Shown: in pieces, positions 1 to 42,167 of the stretch
Layout of the letters: each line of letters opens with the position of its first letter
How positions within the stretch are numbered: position 1 is the first letter of the stretch
IMG/VR virus record: IMGVR_UViG_3300023088_000007
Location: 1-42,167 of that record
DNA: 42,167 bases
Reading direction: 5' to 3' (one strand)
From: a virus
Notes under the pieces: model-generated
Seen by the model: only the letters and a program-made list of their open reading frames with translations
What the model was told of the DNA's origin: nothing
The model's database searches: none
Position numbers and translations under genes: made by a program

Positions 1-1
1 A

Positions 2-667
2 ACAACAGCAACAACAGCAACCAACTTTTCCGGTAGCCTGAGTGGTGACGTAACTGGCACGCAAGGCGCGACCGTAGTGTCAAAGATCAACGGGGGTAGT
101 ATGCCAGTTAGTACCCCCGTGCTAGCTAGCAATTCTAGCAGTCAACCCGCGGCCGCAACCGGGGCGCAGGTAGTGGCGGTAATCGGATCGACGCCAGTTG
201 CCAACGCAACAACAGCAACAACAGCAACGACAGCAACCAACTTTTCCGGTAGCCTGAGTGGTGACGTAACTGGCACGCAAGGCGCGACCGTTGTAGCCGC
301 ACCAAGTCTATCTAGTATTGGAACAGATGTGAACACGGTTCTCGGAAGTGGAGGAAGCTATTCGGCTCCGGCTTGTGTTAGCGGTTGGACTTGCGATGCA
401 ATTTCTGGGATGGTCACGTTCAAAACAGGCACATCACCATCGACAAACGGGAGCCTTTTTGTTTTGAACCTTACAACTGCAAGAGCAAAAGATCCAGCTT
501 GTGTTTTCAATCCAGCCATGATGTTCGATTCTGTAGGCCCTCTCGGGTATGGAATTTATCAAGAAGCAGGAACATATGCCGGAACAAGCAAAGCATCGGC
601 ATACGTGTACAACGCCACACTTACGGCAAACACTCAATACCTAGTTTCCTACACTTGTGGAAGGTAA
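2..667 (+). CDS. Tail fibre-like protein (5' end outside window)
   Basis: The reading frame is open from base 2, so the gene starts upstream of the window; the GTG at 77 is internal. The protein is Thr/Ser/Ala/Gly-rich and carries two copies of a module ending SGDVTGTQGATVV, separated by 72 codons, then a C-terminal domain of about 110 residues with spaced cysteines (PACVSGWTC, DPACVFNP, final SYTCGR). Such modular, repetitive, beta-rich proteins are typical of phage fibre or adhesin subunits that contact the host surface. Its position fits: baseplate genes occupy the other end of the window and would run into it on a circular map. Fibre identity is inferred from repeats and context; no receptor-binding fold is proven. 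Confidence 0.6.
   Translation, partial: TTATTATNFSGSLSGDVTGTQGATVVSKINGGSMPVSTPVLASNSSSQPAAATGAQVVAVIGSTPVANATTATTATTATNFSGSLSGDVTGTQGATVVAAPSLSSIGTDVNTVLGSGGSYSAPACVSGWTCDAISGMVTFKTGTSPSTNGSLFVLNLTTARAKDPACVFNPAMMFDSVGPLGYGIYQEAGTYAGTSKASAYVYNATLTANTQYLVSYTCGR
14..291 (+). repeat. 62-bp perfect direct repeat inside fibre gene (14-75 and 230-291)
   Basis: Bases 14-75 recur identically at 230-291, an offset of 216 bp (72 codons), so the repeats are in frame. Each encodes the run from the Thr-rich linker to NFSGSLSGDVTGTQGATV. Low-complexity ACA/GCA triplets precede both copies. Perfect identity, including third positions, points to recent duplication or recombination between fibre modules. 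Confidence 0.9.
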
Positions 668-670
668 ATC

Positions 671-1329
671 ATGGCTTTGTTGACGCTTTCATCGCTCCTC
701 AATGACGTGCTGAATCTCGGCGTGGAGCTGACCGGCGCACTCAACAAGACGCTCGACTTCACAGACTCGGAGTTTCAGGCGATGGTTGCGGCGGCTCAGT
801 CGGCATTGCCGGGTGGATCTGGCGTGTCCGTGGTGCTGGTATCGGAGGTTCCTATTTTTCTTCCCGCGCTTACGGCAACGACGTTCAACGATTCGGCATC
901 ACTGCCCTCTAAACAAATAAACGTCAGCGGCACAACACCATCATTTCGGCTGGTTTCTCCGGCGGGACGCCATATGGCGTGTATCTCTACTCGACCGGGA
1001 TTGCCTGCCAGCAGAATAACCTGAGCACGGTGGGCACCCCGGTGAACTCGGTCTGTAATGACGGCACGAACGCGGCCGCCGCAGTCAGCGGGCAGGCGGT
1101 CCTTTCAAGTGGCAGCGTCACGGTTTCGACGACTGCGGCCTGCAACACCGGCGGCAGATGCAATTACATCCTTTCAAACTGCGGAGATGGAGCGAGTACG
1201 GCGATCGGCACTCCGACCCTTGGAACGACGACGCCCGGCACCTCGTTCCAGATTCAGTCGCTCAGTACATCGAACACAGTGGTCACCGGCGATGACTCCC
1301 GAATTTGCTGGCAGATTTACAACTTCTAA
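671..1329 (+). pseudogene. Second fibre-like gene, broken by a frameshift near 930-945
   Basis: An ATG at 671 opens a 117-residue frame (MALLTLSSLLNDVLNLG) that ends at 1024. The next frame, open from 913 to 1329, continues with sequence that fits the same protein: SAGFSGGTPYGVYLYSTG, then a Ser/Thr/Gly-rich C-terminus with paired cysteines like the preceding fibre gene. Reading the first frame to about NVSGTTPS and then the second gives one coherent protein of about 218 residues, so a single-base indel around 930-945 is the simplest explanation. It could be a true mutation, an assembly error or a recoding site; no obvious slippery heptamer is present. Only 3 bases separate it from the upstream gene. 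Its codon use is more GC-rich than most of the window. Confidence 0.55.
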
Positions 1330-1568
1330 AGGGCTGAGATTTATGGCTTCGCGCGAAAAGATTCTGTTTGTGGTGAAGAGGTGCTGGAACCGTTTCAGAC
1401 ACTACCGGCGCGATTGGTACAACTTACGGCTATGTGAACGTTTGCACAGAAGGGAGTACGTTGATTGCGCCCCCAACAGCTATTTACTTCGGGACGCCAA
1501 CACCCCCTTTAGCGGCGGGAACACTTTCTGGAACAACTTCCTAAAGTTTCTGGAATGGTTATTCAGTT
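1330..1568 (+). pseudogene. Fibre-like coding remnant in shifting frames
   Basis: No intact gene is visible between the broken fibre and the polymerase stop. Protein-like sequence moves between frames: from 1330 the frame reads YGFARKDSVCGEE, and from about 1377 to 1544 another frame reads GTVSDTTGAIGTTYGYVNV and then a Pro/Thr-rich tail without a start codon. Composition resembles the neighbouring fibre proteins, so this looks like a third fibre segment that has lost its frame. A frame open at 1343-1582 gives basic, Arg-rich sequence and is probably a shadow. Confidence 0.35.
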
Positions 1569-3578
1569 TCAAATGGTTGTAAAAAGGGAACCTTGAATGG
1601 CCGGGGTTGGCGCGATTGCTCCAACTTCGGCCAAAATTTCGTTAGCGATGTGAATATATTTTTCATAATCTATATCTTCCGGTAGTTCGTTCTTATCGGG
1701 CAATTCCATTAGCGGCATTGCTCCATCGCTGTTAGGAACTTTGTTGCCGGAAGTTACATATCGAATTGTTCCCCGCATTTTTGTTGAGTAATACCAACGA
1801 ATAGTCTTGCCTAAATATTTTCCAGATTTGGCAGCGCCCCCGCGAACATTGCGAACCGTAATGAATCTTCTAACATCGTTACAGTTCCGAATTGTTTCTT
1901 CGACCGGCGTTCCCTTCCAAAGAAATCCAATGGCGGCATCGTTACAAATAAGGGTTTCGGGATTCTTTGAAAGAATGGTATCGCCGGATGATCCGCGTTC
2001 GCTGTACGATCCTTTAACCTTTGGTTCATCTTCGCTCTTTTCTTTGATTGCAATGTAGTTGTTCACATCGCGGCTATAGATCGCTTTGTATCGTGTTTCT
2101 TCCGTTTCGAATCCAGTTAACTTTTCCCATTGTTTGATTGTTGTGTTTAGAGTGTCTTCCATAGTAGCGGGACAATTTATGACAACTCCATCTGTATTGG
2201 CCGATATGACTTCAATTCCCGCTGTTTCAATCATTTCGATTAGTTTCAACAAACACAGTTGACCTGAAATTGTGATTTGAATTAGAACATCGGGAGAATA
2301 CACGATAGACCATTTGTTGCCGAATTTGCCAAATAAACCGTTCACTGTGATCTTTAGCGATGAAGCGGTCATTTTATCCCCGGCATGTTTCGCGTCAACA
2401 CGGCGGCGGATTAGGCTCTTGTAAATTTCCAAATAAGCCTTCCCTAAATGTTTTGGATGCAATTCTTGATTGACAACAATCGCCGGGTAATAGCTCACAA
2501 CATCAATATCCCTAAGTTTAAATTCAGCGGTTGACTTGTGAGCTATTGTTTTTTCACTTGAATGCAAACCGCCCATTCCAAAACGATAAACACAATTGCC
2601 GAAGCGAACGCTTAAATTCTGAATAGCTTCTGGCGTTATGATTTCCCCGCTATCTCCAACTTCAAATGGAGTTTCGCGAATTGTCTGAAGAACCGTTTGA
2701 AGCGATGGATAACCAAACGTGATGAATGCCGGGGGAAGGTAAAAGAAATATTGCGAATAATTTTTTGGGCGTTCTGGTTTCTTACCAGTAAGCTTTTTCA
2801 GTTCATGTGAAATTACGGCTTCGGCTATTTGAGCATCTGATTTTGAACGAACATCAATGCCGTATTGAGCAGACAAAGTATAACGAAGTTCAAGTTGAGG
2901 ATAAAGAAACTTTACAACAAGTTCGGTGTTGTCTAAATCGTTCAAACAATAATCAAGAACTTTTTCCTGTTCGGTTTTGGTAAGAACTGCTTCATGCTGA
3001 ATTGGCAAATCCTGTATACGCTTGCAATGAATTCTAGCGGCATATAATTTCAGCGATCCTTCAAGTGGGCAAACTTCGATTAGATCAATGTGATTGTAGG
3101 TAAGCAAGGTAATTTTGAAGTGTTGTTCAATTTGATACGGTAACAGATTTCCAAAAATGATTGCGTTTGAAGCTTGTTTCAAAGCTTTGTTATCGAAGCC
3201 TTCAATTGCAAGACTGACCATTGGAATATCATAAATTTTTGAATTGAATCCAACACAAAGAAAATTCTTTAAGAGCCAATGAAGTTTATCGCGTTCCGGT
3301 ATAACTCCAATGCCTTTATTTTCGAAAACGACATACTTTCCAGAATCACTATGTTTGAAAGCAACAACCCAATAATTTATGTATGATTCAACGTCAAAAA
3401 TCATGAGCGAACCCGGCTTTAGTTGCCGCAATTCATTATCAGTTAAAAACACTCGCTCTTTTACAGAGTATTTGAAATCGAATTGATCTTGAATGTCTTC
3501 AATTTCTTTTTTGGCTGGTAACTTACGAAGAAACGTTTCCTCTTGTGGCGTTAGCATTTTAATATTGAATAGGTTCAT
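1569..3578 (-). CDS. DNA polymerase, family B, with 3'-5' exonuclease
   Basis: A replicative DNA polymerase of 669 residues, compact for family B. The exonuclease motifs are visible: Exo I FDVES (about 61-65), Exo II NSKIYD (about 112-117) and Exo III YCLND (about 210-214). Polymerase motif A is DIDVVSYYP (about 357-365), motif B is KITVNGLFGKFG (about 409-420) and motif C reads SANTDGVV (about 459-466). Motif C carries NTD instead of the usual DTD, a variant I associate with some phage polymerases. No terminal-protein signature is evident. It is the last gene of the leftward operon; its ATG overlaps the stop of the upstream HNH gene (ATGA). It converges on the fibre genes, with no clear terminator between. 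Confidence 0.93.
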   Translation of the reverse strand: MNLFNIKMLTPQEETFLRKLPAKKEIEDIQDQFDFKYSVKERVFLTDNELRQLKPGSLMIFDVESYINYWVVAFKHSDSGKYVVFENKGIGVIPERDKLHWLLKNFLCVGFNSKIYDIPMVSLAIEGFDNKALKQASNAIIFGNLLPYQIEQHFKITLLTYNHIDLIEVCPLEGSLKLYAARIHCKRIQDLPIQHEAVLTKTEQEKVLDYCLNDLDNTELVVKFLYPQLELRYTLSAQYGIDVRSKSDAQIAEAVISHELKKLTGKKPERPKNYSQYFFYLPPAFITFGYPSLQTVLQTIRETPFEVGDSGEIITPEAIQNLSVRFGNCVYRFGMGGLHSSEKTIAHKSTAEFKLRDIDVVSYYPAIVVNQELHPKHLGKAYLEIYKSLIRRRVDAKHAGDKMTASSLKITVNGLFGKFGNKWSIVYSPDVLIQITISGQLCLLKLIEMIETAGIEVISANTDGVVINCPATMEDTLNTTIKQWEKLTGFETEETRYKAIYSRDVNNYIAIKEKSEDEPKVKGSYSERGSSGDTILSKNPETLICNDAAIGFLWKGTPVEETIRNCNDVRRFITVRNVRGGAAKSGKYLGKTIRWYYSTKMRGTIRYVTSGNKVPNSDGAMPLMELPDKNELPEDIDYEKYIHIANEILAEVGAIAPTPAIQGSLFTTI

Positions 3579-3973
3579 GTGGCACGCTCCAAATAAGCAA
3601 TTGCCGCTTCAAAAAATTCTTTGTCTTCTATCGCGGCTAATCGACGATTGCAACTGGCGCATAGAATTCCTCGAACCTTATTTGTTACATGATTGTGATC
3701 AGTGTGCCAACCGCGTTTCTTGCCCGGTTCTGTTTTCTTGCAAATGGCGCAGCAACATCCTTGTTTTTCAAATAGTTCGTTCCACTGTTCGGCGGTTATT
3801 CCGTAAACACATTTTCTTTGCATTGCCTTGAACAGTTCAGGGTTGTTATCTCGCCATTCTTTAGATTTAGCGCGAACGTGTTCGGCATTTTCTTTACGCC
3901 ATTTTTTATGATATTCTTTGCGTGTTAATGGCGGCGGTTTTTCGGGCAATGCTATTGGCTGAATTTCTATCAT
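3575..3973 (-). CDS. HNH endonuclease, endonuclease VII type (copy 1)
   Basis: A 132-residue protein with a basic N-terminal arm (about residues 15-50) and a C-terminal endonuclease VII fold: YGITAEQW, zinc pair CAIC, catalytic HTDHNH, then VRGILCASCN with the second zinc pair and the conserved Asn. T4 endonuclease VII resolves branched DNA; stand-alone phage copies often behave as homing endonucleases. I chose the ATG at 3973 because it overlaps the stop of the clamp-like gene as ATGA; an ATG at 3985 is also in frame. The 3' end overlaps the polymerase start, again as ATGA. Four related genes lie in this window, which favours a mobile, homing-type role over a single housekeeping resolvase. 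Confidence 0.88.
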   Translation of the reverse strand: MIEIQPIALPEKPPPLTRKEYHKKWRKENAEHVRAKSKEWRDNNPELFKAMQRKCVYGITAEQWNELFEKQGCCCAICKKTEPGKKRGWHTDHNHVTNKVRGILCASCNRRLAAIEDKEFFEAAIAYLERAT

Positions 3974-4953
3974 AGCCGCTCGCATCCAATACAGCCGCGC
4001 ACATTCGGGCCGAAGAAGTAAACCAAACGTTTTGATACGTTGAAATCAATCTTGTCAATCAATCCTGAAAGCAATTGCAACGATTCGATTGTAAAGGAAA
4101 TTCCAATTGGTAATCCTTCGCAAAGGTTGATTGCCCCATCTTTTGTGTAGTTGTCTGTACAAATTCCTTCATCGGTGAAGTACAACCGCCCATTGCGCGA
4201 GAATGGCGCTAGGCGCTCAATGGCTTCAAAGAACCCCAACGGCAACGGGATAGGATTGCTAGGCAGGGTTAAATAGGCGGGCAGATCGGGGAAGTTCGGA
4301 TCGCGCTGCAAGGCGGTTTTGATCCATGCCCCGTCTAGGAAGTACGCCGTTAGGCTATCGCCGTCAATCCCAAGAGAGTAAAGCGATTTACGTCGCTGTT
4401 TATTGACGGCGGAGATGAACAGCTTAGGCACAATTGGCCCGTCTAGGAGTTGAAGGCCATGCCAAGCTTCTAGTATCACATCCCCGTTGCTGCCTACAAT
4501 GGATCCGCCCCGGAGTTGAACGCTGGATTGAAGAACTGTTTTGGCTCGCTCTGAAACGACTTCGCCAACCCGTCTTAATGCCAATTCAAATTCCATTGTG
4601 ATTGAAAAAGGATGAAGATTTGGGAAAATTGAAGGAATGTCTACTTGATTAATGCACGGAACAGTTGCTTGAAAATTTCCCGAACGAACGCTTAGCTCGT
4701 TATTTGTGATCATTGTTAGATTGACGGCTTCGGGACATTTCTTCAAAGCGTCAATTAGCTTTTGAGTATTTGGGCAAGCTTCTATTTCCTCTTGAATTGC
4801 TATTCCAGCGGAGAGCGGCCCGCCCATTGCAACCAATTTTCCTGCGAACATTCTGCAATGAACATCGAAGGCGTTGATGGCTCGCTTCGGTTGAACACTC
4901 GCAACAAATTGCAGCGCGGCGAGCAACGAATTTTCAGGTTGTTTCTTCGGCAT
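3970..4953 (-). CDS. Candidate DNA polymerase sliding clamp
   Basis: A 327-residue protein of no certain family. It lies just upstream of the family B polymerase, separated only by an HNH gene. The N-terminal part contains SVRSGNFQATVPCI, a pattern resembling phage processivity factors related to the bacterial beta clamp; the rest alternates beta-type strands (SLYSLGIDGDSLTAYF, GRLYFTDEGICTDNY). I chose the ATG at 4953 (MPKKQ) because the longer frame from 5109 would overlap the zinc-protein gene across its whole length. The central part (about 4200-4560) uses CTA and other codons that are scarce in neighbouring genes. Clamp function is inferred from position and fold-like pattern; alternatives include another replisome accessory factor. 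Confidence 0.5.
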   Translation of the reverse strand: MPKKQPENSLLAALQFVASVQPKRAINAFDVHCRMFAGKLVAMGGPLSAGIAIQEEIEACPNTQKLIDALKKCPEAVNLTMITNNELSVRSGNFQATVPCINQVDIPSIFPNLHPFSITMEFELALRRVGEVVSERAKTVLQSSVQLRGGSIVGSNGDVILEAWHGLQLLDGPIVPKLFISAVNKQRRKSLYSLGIDGDSLTAYFLDGAWIKTALQRDPNFPDLPAYLTLPSNPIPLPLGFFEAIERLAPFSRNGRLYFTDEGICTDNYTKDGAINLCEGLPIGISFTIESLQLLSGLIDKIDFNVSKRLVYFFGPNVRGCIGCERL

Positions 4954-5134
4954 TGAATCCTTCGGCTTTCGCTTTTTCAATTCGTTCAAAGTGGAACCAA
5001 TCAACCCAACGAACATTATGGTTGTGCGCGGAAAATCCAAAAGGGTCGAGCGGCACTTCGGAATGAAGACATTTCGCACCGATGGCCGCTCGACACGTTG
5101 GGCAAACAACTTTCAATGGAAAATTCGTGTTCAT
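4934..5134 (-). CDS. Small zinc-binding phage protein
   Basis: A 66-residue protein with the pattern VCPTCRAAIGAKC followed by HSEV and HNHNVRW. The CPxC-x5-GxxC...H spacing matches a short zinc-binding domain widespread in phage and actinobacterial proteins, usually of unknown role and probably nucleic-acid binding. It begins with an ATGA overlap on the gene at 5131-5436 and overlaps the clamp-like gene by 20 bases, so it is co-translated with replication proteins. Zinc ligation is inferred from residue spacing. Confidence 0.7.
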   Translation of the reverse strand: MNTNFPLKVVCPTCRAAIGAKCLHSEVPLDPFGFSAHNHNVRWVDWFHFERIEKAKAEGFNAEETT

Positions 5135-5436
5135 TCATGATCCCTATAATGTAGCTTCAACGCATCAAGCGCGGTTTGAAGAACTGTTTCCAAATCGCGC
5201 TTGCCCCAAAATGTTACTGCGGCTGAATCATCATCGCCGGGGTGGTGAATAAATGGACCGCTAATGTTTGTTGTCAAATCAGTTTCTTTTCCGGTGTGAT
5301 CCTTGCTCACTCCGGTTTTGGTTGTGACAGGCAATTCAAGATAAAAACGAACGCCTGTGAATTTGCCTTCCGGGGTTTCCTTAGTGATTATTTCAACCCG
5401 GTTTGTCATTTCTTCTGCATAGATGTTGACTCGCAT
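5131..5436 (-). CDS. Conserved phage protein of unknown function
   Basis: A protein of 101 residues starting MRVNIYAEEMTNRVEII. The start at 5436 is supported by a strong ribosome site (AAAGGGGAG) four bases upstream; a longer frame would need TTG at 5451. It is rich in beta-prone sequence (GVRFYLELP, PFIHHPGDDDSAAVTFWG) and ends with an acidic, helical tail. Small proteins of this pattern are common in phage replication clusters, but I cannot name a function. It is coupled to the downstream zinc-protein gene by an ATGA overlap. Confidence 0.7.
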   Translation of the reverse strand: MRVNIYAEEMTNRVEIITKETPEGKFTGVRFYLELPVTTKTGVSKDHTGKETDLTTNISGPFIHHPGDDDSAAVTFWGKRDLETVLQTALDALKLHYRDHE

Positions 5437-5447
5437 TTTCTCCCCTT

Positions 5448-5744
5448 TCAAAATGGTATTTGATCGTTGTCTTCGTAATATTCACACCCATCGACTATAA
5501 CGCAAGCTGGCGGACGGATGCCAAACTTATTACAAATTTCTTCTTCTTTTTTCCAATGCTCGCAAGTGATACAGGTTGCGAACCAATCAGATCGATGACC
5601 GATATGGTTCAAAAGTTTTGCAAAGAATTCTTGCATGGGATATGGAACTCGCATTTCAAGGCGTCCATTTTGTTTCTTGACGCCGCGAATTTGAATCAAT
5701 CGCTCTTGCGGATCGGTCACCGGCTTGTAAGGCTCTTTGATCAC
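5448..5744 (-). CDS. Small cysteine-rich phage protein
   Basis: A 98-residue protein with a C-terminal cysteine cluster: CITCEHW, EEICNKFG, PPACVIVDGCEYY and final DQIPF. The arrangement CxxC...C...C...C suggests a small zinc-binding fold common in phage early regions. The start is a GTG at 5744 that overlaps the stop of the HNH gene as GTGA, so translation depends on ribosomes arriving from upstream. No function is recognised. Confidence 0.7.
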   Translation of the reverse strand: MIKEPYKPVTDPQERLIQIRGVKKQNGRLEMRVPYPMQEFFAKLLNHIGHRSDWFATCITCEHWKKEEEICNKFGIRPPACVIVDGCEYYEDNDQIPF

Positions 5745-6178
5745 ACTATGCGCCTTTTCAAATAGTCAATTGCAGATTGAAGAAGTTCGATGTTGTCTTT
5801 GAATCCGCCCAAAGCAATGTTACAACGATTGCAGACAACCCCGCGAACCTTTCCTGTAATATGGCAATGATCGATATGCCAGCCCCAACGACCGCCCGGT
5901 TCAGTTGTCTTACAAATTGCACAACAAGAACCTTGCGCGATGAACATTTCTTCTTTTTGTTCAGGTGTAATTCCATATTTTGATTTCAGATTGGAACGCA
6001 TCATTTGAAGGCGCGTTCGCGGATAGCGGAGCTTTCTCGATTCTTTTACTTTAACTGAATTATTATTGCGCCACGCATTAGCTTGCTGTTTTTTCTTTTC
6101 AATGTTGCACAAATAATGACGCCGCGACTTAGCCTTCTGATCGCGTTTCTTTATAGGTAATTGGTTTGTCCAACTCAT
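5741..6178 (-). CDS. HNH endonuclease, endonuclease VII type (copy 2)
   Basis: A 145-residue protein. A Lys/Arg-rich N-terminus (KKRDQKAKSRRHY, KKKQQANAWRNN) leads into the endonuclease VII core: KYGITPEQKEEM, CAICKTTEPGG, catalytic HIDHCH, KVRGVVCNRCN, and the closing helix AIDYLKRR. Both zinc pairs, the Asp-His-x-His and the Asn are intact, so the enzyme should be active. It sits exactly between the helicase and a small gene, joined upstream by ATGA and downstream by GTGA overlaps. This is the layout expected if a free-standing homing gene entered an operon without breaking translational coupling. Confidence 0.9.
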   Translation of the reverse strand: MSWTNQLPIKKRDQKAKSRRHYLCNIEKKKQQANAWRNNNSVKVKESRKLRYPRTRLQMMRSNLKSKYGITPEQKEEMFIAQGSCCAICKTTEPGGRWGWHIDHCHITGKVRGVVCNRCNIALGGFKDNIELLQSAIDYLKRRIV

Positions 6179-7770
6179 GCAGATTCCTTGAAAATTCTTT
6201 TGATTACTTCGGGATATTTCTTATTAACTATTACAGAAATTGTTTTTGGAACAGCAAGCCTACTTACCCACAAGAGTGCTTCATCTACAGTTGGCGGCGC
6301 GGCGTCTGTGTTCATTGCTCTTTTCCACCATGCGCGGGCAATGTGACCGGCGCGGCCCGAATGTTCAAGACATACAACTTCACTAAACGCTCTTGCTCCG
6401 CAAACATAATTCACTTTCAAAATTCCAACACCGTTCTTTTCAATCTTGCTATACAGAGCGCGTTGAACTTCGAAATCTTGTATTTCAGGAACTTCTGTTC
6501 TAATAATTTCTTCAGTCCCCGCCGAAGCTTCGATATGAATTTGAAAAGGAAATTCAAAACCACACACATGACAAACTTTCGCGTTTGCATGGCAATAGGT
6601 TCCGCACTGATCGCAAACGCGAATTGGAGCAACACCGGGGGCGGCGCTTCCTCTTGCTTTTGGTATTACAGGATCGTTGATTGGTCCTAACCGTTGAACG
6701 TTGCGAGCAAAATCTAATCCTAAACAATTTGTTTTTCCTTCAAACGGGCGTCCGCCCCGGCCATATTTTTGGACGTGCAAGCCGGTTGACATTGTAGGAG
6801 CTAGATCGATGATCAAATCAATCGGCGGGTGATCCTGTCCTGTTGTGAATACACCCTTGTTCACTAAATTTCTAATCTTGCCAAGCTTGTAATCTCTAAT
6901 AATTGCATCGCGTTTTGCACCGCTCATTTTTGAATGAACAGCTTCGCAAGGAATCCCAAAATTGCGAAACATTGCCGCAACGTGTTCAGCGTGTTTTATT
7001 CCACTTGCAAATGTTAACCAGCAATCGCGATCAGAACCTAATTCAATTGATTCTTTACAAGCAAGATAAGTTATATCTTGAACGTCAACAGCGGCTTCCA
7101 ATTGTTTCAAATTGAAATCCCCGGCTTGAATTCCAACTTTCGAAACATCCAATTGTGTGTTTGTTCGTTTTGGAATAATCATTGCCATAAAGCCGTTATC
7201 AATAAACCAATTGAACCATTGCATCGTTGTCATATCAACAGCAATATCGGTAAAAATTCCAATATCTACAAGCGAGCCTTGCCCGGTTCTATAGGGAGTT
7301 GCGGTAAACCCAATAACTATCAAATTTGGATTCACAAGAAGTTGCTTGGCAATTATAGTTGAATACATGGAACCATCTTGCCCATTCATCAAATGCGCTT
7401 CATCGATGATGAAAATATCAAACCGGCCAAGCGCTTCAATACTCTTTACAACGCTGGCAACACCGCCAAAAATAATTGGCATTGCGGTATCGCGCTGTTT
7501 CAATCCAGCGCTAAAAATTCCATACGGCGCTGAAGGCCAAATTTCAGCTAGCTTTCCAGAATTCTGCGTCAACAATTCCTTAACATGAGTCATTGCCAAA
7601 ATTCGAAGTTCCGGCCATTGGGAAAGCATCTTATGAATGAACGAACCGATTACCAAACTTTTGCCGGTTCCTGTTGGCATACATACTAAAGGATGTCGCT
7701 TTTGCGTTTGATAAAGAAACGCGAGCAACGCATTTTCGGCTTGTGTTTGGTAGTTTCGTAAAGTAATCAT
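6175..7770 (-). CDS. Superfamily 2 DNA helicase with zinc finger
   Basis: A 531-residue DEAH-type helicase. The Q-like region LRNYQTQA is followed by Walker A MPTGTGKS (about 31-38), Walker B DEAH (about 123-126), motif III TATPYR (about 156-161) and motif VI QKYGRGGR (about 334-341). A four-cysteine zinc module (CDQC...CHVC, about 386-403) follows the second RecA domain. The architecture fits phage replication or recombination helicases that unwind forked or branched DNA. It overlaps the gene upstream by ATGA and the HNH gene downstream by ATGA. No start ambiguity is seen. The exact role (replicative or recombinational) cannot be told from sequence. Confidence 0.92.
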   Translation of the reverse strand: MITLRNYQTQAENALLAFLYQTQKRHPLVCMPTGTGKSLVIGSFIHKMLSQWPELRILAMTHVKELLTQNSGKLAEIWPSAPYGIFSAGLKQRDTAMPIIFGGVASVVKSIEALGRFDIFIIDEAHLMNGQDGSMYSTIIAKQLLVNPNLIVIGFTATPYRTGQGSLVDIGIFTDIAVDMTTMQWFNWFIDNGFMAMIIPKRTNTQLDVSKVGIQAGDFNLKQLEAAVDVQDITYLACKESIELGSDRDCWLTFASGIKHAEHVAAMFRNFGIPCEAVHSKMSGAKRDAIIRDYKLGKIRNLVNKGVFTTGQDHPPIDLIIDLAPTMSTGLHVQKYGRGGRPFEGKTNCLGLDFARNVQRLGPINDPVIPKARGSAAPGVAPIRVCDQCGTYCHANAKVCHVCGFEFPFQIHIEASAGTEEIIRTEVPEIQDFEVQRALYSKIEKNGVGILKVNYVCGARAFSEVVCLEHSGRAGHIARAWWKRAMNTDAAPPTVDEALLWVSRLAVPKTISVIVNKKYPEVIKRIFKESA

Positions 7771-7958
7771 CCGGCCAATGCTTTTTCCATTTTCTTTTGA
7801 ATGGTTTTGGCAAACGCTCTCACCATCAAAGCCGTTGTTACATCTTCGTTATTAGCATCCTTGTCAAACATCGCTATTTGATTTTCTGCATCGTCCACTG
7901 CTTGCTTAACAAGTTCGTTAATCAGCGTGCATTCTTCTTTGAGCAATTCAATTTGCAT
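7767..7958 (-). CDS. Small helical protein of unknown function
   Basis: A 63-residue acidic, mostly helical protein (LLKEECTLINELVKQAV, then AFAKTIQKKMEKALAG). A good ribosome site, GAAAGGA, lies six bases before its ATG, and its stop overlaps the helicase start as ATGA. It may be a partner or regulator translated with the helicase; there is no recognisable domain. Confidence 0.65.
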   Translation of the reverse strand: MQIELLKEECTLINELVKQAVDDAENQIAMFDKDANNEDVTTALMVRAFAKTIQKKMEKALAG

Positions 7959-7971
7959 GGCGGTCCTTTCG

Positions 7972-8403
7972 TTAGTTCAGTTGAAATTGTTGAAGATAAG
8001 CAATTGCGTTACCAAGCAAAACAACATTGTCTTCGGCTTTGCCTAGTAGCAAATTGCAACGCGAACAAAGTAGTCCGCGAATGTTTCCCGTTGCATGATC
8101 ATGATCAACAAACCAATTCTTAGCACGTCCGCCCGGCGAATTCACATAACAAATCGCGCAAGAATTATGTTGATACCTACACATGAATTCGTATTCTTCT
8201 TGAGTTATTCCATAATTTCTTTTTATTGCACATTTTCGATGGGAACGCGCCAACACTTCAGGATGAGTTATAGCGCGAAGTTTGTTATAAGCAGACGATT
8301 TGGCGTTTCGTTCTGCTTTATGTTTCTCATAACATTTCTTACTCGCAATTTTTGCAGCGGCTTTAACTTCTTCCGGCGTTTTCTTACTTCTGGATGGGGG
8401 CAT
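7972..8403 (-). CDS. HNH endonuclease, endonuclease VII type (copy 3)
   Basis: A 143-residue protein with a basic N-terminal arm (KKTPEEVKAAAKIASKK) and an endonuclease VII core: RNYGITQEEYEF, CAICYVNSPGGR, catalytic FVDHDH, NIRGLLCSRCN and the closing AIAYLQQF. All metal and catalytic residues are present. The spacing between the first zinc pair and the catalytic site is slightly longer than in its siblings. It overlaps the end of the Cas4-like gene by 20 bases, with AAAGGA ahead of the ATG, and ends 13 bases before the next gene. This is the one intact leftward copy whose junctions are not 4-base overlaps. Confidence 0.9.
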   Translation of the reverse strand: MPPSRSKKTPEEVKAAAKIASKKCYEKHKAERNAKSSAYNKLRAITHPEVLARSHRKCAIKRNYGITQEEYEFMCRYQHNSCAICYVNSPGGRAKNWFVDHDHATGNIRGLLCSRCNLLLGKAEDNVVLLGNAIAYLQQFQLN

Positions 8404-9250
8404 GATGATCGCATCCTTTTGGTATGAAATCTTTTGGAATTATGCTGTTGTGAAACGTACAAAACCAATCGGCATTTTCAATCGGTCTGGAATAAGAGCA
8501 GCTTCTACAATTAACGTCGCAAGCAACTCCGTCAAAACAAATTGGCTGCATTTTGCACATCCCGCAAAGATAGTAATTTCGTTTTTCGCTAATCTTCTTC
8601 GGCGGCTCTTTCGCATCGAAGATTACAAACTGAGCCTTTTTGTAGGCATCTTCGGCAACATTCATATCAAGCGGAACCAATTCGAAATACCAATCAGAAT
8701 CATTTTTGTTTTCGCAAACGTATAAGATATTGTTGAACCTTAATCCTCTTCCATAAACGCTGTTTTGAATAAAGTGTTGTTCTTTTGTTTGACGCATTCC
8801 CTTTTTGTCAAGATCATTAAACGGCGAACCTGTCCCTGTTGTTTTGCATTCCAATCCGGTTGGTTCGGTGATTCCCCAAGATGGAGCAATAAAAACGCCG
8901 TCAACTGATCCCCCGAAATGCCCTTGAAGATCGCTAAATTTTAGTTGAAATCCGTTTTCGTCTAAACCATCGATGAATTGAAAACCAATTTTTTTCAACC
9001 AACTGCGAACACGAATTTCTAAACCATGTCCAACGCCAAACAATCTTAACATTCTTCCGGAATGTGTTTCGCGATGCATCCAACGAAAATGATAGAAAAG
9101 ATAGCGTAAGCATTCGTTACCTACAACAGATGCGCCAAGGTGCGAACGATAACCTTCGATGTTCGCGTTTTCAATTTCAGTATCGACGGCCTTCAACATT
9201 GCGTCTGCTATTTCGCGCAACATTTCTGGATTAGTCCAATCAACAATCAT
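8384..9250 (-). CDS. Cas4-like PD-(D/E)XK exonuclease
   Basis: A 288-residue nuclease of the Cas4/RecB family. The core reads GHGLE (about 74-78), HFGGSVDGVF with the catalytic Asp (about 117), GLECKT with the catalytic Glu-x-Lys (about 134-136) and a Q...Y helix EQHFIQNSVY. Cysteines occur at about 47 (NECLRYLFY) and in a C-terminal cluster (about 229, 232, 238, 244, 248, 251), consistent with an iron-sulfur cluster as in Cas4 and AddB-type enzymes. Such phage enzymes resect DNA ends for recombination; here it is next to the DUF669-like and Sak4-like genes. The Fe-S cluster is inferred, and which cysteines bind is uncertain. Confidence 0.85.
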   Translation of the reverse strand: MIVDWTNPEMLREIADAMLKAVDTEIENANIEGYRSHLGASVVGNECLRYLFYHFRWMHRETHSGRMLRLFGVGHGLEIRVRSWLKKIGFQFIDGLDENGFQLKFSDLQGHFGGSVDGVFIAPSWGITEPTGLECKTTGTGSPFNDLDKKGMRQTKEQHFIQNSVYGRGLRFNNILYVCENKNDSDWYFELVPLDMNVAEDAYKKAQFVIFDAKEPPKKISEKRNYYLCGMCKMQPICFDGVACDVNCRSCSYSRPIENADWFCTFHNSIIPKDFIPKGCDHHAPIQK

Positions 9251-9300
9251 GTTTTCACCAAAAAGTTGGGACAGAGTTGAAGACTAAAACTCTGCCCCTG

Positions 9301-9337
9301 TACGCTTGAAGAATTTCACCTTACGGTGACAAGCGTA
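9301..9337 (-). other. Nested hairpin between ssDNA-binding and Cas4-like genes
   Basis: An 8-bp perfect stem (9301-9308 with 9330-9337, TACGCTTG) encloses a second 5-bp stem (9316-9320 with 9325-9329). Read on the coding strand, the inner loop is GTAA, a GNRA tetraloop. It begins 5 bases after the stop of the ssDNA-binding gene. No T-tract follows directly on the leftward strand, so it is more likely an mRNA-stabilising or processing element, or a weak attenuator, than a standard terminator. Confidence 0.55.
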
Positions 9338-9341
9338 GTTT

Positions 9342-10001
9342 TCACTTCACCCAAGGGGGCGTTGCGCTCGCAGCCGGGGCCGCGAAGCCAGAAGCCCAAG
9401 GCGGCGCTCCAGCGGCGGGGGGAGCGGGTTGCCCGCCCCAAGGCGGTGCGGCGGCTCCAGCGGGCGGCTGTGTTCCTGCACCCCATGTTGCTGCACCCGG
9501 ATCAGCGGGCGGCGCTTGTGCGGCGGGCGCTCCCCATCCCGGTTGCGCGGGCGCTCCCTGTTGCGGTGCGGGTTGATTTCCGCCCTTGTTGGGGTTGATT
9601 GGCAGTGATCCATCGGGGCATTTGATTTGCTTCACTTCTGAATACTTCGGGTTATCCGTTTGCGGCCCGATAGTGCAAATCAATTTTCCGCCAAGCATTT
9701 GTTCACTTGTTGCAAGTTGCGGGCGTCCAATTGCGAACGCATACGCCGCTAATTGCTGAAGCGCAATACGTTTTGCAACTTCGCTTGGGTTGTAAATGTT
9801 GAGGCGATCAATTTGAGTCATACCCTTTAGATCGCCGTCAACGCAAGTCAAGTGAATTGCAAGATACCCGGCCCCCGGATTATCTTTCACTTGCTGTGGT
9901 TCAACTTTGGTAATTTCGAGCCTGTAATCCCCAAGCGGAAAACAAATGCTTCCCCCTTGTGTTGGATCGTATTGGAAGGCATCGAAGTTTAGAACTGTCA
10001 T
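9342..10001 (-). CDS. ssDNA-binding-like protein, DUF669 family
   Basis: A protein of 219 residues. The N-terminal 130 or so residues match the DUF669 pattern seen in phage recombination clusters: FPLGDYRLEITK, GYLAIHLTCVDGDLKGM, DRLNIYNPSEVAKRIALQQL, LGGKLICTIG. The remaining 90 or so are a disordered Pro/Ala/Gly/Gln linker ending PPWVK, much as in SSB tails but without the usual acidic tip. The start at 10001 has a good ribosome site (AAGGGAG). The frame continues upstream without a stop into the broken HNH gene, so an HNH fusion is possible. It probably coats ssDNA for the Sak4 and Cas4-like proteins; that is inference from family and neighbours. Confidence 0.8.
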   Translation of the reverse strand: MTVLNFDAFQYDPTQGGSICFPLGDYRLEITKVEPQQVKDNPGAGYLAIHLTCVDGDLKGMTQIDRLNIYNPSEVAKRIALQQLAAYAFAIGRPQLATSEQMLGGKLICTIGPQTDNPKYSEVKQIKCPDGSLPINPNKGGNQPAPQQGAPAQPGWGAPAAQAPPADPGAATWGAGTQPPAGAAAPPWGGQPAPPAAGAPPWASGFAAPAASATPPWVK

Positions 10002-10434
10002 GTTTACTCCCTTCAAATTTAGGTAGAAAATCGCGGCGCATAAAGTAAGTGGATTGTCTTTTAATGCGCCCAACGCTGCATTGCAATTGAAACACAAAAT
10101 TCCGCGAACTTTGTGCGTGCTGTGACAATGATCAACATTCCATCGTCTTTTACCTCCGGGTTCTTTTGCGCCGCAAATCGCGCATCGTTGACCTTGTGAT
10201 GCAAAAATTTTATCGAACTCTTCAATTGTCATTCCATTAAAGTTTCTGCAATTGGTATCTGCGAAACTTTAATGGATCACGTTCAATATGAAACCTTCTG
10301 TTTTCAATTGAACGGCGCTTCAGTCTTTCTGCATTAACGTCATAGTAAAACTTTTGGTAATCTCGTTTAGATTCCCAAATCTCAACTTCAATTTCAGTTC
10401 CGATCAAAGGCGCGTTGCTTTCAATTTCAATCAT
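10002..10434 (-). pseudogene. HNH endonuclease, endonuclease VII type (copy 4), frame-broken and fused to next gene
   Basis: The N-terminal half (65 residues, MIEIESNAPLIG to RRYQLQKL) stops at 10237. The C-terminal half continues in another frame: NGMTIEEFDKIF, CAICGAKEPGG, catalytic NVDHCH, KVRGILCFNCN. Removing one T from the run at 10239-10241 restores a single frame (QKL-NGMTIEEF) matching its four siblings. The catalytic residues are intact. Its own stop codon is missing: the frame runs through GVN into the ATG of the ssDNA-binding gene. The 5' end overlaps the Sak4 stop as ATGA. The break may be mutation, sequencing error, or a stop-restart (an ATG at 10232 lies within 5 bases of the stop). 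Confidence 0.75.
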
Positions 10435-11096
10435 GCGGCGGCTTTGATAAACAACTTTGTTAAGTTTGGTTCTTCAAGTTCATTCAAATTGCCGCCGCGA
10501 TCCTTCGCTGTCCACCAATCGGTATCATGTGTGTGAAATGCTTGGTAAACAACACCGGTTTCTGTTCGACCATGATGATGATGAAGAACCAAATCCCAAA
10601 AGTAAGGCAATGCGCTCATCAACTTTTCGGAAGGAATAACCGGGCAAGCTTTTTTGCCCAATCCGAATTCAACATATTGTTCCCAACAAATCAAAACAAC
10701 ATGGCGTCCCTTGCTATCGCGGAACGCTCGAATCAATTCATAAACAGAATCTTGCATTGCACCGTAAGCTTTGCGAGGGTCTTTTGTTTTTGTTTTTTCT
10801 TCTGCAAGAATCACTTGTGCCATTTCTGTTAGCGAATCAAGGAACAGAGTTTGAATGTGTCTTGCTTCGGCGCTTTTCATGAACCATGTAAAAGCTTCTT
10901 TCAGGTTCGCATAAGTGTTAATTGGAATATACGGAATGTTATCTCGCTTTAGCGATAGCAAACCGTTTTCGCCGGAAAAAATAAACGGTCCCGGCGCTGT
11001 GATCGCAAGGCGAGTCTTACCAACTCCAGATGGGCCATATACCAAAGTTTTGATTCCATCTTTGGCAGTTATTTTGCTTGTGCTGAAGACTTGCAA
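10431..11096 (-). CDS. Sak4-like RecA-fold ATPase (single-strand annealing)
   Basis: A 221-residue P-loop ATPase of the phage AAA_24 / Sak4 type. Walker A is VYGPSGVGKTRLA, about 20 residues in; Walker B is TLFLDSLTEM; HVVLICWEQ provides a sensor-like strand. Sak4 proteins are shortened RecA-like proteins that assist single-strand annealing, usually with an SSB; the DUF669-like gene lies just downstream, past the broken HNH gene. I chose TTG at 11096 because AAAGGGGG lies a few bases upstream; an earlier TTG at 11129 is less likely, and no ATG occurs before the Walker motif. The gene overlaps its upstream neighbour by 28 bases. Confidence 0.85.
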   Translation of the reverse strand: MQVFSTSKITAKDGIKTLVYGPSGVGKTRLAITAPGPFIFSGENGLLSLKRDNIPYIPINTYANLKEAFTWFMKSAEARHIQTLFLDSLTEMAQVILAEEKTKTKDPRKAYGAMQDSVYELIRAFRDSKGRHVVLICWEQYVEFGLGKKACPVIPSEKLMSALPYFWDLVLHHHHGRTETGVVYQAFHTHDTDWWTAKDRGGNLNELEEPNLTKLFIKAAA

Positions 11097-11299
11097 GGTT
11101 CCCCCTTTGGAGTAAGAACAATTGCACAAATACCGGCTTCAATGCCTGCCATTAAATCGCGGTACTCAATAGCACGTTGATGGCAATTGCTGCCTTTGAA
11201 AATGGCGCAACCGTCAAGTTCTTTTTTGCCTTGCACTCTTTTCCAAATCAGTACTGCCCATTCATCCGGGGCCGGATTTTGTTTCACTTCATATTCCAT
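11069..11299 (-). CDS. Small protein of unknown function
   Basis: A 76-residue protein (MEYEVKQNPAPDEWAVLIWK). It has three cysteines (DGCAIF, SNCHQR, EPCKSS) and a mixed alpha/beta composition. It overlaps both neighbours, the 11289-11708 gene by 11 bases and the Sak4 gene by 28, so it belongs to the same operon. No family is recognised. Confidence 0.6.
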   Translation of the reverse strand: MEYEVKQNPAPDEWAVLIWKRVQGKKELDGCAIFKGSNCHQRAIEYRDLMAGIEAGICAIVLTPKGEPCKSSAQAK

Positions 11300-11708
11300 T
11301 TCTGACTTCCTTTGGGGGAACGATTTCCAAACTTGGCTTTGCGGGTTTTATGGTCAAGCAACCATCGAAAAGTTTTTGGGTTTGCGAGTCTGCGTTTTTG
11401 TAGGCAGTTTCAGAAAGTTTCGGTTCCCATTTAACAAGAACATTTGCAACTTCGGGTAGCATAATTGCAATTAGAGCATTAACTTGCCCTTCTTTGTTGT
11501 TTAACTTGTAATCTAATTTTTTGGTTGCCTTTAATGCATAGCCGTTTGCAATTTCAATTGTTTCTGATCCCGCATCTTTATCAGCGCTGAACAGTTCCTT
11601 CACAAGTTCATCGCGCAATTTCGATTCAGCTTCCTTTGCTCTTTCAAGCATTTGCTTCATTTCAAACCAAACCGTTAGCTTGGCATATTGAGCGGCTGTT
11701 AGAGGCAT
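11289..11708 (-). CDS. Conserved phage protein near Sak4, first gene of replication operon
   Basis: A protein of 139 residues starting MPLTAAQYAKLTVWFEMKQML, with a long charged helix followed by IEIANGYALKATKKLDYKLN. Similar proteins often neighbour Sak4-like ATPases and Cas4-like nucleases in phages; function is unknown. The ATG at 11708 lies 7 bases from the -10 box of the leftward promoter, so the message is probably leaderless from this start. A longer frame begins with GTG at 11771, but that would start upstream of the promoter. It heads the operon running to the polymerase. Confidence 0.7.
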   Translation of the reverse strand: MPLTAAQYAKLTVWFEMKQMLERAKEAESKLRDELVKELFSADKDAGSETIEIANGYALKATKKLDYKLNNKEGQVNALIAIMLPEVANVLVKWEPKLSETAYKNADSQTQKLFDGCLTIKPAKPSLEIVPPKEVRNGI

Positions 11709-11715
11709 ACGGGCA

Positions 11716-11744
11716 AGCCTAGACGCCGAGGCCAAATCTGTCAA
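11716..11744 (-). promoter_or_regulatory. Leftward promoter of the replication operon (leaderless)
   Basis: On the leftward strand TTGACA (11739-11744) and TAGGCT (11716-11721) are separated by 17 bases, an excellent sigma70-type match. Only 7 bases lie between the -10 box and the ATG at 11708, which puts the expected transcription start at or one base before the initiation codon. Confidence 0.8.
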
Positions 11745-11752
11745 GAAAATTC

Positions 11753-11788
11753 TTTGCACAAAATTTTGCACTTGATTTTGCAGCGGGC
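11753..11788. promoter_or_regulatory. Three tandem 12-bp repeats, candidate operator
   Basis: TTTGCA occurs at 11753, 11765 and 11777, exactly 12 bases apart: TTTGCACAAAAT, TTTGCACTTGAT, TTTGCAGCGGGC. The array lies between the two divergent promoters and overlaps the rightward -35 box. Regular tandem repeats of about one helical turn are typical for ribbon-helix-helix repressors, and such a gene candidate starts at 11810. Confidence 0.65.
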
Positions 11789-11801
11789 ATGGTGCTAGGG
11801 T
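11772..11801 (+). promoter_or_regulatory. Rightward promoter of the RHH-HNH-primase operon (leaderless)
   Basis: TTGATT (11772-11777) and TAGGGT (11796-11801) are 18 bases apart; TGC directly before the -10 makes it an extended -10. The ATG at 11810 follows 8 bases later, so the transcript probably starts within two bases of the initiation codon. The third operator repeat overlaps its -35 box. Confidence 0.65.
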
Positions 11802-11809
11802 CGCATCTT

Positions 11810-11998
11810 ATGAAAAAACAGCCTTCGCCCGCATCATTGCGGCTTGACTTGCCGCCCGATGAAAATCTCATTCTCGAACAACTTCAATTAGCTTTGAAGG
11901 AACATTTGAAAGTCAATTATATTTCAAAGGCTTCAACTATTCGGTTTCTGATCCGAAACGGCAGCATACCTACAACTGAGCACACACAAAGCCGTTAA
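11810..11998 (+). CDS. Ribbon-helix-helix-like small DNA-binding protein
   Basis: A protein of 62 residues. The segment SLRLDLPPDENLILEQLQLALKE (a strand, then a helix) and SKASTIRFLIRNGS (second helix) fits the ribbon-helix-helix pattern of Arc/CopG-type regulators, which bind DNA as dimers on short tandem operators. It is the first gene after a divergent promoter pair that contains three 12-bp repeats, so autoregulation and control of the replication operon are plausible. ATG at 11810 is chosen over one at 11789, which lies upstream of the promoter -10. The fold assignment rests on pattern only. Confidence 0.55.
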   Translation: MKKQPSPASLRLDLPPDENLILEQLQLALKEHLKVNYISKASTIRFLIRNGSIPTTEHTQSR

Positions 11999-12011
11999 AG
12001 GATCGCTGAAA

Positions 12012-12506
12012 ATGCCTTGGACTAACGTTTTAACGAACGAAGATATTGCATTTGCGAAAAAATTGCAAAAACGTGCCCGCGAACGCAAATGGTACGCTGA
12101 TAACGCCGAAGCTGAAAAAGCGCGGCGCATAACTTATCGTTCGAATAATCCGGAAAAAGTTAAAGCCGCTTATAAAAAATGGTATGAAGCTAATCCAGAA
12201 AAGGCTCGCAAAGCTACAAACGATTGGTTAGCGAATAACAATGGAAAAAATAAAAATCGAACGTATAACATCAAATCAAAATATGGACTTACAAATGAAC
12301 AATGGACTGATTTATTTGTTCGTCAGGCTTGTTGCTGTGCAATTTGTGGAGTACATGAAACTAAGGTTTGGCACACAGACCATTGCCACAAAACGAATAA
12401 AGTTCGTGGAATATTGTGTGCAAGTTGCAATCCGGGGTTAGGAAGATTCAAAGATTCCATTGAAATAATGAAAGCGGCAATTGCTTATTTGGAGCGCATA
12501 AAATGA
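12012..12506 (+). CDS. HNH endonuclease, endonuclease VII type (copy 5)
   Basis: At 164 residues, the longest of the five. Its extended basic arm contains two spaced NPEK repeats (NNPEKVKAAYKKW, ANPEKARKATNDW), followed by KYGLTNEQWTDLF, CAICGVHETKVW, catalytic HTDHCH, KVRGILCASCN and AIAYLERIK. The loop between the first zinc pair and the active site is a few residues shorter than in the other copies. AAGGA lies upstream of the ATG, 13 bases after the RHH-like gene; the stop overlaps the primase start as ATGA. It is the only copy on the rightward strand, again next to a replication gene. Confidence 0.9.
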   Translation: MPWTNVLTNEDIAFAKKLQKRARERKWYADNAEAEKARRITYRSNNPEKVKAAYKKWYEANPEKARKATNDWLANNNGKNKNRTYNIKSKYGLTNEQWTDLFVRQACCCAICGVHETKVWHTDHCHKTNKVRGILCASCNPGLGRFKDSIEIMKAAIAYLERIK

Positions 12507-14806
12507 ATAATCTTTTGTGCGAACTTAAAAAATATCCAAATTTTGTTGTCTGTTACACCTTGGACAAAATACCATTGAATCCAGTAAATGGGGAACGAGC
12601 GGCGGTTAACGATTCTTCAACTTGGGGAACGTTTGAAATTGCATCGGCTTGCCTTGCTAAAGATTCACGGCTAACGTTGGGGTTCGTGTTGACTCCGAAC
12701 GACCCATACGTTTGTGTTGATCTGGATACCTACAAAACAACCGATCCAACAATCATTCAACGCCACAAAGAAATCTACGAAGCTTTGAATTCATATTCAG
12801 AGCTATCGCCGCATGGCGGCGTTCACATTTGGGTTAAAGGGAAGTTGAATGCTGGCAAAAAACTTTCCAAAGAATTCATTGAAGTCTATCCGTTTTCCCG
12901 TTACATAACCATAACAGGTGACGTTGTAAACCCGGCTCCGATTGTCGAACGACAAAACGAATTAGAAGCTTTGGTTGGGCATATTGAAACTGTTGTTGCC
13001 TCAAGTTGGGTTGGCGCGGCGCAAACGAAGACAGATGAAGAAATTTGCAAAATGGCCGCTGAAGCAAGCAACGGCAATTTATTTATGCGGCTATGGTATG
13101 GAGATTGGGCCGGAATGAATTACCCAAGCCAAAGCGAAGGCGATTTAGCATTTCTAAATATCGTTGCGTTTTACACAGACAACAAAGAACAAGTTGCGCG
13201 AATCTATTTCAACTCGCCATTGTTCCAGAATTCACCAAAGCGCAAACGCAAGGCTAGACCCGATTATTTGTTTCATGAAAAATATGGACTGATCACTAAG
13301 GCTTTTGATCAAAAGAATTACTTCCCTGAATTAGAAGCGATGGTTAAGGCTCATGTTGACGCTAAGGTTACTGAACAGCTTGCAACACCTATCCTAAAAG
13401 ATTTTGATATTAAAGATTCAATTCGCGAATCACTTCCGCAATTCATCAAAGAATCCTTGAATGAATTTTCTTTCGATGAACTTCCCCCCGGATTATTGGG
13501 CGATATTGCAGTTTTCATTTATCAAAATGCTGTTCGCCCCGTTAAAGAAATTGCAATCGCCGGGGCTATTGCTTATCTTGCTGGAATTGCCGGTAAAGCT
13601 TACAACATTTCGCGAACAGGCTTAAATCATTACATCGCTATATTGGCCCCAACGGCGGGCGGCAAGGAAGGCGCTGCCAGTGGAATGGAAATGCTAACCA
13701 ATGCAGTTCTTGAACTGTTGCCCGCTTTCGAACAATTCATCGGACCCGCTGAAATCGCAAGCCCGCAAGCTTTAATCAAACATCTTTCCGTTTCTTCTCC
13801 ATGCTTCTATTCGCACAAAGGCGAAATTGGATTTTGGATGCAAAAGTTAACATCGAAGTATGCGAAGGCTAACGAAACAGCACTTCGCGGTTTGCTGTTG
13901 GATTTGTATACCAAATCAGGTTATGGACAGGTGGTTAGAGGATCAATCTATTCTGACAAAACAAAAGACGTTCATGCAATTAAGGCTCCATCTTTCACTT
14001 TGATTGGCGATGCAACTCCGGATACATTTTATCGTGCATTGGATGAAGAAAATATCGAAGAAGGCTTGGTTGCGCGATTCACAGTTGTTGAAGCATCCGG
14101 GGATCGGGTTCCGCATAATGAATTGCATGGACAAATTAAGCCCGATAAAAAAATGACTCACATTATCGCGGGGATCGCAAGGCGAGCGCTACAACTTGCA
14201 CAAATGAACAATGTAATTAACATTGACGAAACCCCAGAAGCACACGAAGAACACATGCGGTTCAGTGAACAATGTTACGAAATCACTTTGAAGAATAGGG
14301 AATCAGCCGAAGGCAAGTTATATTCGCGGGCGCATCTTCGCCTGTTGCGGCTCGCTGGATTGATTGCTGTAGGTATCAATCCCGACAATCCTGTTATGAC
14401 CCTTGAATGTGTTCAATGGGCGAAGCGTTTTATTGTGTACGGAATTTCTTGCGTTGTTACTAGATTTGAAACGGGGCGGGTTGGGGATGTGAATTATTCA
14501 ATTGAACAGCGTATGGCAATAATGAACGTGTTGAAGCGTTACATAAAAGAAGGATACAAACCTGCGTATGGCAAAACATATCAGATTGATGAAGCGATGT
14601 ATAACGCCAAGATCACAACCAATAAGTACATTCAAGCAAATGTAATTCATCATTCAGCGTTTCGGAAAGATCACCATTCTAATCAAGCGTTCAAACAAAT
14701 GATTCAAGAGTACGTTGACAATGGGATTCTTGAACGGATTGATCTTTCTCGAATAAAAGACTCGCCCCGGCGTGGAATCGCCTATTACGTTCGGGACGTG
14801 TTCTGA
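12503..14806 (+). CDS. Primase-polymerase / helicase fusion
   Basis: A 767-residue replication protein. The N-terminal domain shows archaeo-eukaryotic primase motifs: VCVDLD (Asp about 73 and 75), SPHGGVHIW (about 102-110) and SRYITITGD (about 132-140). A middle segment, LWYGDWAGMNYPSQSEGD, resembles the linker domain of NrS-1-type primase-polymerases. The C-terminal half is a DUF3987-like helicase ATPase with a P-loop variant APTAGGKEG (about 382-390), where the usual Ser/Thr after Lys is Glu, and a likely Walker B region near FTLIGDATPD. It would prime and open DNA for the family B polymerase of the divergent operon. It starts by ATGA overlap with the HNH gene. Confidence 0.85.
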   Translation: MNNLLCELKKYPNFVVCYTLDKIPLNPVNGERAAVNDSSTWGTFEIASACLAKDSRLTLGFVLTPNDPYVCVDLDTYKTTDPTIIQRHKEIYEALNSYSELSPHGGVHIWVKGKLNAGKKLSKEFIEVYPFSRYITITGDVVNPAPIVERQNELEALVGHIETVVASSWVGAAQTKTDEEICKMAAEASNGNLFMRLWYGDWAGMNYPSQSEGDLAFLNIVAFYTDNKEQVARIYFNSPLFQNSPKRKRKARPDYLFHEKYGLITKAFDQKNYFPELEAMVKAHVDAKVTEQLATPILKDFDIKDSIRESLPQFIKESLNEFSFDELPPGLLGDIAVFIYQNAVRPVKEIAIAGAIAYLAGIAGKAYNISRTGLNHYIAILAPTAGGKEGAASGMEMLTNAVLELLPAFEQFIGPAEIASPQALIKHLSVSSPCFYSHKGEIGFWMQKLTSKYAKANETALRGLLLDLYTKSGYGQVVRGSIYSDKTKDVHAIKAPSFTLIGDATPDTFYRALDEENIEEGLVARFTVVEASGDRVPHNELHGQIKPDKKMTHIIAGIARRALQLAQMNNVINIDETPEAHEEHMRFSEQCYEITLKNRESAEGKLYSRAHLRLLRLAGLIAVGINPDNPVMTLECVQWAKRFIVYGISCVVTRFETGRVGDVNYSIEQRMAIMNVLKRYIKEGYKPAYGKTYQIDEAMYNAKITTNKYIQANVIHHSAFRKDHHSNQAFKQMIQEYVDNGILERIDLSRIKDSPRRGIAYYVRDVF

Positions 14807-14823
14807 AGATATACAATTGGGAT

Positions 14824-15057
14824 TTACGTACTTGACTCCCGTTTCCTTGATTCCGCATCTTCTTTAGTATTACCAAACGGGCGATTAGAAATATTTGGCG
14901 TACTTATTTCAACAATGCGTTGATGGATCAACGGCATAAATTGCGCCATTGGAATCAAATTGGATTCAGTTGCACAACTTGGACAACGAATTGCCGAATC
15001 AATGAAGCATTGACAGTTTTCACACCAAAAAGCTTCATCCAAATGAATGTGGATCAT
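14824..15057 (-). CDS. Small zinc-ribbon protein
   Basis: A 77-residue protein with CENC and CPSC pairs about 14 residues apart (FWCENCQCF, IRCPSCATE), the layout of a zinc ribbon. The remainder is polar. It overlaps the upstream gene at 15054-15057 by 4 bases (ATGA) and converges with the primase gene across a 17-base gap that has no clear terminator. Function unknown; possibly nucleic-acid or protein binding. Confidence 0.65.
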   Translation of the reverse strand: MIHIHLDEAFWCENCQCFIDSAIRCPSCATESNLIPMAQFMPLIHQRIVEISTPNISNRPFGNTKEDAESRKRESST

Positions 15058-15617
15058 TTCCCTTCCTCCGCTCTGCGTCTGTTCTTGATCGCAACTTCAG
15101 CTTGAATCTTCTTTTGCAATTGTAATCTCTTTGGTAGAGATTTCCAAATCGCTTCGGTTAATCCGTAAAATTCCAAGATTACGCTCAAAGGTTGGTGAAC
15201 TGCATTGCCGCGAAGCTTGCGCGGCTCGCCTTCATTGTATTGCAATTCAATCAAGGTTGCATCGATTTGTTCTTGCGTTGCGAGCATTTCAGTAAGGTAA
15301 GCGTTGGGGTTTGCCGCTTCATCTTTCTGGCGTCTGTAGCCTTCCAGCTTTTCGCGTAACCAAACAAGCTTATCGAACGCGGCGCTTTTTCGTTGAACTG
15401 GTTTCGGCTCTGGATTATGCCAGATGGTCAACGATCCATCTTTGTTCTTGTGGCATTGTAGGTAAATGCCGAATTGAGTATTCAATGCGGACACACTGCG
15501 GCGAATCCACATTTCTTCCCAAAGCTTAACTGTATCGCTGGAAAGACTCCATGATTCGCATGGCGGCATTCGATGCAATTGAAGCGCTCTAAATTGTGTT
15601 GATCGCGGAATGTTCAT
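15054..15617 (-). CDS. Protein of unknown function
   Basis: A 187-residue protein starting MNIPRSTQFRALQLHRMPP. The start at 15617 is preceded by GAGGG, five bases upstream; a longer frame from 15782 would begin in the promoter and overlap the small gene upstream. The N-terminal half is mixed; the C-terminal half is helical and charged (KLVWLREKLEGYRRQKDEA, then KSLPKRLQLQKKIQAEVA). No family recognised. It lies in the short leftward operon that flanks the origin-like region. Confidence 0.65.
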   Translation of the reverse strand: MNIPRSTQFRALQLHRMPPCESWSLSSDTVKLWEEMWIRRSVSALNTQFGIYLQCHKNKDGSLTIWHNPEPKPVQRKSAAFDKLVWLREKLEGYRRQKDEAANPNAYLTEMLATQEQIDATLIELQYNEGEPRKLRGNAVHQPLSVILEFYGLTEAIWKSLPKRLQLQKKIQAEVAIKNRRRAEEGK

Positions 15618-15624
15618 TGTTCCC

Positions 15625-15741
15625 TCAAGAATGCTCCAGCTTGGCACATGCCTTGCGCTTGCGTTCGTAGAATATACGCTCGTTGTGTTGTGCAATGCGA
15701 ATCGCTTCGGCTCTTTCGAATGCTTTTCGGTACTTGTCCAT
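15625..15741 (-). CDS. Very small basic protein (38 residues)
   Basis: An open frame of 38 codons, MDKYRKAFERAEAIRIAQHN to KACAKLEHS, begins 11 bases after a good leftward promoter and ends 7 bases before the next gene. It is highly charged and helical. Codon pattern and placement favour a real gene over a chance frame; a longer alternative in another frame across the same bases looks like a shadow. Confidence 0.55.
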   Translation of the reverse strand: MDKYRKAFERAEAIRIAQHNERIFYERKRKACAKLEHS

Positions 15742-15752
15742 AAGAAACGTTG

Positions 15753-15782
15753 ACTATAAACCATGTAAAGCTGGCTTGTCAA
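15753..15782 (-). promoter_or_regulatory. Leftward promoter of the 15741-14824 operon
   Basis: TTGACA (15777-15782) and TATAGT (15753-15758) on the leftward strand are 18 bases apart. The ATG at 15741 lies 11 bases beyond the -10 box, leaving a predicted leader of only about 5 bases and no room for a ribosome site. Confidence 0.7.
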
Positions 15783-16195
15783 GATGCCAAAATTACTACG
15801 CGGTCAAACCTACGGCCACAACAACTTAGGTGGTATCCAACGGTATCCGTTGTAGATTTTGACGGGGGGGTGGGGTAAAGAGGAAAATGGCAAAATCATG
15901 AACTGGCGTTGATTCTATAGGGGCGTTAAGGCGTTTCGGATAGCGTTCAGATATAATCGGATAGCCTAGTAAAGCAAACTTTACATCCGGATAGTTTGAG
16001 TATCTGAAACAGGATATCGGGGCTTATAAATCAATCACTTACGCTCTGTTACACTATTTCCTCTATATTCTCACTCAATCTACTTACTTACTACATATAT
16101 GTATATTATATTGATTCTATTATCTTTGAACACCGGACCGCGTTGTAAAATTCACAGATCGCCGCTCTTGGCTTCGAATATTGTAGGAATACTGC
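15783..16195. other. Main non-coding region; candidate replication origin
   Basis: About 410 bases with no credible gene, between leftward and rightward operons. It holds repeated GGATAG boxes at 15938, 15959 and 15989 and a GGATAT at 16012 (the first two within TCGGATAG, 21 bases apart). GGATACC occurs in inverse orientation at 15832-15838 and 15842-15848, with the palindrome CAACGG-TAT-CCGTTG at 15838-15852. A hairpin GTAAAG-CAAA-CTTTAC lies at 15969-15984. An AT-rich tract at about 16022-16130 includes ACATATATGT, and a G-rich run is at 15861-15876. Iteron-like boxes beside an AT-rich stretch fit an origin; a regulatory role is the alternative. Confidence 0.5.
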
Positions 16196-16224
16196 TTGAC
16201 AATCTTAATTGAAATTGTTATTCT
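16196..16224 (+). promoter_or_regulatory. Strong rightward promoter of early small-gene operon
   Basis: TTGACA (16196-16201), a 17-base spacer and TATTCT (16219-16224). The predicted start near 16231 leaves a short leader containing the ribosome site GAAGGGGAA before the ATG at 16250. This is the best sigma70-like match on the rightward strand. Confidence 0.8.
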
Positions 16225-16249
16225 GTTCTTGGTTGAAGGGGAATAGACA

Positions 16250-16474
16250 ATGACAGTTAAAGAAATGGCAAAAAGATTCGATGCTTACAATGCCGAAGTC
16301 TTAGCTTTTACGTTCGGCGAATGGCTCAATATGTCTTGGGCCGAACGTGACGCCCACCAGGCCGAAATAGACTCCCGCCACAATTACAAACACGGATGGA
16401 TCATTGTTGACGGCGAATCATTTAATCAACAGGATGCTTATCCAGACCGCCTGTTTGTTAATTCTTGGGATTGA
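16250..16474 (+). CDS. Small acidic early protein
   Basis: A 74-residue protein, MTVKEMAKRFDAYNAEVLAF, acidic with many aromatic residues (FGEWLNMSWAERD, HGWIIVDGESF). It is the first gene behind the strong promoter at 16196 and has an excellent ribosome site, so it is probably made early and abundantly. Small acidic first-early proteins often bind host factors or act as inhibitors, but nothing in the sequence identifies a target. Confidence 0.65.
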   Translation: MTVKEMAKRFDAYNAEVLAFTFGEWLNMSWAERDAHQAEIDSRHNYKHGWIIVDGESFNQQDAYPDRLFVNSWD

Positions 16475-16548
16475 AATAGCATAACCCAAACGTTGTATTG
16501 TGTAAACCAAAGTTTCGATTTTAAATTACTAAAGAAAGGGGAATCAAA

Positions 16549-16680
16549 ATGCCATGCAGCAAACCATCAATGGAACGATTTTTGGTAATGGCGGCAACGA
16601 TCAGCGGCGTTATTACGGCCCTAATAGGCGTAAGCCTTTACTTCATGTATCTGGGCGTGATACCTTATCCAACGATGTAA
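16549..16680 (+). CDS. Small single-pass membrane protein (43 residues)
   Basis: The ATG at 16549 follows AAAGGGGAAT by a short gap and opens MPCSKPSMERFLVMAATISG, continuing as one hydrophobic segment of about 25 residues and ending IPYPTM. A longer frame starting at 16554 in another register lacks a ribosome site and reads as a shadow over most of its length. Predicted inner-membrane peptide; role unknown. Confidence 0.6.
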   Translation: MPCSKPSMERFLVMAATISGVITALIGVSLYFMYLGVIPYPTM

Positions 16681-16765
16681 ATTACCATTGTCGTTGGGCC
16701 GATGAATTTTTCTTGTGGATTGAAGTTGCAGTTGCTATTATTCAATGGATCAAAGGGGGTTGCAA

Positions 16766-16891
16766 ATGAAGTTGATAGGCTTTTTGTTCGTATTGTTTTG
16801 CGCGTTATTTGTTCCATTTGCTCTGCCGGTCTTGATCATGGTAGGATTGGTTGGACTGGCGTACAAATTCTTTTGCTGGATGGTCAAGTGA
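16766..16891 (+). CDS. Small membrane protein (41 residues)
   Basis: The ATG at 16766, after the ribosome site AAAGGGGG, opens MKLIGFLFVLFCALFVPFAL and continues with a hydrophobic stretch to FFCWMVK. It could form one long or two short membrane segments. The stop overlaps a GTG start (GTGA at 16888). Role unknown; with the previous gene it forms a pair of tiny early membrane proteins. Confidence 0.55.
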   Translation: MKLIGFLFVLFCALFVPFALPVLIMVGLVGLAYKFFCWMVK

Positions 16892-16977
16892 TCGCTTCAG
16901 AGCTATACGAAGAATGGCGAGTTGTAGCGAATGAAGGTTCGGGGGTTCGCGGTTTCGGTATGAAAGGAAACCAATAA
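16888..16977 (+). CDS. Possible 29-residue peptide
   Basis: A GTG overlapping the previous stop (GTGA) opens a 29-codon frame, MIASELYEEWRVVANEGSG to MKGNQ, ending one base before the next ATG. The position and coupling fit a gene, but the length makes the call weak. Confidence 0.3.
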   Translation: MIASELYEEWRVVANEGSGVRGFGMKGNQ

Positions 16978-16978
16978 A

Positions 16979-17236
16979 ATGAGTCTCGCTTTATCCAGTA
17001 CCGAAATCGAAATTCATTATGAATCAACTCCGGAAGGCGTTTGCCCCGGCAAGGATCGGGCAGCAGCAGAGTTGGCAGCGTATCTCGACAATCGCCCGGA
17101 TCAACCCGCAACCTATAAGACAATGCTCGCAACATGGGCGATGAATGTTACATGCGAGCGCTGCAAAGCTTACTTGAAGGCCAACAAGGAACGACGTAAG
17201 ACAATGGGCCATGTAAAGGCGGTGACGCAGCGATGA
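16979..17236 (+). CDS. Small protein with a CxxC pair, unknown function
   Basis: An 85-residue protein. The N-terminal half (MSLALSSTEIEIHYESTPEG) is acidic; the C-terminal half has MNVTCERCKAYLKANKERRK, a CxxC pair followed by basic residues. Its stop overlaps the next ATG as ATGA. No family recognised; a small metal-binding early protein is possible. Confidence 0.6.
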   Translation: MSLALSSTEIEIHYESTPEGVCPGKDRAAAELAAYLDNRPDQPATYKTMLATWAMNVTCERCKAYLKANKERRKTMGHVKAVTQR

Positions 17237-17454
17237 AAATTGGCGAAAAACTAAAAATGATTTACGGCAACGAAGTGGTTCCAGTTGCTAGTTTGGAATT
17301 GCTTGCAAAAAGTAGTTCTTCGATTGCACATGCTTTGAAAATTGTGTTTTGTGTTCCGCCCGGAAAAGAACAAAACATGGTTGCTCAAACATTCTTGAAT
17401 GTATATGCCAGCGGCTTTATTGCCGGGTATGATTTTGAAAAGGGGCAGCGATGA
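17233..17454 (+). CDS. Small early protein of unknown function
   Basis: A 73-residue protein, MKIGEKLKMIYGNEVVPVAS, with a helical middle (LLAKSSSSIAHALKIVF) and an aromatic tail (GFIAGYDFEKGQR). Both ends are 4-base ATGA overlaps with its neighbours, so the three genes 16979-17642 are translated as a coupled set. Function unknown. Confidence 0.6.
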   Translation: MKIGEKLKMIYGNEVVPVASLELLAKSSSSIAHALKIVFCVPPGKEQNMVAQTFLNVYASGFIAGYDFEKGQR

Positions 17455-17642
17455 ATGAACGAACCCGGCTTACTGAACGCGGCAAAAACATTTTGGATGA
17501 AATTGTTCGCGAAGTTAGGAACGCTTGCCCGCGTGGAAATTGTAGGTGCCACGAAACTGGTTTGAATTCTTGGGTTGAAGTTTGCCCAATTTGCGGTTGT
17601 CAAAATCCAATTTACGATAGGAGTAATGATGCGAATTCCTGA
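17451..17642 (+). CDS. Small zinc-ribbon-like protein
   Basis: A 63-residue protein with a basic helix (TERGKNILDEIVREVRN) and two cysteine groups, CPRGNCRCH and CPICGC, as in a small zinc ribbon. It is coupled upstream by ATGA. Its last codons contain TAGGAG followed by ATGATG, which would start the interrupted frame at 17626. Probably a nucleic-acid- or protein-binding accessory protein. Confidence 0.6.
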   Translation: MNERTRLTERGKNILDEIVREVRNACPRGNCRCHETGLNSWVEVCPICGCQNPIYDRSNDANS

Positions 17643-17805
17643 AAATCAAGCAAAAAGCAATGTGCGAATTTAGCACAACTTGAATTCCAAAGAATGTCAA
17701 TTTTGGCTTGCTATTTTCATTGCTATTATTCGCCGGGGTGATTCAGTTGATTCAGCGTTTATAATTGCAGATGAATCAACGTTGGAATTGATCAAGCGGC
17801 GTTGA
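17626..17805 (+). pseudogene. Short gene interrupted by an in-frame TAG
   Basis: From ATGATG at 17626, behind TAGGAG, the frame reads 15 codons, a TAG at 17671, then 43 further codons to TGA at 17803: HNLNSKECQFWLAIFIAII, RRGDSVDSAFIIADEST, LELIKRR. The downstream part looks protein-like, resembling small phage proteins with an AD...KR C-terminal helix. Either a stop mutation split the gene, or translation begins at a TTG (17680) without a clear ribosome site, or the amber codon is read through. TAG is an ordinary stop elsewhere here. Confidence 0.4.
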
Positions 17806-17812
17806 ACAAGGT

Positions 17813-17896
17813 TACGCGGGCTTAGGCTGAACCCTAAATTGAACACCGTTGTTCTCGCTACGGTTGGGGGAAGCAAAATAGAGACAAGCCCGCGTA
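17813..17896. ncRNA. Candidate structured RNA closed by an 11-bp stem
   Basis: TACGCGGGCTT (17813-17823) pairs perfectly with 17886-17896. Inside are further potential helices: TTAGG/CCTAA (17822-17826 with 17833-17837) and ACCGT/ACGGT (17845-17849 with 17860-17864), giving a branched shape. It lies in a non-coding gap between an interrupted small gene and a promoter. On the leftward strand it vaguely recalls a tRNA cloverleaf, but loop sizes and the T-loop do not fit. Strand and function are unknown. Confidence 0.4.
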
Positions 17897-17928
17897 GCAA
17901 GTTTTCCACATCGGGTTCGCTTTTTCCC

Positions 17929-17957
17929 TTGACAGGGGGCGAGCCTTTCTTTATGTT
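17929..17957 (+). promoter_or_regulatory. Rightward promoter before 18018 gene
   Basis: TTGACA (17929-17934), a 17-base spacer and TATGTT (17952-17957). The expected start near 17964 gives a leader of about 54 bases before the GTG at 18018. Confidence 0.65.
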
Positions 17958-18017
17958 GTTCCAAGTTTCGCTATTTCAATTCATTCGATGGTGCCTTGAA
18001 TGCCTTGGAGCAAATCA

Positions 18018-18299
18018 GTGAGGAATCCCCGTATCCTGTACGGCGATGAAGGCGAATGGATCGCAACCTGTTCAACGCCTGAAGTTGCCGAAAAAATCCT
18101 TCAGTTGTCCACATCTTCAACAGACTTTTTCACAAAAGGCGGCTCGCGTGTGTTCGATGCTCACGTTGATGCAATTGTGGATGTTGTGGACAATCATTTT
18201 GCGAAACAAAAGTTGATAGCTATGAATTGCGAATCGCCAATTGTTTCAGAAACATCTAATCCAAATTCAATCATCGGCGGTTGGACAAATCATCTATGA
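18018..18299 (+). CDS. Protein of unknown function
   Basis: A protein of 93 residues from GTG at 18018 (MRNPRILYGDEGEWIATCST). That start has GGAG seven bases upstream; an ATG at 18000 is in frame but has no ribosome site. The sequence is mixed alpha/beta with the helix PEVAEKILQL and an acidic middle (FDAHVDAIVDVVDNHF). Its stop overlaps the next ATG as ATGA. No family recognised. Confidence 0.55.
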   Translation: MRNPRILYGDEGEWIATCSTPEVAEKILQLSTSSTDFFTKGGSRVFDAHVDAIVDVVDNHFAKQKLIAMNCESPIVSETSNPNSIIGGWTNHL

Positions 18300-18442
18300 A
18301 GCGCATACGGTGCGAGTGTTGCAACGAATCAAAATATAATTTGAAGCAATGCCAACACTGTTTTCTATGGATTTGCGTTTCGTGCTGGCTTGACTTTTGT
18401 CAACAATCGCCCGATACGGATCATCGTGAAAAAGCTTGCTGA
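18296..18442 (+). CDS. Tiny zinc-finger-like protein (48 residues)
   Basis: An ATGA overlap opens MKRIRCECCNESKYNLKQCQ, continuing HCFLWICVSCWLDFC to HREKAC. The eight regularly spaced cysteines and a His (CxCC, CxxC, CxxC, C) indicate a compact metal-binding domain, resembling a RING- or B-box-like knuckle. Too short for most gene callers, but coupling and cysteine pattern make it credible. Target unknown. Confidence 0.55.
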   Translation: MKRIRCECCNESKYNLKQCQHCFLWICVSCWLDFCQQSPDTDHREKAC

Positions 18443-18465
18443 ATGGCCGGAAGAGGAAGAAGACG

Positions 18466-18555
18466 ATGAACAGCCCTATCCCTGTTGATACAATCGTTAA
18501 AATTGTCAAATGGCGCGGGTTTGCTTTGTTGTTTGTTTTCGGTTCCGTGTTTTGA
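18466..18555 (+). CDS. Possible 29-residue membrane peptide
   Basis: The ATG at 18466 lies eight bases after a purine-rich GAGGAAG and opens MNSPIPVDTIVKIVKW, followed by the hydrophobic stretch GFALLFVFGSVF. It may be a short membrane peptide; length limits confidence. Confidence 0.35.
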   Translation: MNSPIPVDTIVKIVKWRGFALLFVFGSVF

Positions 18556-18606
18556 CTTTGGGCAACTTTCGGATTTCCAACGTTGCAATAGAAAGGGGGT
18601 GATAGC

Positions 18607-18759
18607 ATGGATCAGGATACGGAAAAAGACGCAGGGGCCGAAGCCCAGCTCATCGACGATGAGAAGCTCATAGCTAGCCAGAAGCTTTTGGAAGCGCAGC
18701 AGATGTTTCTCGTCGCGGGCGCCGACGAAGCAGCAAAAGACGCAGCCGAAGGCGTTTAG
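18607..18759 (+). CDS. Small acidic helical protein (50 residues)
   Basis: The ATG at 18607, after AAAGGGGGTG, opens MDQDTEKDAGAEAQLIDDEK and ends AAKDAAEGV. The protein is strongly acidic, Ala-rich and helical. Its codons are GC-rich (CTC, GCC, GTC, GGC), unlike the TTG/CTT-rich neighbours, which suggests separate ancestry. A terminator follows directly. Function unknown. Confidence 0.6.
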   Translation: MDQDTEKDAGAEAQLIDDEKLIASQKLLEAQQMFLVAGADEAAKDAAEGV

Positions 18760-18765
18760 CAGGGG

Positions 18766-18804
18766 CGGGGTTGAGCGGCAACGTTTAACCCCGTTACTGT
18801 TTTT
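18766..18804 (+). terminator. Rho-independent terminator
   Basis: CGGGGTT (18766-18772) pairs with AACCCCG (18787-18793) around a 14-base loop, followed by TTACTGTTTTT. It closes the small early operon just after the 18607 gene. Confidence 0.7.
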
Positions 18805-18814
18805 GGAGTAATTG

Positions 18815-19006
18815 GTGAAAATCACAAGATTGGAATGGGAACGGATAGGTTGCCAATTTACACAACAGGAAGTTAAAGAAATCAACGATGCTGTTACACT
18901 GAAGCTTGTTTACATTGACGCCCCGGCGTCTTACATTATCAATGATTCGAAATTATCGCCTTGGGTGAAGTTCAAATTGTGGTTGGCGAAATTGGAGTTG
19001 GCATGA
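18815..19006 (+). CDS. Small protein of unknown function
   Basis: A 63-residue protein from GTG at 18815 (MKITRLEWERIGCQF), chosen because GGAG lies six bases upstream; TTG at 18812 is also possible. It has mixed composition with a basic, aromatic tail (WVKFKLWLAKLELA). It is coupled to the next gene by an ATGA overlap at 19003. No family recognised. Confidence 0.55.
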   Translation: MKITRLEWERIGCQFTQQEVKEINDAVTLKLVYIDAPASYIINDSKLSPWVKFKLWLAKLELA

Positions 19007-19230
19007 CTTCGCAAGAGTATCAAGAACTGCCGGAAGAAGTAAAAGGCGAATTGTTTTTTCTCTTCATGGATAGGTTTGAAATTTTCAACAAACAAGAATT
19101 TGCCGAACACACAAAGCAATGCGAAGGATGTTTCAATTATTTAAATGAACAATTCGCAAGCTTTCTTGATGAATATGTTGTTCTTAAAGATGTAAATTTG
19201 CAACACATGATGAAAGCGAGCCTGAATTAA
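19003..19230 (+). CDS. Small acidic protein of unknown function
   Basis: A 75-residue protein, MTSQEYQELPEEVKGELFFL, acidic and helical, with a possible metal site formed by EHTKQCEGC. It starts by ATGA overlap and ends immediately before the nuclease ATG, so it may be translated together with the VRR-NUC protein. Role unknown. Confidence 0.6.
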   Translation: MTSQEYQELPEEVKGELFFLFMDRFEIFNKQEFAEHTKQCEGCFNYLNEQFASFLDEYVVLKDVNLQHMMKASLN

Positions 19231-19644
19231 ATGCCGGGTCCAACTCCAGAATCCTTAGCAAAGTCAGGAAGCGAAGGCGCTGAACAAACCGCATTATTTT
19301 GTTGGGCTGCTCTGCCTGAACAACAACAAAAATATCCCGAATTAAAATTCATGTTTCATGTTCCTAACGGCGGCGGGCGCAGTAAATCCGAAGCCGGAAA
19401 GTTCAAGGCGCAAGGCGTCAAACCCGGCGTTCCGGATATATTCTTGCCTATTTCTCGCGGCGGCTTTCACGGTTTGTGGATTGAAATGAAGTTTGGACTC
19501 AACAAAACGTCAAACGACCAAAACTTGTTCCTTAATTTTCTCACCATTCAAGGCTATGCCGTTAACGTTTGCTATTCATGGCAAGAAGCGGTGAAGACAA
19601 TTGAAGCATACTTTGCTTTGATGCCAATTGGAAATTTTAACTAA
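19231..19644 (+). CDS. VRR-NUC domain nuclease
   Basis: A 137-residue protein matching the virus-type replication-repair nuclease fold. An N-terminal Glu helix (GSEGAEQTALFCWAA) and HVPNGGGR lead into the catalytic core GVKPGVPDIFLP and GLWIEMKF (Asp, Glu, Lys), then a Gln-rich helix and GYAVNVCYSWQEAV. VRR-NUC enzymes are PD-(D/E)XK nucleases that in stand-alone phage form cut branched DNA such as Holliday junctions. This would be a second branched-DNA nuclease type besides the endonuclease VII-like genes. The ATG directly follows the upstream stop. Confidence 0.88.
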   Translation: MPGPTPESLAKSGSEGAEQTALFCWAALPEQQQKYPELKFMFHVPNGGGRSKSEAGKFKAQGVKPGVPDIFLPISRGGFHGLWIEMKFGLNKTSNDQNLFLNFLTIQGYAVNVCYSWQEAVKTIEAYFALMPIGNFN

Positions 19645-19665
19645 GCGCTTTTTGGAGCTAAACAA

Positions 19666-19947
19666 ATGGCATTTGAAATCGAATCGGGGATTCCACTAGA
19701 ACAACAAGACGCCCTAGAATATCTCACGTCTTTCGCTTGTAGGCATAATGGTCACAGGCGCGGCGCAACGGTTGCTGTAACAAGAAAATTCATGGCTGAA
19801 TGTGGAACTAAAATTATCGTTAATGTCGGGGTGCGGGGTCGAATAGTCAAAATGGAACCTGAATATCCTTGCGATGTGGGCAGGGAATGTTCAAGTTGCC
19901 TTGATCGAATGGAGAAAATTCGAATTTTAATTGAAAGTGGAAAATAA
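19666..19947 (+). CDS. Small protein of unknown function
   Basis: A 93-residue protein, MAFEIESGIPLEQQDALEYL, with four cysteines (FACRHNGHRR, AECGTK, YPCDVGRECSSC) and a central beta stretch (TKIIVNVGVRGRIVKM). A good ribosome site, TGGAG, precedes the ATG. Possible zinc binding, no recognised family. The N-terminal IESGIPL echoes LESGIPLPP in the next gene, perhaps by chance. Confidence 0.6.
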   Translation: MAFEIESGIPLEQQDALEYLTSFACRHNGHRRGATVAVTRKFMAECGTKIIVNVGVRGRIVKMEPEYPCDVGRECSSCLDRMEKIRILIESGK

Positions 19948-19959
19948 CCGTAACGGGGG

Positions 19960-19989
19960 TTGACAACCCGGTTCGAGTTGGCGTAACGT
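19960..19989 (+). promoter_or_regulatory. Rightward promoter before 20027 gene
   Basis: TTGACA (19960-19965), an 18-base spacer and TAACGT (19984-19989). GGGTT-GAC-AACCC overlaps the -35 as a small palindrome, a possible operator. The leader carries TTTGGAG before the ATG at 20027. Confidence 0.5.
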
Positions 19990-20026
19990 TTTCTTCAAGG
20001 GTAAACCCCTTTGGAGATTGAAAATC

Positions 20027-20650
20027 ATGGCAAAGAAAACGAAAGCGCAACAGAAAGAATTGCTCAACAGCATTGTGAGCGATACGAAGGGGCCGCAAGG
20101 CTATTCGCTCGTTCACCCGGACGATGTGAAAGCGTTGGTTGAAGCTGGACACATTGAAGTGAATCCCACCATTACCGATCCTTCGGGCAAGATCGCAGCG
20201 CGGGCCACTGCCAAGCTTCTGGAGTCCAACGCAGCGGGCGCGGGCGCAACAGTGCGGGAACTTCAACTTCTTCGGTTGTTTGAAACCGATTCTGCCCCGG
20301 CAAACGTGTTTGTGCTGGAATCGGGCATTCCGCTTCCCCCGGCTGCAAAGGGCGGGCGGCGTGATGAACAGTATCCGTTTTCGAAGATGGGAGTTGGGCA
20401 ATCCTTCTTCGTTCCGGTTACGGCGAAGTACCCGAAGCCTTGGGAAACGTTCGGATCAACGGTTTCGAGCGCAACCCGGCGTTTCGCCACTGAGCATCCC
20501 ACAGACAAGAAAAAGAACCGCAAGGGCGTTGAAGTTCCGGTTCTCGTTGCAACCCGCAAGTTCACTTTGCGGCAAGTGACGGCGGGACAGAAGTACGCCA
20601 ATGGGTTCGAAGAGAAGGCGGGCGGCGCTCGCGTCTATCGAATCGCCTAA
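20027..20650 (+). CDS. Conserved phage protein with YPF-VGQSFFVP region
   Basis: A protein of 207 residues starting MAKKTKAQQKELLNSIV at 20027 (ribosome site TTTGGAG); a TTG nine bases earlier is a poorer start. The N-terminal half has the helical segment GKIAARATAKLLESN; the C-terminal half contains YPFSKMGVGQSFFVP and a basic, strand-rich end (VATRKFTLRQVTAG, GARVYRIA). I associate this C-terminal pattern with small phage proteins of unknown role, perhaps DNA-binding. It has its own promoter and is followed by a strong terminator, so it is a single-gene unit and probably well expressed. Its codons are more GC-rich than neighbouring genes. Confidence 0.6.
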   Translation: MAKKTKAQQKELLNSIVSDTKGPQGYSLVHPDDVKALVEAGHIEVNPTITDPSGKIAARATAKLLESNAAGAGATVRELQLLRLFETDSAPANVFVLESGIPLPPAAKGGRRDEQYPFSKMGVGQSFFVPVTAKYPKPWETFGSTVSSATRRFATEHPTDKKKNRKGVEVPVLVATRKFTLRQVTAGQKYANGFEEKAGGARVYRIA

Positions 20651-20686
20651 CAAGTTGCAGATAAGGCTCTCCTCCAAACTGCAATA

Positions 20687-20726
20687 CTAGCCTCAATCCC
20701 GCAAGGGGTTGGGGCTAGTTCATTTT
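20687..20726 (+). terminator. Rho-independent terminator after 20027 gene
   Basis: A 14-bp stem (20687-20700 with 20705-20718, two G-T pairs) is capped by a GCAA tetraloop and followed by TTCATTTT. It separates the early region from the lysis cassette. Confidence 0.75.
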
Positions 20727-20804
20727 GGTTACTAAAGTTTCTGAAAATAAATTAAAAATAGCTTGCAATCTGCCAACAATCTGCCAGTCTTGAGCACTTC
20801 GGTA

Positions 20805-20833
20805 TTGACAGGGGCGCTTTTTGTTGCTCCAAT
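20805..20833 (+). promoter_or_regulatory. Promoter of the lysis cassette (leaderless)
   Basis: TTGACA (20805-20810), a 17-base spacer and TCCAAT (20828-20833, 4 of 6 consensus). Six bases separate the -10 box from the lysozyme ATG at 20840, so transcription should begin at the A of the start codon. No ribosome site is present upstream. Confidence 0.6.
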
Positions 20834-20839
20834 GCCAGT

Positions 20840-21310
20840 ATGCCGGGTCCAAACGCAACCTTGTTGTTATCTCCCGTTGGGCTGGCAATGCTGAAGGGGT
20901 TTGAATCCCTTCGATTACAGGCTTACCAAGATGTACGCGGGATTCTTACGATTGGATACGGTCATACCGGCCCGGAAGTGACGGCGGGCCTTGTATGGAC
21001 GCAGGAACAGGCATTACAGGCGCTTCAGGAAGACGTGTCATGGGCTGTCAACGCAGTTGGAAAATCTGTCACAGTTCCGTTGCTTCAGTACCAGTTTGAT
21101 GCTTTGGTTAGCTTCACTTTCAACGTTGGGCCTTCGGCATTCAAGGGTTCAACTTTGTTAGTTCTGTTGAACGAAGCTAATTTTGTAGGTGCTGGACAAC
21201 AATTTGGGAAATGGGTTTATGCTGGAACAATGCTTTCGAGCGGATTGGTGAATAGACGAAAGGCTGAAGCGGCAATGTTTAATGACCCTTTGATTGGAGC
21301 TTCGGCGTGA
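20840..21310 (+). CDS. Endolysin, T4-type lysozyme (GH24)
   Basis: A 156-residue muramidase of the GH24 family. The catalytic triad is visible: KGFESLRLQAYQD with Glu (about 22) and Asp (about 31), then LTIGYGHT with Thr (about 37). The downstream core QFDALVSFTFNVG and a C-terminal VNRRKAEAAMF are typical of this family. No signal-arrest-release segment or signal peptide is seen, so it needs the holin to reach the peptidoglycan. It is the first gene of the lysis cassette; its stop overlaps the next start as GTGA. Length is normal for the family. Confidence 0.93.
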   Translation: MPGPNATLLLSPVGLAMLKGFESLRLQAYQDVRGILTIGYGHTGPEVTAGLVWTQEQALQALQEDVSWAVNAVGKSVTVPLLQYQFDALVSFTFNVGPSAFKGSTLLVLLNEANFVGAGQQFGKWVYAGTMLSSGLVNRRKAEAAMFNDPLIGASA

Positions 21311-21576
21311 GTGAAGAAAGCGGTAATCTTGAACTTGTTGGTTTAAGTCCAAACGAGTTGTTTGTAAAGATTGTCAAGGATATATATTTTGGCAACAGCA
21401 AACCGTCTTTAACAGAGCGAATGAAAACTGTTGAGGATCAACAGACCATGTTTAAAGATTCTCTTGATAAAGCCGAAAAATGGCAAGCCGGAATGAACAA
21501 GCTTGTTATTGTTACTTTGATCAGTTCCATAGGCGGCTTGGTTTTGATCATCATTAACTTGCTTGTGAAACATTAA
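21307..21576 (+). CDS. Membrane-anchored lysis accessory protein (XhlA/holin-like)
   Basis: An 89-residue protein from GTG at 21307, overlapping the lysozyme stop. A charged coiled-coil-like region (SLTERMKTVEDQQTMFKDSL) is followed by a C-terminal membrane segment (LVIVTLISSIGGLVLIIINLL). This tail-anchored shape is seen in XhlA-type lysis proteins that work with a holin. Its position between lysozyme and the two-helix holin-like gene supports this. It could itself be the holin or an antiholin. Confidence 0.6.
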   Translation: MSEESGNLELVGLSPNELFVKIVKDIYFGNSKPSLTERMKTVEDQQTMFKDSLDKAEKWQAGMNKLVIVTLISSIGGLVLIIINLLVKH

Positions 21577-21601
21577 CCAATTCAACTTGAAAAGAGGGAA
21601 C

Positions 21602-22396
21602 ATGAACACAACGATTTTTGGAATTAGCAAGACAACGTTGGAAGGTTGGTTTTCCTTTCTGATCACAACACTAACCTTTATCACCGGCTACAACGGGTTT
21701 GTTGCTTTGATGAATCCAGAGCAAAGCAAAGTTTGGTTGATTGCGAGCGCTGTTGCAACGTTCGTTGTTGGCTTGCTGAACCTTTGGCTTCGTATGCTTC
21801 AAGGTGACGGTACAGCCAATCTCGCAGCTACGCCAACAAGCGCGGCAACCAATTCAGCGGGTAAAGTGTTGATGATCTTTTTGGCTCTCTCCATTTCGAT
21901 GTGTTTCATTTCCGGTTGCACCAATTGGGAGAGAACGACTTTTCAAGCCTTGAGCGCTTCGAAAGCGGTCATTGATCAGGCGGGCGTTGATTACAACGCC
22001 GGGACGATTCCACAAACAGCGGCAAACCAAAGCATTATTACTCAAGCAAGAAACGCGCAAACAACGGCGGTTGATGCAATGGCTAGTTACGAAGAAATCA
22101 AAACATCCGTTACAGCTACAGCGGCGGGCCTTTCTTCGCAACAAGCTGTTGTGGAATCTTCGCTCGCTGCAATTGTTCCATTGGTTGCTCAAATCAAGGC
22201 GCTGTATGCAACCAAAACTTCAATGAACGTTAAACCGGAAAGGATGATTCCTTGGACACTTCAACCGTATCGAACATCGCAACTGAAATTCAGAATGACG
22301 CCAATCTTGTTCTGGAAACAATCGAGGGAGTTGACCCGGCTCTTGCGCTTCCAGTTGACGCCGCCGAAACCATCGTCAATGTTTTTGGCGGGCTGA
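21602..22396 (+). CDS. Holin-like membrane protein fused to a lipoprotein
   Basis: From ATG at 21602 (ribosome site GAGGGAA) the frame encodes 264 residues. Two membrane helices (WFSFLITTLTFITGY, VWLIASAVATFVVGLL) resemble a small holin. After a Thr/Ala linker come a second signal sequence with lipobox (MIFLALSISMCFISGC) and a soluble helical domain (WERTTFQALSASKAVID). No ribosome site is seen before the internal ATG, so both parts may be one polypeptide, or the lipoprotein may start internally. An outer-membrane spanin-like role would fit a Gram-negative host. The last 50 or so residues overlap the next gene in another frame and look out-of-frame; the original C-terminus may be near 22235. 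Confidence 0.55.
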   Translation: MNTTIFGISKTTLEGWFSFLITTLTFITGYNGFVALMNPEQSKVWLIASAVATFVVGLLNLWLRMLQGDGTANLAATPTSAATNSAGKVLMIFLALSISMCFISGCTNWERTTFQALSASKAVIDQAGVDYNAGTIPQTAANQSIITQARNAQTTAVDAMASYEEIKTSVTATAAGLSSQQAVVESSLAAIVPLVAQIKALYATKTSMNVKPERMIPWTLQPYRTSQLKFRMTPILFWKQSRELTRLLRFQLTPPKPSSMFLAG

Positions 22397-22506
22397 TTAA
22401 CAAAGCGCTTGCCGGTTGGAGTGCCGCTTCGGGGATTCCAATTACCCAAGCATCGGTTTTGGCGCTCTTGCCGGATAACACTCCGTTGGTTGCTCCAACC
22501 AAGTAA
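22252..22506 (+). CDS. Small Ala-rich protein of unknown function
   Basis: An 84-residue protein from TTG at 22252 (MDTSTVSNIATEIQND), with AAAGGA seven bases upstream; no ATG is available. The sequence is acidic, then hydrophobic and Ala/Gly-rich (PVDAAETIVNVFGGLINKAL), ending PTK. The frame overlaps the end of the lipoprotein frame by 145 bases, but the coding character is clearly in this frame there. It sits at the end of the lysis cassette, right before a strong terminator. Function unknown. Confidence 0.6.
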   Translation: MDTSTVSNIATEIQNDANLVLETIEGVDPALALPVDAAETIVNVFGGLINKALAGWSAASGIPITQASVLALLPDNTPLVAPTK

Positions 22507-22533
22507 TTCAACGGTTTTAGCATTACAGCAAAG

Positions 22534-22572
22534 GCGGGCGGTCTGCAAAGATTGCCCGCTTTTTGTTTTTTT
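22534..22572 (+). terminator. Strong rho-independent terminator after lysis genes
   Basis: An 11-bp stem (22534-22544 with 22549-22559, two G-T pairs), a GCAA tetraloop and TTTTTGTTTTTTT. It separates lysis from packaging transcription and is directly followed by the terminase promoter. Confidence 0.9.
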
Positions 22573-22577
22573 CAAGG

Positions 22578-22583
22578 TATTAT
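22578..22583 (+). promoter_or_regulatory. -10 element for the packaging/structure operon (leaderless)
   Basis: TATTAT at 22578-22583 ends six bases before the ATG at 22590, the spacing seen at the lysozyme gene. The -35 region is poor (TTGCCC at 22552-22557 would need a 20-base spacer), so an activator may be required, as for late promoters. Confidence 0.45.
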
Positions 22584-22589
22584 TCCGGT

Positions 22590-23003
22590 ATGGAAGAAAG
22601 AGAATACAAGTTAGCGTTCGCTAAGTTGCTTCAGCGGCTCTCTAAAGACTTGCGTTCACTTCCACAACCGCTCATTGCCAAGGAAATTGTTGGCAAGGAA
22701 CAAACCGAACTGTATCCGCAATACGTTTTGCGGATCGCTGAAGAATGGATTCATGATGAAGTTGTTCTTGCTGAAGTTGACCGGCTGGACAGATTACCGA
22801 TTGAACGCGAAGTTGTGATTCAAAACTTGTATCAAATTGCAACCGGCTTAACCGTTCCTTATGTTGATCGTGTTCGCGCATTTTCTGAAATCGGCAAGAT
22901 CATGGGTTGGGGTCTTGTCAAGAAAGATGATGGAACCGAATTTACTGATCGCATGAAAGAACTTTCTGAAATGGTTCTTGGTTCGCCAAATGGCACAGTA
23001 TAG
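22590..23003 (+). CDS. Terminase small subunit (probable)
   Basis: A 137-residue helical protein, MEEREYKLAFAKLLQRLSKD, directly upstream of and overlapping the large terminase gene by 14 bases. Its size, helical content and position fit a small terminase subunit that binds viral DNA for packaging. A clear helix-turn-helix is not obvious, so the call relies mainly on context. The ATG at 22590 is chosen because a -10 box ends six bases before it; an earlier start at 22563 lies inside the terminator T-tract. Confidence 0.6.
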   Translation: MEEREYKLAFAKLLQRLSKDLRSLPQPLIAKEIVGKEQTELYPQYVLRIAEEWIHDEVVLAEVDRLDRLPIEREVVIQNLYQIATGLTVPYVDRVRAFSEIGKIMGWGLVKKDDGTEFTDRMKELSEMVLGSPNGTV

Positions 23004-24237
23004 CGAGAAATCAATCAAGTTTATTAGAAGGCGTCCACAAGAAGACGCTTTTATCAATATTTTGGAAGGTGCGGTTCGTTCTAGTAAGAACTGGACGATG
23101 ATACCGAAGATTGCCTTCGCATTGGATACCTACAAAGTTGAAGGCGAACGGGTGATGTTTGGAGTTTCGAAAGATACTCTTTATCACAACGTTTTGAATG
23201 ATCTTTTCAACTTCTATGGAACCAAGAATTATTCTTACAATCGAATGACCGGGGAACTTTGGTTAGGCAACACTAAATGGCGGGTTGTTGGGGCCAAAGA
23301 TGAAGGATCGGAAAAATATATTCGCGGTTCAACGGTTGGCGTTGCTTACGGCGATGAACTTATCAAAATTCCAAAATCGTTTTTTGAAATGATGCTTTCC
23401 AGAATGTCCCCGGAAGGCGCTCGCCTGTACGGAACAACTAATCCAGATAATCCTTTCCACTATATCAATAAAGACTACATTACAAATGTTGAAAAGAAAG
23501 CGAGCGGGTTAGTATGGTCTGAAAAGTTCATGCTTCGTGATAACTTGTCTTTATCCGAAGCCAAGATTCTTCAATTTGAAACAATGTTCAAGGGTGTATT
23601 TAAGAAAAGAAACATTGATGGCATTTGGTGCGTTGCTGAAGGTGCGATTTATAAAGACTCTTATAGTGATGAACTTCTTTATGACGATACAACCCGGCCT
23701 TTGGGGTTGGGTAATTCAGGCGGCTTCGTTGAAAAGTTCATTGCTATTGATTATGGTACTGGAAACCCAACTGTATTTTTGTTGATCATTGACGATGGAA
23801 CAACTTATTGGGTTGATCAAGAATACTATTGGGATTCAAGGGAAACGACAGTTCAAAAAACCGATGGGCAATACATTGAAGATTTAATTCAATTTCGCGA
23901 TAGCTTTGGCCCCCAAGCGCAAGCGATTGTTGATCCTTCAGCAGCAAGCTTGAAAGCTGAAATGAATTTGAAAGGTGTTTGGCATTGTGACGCCGATAAC
24001 GATGTTGAAAACGGAATCAGAAATACTTCTAGCATGTTGGCACAAAAAAAGATTAGGATACATGAGCGTTGTGTTAAACTCCGGGCTGAATTGGAGTCTT
24101 ATGCGTGGAATCCTAAGAAGCAATTGGTTGGGGAAGATGAACCGTTGAAGATCAATGATCATGCCCCGGATGCGTTACGGTATTTTGTTCAAACCAAAGT
24201 ACCGGCGTGGCGGGTCACTCTTGCTTTAGCGGCGTAA
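22990..24237 (+). CDS. terL: Terminase large subunit
   Basis: A 415-residue packaging motor and nuclease. ATPase part: Walker A GAVRSSKN (about 27-34), Walker B GVAYGDE (about 117-123) and coupling motif TTNPDNP (about 149-155). Nuclease part: FIAIDYGTG (Asp about 254), IVDPSAAS (Asp about 315) and NDHAPDALRY (Asp about 394). The motif set is complete although the N-terminus is short, with Walker A unusually close to the start. It overlaps the small subunit gene and precedes the portal by 12 bases. It acts at the portal vertex to drive DNA into proheads and cut it. Confidence 0.93.
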   Translation: MAQYSEKSIKFIRRRPQEDAFINILEGAVRSSKNWTMIPKIAFALDTYKVEGERVMFGVSKDTLYHNVLNDLFNFYGTKNYSYNRMTGELWLGNTKWRVVGAKDEGSEKYIRGSTVGVAYGDELIKIPKSFFEMMLSRMSPEGARLYGTTNPDNPFHYINKDYITNVEKKASGLVWSEKFMLRDNLSLSEAKILQFETMFKGVFKKRNIDGIWCVAEGAIYKDSYSDELLYDDTTRPLGLGNSGGFVEKFIAIDYGTGNPTVFLLIIDDGTTYWVDQEYYWDSRETTVQKTDGQYIEDLIQFRDSFGPQAQAIVDPSAASLKAEMNLKGVWHCDADNDVENGIRNTSSMLAQKKIRIHERCVKLRAELESYAWNPKKQLVGEDEPLKINDHAPDALRYFVQTKVPAWRVTLALAA

Positions 24238-24249
24238 CGAAAGGAAACG

Positions 24250-25713
24250 ATGATCAACCATAACTTCATGGATCGTTACAAGACGTTTGCTAGTGCTGTT
24301 TTTAATGTAGGCAAAGATTCAATTGCTGAGGATGCATTTAGCAATCCAATTGCTAGGATGGGTTACGGAACGCCTTCAGTTGCCGAAGGTGTTGATTACA
24401 TTCTTAATCGTTGGACTAATGATTATTGGTTAATGATTACTTTATTTCGCAATCATTGGATACCGCGAAAAGTTGTTGAAATTCCCGCTAAAGATATGGT
24501 TAAAGCTTGGCCCCGGCTAAACTGTAAGTTGACGCCTGATCAAATTGCGGATTTTGATCGGACCATCAAACGAACTTTGACACCGAAAAAGATCAAGCGC
24601 TCGATTACATGGGCGCGGTTGTTTGGCGGTGCGGGCGCTTTAATGGTGATCAAGGGTCATGAAAATATTCTTGACAAACCTTTGAAGCTGGACGATATAA
24701 ATCCAGATTCTTACAAGGGTTTAATTGTGTTTGATCGTTGGAGCGGCATAACTCCAATTGGAAATGAACAACAAGATGTTGAATCGCCTTTGACTTTTGG
24801 ATTGCCTGAATTCTACGGCGTTCATGGTCAGAATGGAAACGAAAAACTTTTTGATATTCATGCTTCGCGCATTCTTCGTTTTACCGGGCCGGATGTTCCA
24901 ACGCCTGAACATGAAGCCAATCAATATTGGGGGATCAGTGTTCTTGAATTGGTAATGGAAGAAATGCGGAAACGCGATAATGCATCATGGTCAATTCTTC
25001 AATTACTGTTTAGAGCGCAGGTTATGACGCAGGTTAACCCGGAATTGGCGCAAATGTTGAGCGGAGCAACATCCGGGGGAGCGGCTTTAACGAAGTTCGC
25101 GCAAACATATCAAGCGCAAAACGAATTGCTTTCCAATCAATCGATGTTGATTCTTGGCAAAGAAGGTAAACTTGAATCACATCAATACACATTTGGTGGA
25201 ATTGCAGATGTACTAGATCGTTTTGAAATTGCGGTTGCTGCTTCTTCAACTCCATCTATTCCATATTCAAAGTTATTCGGAAAGAATTCAAGCGGTTTGG
25301 ACAATAGCAACGATGCCGATGAACGCAACTATGAAGAAGCGATTGCACAAGCACAAAGCGATGATTTGGAACCACAGTTAATGCAACAACTGTATCCAGT
25401 CATTTGTATGAGCGAATTCGGGGACGTTCCGGACGATTTAGATATTACTTGGCCTTCAATTCGTGTGTTAACCGAAGAAGACAAAGTTAAACTTTCCAAA
25501 GATGGGACAGAAGCTATTCTTGCTCCGTTCAATGCCGGTGTTACTTCGCAACAATTGACATTGAAAGAATTGAAGCAGCTTGGCGACAAAACAGAAATCA
25601 TGACAAACGTAACGGATAAAATGATTGATGAAGCGGACGATAAACCGCAAGCACCAATTGAAGTTGAGCAAGGCGAAGCAAGGGCTGGAACAGCGGAGTT
25701 TGAAGAAAAATGA
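24250..25713 (+). CDS. Portal protein, DUF1073 type
   Basis: A 487-residue portal of the DUF1073 family. Typical portal passages are visible: ILNRWTNDYWLMITLFRNHW, RKVVEIPAKDMVKAWP, ARLFGGAGALMVIKG, HASRILRFTGPDVP and SSGLDNSNDADERNYEEAIA, then an acidic C-terminal tail. Portals form the dodecameric ring through which DNA enters and leaves and to which the neck attaches. It follows the large terminase and overlaps the Mu F-like gene by 4 bases (ATGA). Length is normal. Confidence 0.9.
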   Translation: MINHNFMDRYKTFASAVFNVGKDSIAEDAFSNPIARMGYGTPSVAEGVDYILNRWTNDYWLMITLFRNHWIPRKVVEIPAKDMVKAWPRLNCKLTPDQIADFDRTIKRTLTPKKIKRSITWARLFGGAGALMVIKGHENILDKPLKLDDINPDSYKGLIVFDRWSGITPIGNEQQDVESPLTFGLPEFYGVHGQNGNEKLFDIHASRILRFTGPDVPTPEHEANQYWGISVLELVMEEMRKRDNASWSILQLLFRAQVMTQVNPELAQMLSGATSGGAALTKFAQTYQAQNELLSNQSMLILGKEGKLESHQYTFGGIADVLDRFEIAVAASSTPSIPYSKLFGKNSSGLDNSNDADERNYEEAIAQAQSDDLEPQLMQQLYPVICMSEFGDVPDDLDITWPSIRVLTEEDKVKLSKDGTEAILAPFNAGVTSQQLTLKELKQLGDKTEIMTNVTDKMIDEADDKPQAPIEVEQGEARAGTAEFEEK

Positions 25714-26558
25714 ATTCTCCGTTCCATCGGCCAACTCGATTTGAATTGATCTATCAGCGAGAAATTCGCCGGTTGATAGATCAATATTTTATGTTTCCAA
25801 CAAGTTCAACGTTAGGCGAGCTAAACGCTCGATTGGTGGAATTCGCACAAGCGCGAAATTTTATTCAAGGCTCTGCCCATCGTCTAGCAACGAATATGAT
25901 TACAATGGTTGCGAATGGGAACAGCCGAAGTTGGCAAGCGGCAGCAACGAAAGCGAGCAAGGGACGGCTTATTTATTCGATGTTGCAGAACGAATTGAAA
26001 GGACCGCTTGGCATTCGTTTGCATTCTTTAATTCAGGAAAATATTCAATATATTACAACTTTGCCGGAAGACATTGCGGAACGTTCGGTTCACTTCATAC
26101 AGCGCGAACAATTGAAGGGAAGGCGCTCTGAAGATATTGTTAAAGACATTCGCCCATTCATGCAACATTTGAAAGAATATCAAGTTCAACGACTTGCAAG
26201 AACTGAAGTTGCTAAAGCCGATACCGCAATAACTCGCGTTCGTGCTGAATCAATTGGTTTGAATTGGTACGAATGGCAAACAAGCGAAGACGCTAGGGTT
26301 AGAAAATCACATGCAAAGATGAATCATGTTCTAGTTAACTTCGATGATCCCCCGGCCCCCGAACAATTGATTGGACAAAAAAGCGAAGGCCATTACAACG
26401 CCGGAAACATTTACAATTGTCGTTGCCCCGCTTTGCCTGTACTTTCATTGAATCTTCTACAATGGCCGCATAAAGTTTATTCACAAGGGCGAATTTCCGT
26501 AATGAGCAAAAAACAATTCTTGCTTGTTTCCGGTTTGCCGCTTCAGCTTGTGGCATGA
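25710..26558 (+). CDS. Minor head protein, Mu F / SPP1 gp7-like
   Basis: A 282-residue protein whose C-terminal half carries the family signature: LARTEVAKADTAITRVRAES, WQTSEDARVRKSHAKMNHV, then NAGNIYNCRCPALPVL with the characteristic NCRC. The N-terminal part is helical. Proteins of this family sit inside the procapsid near the portal and are often needed for head morphogenesis or DNA ejection. It is translated by ATGA overlap from the portal gene. Confidence 0.85.
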   Translation: MNSPFHRPTRFELIYQREIRRLIDQYFMFPTSSTLGELNARLVEFAQARNFIQGSAHRLATNMITMVANGNSRSWQAAATKASKGRLIYSMLQNELKGPLGIRLHSLIQENIQYITTLPEDIAERSVHFIQREQLKGRRSEDIVKDIRPFMQHLKEYQVQRLARTEVAKADTAITRVRAESIGLNWYEWQTSEDARVRKSHAKMNHVLVNFDDPPAPEQLIGQKSEGHYNAGNIYNCRCPALPVLSLNLLQWPHKVYSQGRISVMSKKQFLLVSGLPLQLVA

Positions 26559-26582
26559 TTTTGTAGGTACGGGGGAATTGAA

Positions 26583-27125
26583 ATGAAGAAGCGTTATTGG
26601 TTGGCAATTGCGTTTGCTGTTGCTTTAGCAATTGGAGTTGGAGCGCAAAACGGTTTTCTTTCGGGCGCTTACTTCGTCAATCCAACTGTTCTTGGAACCA
26701 TCCCCGAATGTTCGCAATTCAGCGGCGGACTTTGTGTGTATTCACCTTCCGGGTTGGTTGACAACGGAACAATTCTTACCTACAAAGGTATTCAGATTGC
26801 GAGCGCAAGCGGCGCTGTTACTCAAATTACAGCCGGAACGAATGTTTCAATTTCCCCTTCGGGCGGAACTGGAAATGTTACGGTGAACGCCGCAACGCAA
26901 GTGTTCAAAGGAAGTTTAACATTTACAGTGGCAACAACCGATGTTGCTACAGTGACTGGGGCAACATCTTCTTCTCATTGCACATTTTCACCAACAAACC
27001 TTACGGCGGCGGCTGATATATTGGCGGATTTCATTTCAACCAAAGCAACAAACGCTATAACTATAACTCATTCCGCAACAACTGCGAGCGGCGGAACTTT
27101 GGACATTCTTTGCACCGTTAACTAA
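26583..27125 (+). CDS. Exported or virion surface protein with Sec-type signal
   Basis: A 180-residue protein beginning with a textbook signal sequence: MKKRYWLAIAFAVALAIGV, cleavage plausible after GAQ or nearby. The mature part is Gly/Thr/Ser-rich and beta-type, with cysteines that could pair (ECSQFSGGLC, SSHCTF, DILCTVN). The C-terminal domain (FTVATTDVATVTGATSSSHC) resembles the Cys-containing ends of fibre-like phage proteins. A signal peptide is unusual between head genes. It could be a secreted factor changing the host surface, or a structural protein whose signal-like start is a membrane anchor. GGGGGAATTGAA precedes the ATG. Confidence 0.55.
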   Translation: MKKRYWLAIAFAVALAIGVGAQNGFLSGAYFVNPTVLGTIPECSQFSGGLCVYSPSGLVDNGTILTYKGIQIASASGAVTQITAGTNVSISPSGGTGNVTVNAATQVFKGSLTFTVATTDVATVTGATSSSHCTFSPTNLTAAADILADFISTKATNAITITHSATTASGGTLDILCTVN

Positions 27126-27133
27126 GGGCGGCA

Positions 27134-28534
27134 ATGTTAGCTTATTACGGCGTTAAACTTTCCGATAATTGGATTGAAACACCCGAAGGCTATGTAGTCT
27201 TCAAGAACGCCGTTATTGCTCGCACTGGATTTCAAAAATATAAGTTGAAAGAGATTGATGAAGGGGAACGCCAATCGCAAAAAATTCTTGGTGATCCTGA
27301 AGAAGAAGTTGAATTGCTTAGGACGCCAGAAGAAGTTTTCAATCCCCGCACCATTGCAAGCTTCGAAACCAAATCGGTAACGGATGGGCATCCGGATCAA
27401 CTTCTTAATGTTGATACCGTTCGGGAACACGAAAAAGGGCAAATCGCCAATGTTCGCCGGGGTGCTGAAGCGCTAGAATCGGGTGATTTTCCCTTGCTTG
27501 CTGATTTGATCGTGAAGGATAGATTTCTCATCGAAAAAATAAAAGCTGGACTTCGGGAGTTATCTTGTGGATACAATTATCATGTTTTAAGGCAAGGCGA
27601 TTCGCTCTTGCAAGTTGACATAGTTGGTAATCATGTTGCCATTGTCAACGCTGGCAGAGCGGGGCCGGAAGCTTCAATTCAAGATTCGTTGGAACCTACT
27701 TCAACAGGAAACGGAGTGTTCGATATGTCAAAGTTCATTGATGGCCTTTTGGGTAGGACAACGAGAAAAACTCAAATTCAGAGTTGGGCGGCAACGGCGA
27801 AGCCTGAAGACGTTGCGATGGCGATGGATGCAATGGCCGAAGAATTGGAAAAGAAGAAGGAAGGGGCCGATGCCCGCGATGAATCCATGCACAAAGCCGG
27901 ATGCAATAACAACGATTGCAAAGGCTGCAAGGATGAAAAACCCGCCAACGATGCCAAGGCGGTTGATCGCAAGCGTTTTCATGATGCGTTGGATCGCATG
28001 TTGGATGGCAAGGAAGAAGAAATGAACGCTCAAGACGCTGATATGGAATCTTTGAAAGCAATGTTCACCGGTGGCGAAGGTGGCAAAGGCGAAGATGAAA
28101 CCGTTGCGGGCGAGCAAACGGGCGATGAAATGCCGGAAGACGGCGGGATTGAATCCGGCAAAGATGCGATTGAAGCTTTGACCATTGAACCGGGCGACCG
28201 TCCGGAGTCAACTGGAACGGGAACGGATTCAGCGGCGCTCCTGAAGGCAAGGAAAGAAGGCGCGAACGCTGCATTCAAAGCGATGAAGCCATTTATTGCA
28301 GCAACCAAAAACAAAACAACAATTGGCGCGTTTGATACCGCCGTTAAAACAGTCAATGGCGGACTGACGGCGGGCGGAACCGCTGGCAAGGGCGGTTATG
28401 GAGCAGTTCAAAAGGCGGCGGCTTCAACAGGCAAAGATGCTTTGGATCAGAAAGCCAAAAATGAAGCGGCTTCGAAGAAATTTCAGACTGAAGTTGTGGA
28501 CGCTTACGCGGCTCGTCGCAATCAACGTAACTAA
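27134..28534 (+). CDS. DUF2213 protein, prohead protease/scaffold
   Basis: A 466-residue protein. The N-terminal 200 residues or so form the DUF2213 domain: SVTDGHPDQLLNV, GLRELSCGYNYHV and VDIVGNHVAIVNAGRAG, giving a His-Ser-His set as in herpes-type maturation proteases. The rest is low-complexity, acidic and helical (repeated EE, GGEGGKGEDE, then Ala/Lys-rich), as expected of a scaffold; CNNNDCKGC near residue 260 could bind metal. A combined protease-scaffold fits its place between the minor head protein and the cement and capsid genes. Autocleavage is inferred, not seen. Confidence 0.8.
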   Translation: MLAYYGVKLSDNWIETPEGYVVFKNAVIARTGFQKYKLKEIDEGERQSQKILGDPEEEVELLRTPEEVFNPRTIASFETKSVTDGHPDQLLNVDTVREHEKGQIANVRRGAEALESGDFPLLADLIVKDRFLIEKIKAGLRELSCGYNYHVLRQGDSLLQVDIVGNHVAIVNAGRAGPEASIQDSLEPTSTGNGVFDMSKFIDGLLGRTTRKTQIQSWAATAKPEDVAMAMDAMAEELEKKKEGADARDESMHKAGCNNNDCKGCKDEKPANDAKAVDRKRFHDALDRMLDGKEEEMNAQDADMESLKAMFTGGEGGKGEDETVAGEQTGDEMPEDGGIESGKDAIEALTIEPGDRPESTGTGTDSAALLKARKEGANAAFKAMKPFIAATKNKTTIGAFDTAVKTVNGGLTAGGTAGKGGYGAVQKAAASTGKDALDQKAKNEAASKKFQTEVVDAYAARRNQRN

Positions 28535-28594
28535 AAGTTCAATGAAGTAACGCTTCATTCAACAGCAACGCATTTCAATTGAAGGGGAATGATC

Positions 28595-29455
28595 ATGAGC
28601 GCTGGCGGCTTCGGTACAGCAATTCCTGTTTTGTCGTTGAACAATGGATTTCCCGGCAACATTTCCCGCGTTGGCGAGCGCGTCATTCATGCAAGGCAGG
28701 TATTGCCTTCAACACCGAACGCAATCCTTTTTGGTCAAGGTTGCGTGATCGTTCCCGATTCGACAGGCGGAACGATTCAAAGCATTGCTGATTTCATCGC
28801 GGGCGGCGGAATTTTTCTTGCTTCCTTGTTCGCGGGCATTGCGGTTCGCAACGTCAAAACGAATTTGAATTTTTCAACATTGGGCAACGTTGGCAATCAA
28901 ACGCCGTACTTTGGAAGCTTCGCACCGGGCACCATTGGCGGCTTGCTTGAACGCGGTTCGGTTGATGTTTCAATTGCGAACGGGCAACCCGTTTCCCAAG
29001 GGCAGGTTTATACCCGGCTTGCGCTAAACGGCGCAATTCCAGCGGGAACCGTTGGTGACTTTGAGGCAGTTCCAGACGGAAGTATTGTTGGGGCTGCTGG
29101 TAGCAATACAGGCAACGGCACGATTACCGGGCTGGCAATTGGTTCGAACGCAACGGCTCAAGTTTACACCGTGACGTTCACAAGTGGAACGGCGTACAAG
29201 GTAACGGATGCCAACGGTAACATCATTGGAACCGGAACCATTGTTGCAATGGCAACTCATACTTCGAAATTCAACAACGGAACTGTTGATTTTACCCTCA
29301 CCGAAGGTTCGGTTGTGTTCATTACAAACGATTCTTTCACTGTGACGGTTTCGGCGTTGCTTACCGTTGCTCTACCCGGCGTTGTTTTCACAACCGGGGT
29401 GATTGACGGAAACGGCGTTGCGGAAATCACCCTCAAACAGAGAGTTGCCGCCTAA
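28595..29455 (+). CDS. Capsid decoration (structural cement) protein, Gp24-like
   Basis: A protein of 286 residues starting MSAGGFGTAIPVLSLNNGFP. It shows the pattern of phage cement proteins that precede DUF2184 capsids: GFPGNISRVGERVIHARQV, GQGCVIVPDSTGGTIQSIADF, then PYFGSFAPGTIGGLLERGSV. The second half is Thr/Gly/Val-rich with many strands, probably an exposed beta domain. I chose ATG at 28595 because AAGGGGA lies seven bases upstream; an ATG at 28589 is too close to it. It stabilises the expanded capsid, by family analogy. Confidence 0.75.
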   Translation: MSAGGFGTAIPVLSLNNGFPGNISRVGERVIHARQVLPSTPNAILFGQGCVIVPDSTGGTIQSIADFIAGGGIFLASLFAGIAVRNVKTNLNFSTLGNVGNQTPYFGSFAPGTIGGLLERGSVDVSIANGQPVSQGQVYTRLALNGAIPAGTVGDFEAVPDGSIVGAAGSNTGNGTITGLAIGSNATAQVYTVTFTSGTAYKVTDANGNIIGTGTIVAMATHTSKFNNGTVDFTLTEGSVVFITNDSFTVTVSALLTVALPGVVFTTGVIDGNGVAEITLKQRVAA

Positions 29456-29516
29456 GCATTTCGGCGGTGTTGAAGTTGGATCGAAAGCAAATTATCGAAA
29501 GGTAGGAATTGCAATT

Positions 29517-30530
29517 ATGATCAGGCGAGCGGGGAACGGGAGTGTTGCTTTTGATTCAGCTTCATCGGGTTCATTTGCCTTTCTGAACGCACAACTCGAA
29601 TTGATGTTGCCGGATTTGGTCAAACCGCTTTCAAGTATGACCCATCCCCGCGACATTACTGTGAAATTTGGCGGGGGTTTTCCGGACTATTTGACCGCCT
29701 ATGCTTCGGACTTCGGAACAACGGGCGGCAATCAATACGGCCTTCAGGATACCAACAACACCGATATTCCTGAAGTGCAAGTGAATTTGATCAAAGGCGT
29801 TTGGCAAACTTGGCTTTGGGGTCAAGGCTTCACCATTACTGTTCTTGACACAGAAAAACTTGCAACAGCGGCTCGCACCGGCCAACCGGCTCCATTCTCT
29901 TTGAACGCATTGCTTGAAGAAGGCGTTCAGGAAGTTTGGAACAAGGCAATGGAAGTTGTTTGCTACAACGGTTGGTTGGGTCAACCCGGATTGTTGAACA
30001 ACACGAACATTACTTCAGCGCTTGCCTCGGCAACCGGAACGGGCGCTTCGCGGCTCTGGAGTACCAAAACCCCGCTTCAGATTCAATACGATGTGAACGG
30101 CGCTTTGGCGGCTGCAATTGGTCAAGCTGTTTACGCGAACGCAGCGTATCCGGATTCATGCTTGATTGATTACAACGCTTTCAACACTCTGTTCCAACCG
30201 TTTGTTCTTGGCACCGTTGGCGGTTATCAGAGCGTTGGCGCTTACATCGAAGCCAACAACATTGCGAAGGCTTCTGGCGTTGATTTCAAATTCAAGCCGG
30301 TTGCGAATCCTTGGATTTCAACTCAAGGCGCGGGCGGCACCGGGCGGGCTTGCTTCTATCGGAATGATGAAAAGAACGTTTTGATTCGCGCACCGCAACC
30401 GGCTCGCAAGGTTTTCACCATTCCAACAACCGACAAGGGCGGCGCTTACGTTACGCTGTTCAATGGCTGCATTGGACAGGTTCAGTTCCTTCGGGGTCAA
30501 TCCTTCTATTACCTTGACGGAATTTCCTAA
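29517..30530 (+). CDS. Major capsid protein, DUF2184 family
   Basis: A 337-residue capsid protein. Family-type passages: HPRDITVKFGGGFPDYLTAYA, LLEEGVQEVWNKAMEVVCY, NGWLGQPGLLNNTNI and PDSCLIDYNAFNTLFQPFV, ending with FNGCIGQVQFLRGQSFYYL. DUF2184 proteins have an HK97-type fold and build the head shell. I chose ATG at 29517 (MIRRAGNGSVAF), with AGGTAGGA upstream; an in-frame start at 29403 would overlap the end of the cement gene. A hairpin follows the gene. Confidence 0.85.
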   Translation: MIRRAGNGSVAFDSASSGSFAFLNAQLELMLPDLVKPLSSMTHPRDITVKFGGGFPDYLTAYASDFGTTGGNQYGLQDTNNTDIPEVQVNLIKGVWQTWLWGQGFTITVLDTEKLATAARTGQPAPFSLNALLEEGVQEVWNKAMEVVCYNGWLGQPGLLNNTNITSALASATGTGASRLWSTKTPLQIQYDVNGALAAAIGQAVYANAAYPDSCLIDYNAFNTLFQPFVLGTVGGYQSVGAYIEANNIAKASGVDFKFKPVANPWISTQGAGGTGRACFYRNDEKNVLIRAPQPARKVFTIPTTDKGGAYVTLFNGCIGQVQFLRGQSFYYLDGIS

Positions 30531-30555
30531 ATCATCCTCTAGTTGAGGAAAATTT

Positions 30556-30579
30556 GAAGGGGCCGTTGCCAGCCCCTTC
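30556..30579 (+). terminator. Hairpin after major capsid gene (weak terminator)
   Basis: GAAGGGGC (30556-30563) pairs with 30572-30579 around an 8-base loop. The following TTCAGTATTC is only weakly T-rich, so it probably attenuates transcription or protects the capsid mRNA rather than ending it. A second small stem, TCCTC-TAGTT-GAGGA, lies just upstream. Confidence 0.5.
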
Positions 30580-30604
30580 TTCAGTATTCAATGAGGAATT
30601 AACA

Positions 30605-30964
30605 ATGCAGATTATTTGCCGCAAGAAACTTCATTTTCAGGATCATGAAATCGTTCACAATTCTGTAACGAATGAAAAAACTGCGATTCTGAAACGTCAA
30701 ACTGTTGTTTCGCCAAGCGTCAACCCGCAGGAAGTTCCGGATTGGATTAAGACGGATGATTTATTTCGTCTTTGTGTTGAAGATGGATCAATTACCATTG
30801 TTCAGGTTCTTTCAACTCCAAAGAAGAAAACACCAACAAACGCCGCGCCAAAGACTGAAGAAACAAAACCCAAGGAAGCTGATCCAAATTCAGGTTGGGG
30901 AGCGAAACCGGGGGCTGGATTGCCGAACGGCAACGACATTGGAAGTGGCGGAACAACGGCTTAA
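30605..30964 (+). CDS. Small structural-region protein of unknown function
   Basis: A 119-residue protein from ATG at 30605 (ribosome site GAGGAA). The N-terminal half is folded-looking (MQIICRKKLHFQDHEIVHN, PDWIKTDDLFRLCVEDGSIT); the C-terminal half is a polar Lys/Thr/Glu then Gly/Asn-rich tail. Short genes between the capsid and DUF4054 genes often encode head accessory or completion factors; I cannot assign it further. Confidence 0.6.
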   Translation: MQIICRKKLHFQDHEIVHNSVTNEKTAILKRQTVVSPSVNPQEVPDWIKTDDLFRLCVEDGSITIVQVLSTPKKKTPTNAAPKTEETKPKEADPNSGWGAKPGAGLPNGNDIGSGGTTA

Positions 30965-30987
30965 TCGAACGCGAAGGATTGGGCCAA

Positions 30988-31917
30988 ATGGCTTGGCAAA
31001 ACCTTGATCAATTCATTCAAGAATGTTGGGGCTGGAGTAACGAGAGCAGTGCCGGTTTAGCTCTCATTGGTTCAGCCTCAAATGTTCTTGTTGGCGATAA
31101 TCCGCCTTATTCCGTTTCAGACTTCCTAAGCTATCACCCGCAGTTCGCCGGATGCGCCACAAGGGTGCAAGGAACGATTGACGGGGCAACAGGCAACGTC
31201 TTGAATCTTTCGAGCGTTGCGGGCCTTGCTATAGGGCAGCTAGTGACCGGGCCGGGTGTTCAGGTCGGCTCCCTGATCGAGAGTTTGACGCCGGGGCCGC
31301 TGATCCTTACAGCAACGACCGTTGCCGGGAACGCGAACATTACCGTTCCTAGCACATCCGGGGTTATTGTAGGCAAGCCTATTTCCGGGGCCGGAATTCT
31401 ATCCAACACAACTGTTCTTGCGGCTATTGGAAACACAATTACAATGTCCAATAACGCAACTGCAAATGGTTCAAACGTTGCGGTTCAAATTGGCTTGAAC
31501 CCATCGATGATTCTTTCGTTGCCTACAACTGAAGTTGGAACGGTTTATGTTAATGTTTTCACAACGCCAATGATTCCGGCTCTTGTGATGAAGGCTTACA
31601 TTTACCTTGCATCGGCACAAATTCAATCTAAAAGATGGTGCGAGTTGTGGCCTTTTGCAATGGGGCTTCTAATTGCTCATAATTGCGAACTATTCATTAA
31701 AGCTTATGCGGGTGGGCCGGGTTCTTCTATGGCTCGCGTTGCTGAAGCTGGATTGGCGCTTGGGGTTAAGACTTCAAAAAGCGCGGGGGATGTTTCGGCA
31801 GGAATGACAGCATTACCGGGGTTGGAAGATTGGGGATCGTATCAATTAACATTGTATGGGCAACAGTTTGCAACATTTGCAAAGGCGATTGGTTCCGGCA
31901 ATATGTTGTTTCTGTGA
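30988..31917 (+). CDS. Head-tail connector, DUF4054, with inserted beta module
   Basis: A 309-residue protein. FLSYHPQFAG (about 46-55) and the C-terminal 140 residues (MGLLIAHNCELFIKAYAGG, VKTSKSAGDVSAG, YGQQFATFAKAIGSG) match DUF4054, a neck/adaptor protein next to the portal. Between them, residues 60-168 or so carry two tandem copies of a Gly/Val/Thr-rich module (GLAIGQLVTGPGVQVGS and GVIVGKPISGAGILSNT) not normally part of this small adaptor. The first copy (31168-31330) has markedly GC-rich codons. I chose ATG at 30988 (MAWQNLDQF); a longer frame overlaps the previous gene. Confidence 0.75.
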   Translation: MAWQNLDQFIQECWGWSNESSAGLALIGSASNVLVGDNPPYSVSDFLSYHPQFAGCATRVQGTIDGATGNVLNLSSVAGLAIGQLVTGPGVQVGSLIESLTPGPLILTATTVAGNANITVPSTSGVIVGKPISGAGILSNTTVLAAIGNTITMSNNATANGSNVAVQIGLNPSMILSLPTTEVGTVYVNVFTTPMIPALVMKAYIYLASAQIQSKRWCELWPFAMGLLIAHNCELFIKAYAGGPGSSMARVAEAGLALGVKTSKSAGDVSAGMTALPGLEDWGSYQLTLYGQQFATFAKAIGSGNMLFL

Positions 31918-31929
31918 AAGGGGGTTAAC

Positions 31930-32037
31930 ATGGCTCCTGATAATGAAACAAGATTGATTGGCGCAATTTGCGGCGTTCTGGATAAGCTTGCTTCATTGCT
32001 TGCAGTTGCCGCAGAAAAGTTGAAGAAAGAAGAGTGA
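31930..32037 (+). CDS. Tiny helical protein (35 residues)
   Basis: The ATG at 31930, after AAAGGGGGTTAAC, opens MAPDNETRLIGAICGVLDKL and ends AEKLKKEE. It is an amphipathic helix. Its stop overlaps the next gene's GTG start (GTGA), so it probably serves coupling or a small assembly role. Not long enough to classify. Confidence 0.5.
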   Translation: MAPDNETRLIGAICGVLDKLASLLAVAAEKLKKEE

Positions 32038-32615
32038 ACCCAACAATCACATTGACGGAAGATGGCGACGGCGAACGCTTCATAAAAGAAGCAATGGGAA
32101 CGCTAGAAAACGCCAAAGTTTATGTTGGGATTCCTGAAGCCGAAACAAACCGCGAAAGTCAAAAAGAAGAAGTAACAAACGCGGGCCTTCTTTTCATTCA
32201 TACCAACGGTTCCCCTATTCGGCACATTCCAGCTAGGCCAGTAATCGAACCAAGCATTGAAGCAAATCACGAACCGATTGAACAAGGGTTACACGCAACA
32301 GCCGATTACGTTCTGGACGGCAAAAAAGCAGAAGCTAACCAAATGTTGAAAAAGGTTGGAACACTTGGGGCAAATGGCGCGAAGAAATGGTTTACTGATC
32401 CAAGAAACGGTTGGCGGCAAAATTCGCCGGAAACAATTCGGCGTAAGCTTGCCAAACTAACAGGTAAACGGCGGCGCAAAGCTTTAGGAGTTTTGAATTC
32501 TGTTGATGAATTGATGCCGCTTGTTGGAACAACAGCATTGGATGAAATTAATACTCCGCTCATTGATACCGGGCAAATGCGGAGAGCAATTACTTGGGTG
32601 ACAGAAGTTTTATGA
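32034..32615 (+). CDS. Neck/tail completion protein, Mu gpG-like
   Basis: A 193-residue protein from GTG at 32034. The central passage NAGLLFIHTNGSPIRHIPAR, followed by PVIEPSIEANHE, and the end DTGQMRRAITWVTEVL match the phage virion morphogenesis (gpG) and HK97 gp10-like pattern. The C-terminal half is basic and helical (PETIRRKLAKLTGKRRRK). Members join head and tail. It is coupled upstream by GTGA and downstream to the GIY-YIG gene by ATGA. Confidence 0.75.
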   Translation: MNPTITLTEDGDGERFIKEAMGTLENAKVYVGIPEAETNRESQKEEVTNAGLLFIHTNGSPIRHIPARPVIEPSIEANHEPIEQGLHATADYVLDGKKAEANQMLKKVGTLGANGAKKWFTDPRNGWRQNSPETIRRKLAKLTGKRRRKALGVLNSVDELMPLVGTTALDEINTPLIDTGQMRRAITWVTEVL

Positions 32616-33211
32616 TTGTCTATTTAGCAAAAAACACGGTTAATGGAAAGTGCTACGTTGGTTGCACTTCATTGCCGCTTGCGAAAAGAAGGCAACAACA
32701 TTGCGGTTGGAAGCGCAAAGAAAATCTTACTTTTCAAAACGCAATAAAGAAGTACGGAACAATTGCATTTGAATGGGAAGTTATTGAAGTTTGCTCTAGT
32801 AAAGAACACATGATGGAACGCGAAAAATTTTGGATCAAAGAATTTAGTACCGTCGTTCCTAACGGTTATAATATGACGTTTGGTGGAGAAGGTGGAAAAG
32901 TTTGTTCAGAAGCAATTGAGCAAATGCGGGTTAAAAAGTTAGGAAAAAAGGCTTCTGAAGAAACAAAAATTAAAATGAGTAAGTCTCGCGTCGGAAAGAA
33001 AATGTCAGCTGAATTTTGCGAAGCTGTTCGCAAAAGAGTTACGGGATCAAAACATTCTGAAAAAACCAGAAAGAAAATTGGAGATTTACAACGCGGTCAA
33101 AAAAGAGAACCGCGAAGCGAAGAAACCAAAAGAAAAATTTCCGTCGCGCATAAAGGTATGTTCAAGCCAATTCCTTCTTTCTGTATAGATAGGATTGGCG
33201 AATTATGCTAG
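32612..33211 (+). CDS. GIY-YIG homing endonuclease
   Basis: A 199-residue free-standing endonuclease. The N-terminal GIY-YIG domain reads IVYLAKNTVNGKCYVGCTS, with Arg and Glu positions in AKRRQQHC and MMEREKFWIKEF and the Asn-rich end NGYNMTFGGEGG. The C-terminal part has three NUMOD3-like DNA-binding repeats (SEETKIKMSKSRVGK, SEKTRKKIGDLQRG, SEETKRKISVAHKG). Such enzymes cut a cognate allele lacking the gene and spread by repair. It sits precisely between two neck genes, overlapping upstream by ATGA and downstream by 7 bases. Base composition is more AT-rich than its neighbours, as usual for homing genes. Confidence 0.93.
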   Translation: MIVYLAKNTVNGKCYVGCTSLPLAKRRQQHCGWKRKENLTFQNAIKKYGTIAFEWEVIEVCSSKEHMMEREKFWIKEFSTVVPNGYNMTFGGEGGKVCSEAIEQMRVKKLGKKASEETKIKMSKSRVGKKMSAEFCEAVRKRVTGSKHSEKTRKKIGDLQRGQKREPRSEETKRKISVAHKGMFKPIPSFCIDRIGELC

Positions 33212-33579
33212 ATTTAAGTTCTGTGGTTAATGATCAGGACTTCGCGCAAGATTTTGAAATTCAGCGATCACAAGGCGGCTCTTGGATTGCCGGAAAATGG
33301 GTCAACGAAACGATAGGCGTTCCCGGATATGGAGTGATTCAACCCGCAACCCCGGAAGAACTTGAACAGGTTCCAGAAGGGGATCGCGTCAAAGGCTCGT
33401 TAAGCTTTCATTCCGAAGCCCCTCTTTTTGAAACTCACACTTATGGCCCCAACGATAAGTTCGCAGGAACGAGCGACGTTATTTGTCACCGTGGCCAGAA
33501 ATACAGGTTAGTTAAAGTTTGGCAATGGGAAGATTTTGGGTATTTTCACGCCATAGGAGCAAGAATTAGCGGGCAATGA
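33205..33579 (+). CDS. Head-tail adaptor-like protein
   Basis: A 124-residue protein, MLDLSSVVNDQDFAQDFEIQ, with the mostly beta pattern of small neck proteins (KGSLSFHSEAPLFETHTYG, SDVICHRGQKYRLVKVWQW, FGYFHAIGARI). Comparable proteins lie between the gpG-like and tail-terminator genes in myophages and help form the head-tail joint. The name rests on position and fold-like pattern. It overlaps the GIY-YIG gene upstream and the next gene by 4 bases (ATGA). Confidence 0.6.
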   Translation: MLDLSSVVNDQDFAQDFEIQRSQGGSWIAGKWVNETIGVPGYGVIQPATPEELEQVPEGDRVKGSLSFHSEAPLFETHTYGPNDKFAGTSDVICHRGQKYRLVKVWQWEDFGYFHAIGARISGQ

Positions 33580-34403
33580 CAACAACAACATTTCAAAACG
33601 GGCAAGTTCTAACAAGTTCGGCGCTCACGGATAAAAACCTTGACGCAATTTTTCAATTGCTTTGTTGTCAAATGTTGGGGTTGACGGCTGGCCTTCAATT
33701 GAGTTGTCAATTATCTGATTCGTCCAACACAATTACCGCCCATTTACTAGCGGCCAACATTAAAAACGGATTTCAGGTAAGCGGGCCGAACATTCCCGAA
33801 GACGCTATTATTGTAGGCATATCAACACAGGGAACAAATCTTCTTATTCAACTTTCCGTTACTCCAACGCAGAACGGTTTGCAAACAATTACGTTTTTTG
33901 ATCCTTCGTACAATACACGGGTTCGAACAAGTTGGCAGGAAAAAGGTGCTCCTGCATTTGGAATTGAAGATGATGTTTTATTTATTCGTTGTGTGTTGGA
34001 ACCAACGAATTACAACATCCGAGATGAATCTTGGCAAGTTTTGGAAGGAACTGAGGGAAAAATTCTATCGAAAAATAGAACGTATACCCGGCAATGGCGC
34101 ATTGCGTTTGTTGCTTATGGGCCGAATGCTTGCGATTCCGTGCGTTTGATTAGATCGATGTTGCTTGAAGATTTTCCGCATGATACGCTTGCCGGGTCAA
34201 ATCTTTATTTGGTTCCGGATACAGTAACCCCGGATCGCTCTCCAGAATTGTTTGAATCGCAATGGTGGGAACGTTGGGATTGGGCGGCTATCTTCAATGA
34301 GCAAGTGAACGAATCAATCACCATTCCGAAGGTTGCAACGATTCAGGTAATCGGAACGACTTCGGACAAGCAAAACTTTAACGCTTCGATTCAGGGGGAA
34401 TAA
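33576..34403 (+). CDS. Tail terminator/neck protein, LIC_12616-like, with inserted module
   Basis: A 275-residue protein. Residues 110-275 or so follow the LIC_12616 phage pattern: RTSWQEKGAPAFGIEDDVLF, TYTRQWRIAFVAYGPNACDS, LYLVPDTVTPDRSPELFES and QWWERWDWAAIFNEQVNE. The N-terminal helix (LTDKNLDAIFQLLCCQMLGL) is separated from this by a beta-rich insert at about 43-108 (AANIKNGFQVSGPNIPEDAI), similar in pattern to inserts in the DUF4054 and sheath proteins. The family caps the tail tube and sheath at the neck. It ends one base into the sheath ATG (TAATG). Confidence 0.75.
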   Translation: MTTTTFQNGQVLTSSALTDKNLDAIFQLLCCQMLGLTAGLQLSCQLSDSSNTITAHLLAANIKNGFQVSGPNIPEDAIIVGISTQGTNLLIQLSVTPTQNGLQTITFFDPSYNTRVRTSWQEKGAPAFGIEDDVLFIRCVLEPTNYNIRDESWQVLEGTEGKILSKNRTYTRQWRIAFVAYGPNACDSVRLIRSMLLEDFPHDTLAGSNLYLVPDTVTPDRSPELFESQWWERWDWAAIFNEQVNESITIPKVATIQVIGTTSDKQNFNASIQGE

Positions 34404-35998
34404 TGTCAAGTCCAACTCTTCCGTTGTCAAACATCGTTGATGCAACCGTAATCATTCAAGCAAATGCGGTTGCTCCCCCGGCTTTCAATCAAGCTTTAAT
34501 TGTTGGAAATAGCGCAACGATTCCAAGTTACGGGACCGGGGGAAGAGTTGTTCTGTTTTCAGGCGGAACAAATATTCTTCAACAGATGTTGACTTATGGG
34601 TTTTCCTCAACTTCGGAAGAGTATTTGGCGGCGCAAAATTTCTTGGCCGCTTCTTCGAACCCTTTTTATCTTGCGATTGGGCGGCAAGATGCAACGGCAA
34701 TTGGAGCGTTTACCATTGACGTTGCCGGTACGGGTTACGCTCTCGGTGATTTGATTTATCCAACTGGAATTTCAAACGCAATTTTGAAAGTGACTGCTGA
34801 ATCTGGCGGAATTCCAAGTTCTTTGGCTTTTGTTCAGCAAGGAACCGGGGCAACAGTTACAAGCGGCATTGCAACAACAACAAACGGTTCTGGAACTGGA
34901 CTTGAAATCAACGTTACGACTTTGGGTGAAACTTCCTTAGAAGCAATTCAGGCTTGCCGCATTGTTTCGCCAACTTGGTATCTATTCCGCGTTATAGGTT
35001 CTTCCGATGGTGATAACATCGCAATGACGGAATGGGCGCAAACCGCAACCCCGGTTTGTCAAAACTTCTTCAGAACAAGTTCAACCAATGTTACAACCGG
35101 CGACCCCGGAAACATTTTTTCAACCTTGAAAGCTGGCAATTACAACCGTTATCAAGGAATTTACGCCACGGTTCAGACGGCGGCAACAACCAATTGTGCA
35201 ACAACCAATGGTTTGCCAAACATTACTTTAACTTCGGCAACTGGAGTTGTTGCGGGGCAAGGGGTTGTTGGAACCGGAATTCCTCTTGGAACAACGTTGC
35301 TTTCAATTGTTGGCACGGCTGGCGTTATGTCCAACAATGCCACGGCAACAAGCGGAAGCGTTTCTTTGGCTTTCAATGCGGCTCCAAATAATACCTATAT
35401 CGCAGAAGGCTTAATGGGCCTTGCGATGGGTTTGAATACTGGATTCAACAATTCTTATTTCACATTAACGAACAAGAATTTGATTGGCATGGTTCCCGAA
35501 CCAATCACACAACTTGTTTACAACACAATTGCCGGAAACAACGGAAATGTTTACGGAAACTTCGGCGGATCGTTCAATTCTTACGCAACTGGCATTACTG
35601 GAAGCGGCCAATATTTCGATAACATTCTTGGACTCGATATGTTGGTTGCTGATCTTCAGTTTGCCGGGGCCAATTGTCTTGCTGCCTACAATGCCGTTGG
35701 GCAGAACGATCAGGGACAATCGATTATTCTTCATGCGATGAATTCGCAGGGTTGTCAACCTTCAGCAAATCGCGGGTTCCTTTCACCGGGGGTCTGGAAT
35801 GGAAGTACAATTCAATTTGGTTCGCAAATTGCGCTTCAGGCTGGAACTTCGGTTCCGAACGGTTTCTTGAATGTTTCGCCTTCGTATGTTCAACTTGGAG
35901 CGAAACCGGCAAAGAGGGCGAGTGCTCCTGTGTATTGCGCTGTTATTCAAACCGATGCGGTTCAGCAAATCATCATTGCGGTTCTAGTCCAACAATAA
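34403..35998 (+). CDS. Tail sheath protein, DUF3383 type, with two inserted beta modules
   Basis: A 531-residue contractile sheath protein. The start (LPLSNIVDATVIIQANAVAP), LIVGNSATIP, SSTSEEYLAAQNFLAASSNP and the C-terminal assembly (ANCLAAYNAVGQNDQGQSII, RASAPVYCAVIQTDAVQQII) fit the DUF3383 family. Two extra segments interrupt it: residues 100-175 or so (IDVAGTGYALGDLIYPTG to NGSGTGLEINVTTLG) and 259-324 or so (ITLTSATGVVAGQGVVGTG). These are probably displayed on the outer tail surface. Its presence makes this a myovirus; the tube gene follows directly. Confidence 0.85.
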   Translation: MSSPTLPLSNIVDATVIIQANAVAPPAFNQALIVGNSATIPSYGTGGRVVLFSGGTNILQQMLTYGFSSTSEEYLAAQNFLAASSNPFYLAIGRQDATAIGAFTIDVAGTGYALGDLIYPTGISNAILKVTAESGGIPSSLAFVQQGTGATVTSGIATTTNGSGTGLEINVTTLGETSLEAIQACRIVSPTWYLFRVIGSSDGDNIAMTEWAQTATPVCQNFFRTSSTNVTTGDPGNIFSTLKAGNYNRYQGIYATVQTAATTNCATTNGLPNITLTSATGVVAGQGVVGTGIPLGTTLLSIVGTAGVMSNNATATSGSVSLAFNAAPNNTYIAEGLMGLAMGLNTGFNNSYFTLTNKNLIGMVPEPITQLVYNTIAGNNGNVYGNFGGSFNSYATGITGSGQYFDNILGLDMLVADLQFAGANCLAAYNAVGQNDQGQSIILHAMNSQGCQPSANRGFLSPGVWNGSTIQFGSQIALQAGTSVPNGFLNVSPSYVQLGAKPAKRASAPVYCAVIQTDAVQQIIIAVLVQQ

Positions 35999-36010
35999 AG
36001 AAGGGGAACT

Positions 36011-36496
36011 ATGAGTGCTTTAGCGAATCCGTTTGCATCGTTGTTCAGCGGAATTGGAACAACGTATTCATTCAAAGACTTGAGCGGTGCAATTACTTCA
36101 CCGCTTGCGGGCGCTTTCGCTTTTGCCGGGGAAATTGGAGCAGGAAAAGTCGTTGTTGAAAACAGTGTTGATCACGGCGTTATGGATGGAGCGGCGGACG
36201 GGACGCAGGTTCCGGGGTTCGTTGCTGGCGATGCCGGAAGAATCACAATTGAAGTTCAACAGACAAGCATTTTTCATAAGTTTCTTTTGTATTGGGCAAA
36301 CCTTCACATTCGCGCTGGAACGGGCGGCGATGTGAGTCAATGGGCTGGTTCCTCCATGCTGTTACGGAACACTGTTGACGGAACAAGTCACATTGCGACC
36401 GGCCTTACTCCAACAAAAATTCCGGATAAGGCTTACGACAAGAACCCCGGCAACTTGACTTGGGTTCTTCTTGCTGCCAATCTGGTTAACCAATAA
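36011..36496 (+). CDS. Tail tube protein, DUF3277-like
   Basis: A 161-residue protein with the short tube pattern of Mu-like myophages: FKDLSGAITSPLAGAFAFAG, a central GDAGRITIEVQQTSIFHKFL, and an end with DKNPGNLTWVLLAANLVNQ. Tube proteins polymerise into the inner tail tube under the sheath. A strong ribosome site (AAGAAGGGGAA) implies high expression, as needed for a tube subunit. It lies between the sheath and chaperone genes, the expected order. Confidence 0.8.
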   Translation: MSALANPFASLFSGIGTTYSFKDLSGAITSPLAGAFAFAGEIGAGKVVVENSVDHGVMDGAADGTQVPGFVAGDAGRITIEVQQTSIFHKFLLYWANLHIRAGTGGDVSQWAGSSMLLRNTVDGTSHIATGLTPTKIPDKAYDKNPGNLTWVLLAANLVNQ

Positions 36497-36508
36497 TCGA
36501 GGGTTTCA

Positions 36509-36976
36509 ATGGAAGCGACAAAAGATGTTGTTATAGGTGACTCGCGGTATCAAATTTCGCGAGTTGATGCCGAAACCGGATCGTTTCTTCTTTATCAAAT
36601 TTTAGCCGCATTGCGGAAAGCAATTGCTGAAGGCGGCGAAGAAGAACCGGCTCAACAGGAACAGATTGAACTTTCGCCTGAAGAAAAAGAAAAACAAACT
36701 TCGGAAGCAACGGGCGCGATGATTCAAAATGTTTTGATGAGTGTTGATCGCGTCATGTTTGGCAAGATTCAACGGGACGCCTTAAGCGTTTGCAAGCAAT
36801 ACACTGCAATTGGTGAAAACGAAACTCTTCTTCCTGTTTTAATGGCGAACGGAAAGATCGCCATTCCGGATTTGAAGAACGACATTCAAGCATTAGTTTC
36901 TCTAACTCAACATTCGCTTCACTTCAACCTGTTACCTTTTTTTTCAAACGGCGGGTTCAAAGCGGTGATGATTTAG
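36509..36976 (+). CDS. Tail assembly chaperone, unshifted product
   Basis: A 155-residue protein between tube and tape measure, the standard chaperone slot. It starts VVIGDSRYQISRVDAETG, contains an acidic Glu-rich loop (GGEEEPAQQEQIELSPEEKE) and ends LLPFFSNGGFKAVMI. Such proteins bind the tape measure and recruit tube subunits during tail assembly, and are absent from the virion. The 3' end contains an eight-T run that can shift ribosomes to the -1 frame. The short product is this one; a longer product continues to 37167. Confidence 0.75.
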   Translation: MEATKDVVIGDSRYQISRVDAETGSFLLYQILAALRKAIAEGGEEEPAQQEQIELSPEEKEKQTSEATGAMIQNVLMSVDRVMFGKIQRDALSVCKQYTAIGENETLLPVLMANGKIAIPDLKNDIQALVSLTQHSLHFNLLPFFSNGGFKAVMI

Positions 36977-37167
36977 GGGGTTTCGAACCAACGCCGTTTC
37001 CAACCCTTGATGGTTATCTTTATCGACCCGTTGCTTTGGGGCTTTGGAAACAGCACGAAGCAACAGATGGAACGTATTCGTTTTTTGATCTTGTTGCCGC
37101 TCACGAAATTTTGGATATTCAGGAGTTAAACCGAGTTCGACATAGAGAATGGATGGGGAAACGTTAA
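36937..37167 (+). CDS. -1 frameshift extension of the tail assembly chaperone
   Basis: T TTT TTT C at 36937-36944 is a classic slippery sequence. A -1 slip there leaves the LLPFF frame and continues FKRRVQSGDDLGGFEP, then TPFPTLDGYLYRPVALGLWK, VAAHEILDIQELNRVRH and REWMGKR, ending at TAA 37165-37167, which overlaps the tape measure ATG (TAATG). The extension has no start codon of its own, yet its sequence is clearly protein-like and fills the gap to the tape measure gene. This matches the lambda G/GT type of programmed frameshift. The full product would have about 219 residues. Confidence 0.75.
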   Translation, partial: FFFKRRVQSGDDLGGFEPTPFPTLDGYLYRPVALGLWKQHEATDGTYSFFDLVAAHEILDIQELNRVRHREWMGKR

Positions 37168-38708
37168 TGGCCGGGAATATAAAAGCCCTCAAATCCTACT
37201 TGGTGTCACTTGGGTTTGACGTTAATCAAAGTCAATTCAATAAATTCAATTCCTCTTTGAAGGAAGCGGCTGCGCTCGTTAAAAAATCGGGCGTATCAAT
37301 GGCTGCTGATGTGATTAGTTGGCAAATTAAATTGACCGCAGGATTTGTTGCGGTTTCAACTGCAATTGTAGGTACTGCGTATAAAGTTGCAATGGCGGAT
37401 CAGGAATTTCGTTTGTTCGGGCAACGCATGTTGCTTAACACAGAACAAGCAAGATCATTGAAGATCACGCTTGACGCCTTGAACCAACCGATTGAAGCAA
37501 TCGCTTTTGATCCTGAATTGCACGCTCGCTATGAACAATTGAGGAAAGATCAATTGTTGCTTTCATCTGGTCTAGGCGGCGATTTTGAAGGAACAATGAA
37601 ACAAATTCGAGATGTGATGTTTGAGTTCACTCGATTGGAAGTTGAATTCAAATACTTCACTTTTAGCGTTGCGAAGAATTTGTTCGCGGCTTTGGGCGGC
37701 GGTGATTTCATCAAACAATTGCATAATCTGAACGATTGGATTATAAAGAACATTCCGGAATGGTCAAGAAAGTTTTCAACTTATCTTGTCCCGATATTGA
37801 AAGACACTTGGCGAATCTTAAAAGACTTGGGCGTTTTGTTCTTGGATTTGGGAACTATTTTCACAAACTTCATTGGAATTATTTCCGGCGATAGCTCTTT
37901 GAAGTCCAAGACATTTGATTTTGAAAAGTTCGCCAACGCCGTTGATAAGGTTGCAGGGGCGGTTGCTTGGGTATTGGAAAAGCTAATTGCTCTTGAGGAT
38001 TTTTTGGCTCAGAATCCGGGGTTGGTTGGCGGCGCTGCCTTGGGAGCTAAGGTAGGGTCATTTTTCGGGCCGGAAGGAACGCTTATAGGCGGGGCTGTAG
38101 GGGCGCTCGCCGGCGAAGCGTACGATTCCCTTCTAGGCGGCGCACCGGGCGCGGCAGGGGGCAACAGCGGGCCGGGGAATGGCGGTGTGACGGCGGATCA
38201 GGCGCGGACGCTCGCTCAACAGATAGGCGGCAACCTTGGCGTTGATCCAAGCATAATTTATGCTCAATTCGCACATGAAACTGGCAATTTCACCAATCGG
38301 GGTGCAAGACAATTGAACAATCTTGCTGGAATTGAAAACGCAGATGGAAGTTATAAATCATTTGCGTCAACAGCGGGGTTTGCTGATTATTATACAAAGC
38401 TGATACAACGTAAGTACAGCGGGGCGCTTGGCGCAACAAGTACAGATGCATACGCGAGCGCATTAAAACAAGGCGGATACTTTGCGGATACTTTGAGTAA
38501 TTACGAACATGGAATGCGAAGCTTTCAAGGATCGTATTCGAATGGTGGTGGTTCGCATTCATCGTTCGAAATGAACGGCGATATAAATATCATGCAACCG
38601 AACGCATCCCCTGATCAAATCAAAATAATTGTCAAAAGTGCAATGGAAGAACACACAGCGTTGAAAACGAAACGGAGTTTAGCTCAAACGCGAACAGCTT
38701 ATGTCTAG
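37167..38708 (+). CDS. Tape measure protein with C-terminal peptidoglycan hydrolase domain
   Basis: A 513-residue protein. The N-terminal 270 residues or so are helical and amphipathic (KALKSYLVSLGFDVNQSQF, ISWQIKLTAGFVAVSTAIVG), then GAALGAKVGSFFGPEGTLIG forms a Gly/Ala membrane-type hairpin. After a Gly/Pro/Asn linker, residues 350-450 or so form a lysozyme-like domain of the glucosaminidase type: LAQQIGGNLGVDPSIIYAQF, AHETGNFTN (probable catalytic Glu), NNLAGIENADG and AYASALKQGGYFADTL. The length predicts a short tail. The linker and hinge (38030-38240) use GC-rich codons. The hydrolase would open the cell wall during DNA entry. Start set by TAATG with the chaperone. Confidence 0.8.
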   Translation: MAGNIKALKSYLVSLGFDVNQSQFNKFNSSLKEAAALVKKSGVSMAADVISWQIKLTAGFVAVSTAIVGTAYKVAMADQEFRLFGQRMLLNTEQARSLKITLDALNQPIEAIAFDPELHARYEQLRKDQLLLSSGLGGDFEGTMKQIRDVMFEFTRLEVEFKYFTFSVAKNLFAALGGGDFIKQLHNLNDWIIKNIPEWSRKFSTYLVPILKDTWRILKDLGVLFLDLGTIFTNFIGIISGDSSLKSKTFDFEKFANAVDKVAGAVAWVLEKLIALEDFLAQNPGLVGGAALGAKVGSFFGPEGTLIGGAVGALAGEAYDSLLGGAPGAAGGNSGPGNGGVTADQARTLAQQIGGNLGVDPSIIYAQFAHETGNFTNRGARQLNNLAGIENADGSYKSFASTAGFADYYTKLIQRKYSGALGATSTDAYASALKQGGYFADTLSNYEHGMRSFQGSYSNGGGSHSSFEMNGDINIMQPNASPDQIKIIVKSAMEEHTALKTKRSLAQTRTAYV

Positions 38709-39483
38709 CGTTACGGTTAATACATCGAATAATTACACTACGCCAACATCTAATCCGGCGTTAAGTCCGCAATATTCCCCGCCAAATTGGGCAACTCAAA
38801 AAGCGTTGTATTCAATTGTTGTTAATGATCAAACAACAGTAACCCCTGTAACTCCAGCACCAAATAATCCGGGCACATTTACTATGCGTGTCAATGTTGC
38901 CGGATCATCAACAACGATGTTTGTTTTTGACGCCATTAGGCGAGCGGACCATGATCAATCGTGCATACCTACAAAGAAGCCTTTGCAGACGGGTTACAAC
39001 TCAACTGATCATGCGGTTTTACAACCGGCGATTATCGTTTTAGAAGCTGTTATGTCAGATGCGATTGCAGCTTATTCAACTGGAATGTGGACTGGAAACC
39101 CATCAAAGAGCGTATCCGCGTTTCAGCAAATGAAAACGTTGATGATCAATCGGGCATTGATCACGTTGAATACTCGCCTTCAAACTTACACAAATTGTCT
39201 TTTAACAAACGTTCGATGCGCTGATTCAAATCGGTATTATTACGGCGCTGAATTGATCTTGACGTTTGAGCAAATCATTCTTTCGCAGGTATCGGTTCAA
39301 TTCAATTCAGCTCGCTCGCAAACGACAGGGGGAACGGCACAAGGAACAGTTCAGCCAATGAACCCAAGCGCATCAACGTTGGCACAATACGGGACAAGTA
39401 CGCCAACCAATATTCCGGGCGCTGGAAACTTTAGCAGCGTTGCCAAGGCTCTTAGCCCCGCTGCGGGGTTGATCTTGCCATGA
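38701..39483 (+). CDS. Dit-like baseplate protein
   Basis: A 260-residue protein beginning with a Thr/Ser/Pro-rich arm. The middle carries FDAIRRADHDQSCIPTKKPL, then GYNSTDHAVLQPAIIVLEAV and MSDAIAAY, matching the Dit-like N-terminal domain found in myophage baseplates (a strand-rich ring with a DH(A/V)-P motif). The C-terminus is Ser/Thr/Pro-rich. Dit-like rings join the tube end to the baseplate hub. It overlaps the tape measure gene by 8 bases and the plug gene by 4 bases. Confidence 0.7.
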   Translation: MSSVTVNTSNNYTTPTSNPALSPQYSPPNWATQKALYSIVVNDQTTVTPVTPAPNNPGTFTMRVNVAGSSTTMFVFDAIRRADHDQSCIPTKKPLQTGYNSTDHAVLQPAIIVLEAVMSDAIAAYSTGMWTGNPSKSVSAFQQMKTLMINRALITLNTRLQTYTNCLLTNVRCADSNRYYYGAELILTFEQIILSQVSVQFNSARSQTTGGTAQGTVQPMNPSASTLAQYGTSTPTNIPGAGNFSSVAKALSPAAGLILP

Positions 39484-39821
39484 ATCAAATTGTCCCGTTG
39501 TCTTCCAATCCGAATCAAAGCTTTCTTGCCAATTTAACGGTAAACGGGGTATCGCTAAAACTGAATTTATCGATTCGGTTCAATGAAATTTCTCAATATT
39601 GGGGAATGAGCATTGCTGATGTTAACAACAACATAATTTTGGCGAGCGTTCCATTACTAACTGGAGTTTGGCCCGCTGCTAATATTTTGGGGCAATATCA
39701 ATATTTGGGGATTGGAAGTTGTTACTTGTTGAATATAACAAGCGGAGGTACAGGTTCGGATTACCCAAACGGTCAAAATTTAGGAACCGATTTCATCTTG
39801 CTTTGGGGGGATAATGTCTAG
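39480..39821 (+). CDS. Baseplate plug protein, Pam3 gp18-like
   Basis: A 113-residue beta-rich protein: MNQIVPLSSNPNQSFLANLT, LKLNLSIRFNEISQYWGMSI and ADVNNNIILASVPLLTG, ending DFILLWGDNV. This matches the small plug domain described in the Pam3-type baseplate and found as a stand-alone protein in many myophages, where it closes the tube above the hub. The start overlaps the Dit-like stop (ATGA), and the stop overlaps the hub gene by 8 bases. Confidence 0.75.
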   Translation: MNQIVPLSSNPNQSFLANLTVNGVSLKLNLSIRFNEISQYWGMSIADVNNNIILASVPLLTGVWPAANILGQYQYLGIGSCYLLNITSGGTGSDYPNGQNLGTDFILLWGDNV

Positions 39822-40761
39822 TGCATATCTTGGACTTCCCCGATTTGGGCGAGCATGGAAATTAACCATCGAAGAACAGAGCGGTACAGTTATTGAATTT
39901 GGAACAAACGCGGTTGGAAATCCTTTTGATCCCGAACCCCTTCAAATAACATTCGAAACATATCAAACAATTCAACAGGGGTTTTGGTATTGCGACATTA
40001 TTGTTTACAATTTGAATTCTCCATTGGAACAGCAAACTTTGCTTCAAGGAATGACAGTTACTCTTGAAGCCGGGTATCAAGGGCAACCTTACGGAATAAT
40101 TTTCAAAGGATCGTTGCTTCAACCGCTTTGGGAGCGTGAAAACGGAACAGATGATAAGTTAACGCTTCATTGTGTTTGCGGTTTGGTTGAAGTCAACAAC
40201 AACTTCATCGCTCAGACAATCGCCGGGGGATTATCACAACGGCAAATCGTTGCACAAATGGCGGCGGCTTGCCATTTTCCTTTGGATGCAACCAACGTTG
40301 ATCCTTTGAGTTCAACGAAGCAAACGCGAGCATCAACTTACTTTGGGCAACCGGGCGAATTTTTTCAAGAGATTGCAGACTTCAACAACGCGAATCTTTG
40401 GTTTAGCAACATGGCGGTTAACATTCGCAACTTACGCCAACAAACTGAAATTCCAACGTTGTCTTTCGGTCCCGGATCAGGTTTGTTAGGAACCCCAAAG
40501 CAAACGCAAGACGGCGTTGTTATCACAATTAATTTGGATGCCCGCATTCAACTAATGACGCAAGTTCAGTTAGAAGAGGGAGTAATCATTTCGCAGTTAT
40601 CGCGAAATATTCCAAGCTATCCAACGATCCTAGACGCCAACGGTTTATATATAGTTGGCGCTGTTAAACACTTTGGGGATTCGCGGGGCAACACTTGGGA
40701 TACTGAAGTAACCGGCTTCGTAAATGCAGGTTCGTTGCTTTCACTTCAAACGCAGTTTTGA
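39814..40761 (+). CDS. Baseplate hub protein
   Basis: A 315-residue protein resembling gpD/gp44-like hubs: GRAWKLTIEEQSGTVIEFG, FETYQTIQQGFWYCDIIVYN and LEAGYQGQPYGIIFKGSLLQ, then a middle LSQRQIVAQMAAACHF and a C-terminal DLDARIQ-like barrel (VVITINLDARIQLMTQVQLE, GLYIVGAVKHFGDSRGNTW). Hubs form the trimeric centre of the baseplate connecting tube and spike. Its location between plug and spike genes supports this. Confidence 0.75.
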   Translation: MSSAYLGLPRFGRAWKLTIEEQSGTVIEFGTNAVGNPFDPEPLQITFETYQTIQQGFWYCDIIVYNLNSPLEQQTLLQGMTVTLEAGYQGQPYGIIFKGSLLQPLWERENGTDDKLTLHCVCGLVEVNNNFIAQTIAGGLSQRQIVAQMAAACHFPLDATNVDPLSSTKQTRASTYFGQPGEFFQEIADFNNANLWFSNMAVNIRNLRQQTEIPTLSFGPGSGLLGTPKQTQDGVVITINLDARIQLMTQVQLEEGVIISQLSRNIPSYPTILDANGLYIVGAVKHFGDSRGNTWDTEVTGFVNAGSLLSLQTQF

Positions 40762-40767
40762 GGAACT

Positions 40768-41409
40768 ATGAGCGCTCCACCATTTGTAGGCACACCGACA
40801 GTTGCCGAACGTTTAGCAAATGAAAACGTGCTATGGAAATCCATTTGCAAACGGGTTGCCTACACATTGCGCGTTGGCTTGCCCGGAAAGATTGTTGCGT
40901 TCGATTCGGTTACTCAATATTGCGTTGTTGAATTGCAAATTACAGAAAACGTGATCATCAACGAAGTTATTTCAGCAATGCCTATTCCTAACTTGCATGA
41001 TGTGTTGTTGATGTTGCCGGGAGATACAGATTGGTGTATAACATTTCCGTCTTTAATCGGAAGAGAATGCTTGGTTATGTTTGCCGATATGTGTATAAGC
41101 GCTTGGGCAACCAATGGCGGCGTTCAAAATCAGGAAGTAACTCGGCGTCACAGTTTGAGCGATGGATTCGCAATTTTAGGGCCGCGAAGTCAACCAAATG
41201 TTATTCCAAATTACTCAACAACAGCTAGTGAATGGCGCAACATTGAAAACACTGTTAAGTTGGCTTTAAGTTCTTCTGGCATTGCAATTACTTCACCGCT
41301 TTTAAGTTGGAATAAGGCTCCAATTGCAAGTTCATCTTCCCCAACTTTAGCTATTCCAATTACCCTTGACGGAACGGTTTACTATATAAAATTGAGTACG
41401 ACGCCATGA
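40768..41409 (+). CDS. Baseplate spike protein, Gp138 N-terminal domain
   Basis: A 213-residue protein. The N-terminal OB-type domain matches the phage Gp138 pattern: RVGLPGKIVAFDSVTQYCVV, PIPNLHDVLLMLPGDTDWCI and FPSLIGRECLVMFADMCISA, then RRHSLSDGFAILGPRSQPN. The C-terminal 60 residues are Ser/Thr-rich strands suited to a short beta-helical tip. It would form the membrane-piercing spike. It starts 6 bases after the hub gene (GAGGAACT before the ATG) and overlaps the gp25-like gene by 4 bases. Confidence 0.85.
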   Translation: MSAPPFVGTPTVAERLANENVLWKSICKRVAYTLRVGLPGKIVAFDSVTQYCVVELQITENVIINEVISAMPIPNLHDVLLMLPGDTDWCITFPSLIGRECLVMFADMCISAWATNGGVQNQEVTRRHSLSDGFAILGPRSQPNVIPNYSTTASEWRNIENTVKLALSSSGIAITSPLLSWNKAPIASSSSPTLAIPITLDGTVYYIKLSTTP

Positions 41410-41813
41410 GTCAAACACCCATAGTGATAGTTCGCGCTCTTGACTCTAACAACGATCCGTTGTACGGAAATGGTATTGCTTGCTTCCTTATGGATTTGGA
41501 AGCCGTTGCTCAAATTATCAAAACAAGCTTGTTGCTTTTTCAGGGCGAATGGTGGAATGATTTAACGATTGGGTTGCCAGTCTTTCAATCAATTATTGGT
41601 AAGGCTGAAAACAACCGACAAGCTACTATTTCGTTGCTGATTCAACAAGTGATCTTGGGCGTTAATTATGTTACAGGAATTTCGAATGTTCAATTTCTGT
41701 ATACGTCCGCAACAAGAAGTTTTAGTTATGCGTGTTACGCGCAAACGCAGTTCGGAACAGTGTATGTGACTTACTCACCGGGTAACGTTGCGGTTCTGCC
41801 TTTGGCAGTTTAG
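41406..41813 (+). CDS. Baseplate wedge protein, gp25-like
   Basis: A 135-residue protein with the gp25/GPW-type signature: FLMDLEAVAQIIKTSLLLFQ, then GEWWNDLTIGLPVFQSIIGK, and a helix-strand end (TISLLIQQVILGVNYVTGIS). Gp25-like proteins polymerise with the sheath and nucleate its assembly at the baseplate. The ATGA overlap with the spike gene and the J-like gene 11 bases downstream give the standard spike-gp25-J order. Confidence 0.85.
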   Translation: MSQTPIVIVRALDSNNDPLYGNGIACFLMDLEAVAQIIKTSLLLFQGEWWNDLTIGLPVFQSIIGKAENNRQATISLLIQQVILGVNYVTGISNVQFLYTSATRSFSYACYAQTQFGTVYVTYSPGNVAVLPLAV

Positions 41814-41824
41814 GGAAGGTATCA

Positions 41825-42167
41825 ATGGCATACTTCGCGTCTTACATCGATGCAACGGGGTTGCACATCCCTTCGTTCGATGATGTTAACGATTACCTTC
41901 AAACTAACTACGCCAACATTTATGGTCAGACCATTTCGGGCAACGTAAGCACAAGTGATATTCAATCTAATATTAACGATGCTTTGATGATCAACGATTG
42001 CATAAATTTATTGCAAGCGGTGTTCAACGGCATGAGTCCTGTTGCTGCTATTGGAACGCAACAAGATACGTTGTATAAGTTGAACGGCATTGATAGAAAC
42101 AACCCAACTTATTCAACAGCGATTTGTAATTTGACCGGCCAAGCCGGAACAACAATTACAAATTGCG
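41825..42167 (+). CDS. Baseplate J-like protein (3' end outside window)
   Basis: The gene starts at ATG 41825 (GGGAAGG nine bases upstream) and remains open to the window end, 114 residues so far. The start MAYFASYIDATGLHIPSFDD, VNDYLQTNYANIYG, AVFNGMSPVAAIGTQQDTLY and LNGIDRNNPTYSTAICNLTG match the N-terminus of baseplate J / T4 gp6-like wedge proteins. These form the outer wedges and link to the fibres. The missing part would be several hundred residues. Confidence 0.85.
   Translation, partial: MAYFASYIDATGLHIPSFDDVNDYLQTNYANIYGQTISGNVSTSDIQSNINDALMINDCINLLQAVFNGMSPVAAIGTQQDTLYKLNGIDRNNPTYSTAICNLTGQAGTTITNC

Follow-up and report, generated by a model that had tools for sequence, protein, structure and literature searches.

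Optional endonuclease genes at gene junctions of a phage contig and their probable spread by intronless homing

A virus contig of 42,167 nt (IMG/VR record IMGVR_UViG_3300023088_000007, positions 1 to 42,167; hereafter the window) carries six free-standing endonuclease genes, which raises the question of how so many came to lie between the genes of one small genome. We consider it very probable that they are homing endonuclease genes spreading by intronless homing, five of them of the F-CphI-type HNH kind and one of the GIY-YIG/NUMOD3 kind. They represent a known kind of element, unusually dense, in a natural population.

Six endonuclease genes and their neighbours

To characterize the genes, we started with profile matches. 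The window contains exactly five matches to Endonuclease_7 (PF02945), every one over the curated cut-off and together spanning 8.9 kb, in agreement with a sequence-only reading that had counted five EndoVII-type HNH genes within 9 kb. HNH1 (3575-3973, minus strand; 1.9e-20) lies between the genes for DNA polymerase (1569-3578, minus; phrog_1252, 1.6e-193) and its processivity factor (3970-5109, minus; phrog_947, 3.6e-36), and HNH2 (5741-6178, minus; 1.7e-25) between a small gene (5448-5744) and a DNA helicase gene (6175-7770, minus; phrog_16, 3e-81). HNH3 (7972-8403, minus; 2.5e-23) overlaps the 3' end of a Cas4-type exonuclease gene (8384-9250, minus; phrog_1990, 8e-81) by 20 nt. HNH4, which is broken in the window, sits between genes for a Sak4-like annealing protein (10431-11129, minus; phrog_124, 4e-44) and an SSB-like protein. 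HNH5 (12012-12506, plus; 2.2e-20) follows a small plus-strand gene (11789-11998) and precedes the DNA primase gene (12503-14806, plus; phrog_3022, 6.5e-173). The only GIY-YIG gene (32612-33211, plus) combines PF01541 (GIY-YIG, 1.1e-10) with PF07460 (NUMOD3, 1.2e-8), as expected of a GIY-YIG homing endonuclease, and is an optional insertion between neck and head genes. The profile matches of the neighbours thus bear out the earlier placement of the HNH genes by replication genes and of the GIY-YIG gene by neck genes. PADLOC gave only weak hits, all to models of restriction enzymes and homing endonucleases. A further resolvase candidate is the VRR-NUC nuclease gene at 19231-19644.

In an alignment of six HNH sequences, CxxC, DHxH, R and CxxCN are invariant. 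The proteins are 136-164 aa long, and the PF02945 match begins at residue 57-86 and reaches near the end, which places the EndoVII motif (CX2-4C, DHxH, a conserved R, and CX2C followed by N) in the C-terminal half, unlike in the resolvase clade. The same motif has been described for F-CphI, in whose clade the catalytic domain is C-terminal (PMC6083498). Profile matches to the structures of Hpy99I and T4 endonuclease VII (PDB 3fc3 and 1e7d) covered the core alone. The catalytic cores are alike, as had been proposed, although RGxLC was a slightly loose description of them (HNH2 has RGVVC).

The proposal that one family radiated inside one genome fared less evenly. HNH1 and HNH5 are sisters (97/90), HNH3 clusters with sequences from outside (99/77), and the placement of HNH2 was not resolved; the data neither establish nor reject a single clade of all five against outside homologues (AU p = 0.39). 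Judged from this tree, intragenomic radiation is supported for HNH1 and HNH5 only. A helical motif of the arms, W/Y-x-N-P/A-E-x-K/R every ~14-15 residues, was counted 31 times (overlapping matches included) versus 0.9 in shuffles; we dropped it as a defining feature, its presence being confined to HNH1, HNH4 and HNH5.

Occupied and empty junctions among related phages

A near-identity search of phage records with the contig gave no match, and we therefore drew relatives from IMG/VR, as a comparison set of 14 related virus contigs. Each of the five HNH genes occurs in only part of these, and the empty sites can be read to the exact base. The window holds HNH1, HNH2, HNH3, the broken HNH4 and HNH5; L006 holds HNH1 and HNH3 (its near copy L022 covers HNH3 only), L009 holds HNH1 and HNH5 (its near copy L010 covers HNH5 only), L008 holds HNH2 and HNH3, L015 holds one relative of HNH4, and L012 and L016 hold none. 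Three relatives of 45-47 kb are without any HNH of this kind, and distant relatives as well as the cultured phage Pavpe01 share the early gene order with the HNH genes absent at these sites.

The HNH1 empty site (L012) is a single ATGA overlap and that of HNH2 (L006 and L009) reads TAA-CA-ATG. HNH3 is absent from L009-L012, and the C-terminal codons of the Cas4-type exonuclease differ between HNH3-occupied and empty alleles. Empty sites were seen in L006, L012, L013 and L015 for HNH5 and in L042-L046 for the GIY-YIG gene. At all five HNH sites and at the GIY-YIG site, the gene is accordingly optional, flanked by two conserved genes and matched by an empty allele, and insertion is the derived state for HNH1, HNH2, HNH3 and HNH5. 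Alignment with relatives lacking individual copies gave precise junctions and no uniform five-gene pattern of vertical descent, which supports the earlier idea of free-standing mobile endonucleases at different sites.

We also asked how the inserts contact their neighbours. The 4-base overlaps noticed in the sequence-only reading are present: HNH1 has ATGA at both ends, HNH2 has ATGA upstream and GTGA downstream, HNH4 and the GIY-YIG gene have one upstream, and HNH5 has ATGA downstream, with the primase gene. Its claim that insertion re-creates translational coupling holds in part. At HNH1 and the GIY-YIG gene a pre-existing ATGA overlap was split by the insert and kept, and at HNH2 (both sides), HNH4 (upstream) and HNH5 (downstream) new overlaps stand where the empty site had a spacer; against it, HNH3 has its 20-nt overlap, HNH4 is stopless, and the 4-base overlap is not enriched in the family. 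In the window, 7/12 endonuclease junctions have one versus ~10/39 others (hand-counted; Fisher p = 0.076), and at homologous HNH loci elsewhere 7/60 versus 20/127 (p = 0.5), so that we rejected it as a family hallmark. Overlaps alone are not clearly above background; the pattern of presence and absence and the shared tracts do stand out from it.

Probable intronless homing and its alternatives

Several occupied sites lie in tracts of complete identity to otherwise divergent relatives. HNH3 lies in 778 nt (7783-8560) that are 100% identical to L006 and L022, namely the gene plus 157-189 nt per side, in a continuous ~80% background. Around HNH5, 1,221 nt (11389-12609) are 100% identical to L003, L009 and L010, with a sharp drop on both sides into a background again of ~80% identity, and 2,130 nt (1846-3975), from the HNH1 insertion point into the DNA polymerase gene, are identical to L009; in L006 the HNH1 tract reaches 4842. 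Co-converted flanks are thus seen at HNH3, HNH5 and HNH1, and not independently for HNH2, HNH4 and the GIY-YIG gene. For HNH2 this is because the occupied alleles (the window, L004, L020 and L008) are nearly identical through the region; the window, L004 and L020 resemble one phage and are not independent. Literature searches on gene conversion in viral populations returned nothing relevant.

We propose that in a co-infected cell the endonuclease would cut conserved sequence of a related phage, either right at the empty junction or next to it, and that resection and repair from the occupied genome would copy the endonuclease gene with a few hundred to ~2,000 bases of flank. The insert would interrupt the target (HNH1, GIY-YIG) or bring recoded flanking codons (HNH2, HNH3, HNH5), either of which would leave the occupied allele uncut. 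Since the entry points are gene junctions, the neighbours would stay intact and the newcomer would be translated from their operon. Cleavage, the target positions, immunity by recoding and translational coupling are what we infer here. Decay is visible as well, in the frameshifted HNH4 of the window beside the intact allele of L003.

Ordinary homologous recombination among mosaic phages could have carried the HNH genes as passengers, their nuclease activity being irrelevant. Recombination is common in this population: L003 appears to combine window-type with L009-type segments as a mosaic, and identical tracts without an HNH, of about 305-656 nt, occur in the primase, helicase and Sak4 genes of the same genomes. 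However, an HNH lies in each of the four longest tracts of identity to divergent relatives (random placement p = 0.033, a modest statistic), the HNH3 tract hugs its gene within a continuous background, one family occupies five unrelated junctions with a GIY-YIG gene in the same role, and the catalytic residues are conserved, which makes this quite unlikely. Assembly chimeras of co-occurring strains might give similar patterns, as the contigs are metagenomic assemblies in which identical 400-nt genes can be mis-join points, long identical genes being joints in assembly graphs, and L008 switches backbone type inside the HNH3 tract. We find this highly improbable, given that L006 and L022 were assembled from different metagenomes, differ at a single base in 6,974 nt and place HNH3 between the same divergent-type flanks, and that L009 and L010 likewise agree across HNH5.

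Other alternatives concern function. That the proteins are true EndoVII-type Holliday-junction resolvases, serving recombination or packaging, is suggested by the shared catalytic motif family and by PHROGs and phage records, which label relatives 'endonuclease VII'. We give this very little credence: the motif is C-terminal rather than N-terminal as in T4 endonuclease VII (PMC6083498), similarity covers part of the length, and the five copies, where one per genome is expected of a resolvase, are non-orthologous and dispensable, being missing from L012, L016 and the three 45-47-kb relatives; the VRR-NUC gene offers another candidate for a resolvase. It is also unlikely that the genes are co-opted phage functions, selected for cutting competitor genomes in mixed infection (marker exclusion) and spreading as a by-product. 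Free-standing T4 endonucleases cause marker exclusion, according to the SegF and SegG papers as cited in PMC6083498, and the HNH4 core has a dN/dS of 0.115 (L003 vs L015), although such a value is also expected of a selfish gene selected for homing. That the genes are patchily distributed, and that one copy is broken in the genome with the most of them, suggests no steady benefit, and co-option could hold alongside homing instead of replacing it.

Several known systems are close to this one. F-CphI (cyanophage S-PM2 ORF177; PMC6083498), the characterized example behind the proposal of an EndoVII-motif homing family, is likewise a free-standing phage gene adjoining an essential gene and has the C-terminal motif CxxC-DHxH-R-CxxCN. 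It cuts intronless psbA and acts together with a group I intron (collaborative homing; PMC6083498), whereas at the sites described here no intron was seen, the adjoining genes serve replication, and a single small genome holds five copies. The T4 seg (GIY-YIG) and mob (HNH) genes also lie between essential genes, vary among relatives and co-convert their flanks, and some overlap the upstream gene (mobE by UAAUGA; segC, segF, mobA and mobC by 11-24 nt; PMC2988022). They differ in HNH subfamily and in genome size (T4-size versus a ~42-kb contig), and overlaps in the window also reach the downstream gene. ICP1 has many homing endonuclease genes ('HEG islands') near essential genes, with frameshifted alleles and at the edges of exchanged blocks, in a larger phage and from the T5orf172 and IPA-HNH families instead of the EndoVII type (PMC10448857). 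T4 endonuclease VII, a resolvase, and Hpy99I, a restriction enzyme, share the catalytic motif, with a match in the core only. The label 'endonuclease VII' in a phage, carried by similar genes in well over a thousand phage records, need not mean resolvase. For each of the six endonucleases the locus provides occupied and empty alleles from a single interbreeding population, together with a short candidate target, so that experiments could address homing, the choice of target, immunity through recoding and the consequences for translation of the operon.

HNH4 and stopless reading frames

The sequence-only reading had given HNH4 as one gene at 10002-10434, but the frame does not stay open there, being interrupted by an extra A (10237/10238). 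The arm (10434-10237, minus) ends at a TAA, and the core (10005-10232, minus; PF02945, 2e-20) follows in another frame. Its ORF, 10232-9342, runs without a stop into the SSB-like (DUF669) gene (9342-10001, minus; phrog_6015, 1.8e-24), which has its own GGGAG and ATG start within the joint frame and stands as a separate gene in relatives with an empty site. L003, otherwise identical over 3.6 kb, is without the extra A; its HNH4 is open for 363 aa, the endonuclease part lacking a stop codon and leading into SSB in the same frame. The CUU UAA at the break resembles the RF2 site. Programmed +1 frameshifting there was rejected as unnecessary because the L003 allele reads through in frame.

Stopless HNH frames join SSB (L003, L015), a DNA methyltransferase (L105/L106) and a tail protein (L122), that is, 4 of ~70 distinct HNHs with three unrelated partners. 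For two of the partners, the annotated start of unfused relatives coincides with the internal start or adjoins it. It is conceivable, though doubtful, that stopless homing endonucleases form a class of their own, in which fusion and free neighbour protein are both made and selection keeps the arrangement; the neighbour's ribosome-binding site and start would sit in the last HNH codons, and a selfish gene would be bound through the stopless frame to one that is essential. When we scanned for more fusions of HNH with SSB, only contigs already included and unrelated HNHs came up, and literature searches on such fusions returned nothing relevant. In annotation, a gene for SSB, a methylase or a tail protein can show up fused to an HNH.

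Optional endonuclease genes at conserved junctions

The window is a single virus record of 42,167 bases from a contractile-tail phage, with genes for terminase, portal, head maturation protease, neck, sheath, tape-measure-like and Dit-like proteins on the plus strand and a divergent early module. Profile scans of the window found exactly five Endonuclease_7 copies and one GIY-YIG copy, and zero matches to a general HNH model. The five EndoVII-type genes lie at the junctions processivity factor/polymerase (HNH1, 3575-3973, minus strand), helicase/5448 gene (HNH2, 5741-6178, minus), Cas4-exonuclease/7767 gene (HNH3, 7972-8403, minus), Sak4/SSB (HNH4, 10002-10434, minus) and 11789 gene/primase (HNH5, 12012-12506, plus); the GIY-YIG gene (32612-33211, plus) lies between neck and head genes. 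A VRR-NUC nuclease gene at 19231-19644 is a possible resolvase of the phage.

Six IMG/VR scans with early and neck proteins yielded 14 distinct early-region and 12 neck-region contigs (L numbers below). Alignment with relatives lacking single copies, proposed in the sequence-only reading, gave readable empty junctions; early gene order was constant and each HNH gene optional. That reading had the gene coordinates and overlaps correct for all but HNH4, whose arm and core occupy different frames. Besides the window, HNH1 is present in L004, L006, L009 and part of L020 (absent from L012, L015 and L016); HNH2 in L004, L020 and L008 (absent from L006, L022 and L009-L012); HNH3 in L004, L020, L003, L006, L022 and L008 (absent from L009-L012); HNH4 in L004, L020, L003 and, diverged, L015 (absent from L006, L022 and L008-L012); and HNH5 in L004, L020, L003, L009 and L010 (absent from L006, L022, L008 and L012). 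The outlying relatives L013, L014 and L016 have no HNH gene at whichever junctions each covers, nor does the cultured phage Pavpe01, which has the same early order, at these junctions, so the occupied state is derived for HNH1, 2, 3 and 5 at the least. One HNH copy is carried by the 49-kb relative L015 and none by three relatives of 45-47 kb that are more distant; five copies are thus a heavy load for this phage group.

Empty and occupied junctions

In terms of gene overlaps, the proposal that insertion re-creates translational coupling held in part: by junction comparison, two sites kept an existing overlap and three gained one. In the empty HNH1 allele (L012), the processivity factor end and polymerase start share one overlap, CTATGAACC; the occupied junction reads CTATGATAG ... 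GCCACATGAACC, so that the insert is clean and flanked by ATGA at either end. At the GIY-YIG site, empty alleles (L043/L044) read TTTTATGATTGACG; when occupied, TTTTATGA is retained and the head gene has gained a new start, which overlaps by 7 bases. The empty HNH2 junction, TTTTAACAATGACAATCAAAG, is replaced by a new helicase tail ending GCATGA plus a GTG start, so that about 20 bases were exchanged and two new 4-base overlaps arose. The empty HNH5 junction has a short spacer and a primase N-terminus M-x-x-x-ELAA, and the occupied one a primase start MNNLLCELKK with a new ATGA. All eight empty HNH3 alleles encode the exonuclease C-terminus (D/S)AILxxC..H.PIQ, versus DFIPKGCDHHAPIQK in all occupied contigs. 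The empty HNH4 junction is a 30-base spacer bearing its own ribosome-binding site.

In the window, overlaps occur at 7 of 12 endonuclease junctions compared with roughly 10 of the remaining 39 (counted by hand; p = 0.076), and elsewhere at 7/60 versus 20/127. Overlap with the upstream gene is known for T4 free-standing endonuclease ORFs, and low-level translational coupling has been proposed for mobE of T4 (PMC2988022).

Other inserts were also seen. L047 holds a different ~200-nt insert (4438-4644) at the neck/head junction, which may therefore be a repeated target. L044 lacks a GIY-YIG gene there and has a diverged one (32% identical) elsewhere (11156-11611). L015 has a DNA methyltransferase-like ORF (10861-11676) at the Cas4/helicase junction, near the HNH3 site, and the HNH2 junction of L012 holds different small ORFs.

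HNH4 and other stopless genes

The HNH4 arm ORF starts at the ATGA shared with Sak4 and ends at CTT TAA after 65 codons; the catalytic core lies in a different frame, which reads stopless into the DUF669/SSB gene. Across 7319-10910, L003 differs from the window solely by one A at 10237/10238, missing in L003, where a 363-aa frame is open through arm, YG motif, core and SSB. The much more distant L015 has at the same place a 73% identical core, also stopless, in a 383-aa frame (core dN/dS between L003 and L015 0.115, with synonymous sites saturated). The simplest reading is therefore that the stopless HNH-SSB gene is older and that the window HNH4 is an allele of it broken recently. L004 and L020, apparently the same phage as the window, share the extra A. 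Re-initiation at ATG 10232 could still reach the core, giving a 296-aa truncated HNH-SSB. At 9342-9600 the SSB-like protein has a long Pro/Ala/Gly/Trp-rich tail with repeated APPWG-like units, as does that of L015.

Four of about 70 distinct HNH genes in the IMG/VR set have no stop codon and continue in frame through the downstream gene (SSB twice, a methyltransferase and a tail protein), and are predicted fusions. L105/L106 (441-aa ORF) joins an EndoVII-type HNH to a DNA methyltransferase and L122 (923-aa ORF) to a tail protein; both have possible ribosome-binding sites and GTG/TTG starts inside the final HNH codons. A relative of the tail protein (phage BDU-MI-1) and one of the methylase (phage XX1924) are annotated unfused, starting at or adjoining the internal start.

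Identical tracts, probable homing and relatedness

The window and L006 are ~80% identical across Cas4 and helicase, save 778 consecutive identical bases (7783-8560) containing HNH3, for which chance at 18% divergence is negligible (~10^-67); L022, from a separate metagenome, has the same tract. HNH5 lies inside 1,221 identical bases common to the window, L003, L009 and L010, with a sharp fall at either side, and HNH1 inside 2,130 bases identical to L009, beginning at the insertion point itself. All four of the longest tracts with divergent partners contain an HNH gene (p = 0.033, random placement). Shorter identical tracts without HNH also exist, so ordinary recombination is also under way.

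EndoVII-motif proteins with a C-terminal motif have been proposed as a homing endonuclease family, based on F-CphI (PMC6083498), and phage homing endonuclease genes are known from sites close to essential genes and at the borders of exchanged segments, some as frameshifted alleles (PMC10448857). As far as sequence can show, the six genes fit this picture; their cleavage, target position and nuclease-dependent transfer are putative.

Among the five HNH proteins, cores are 41-63% identical and arms 10-39%. A tree that included 63 IMG/VR homologues, built from a short alignment and resolving a minority of its forks, supported HNH1 and HNH5 as the only sisters among the five; HNH4 paired with the corresponding copy in L015, HNH3 grouped with sequences other than the five, and a single clade of five was not rejected. 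The N-terminal arms of HNH1, HNH4 and HNH5 (3800-3973, 10237-10434 and 12012-12270) contain one to three W/Y-x-N-P/A-E-x-K/R motifs ~14-15 residues apart, and arm length may thus vary by repeat number.
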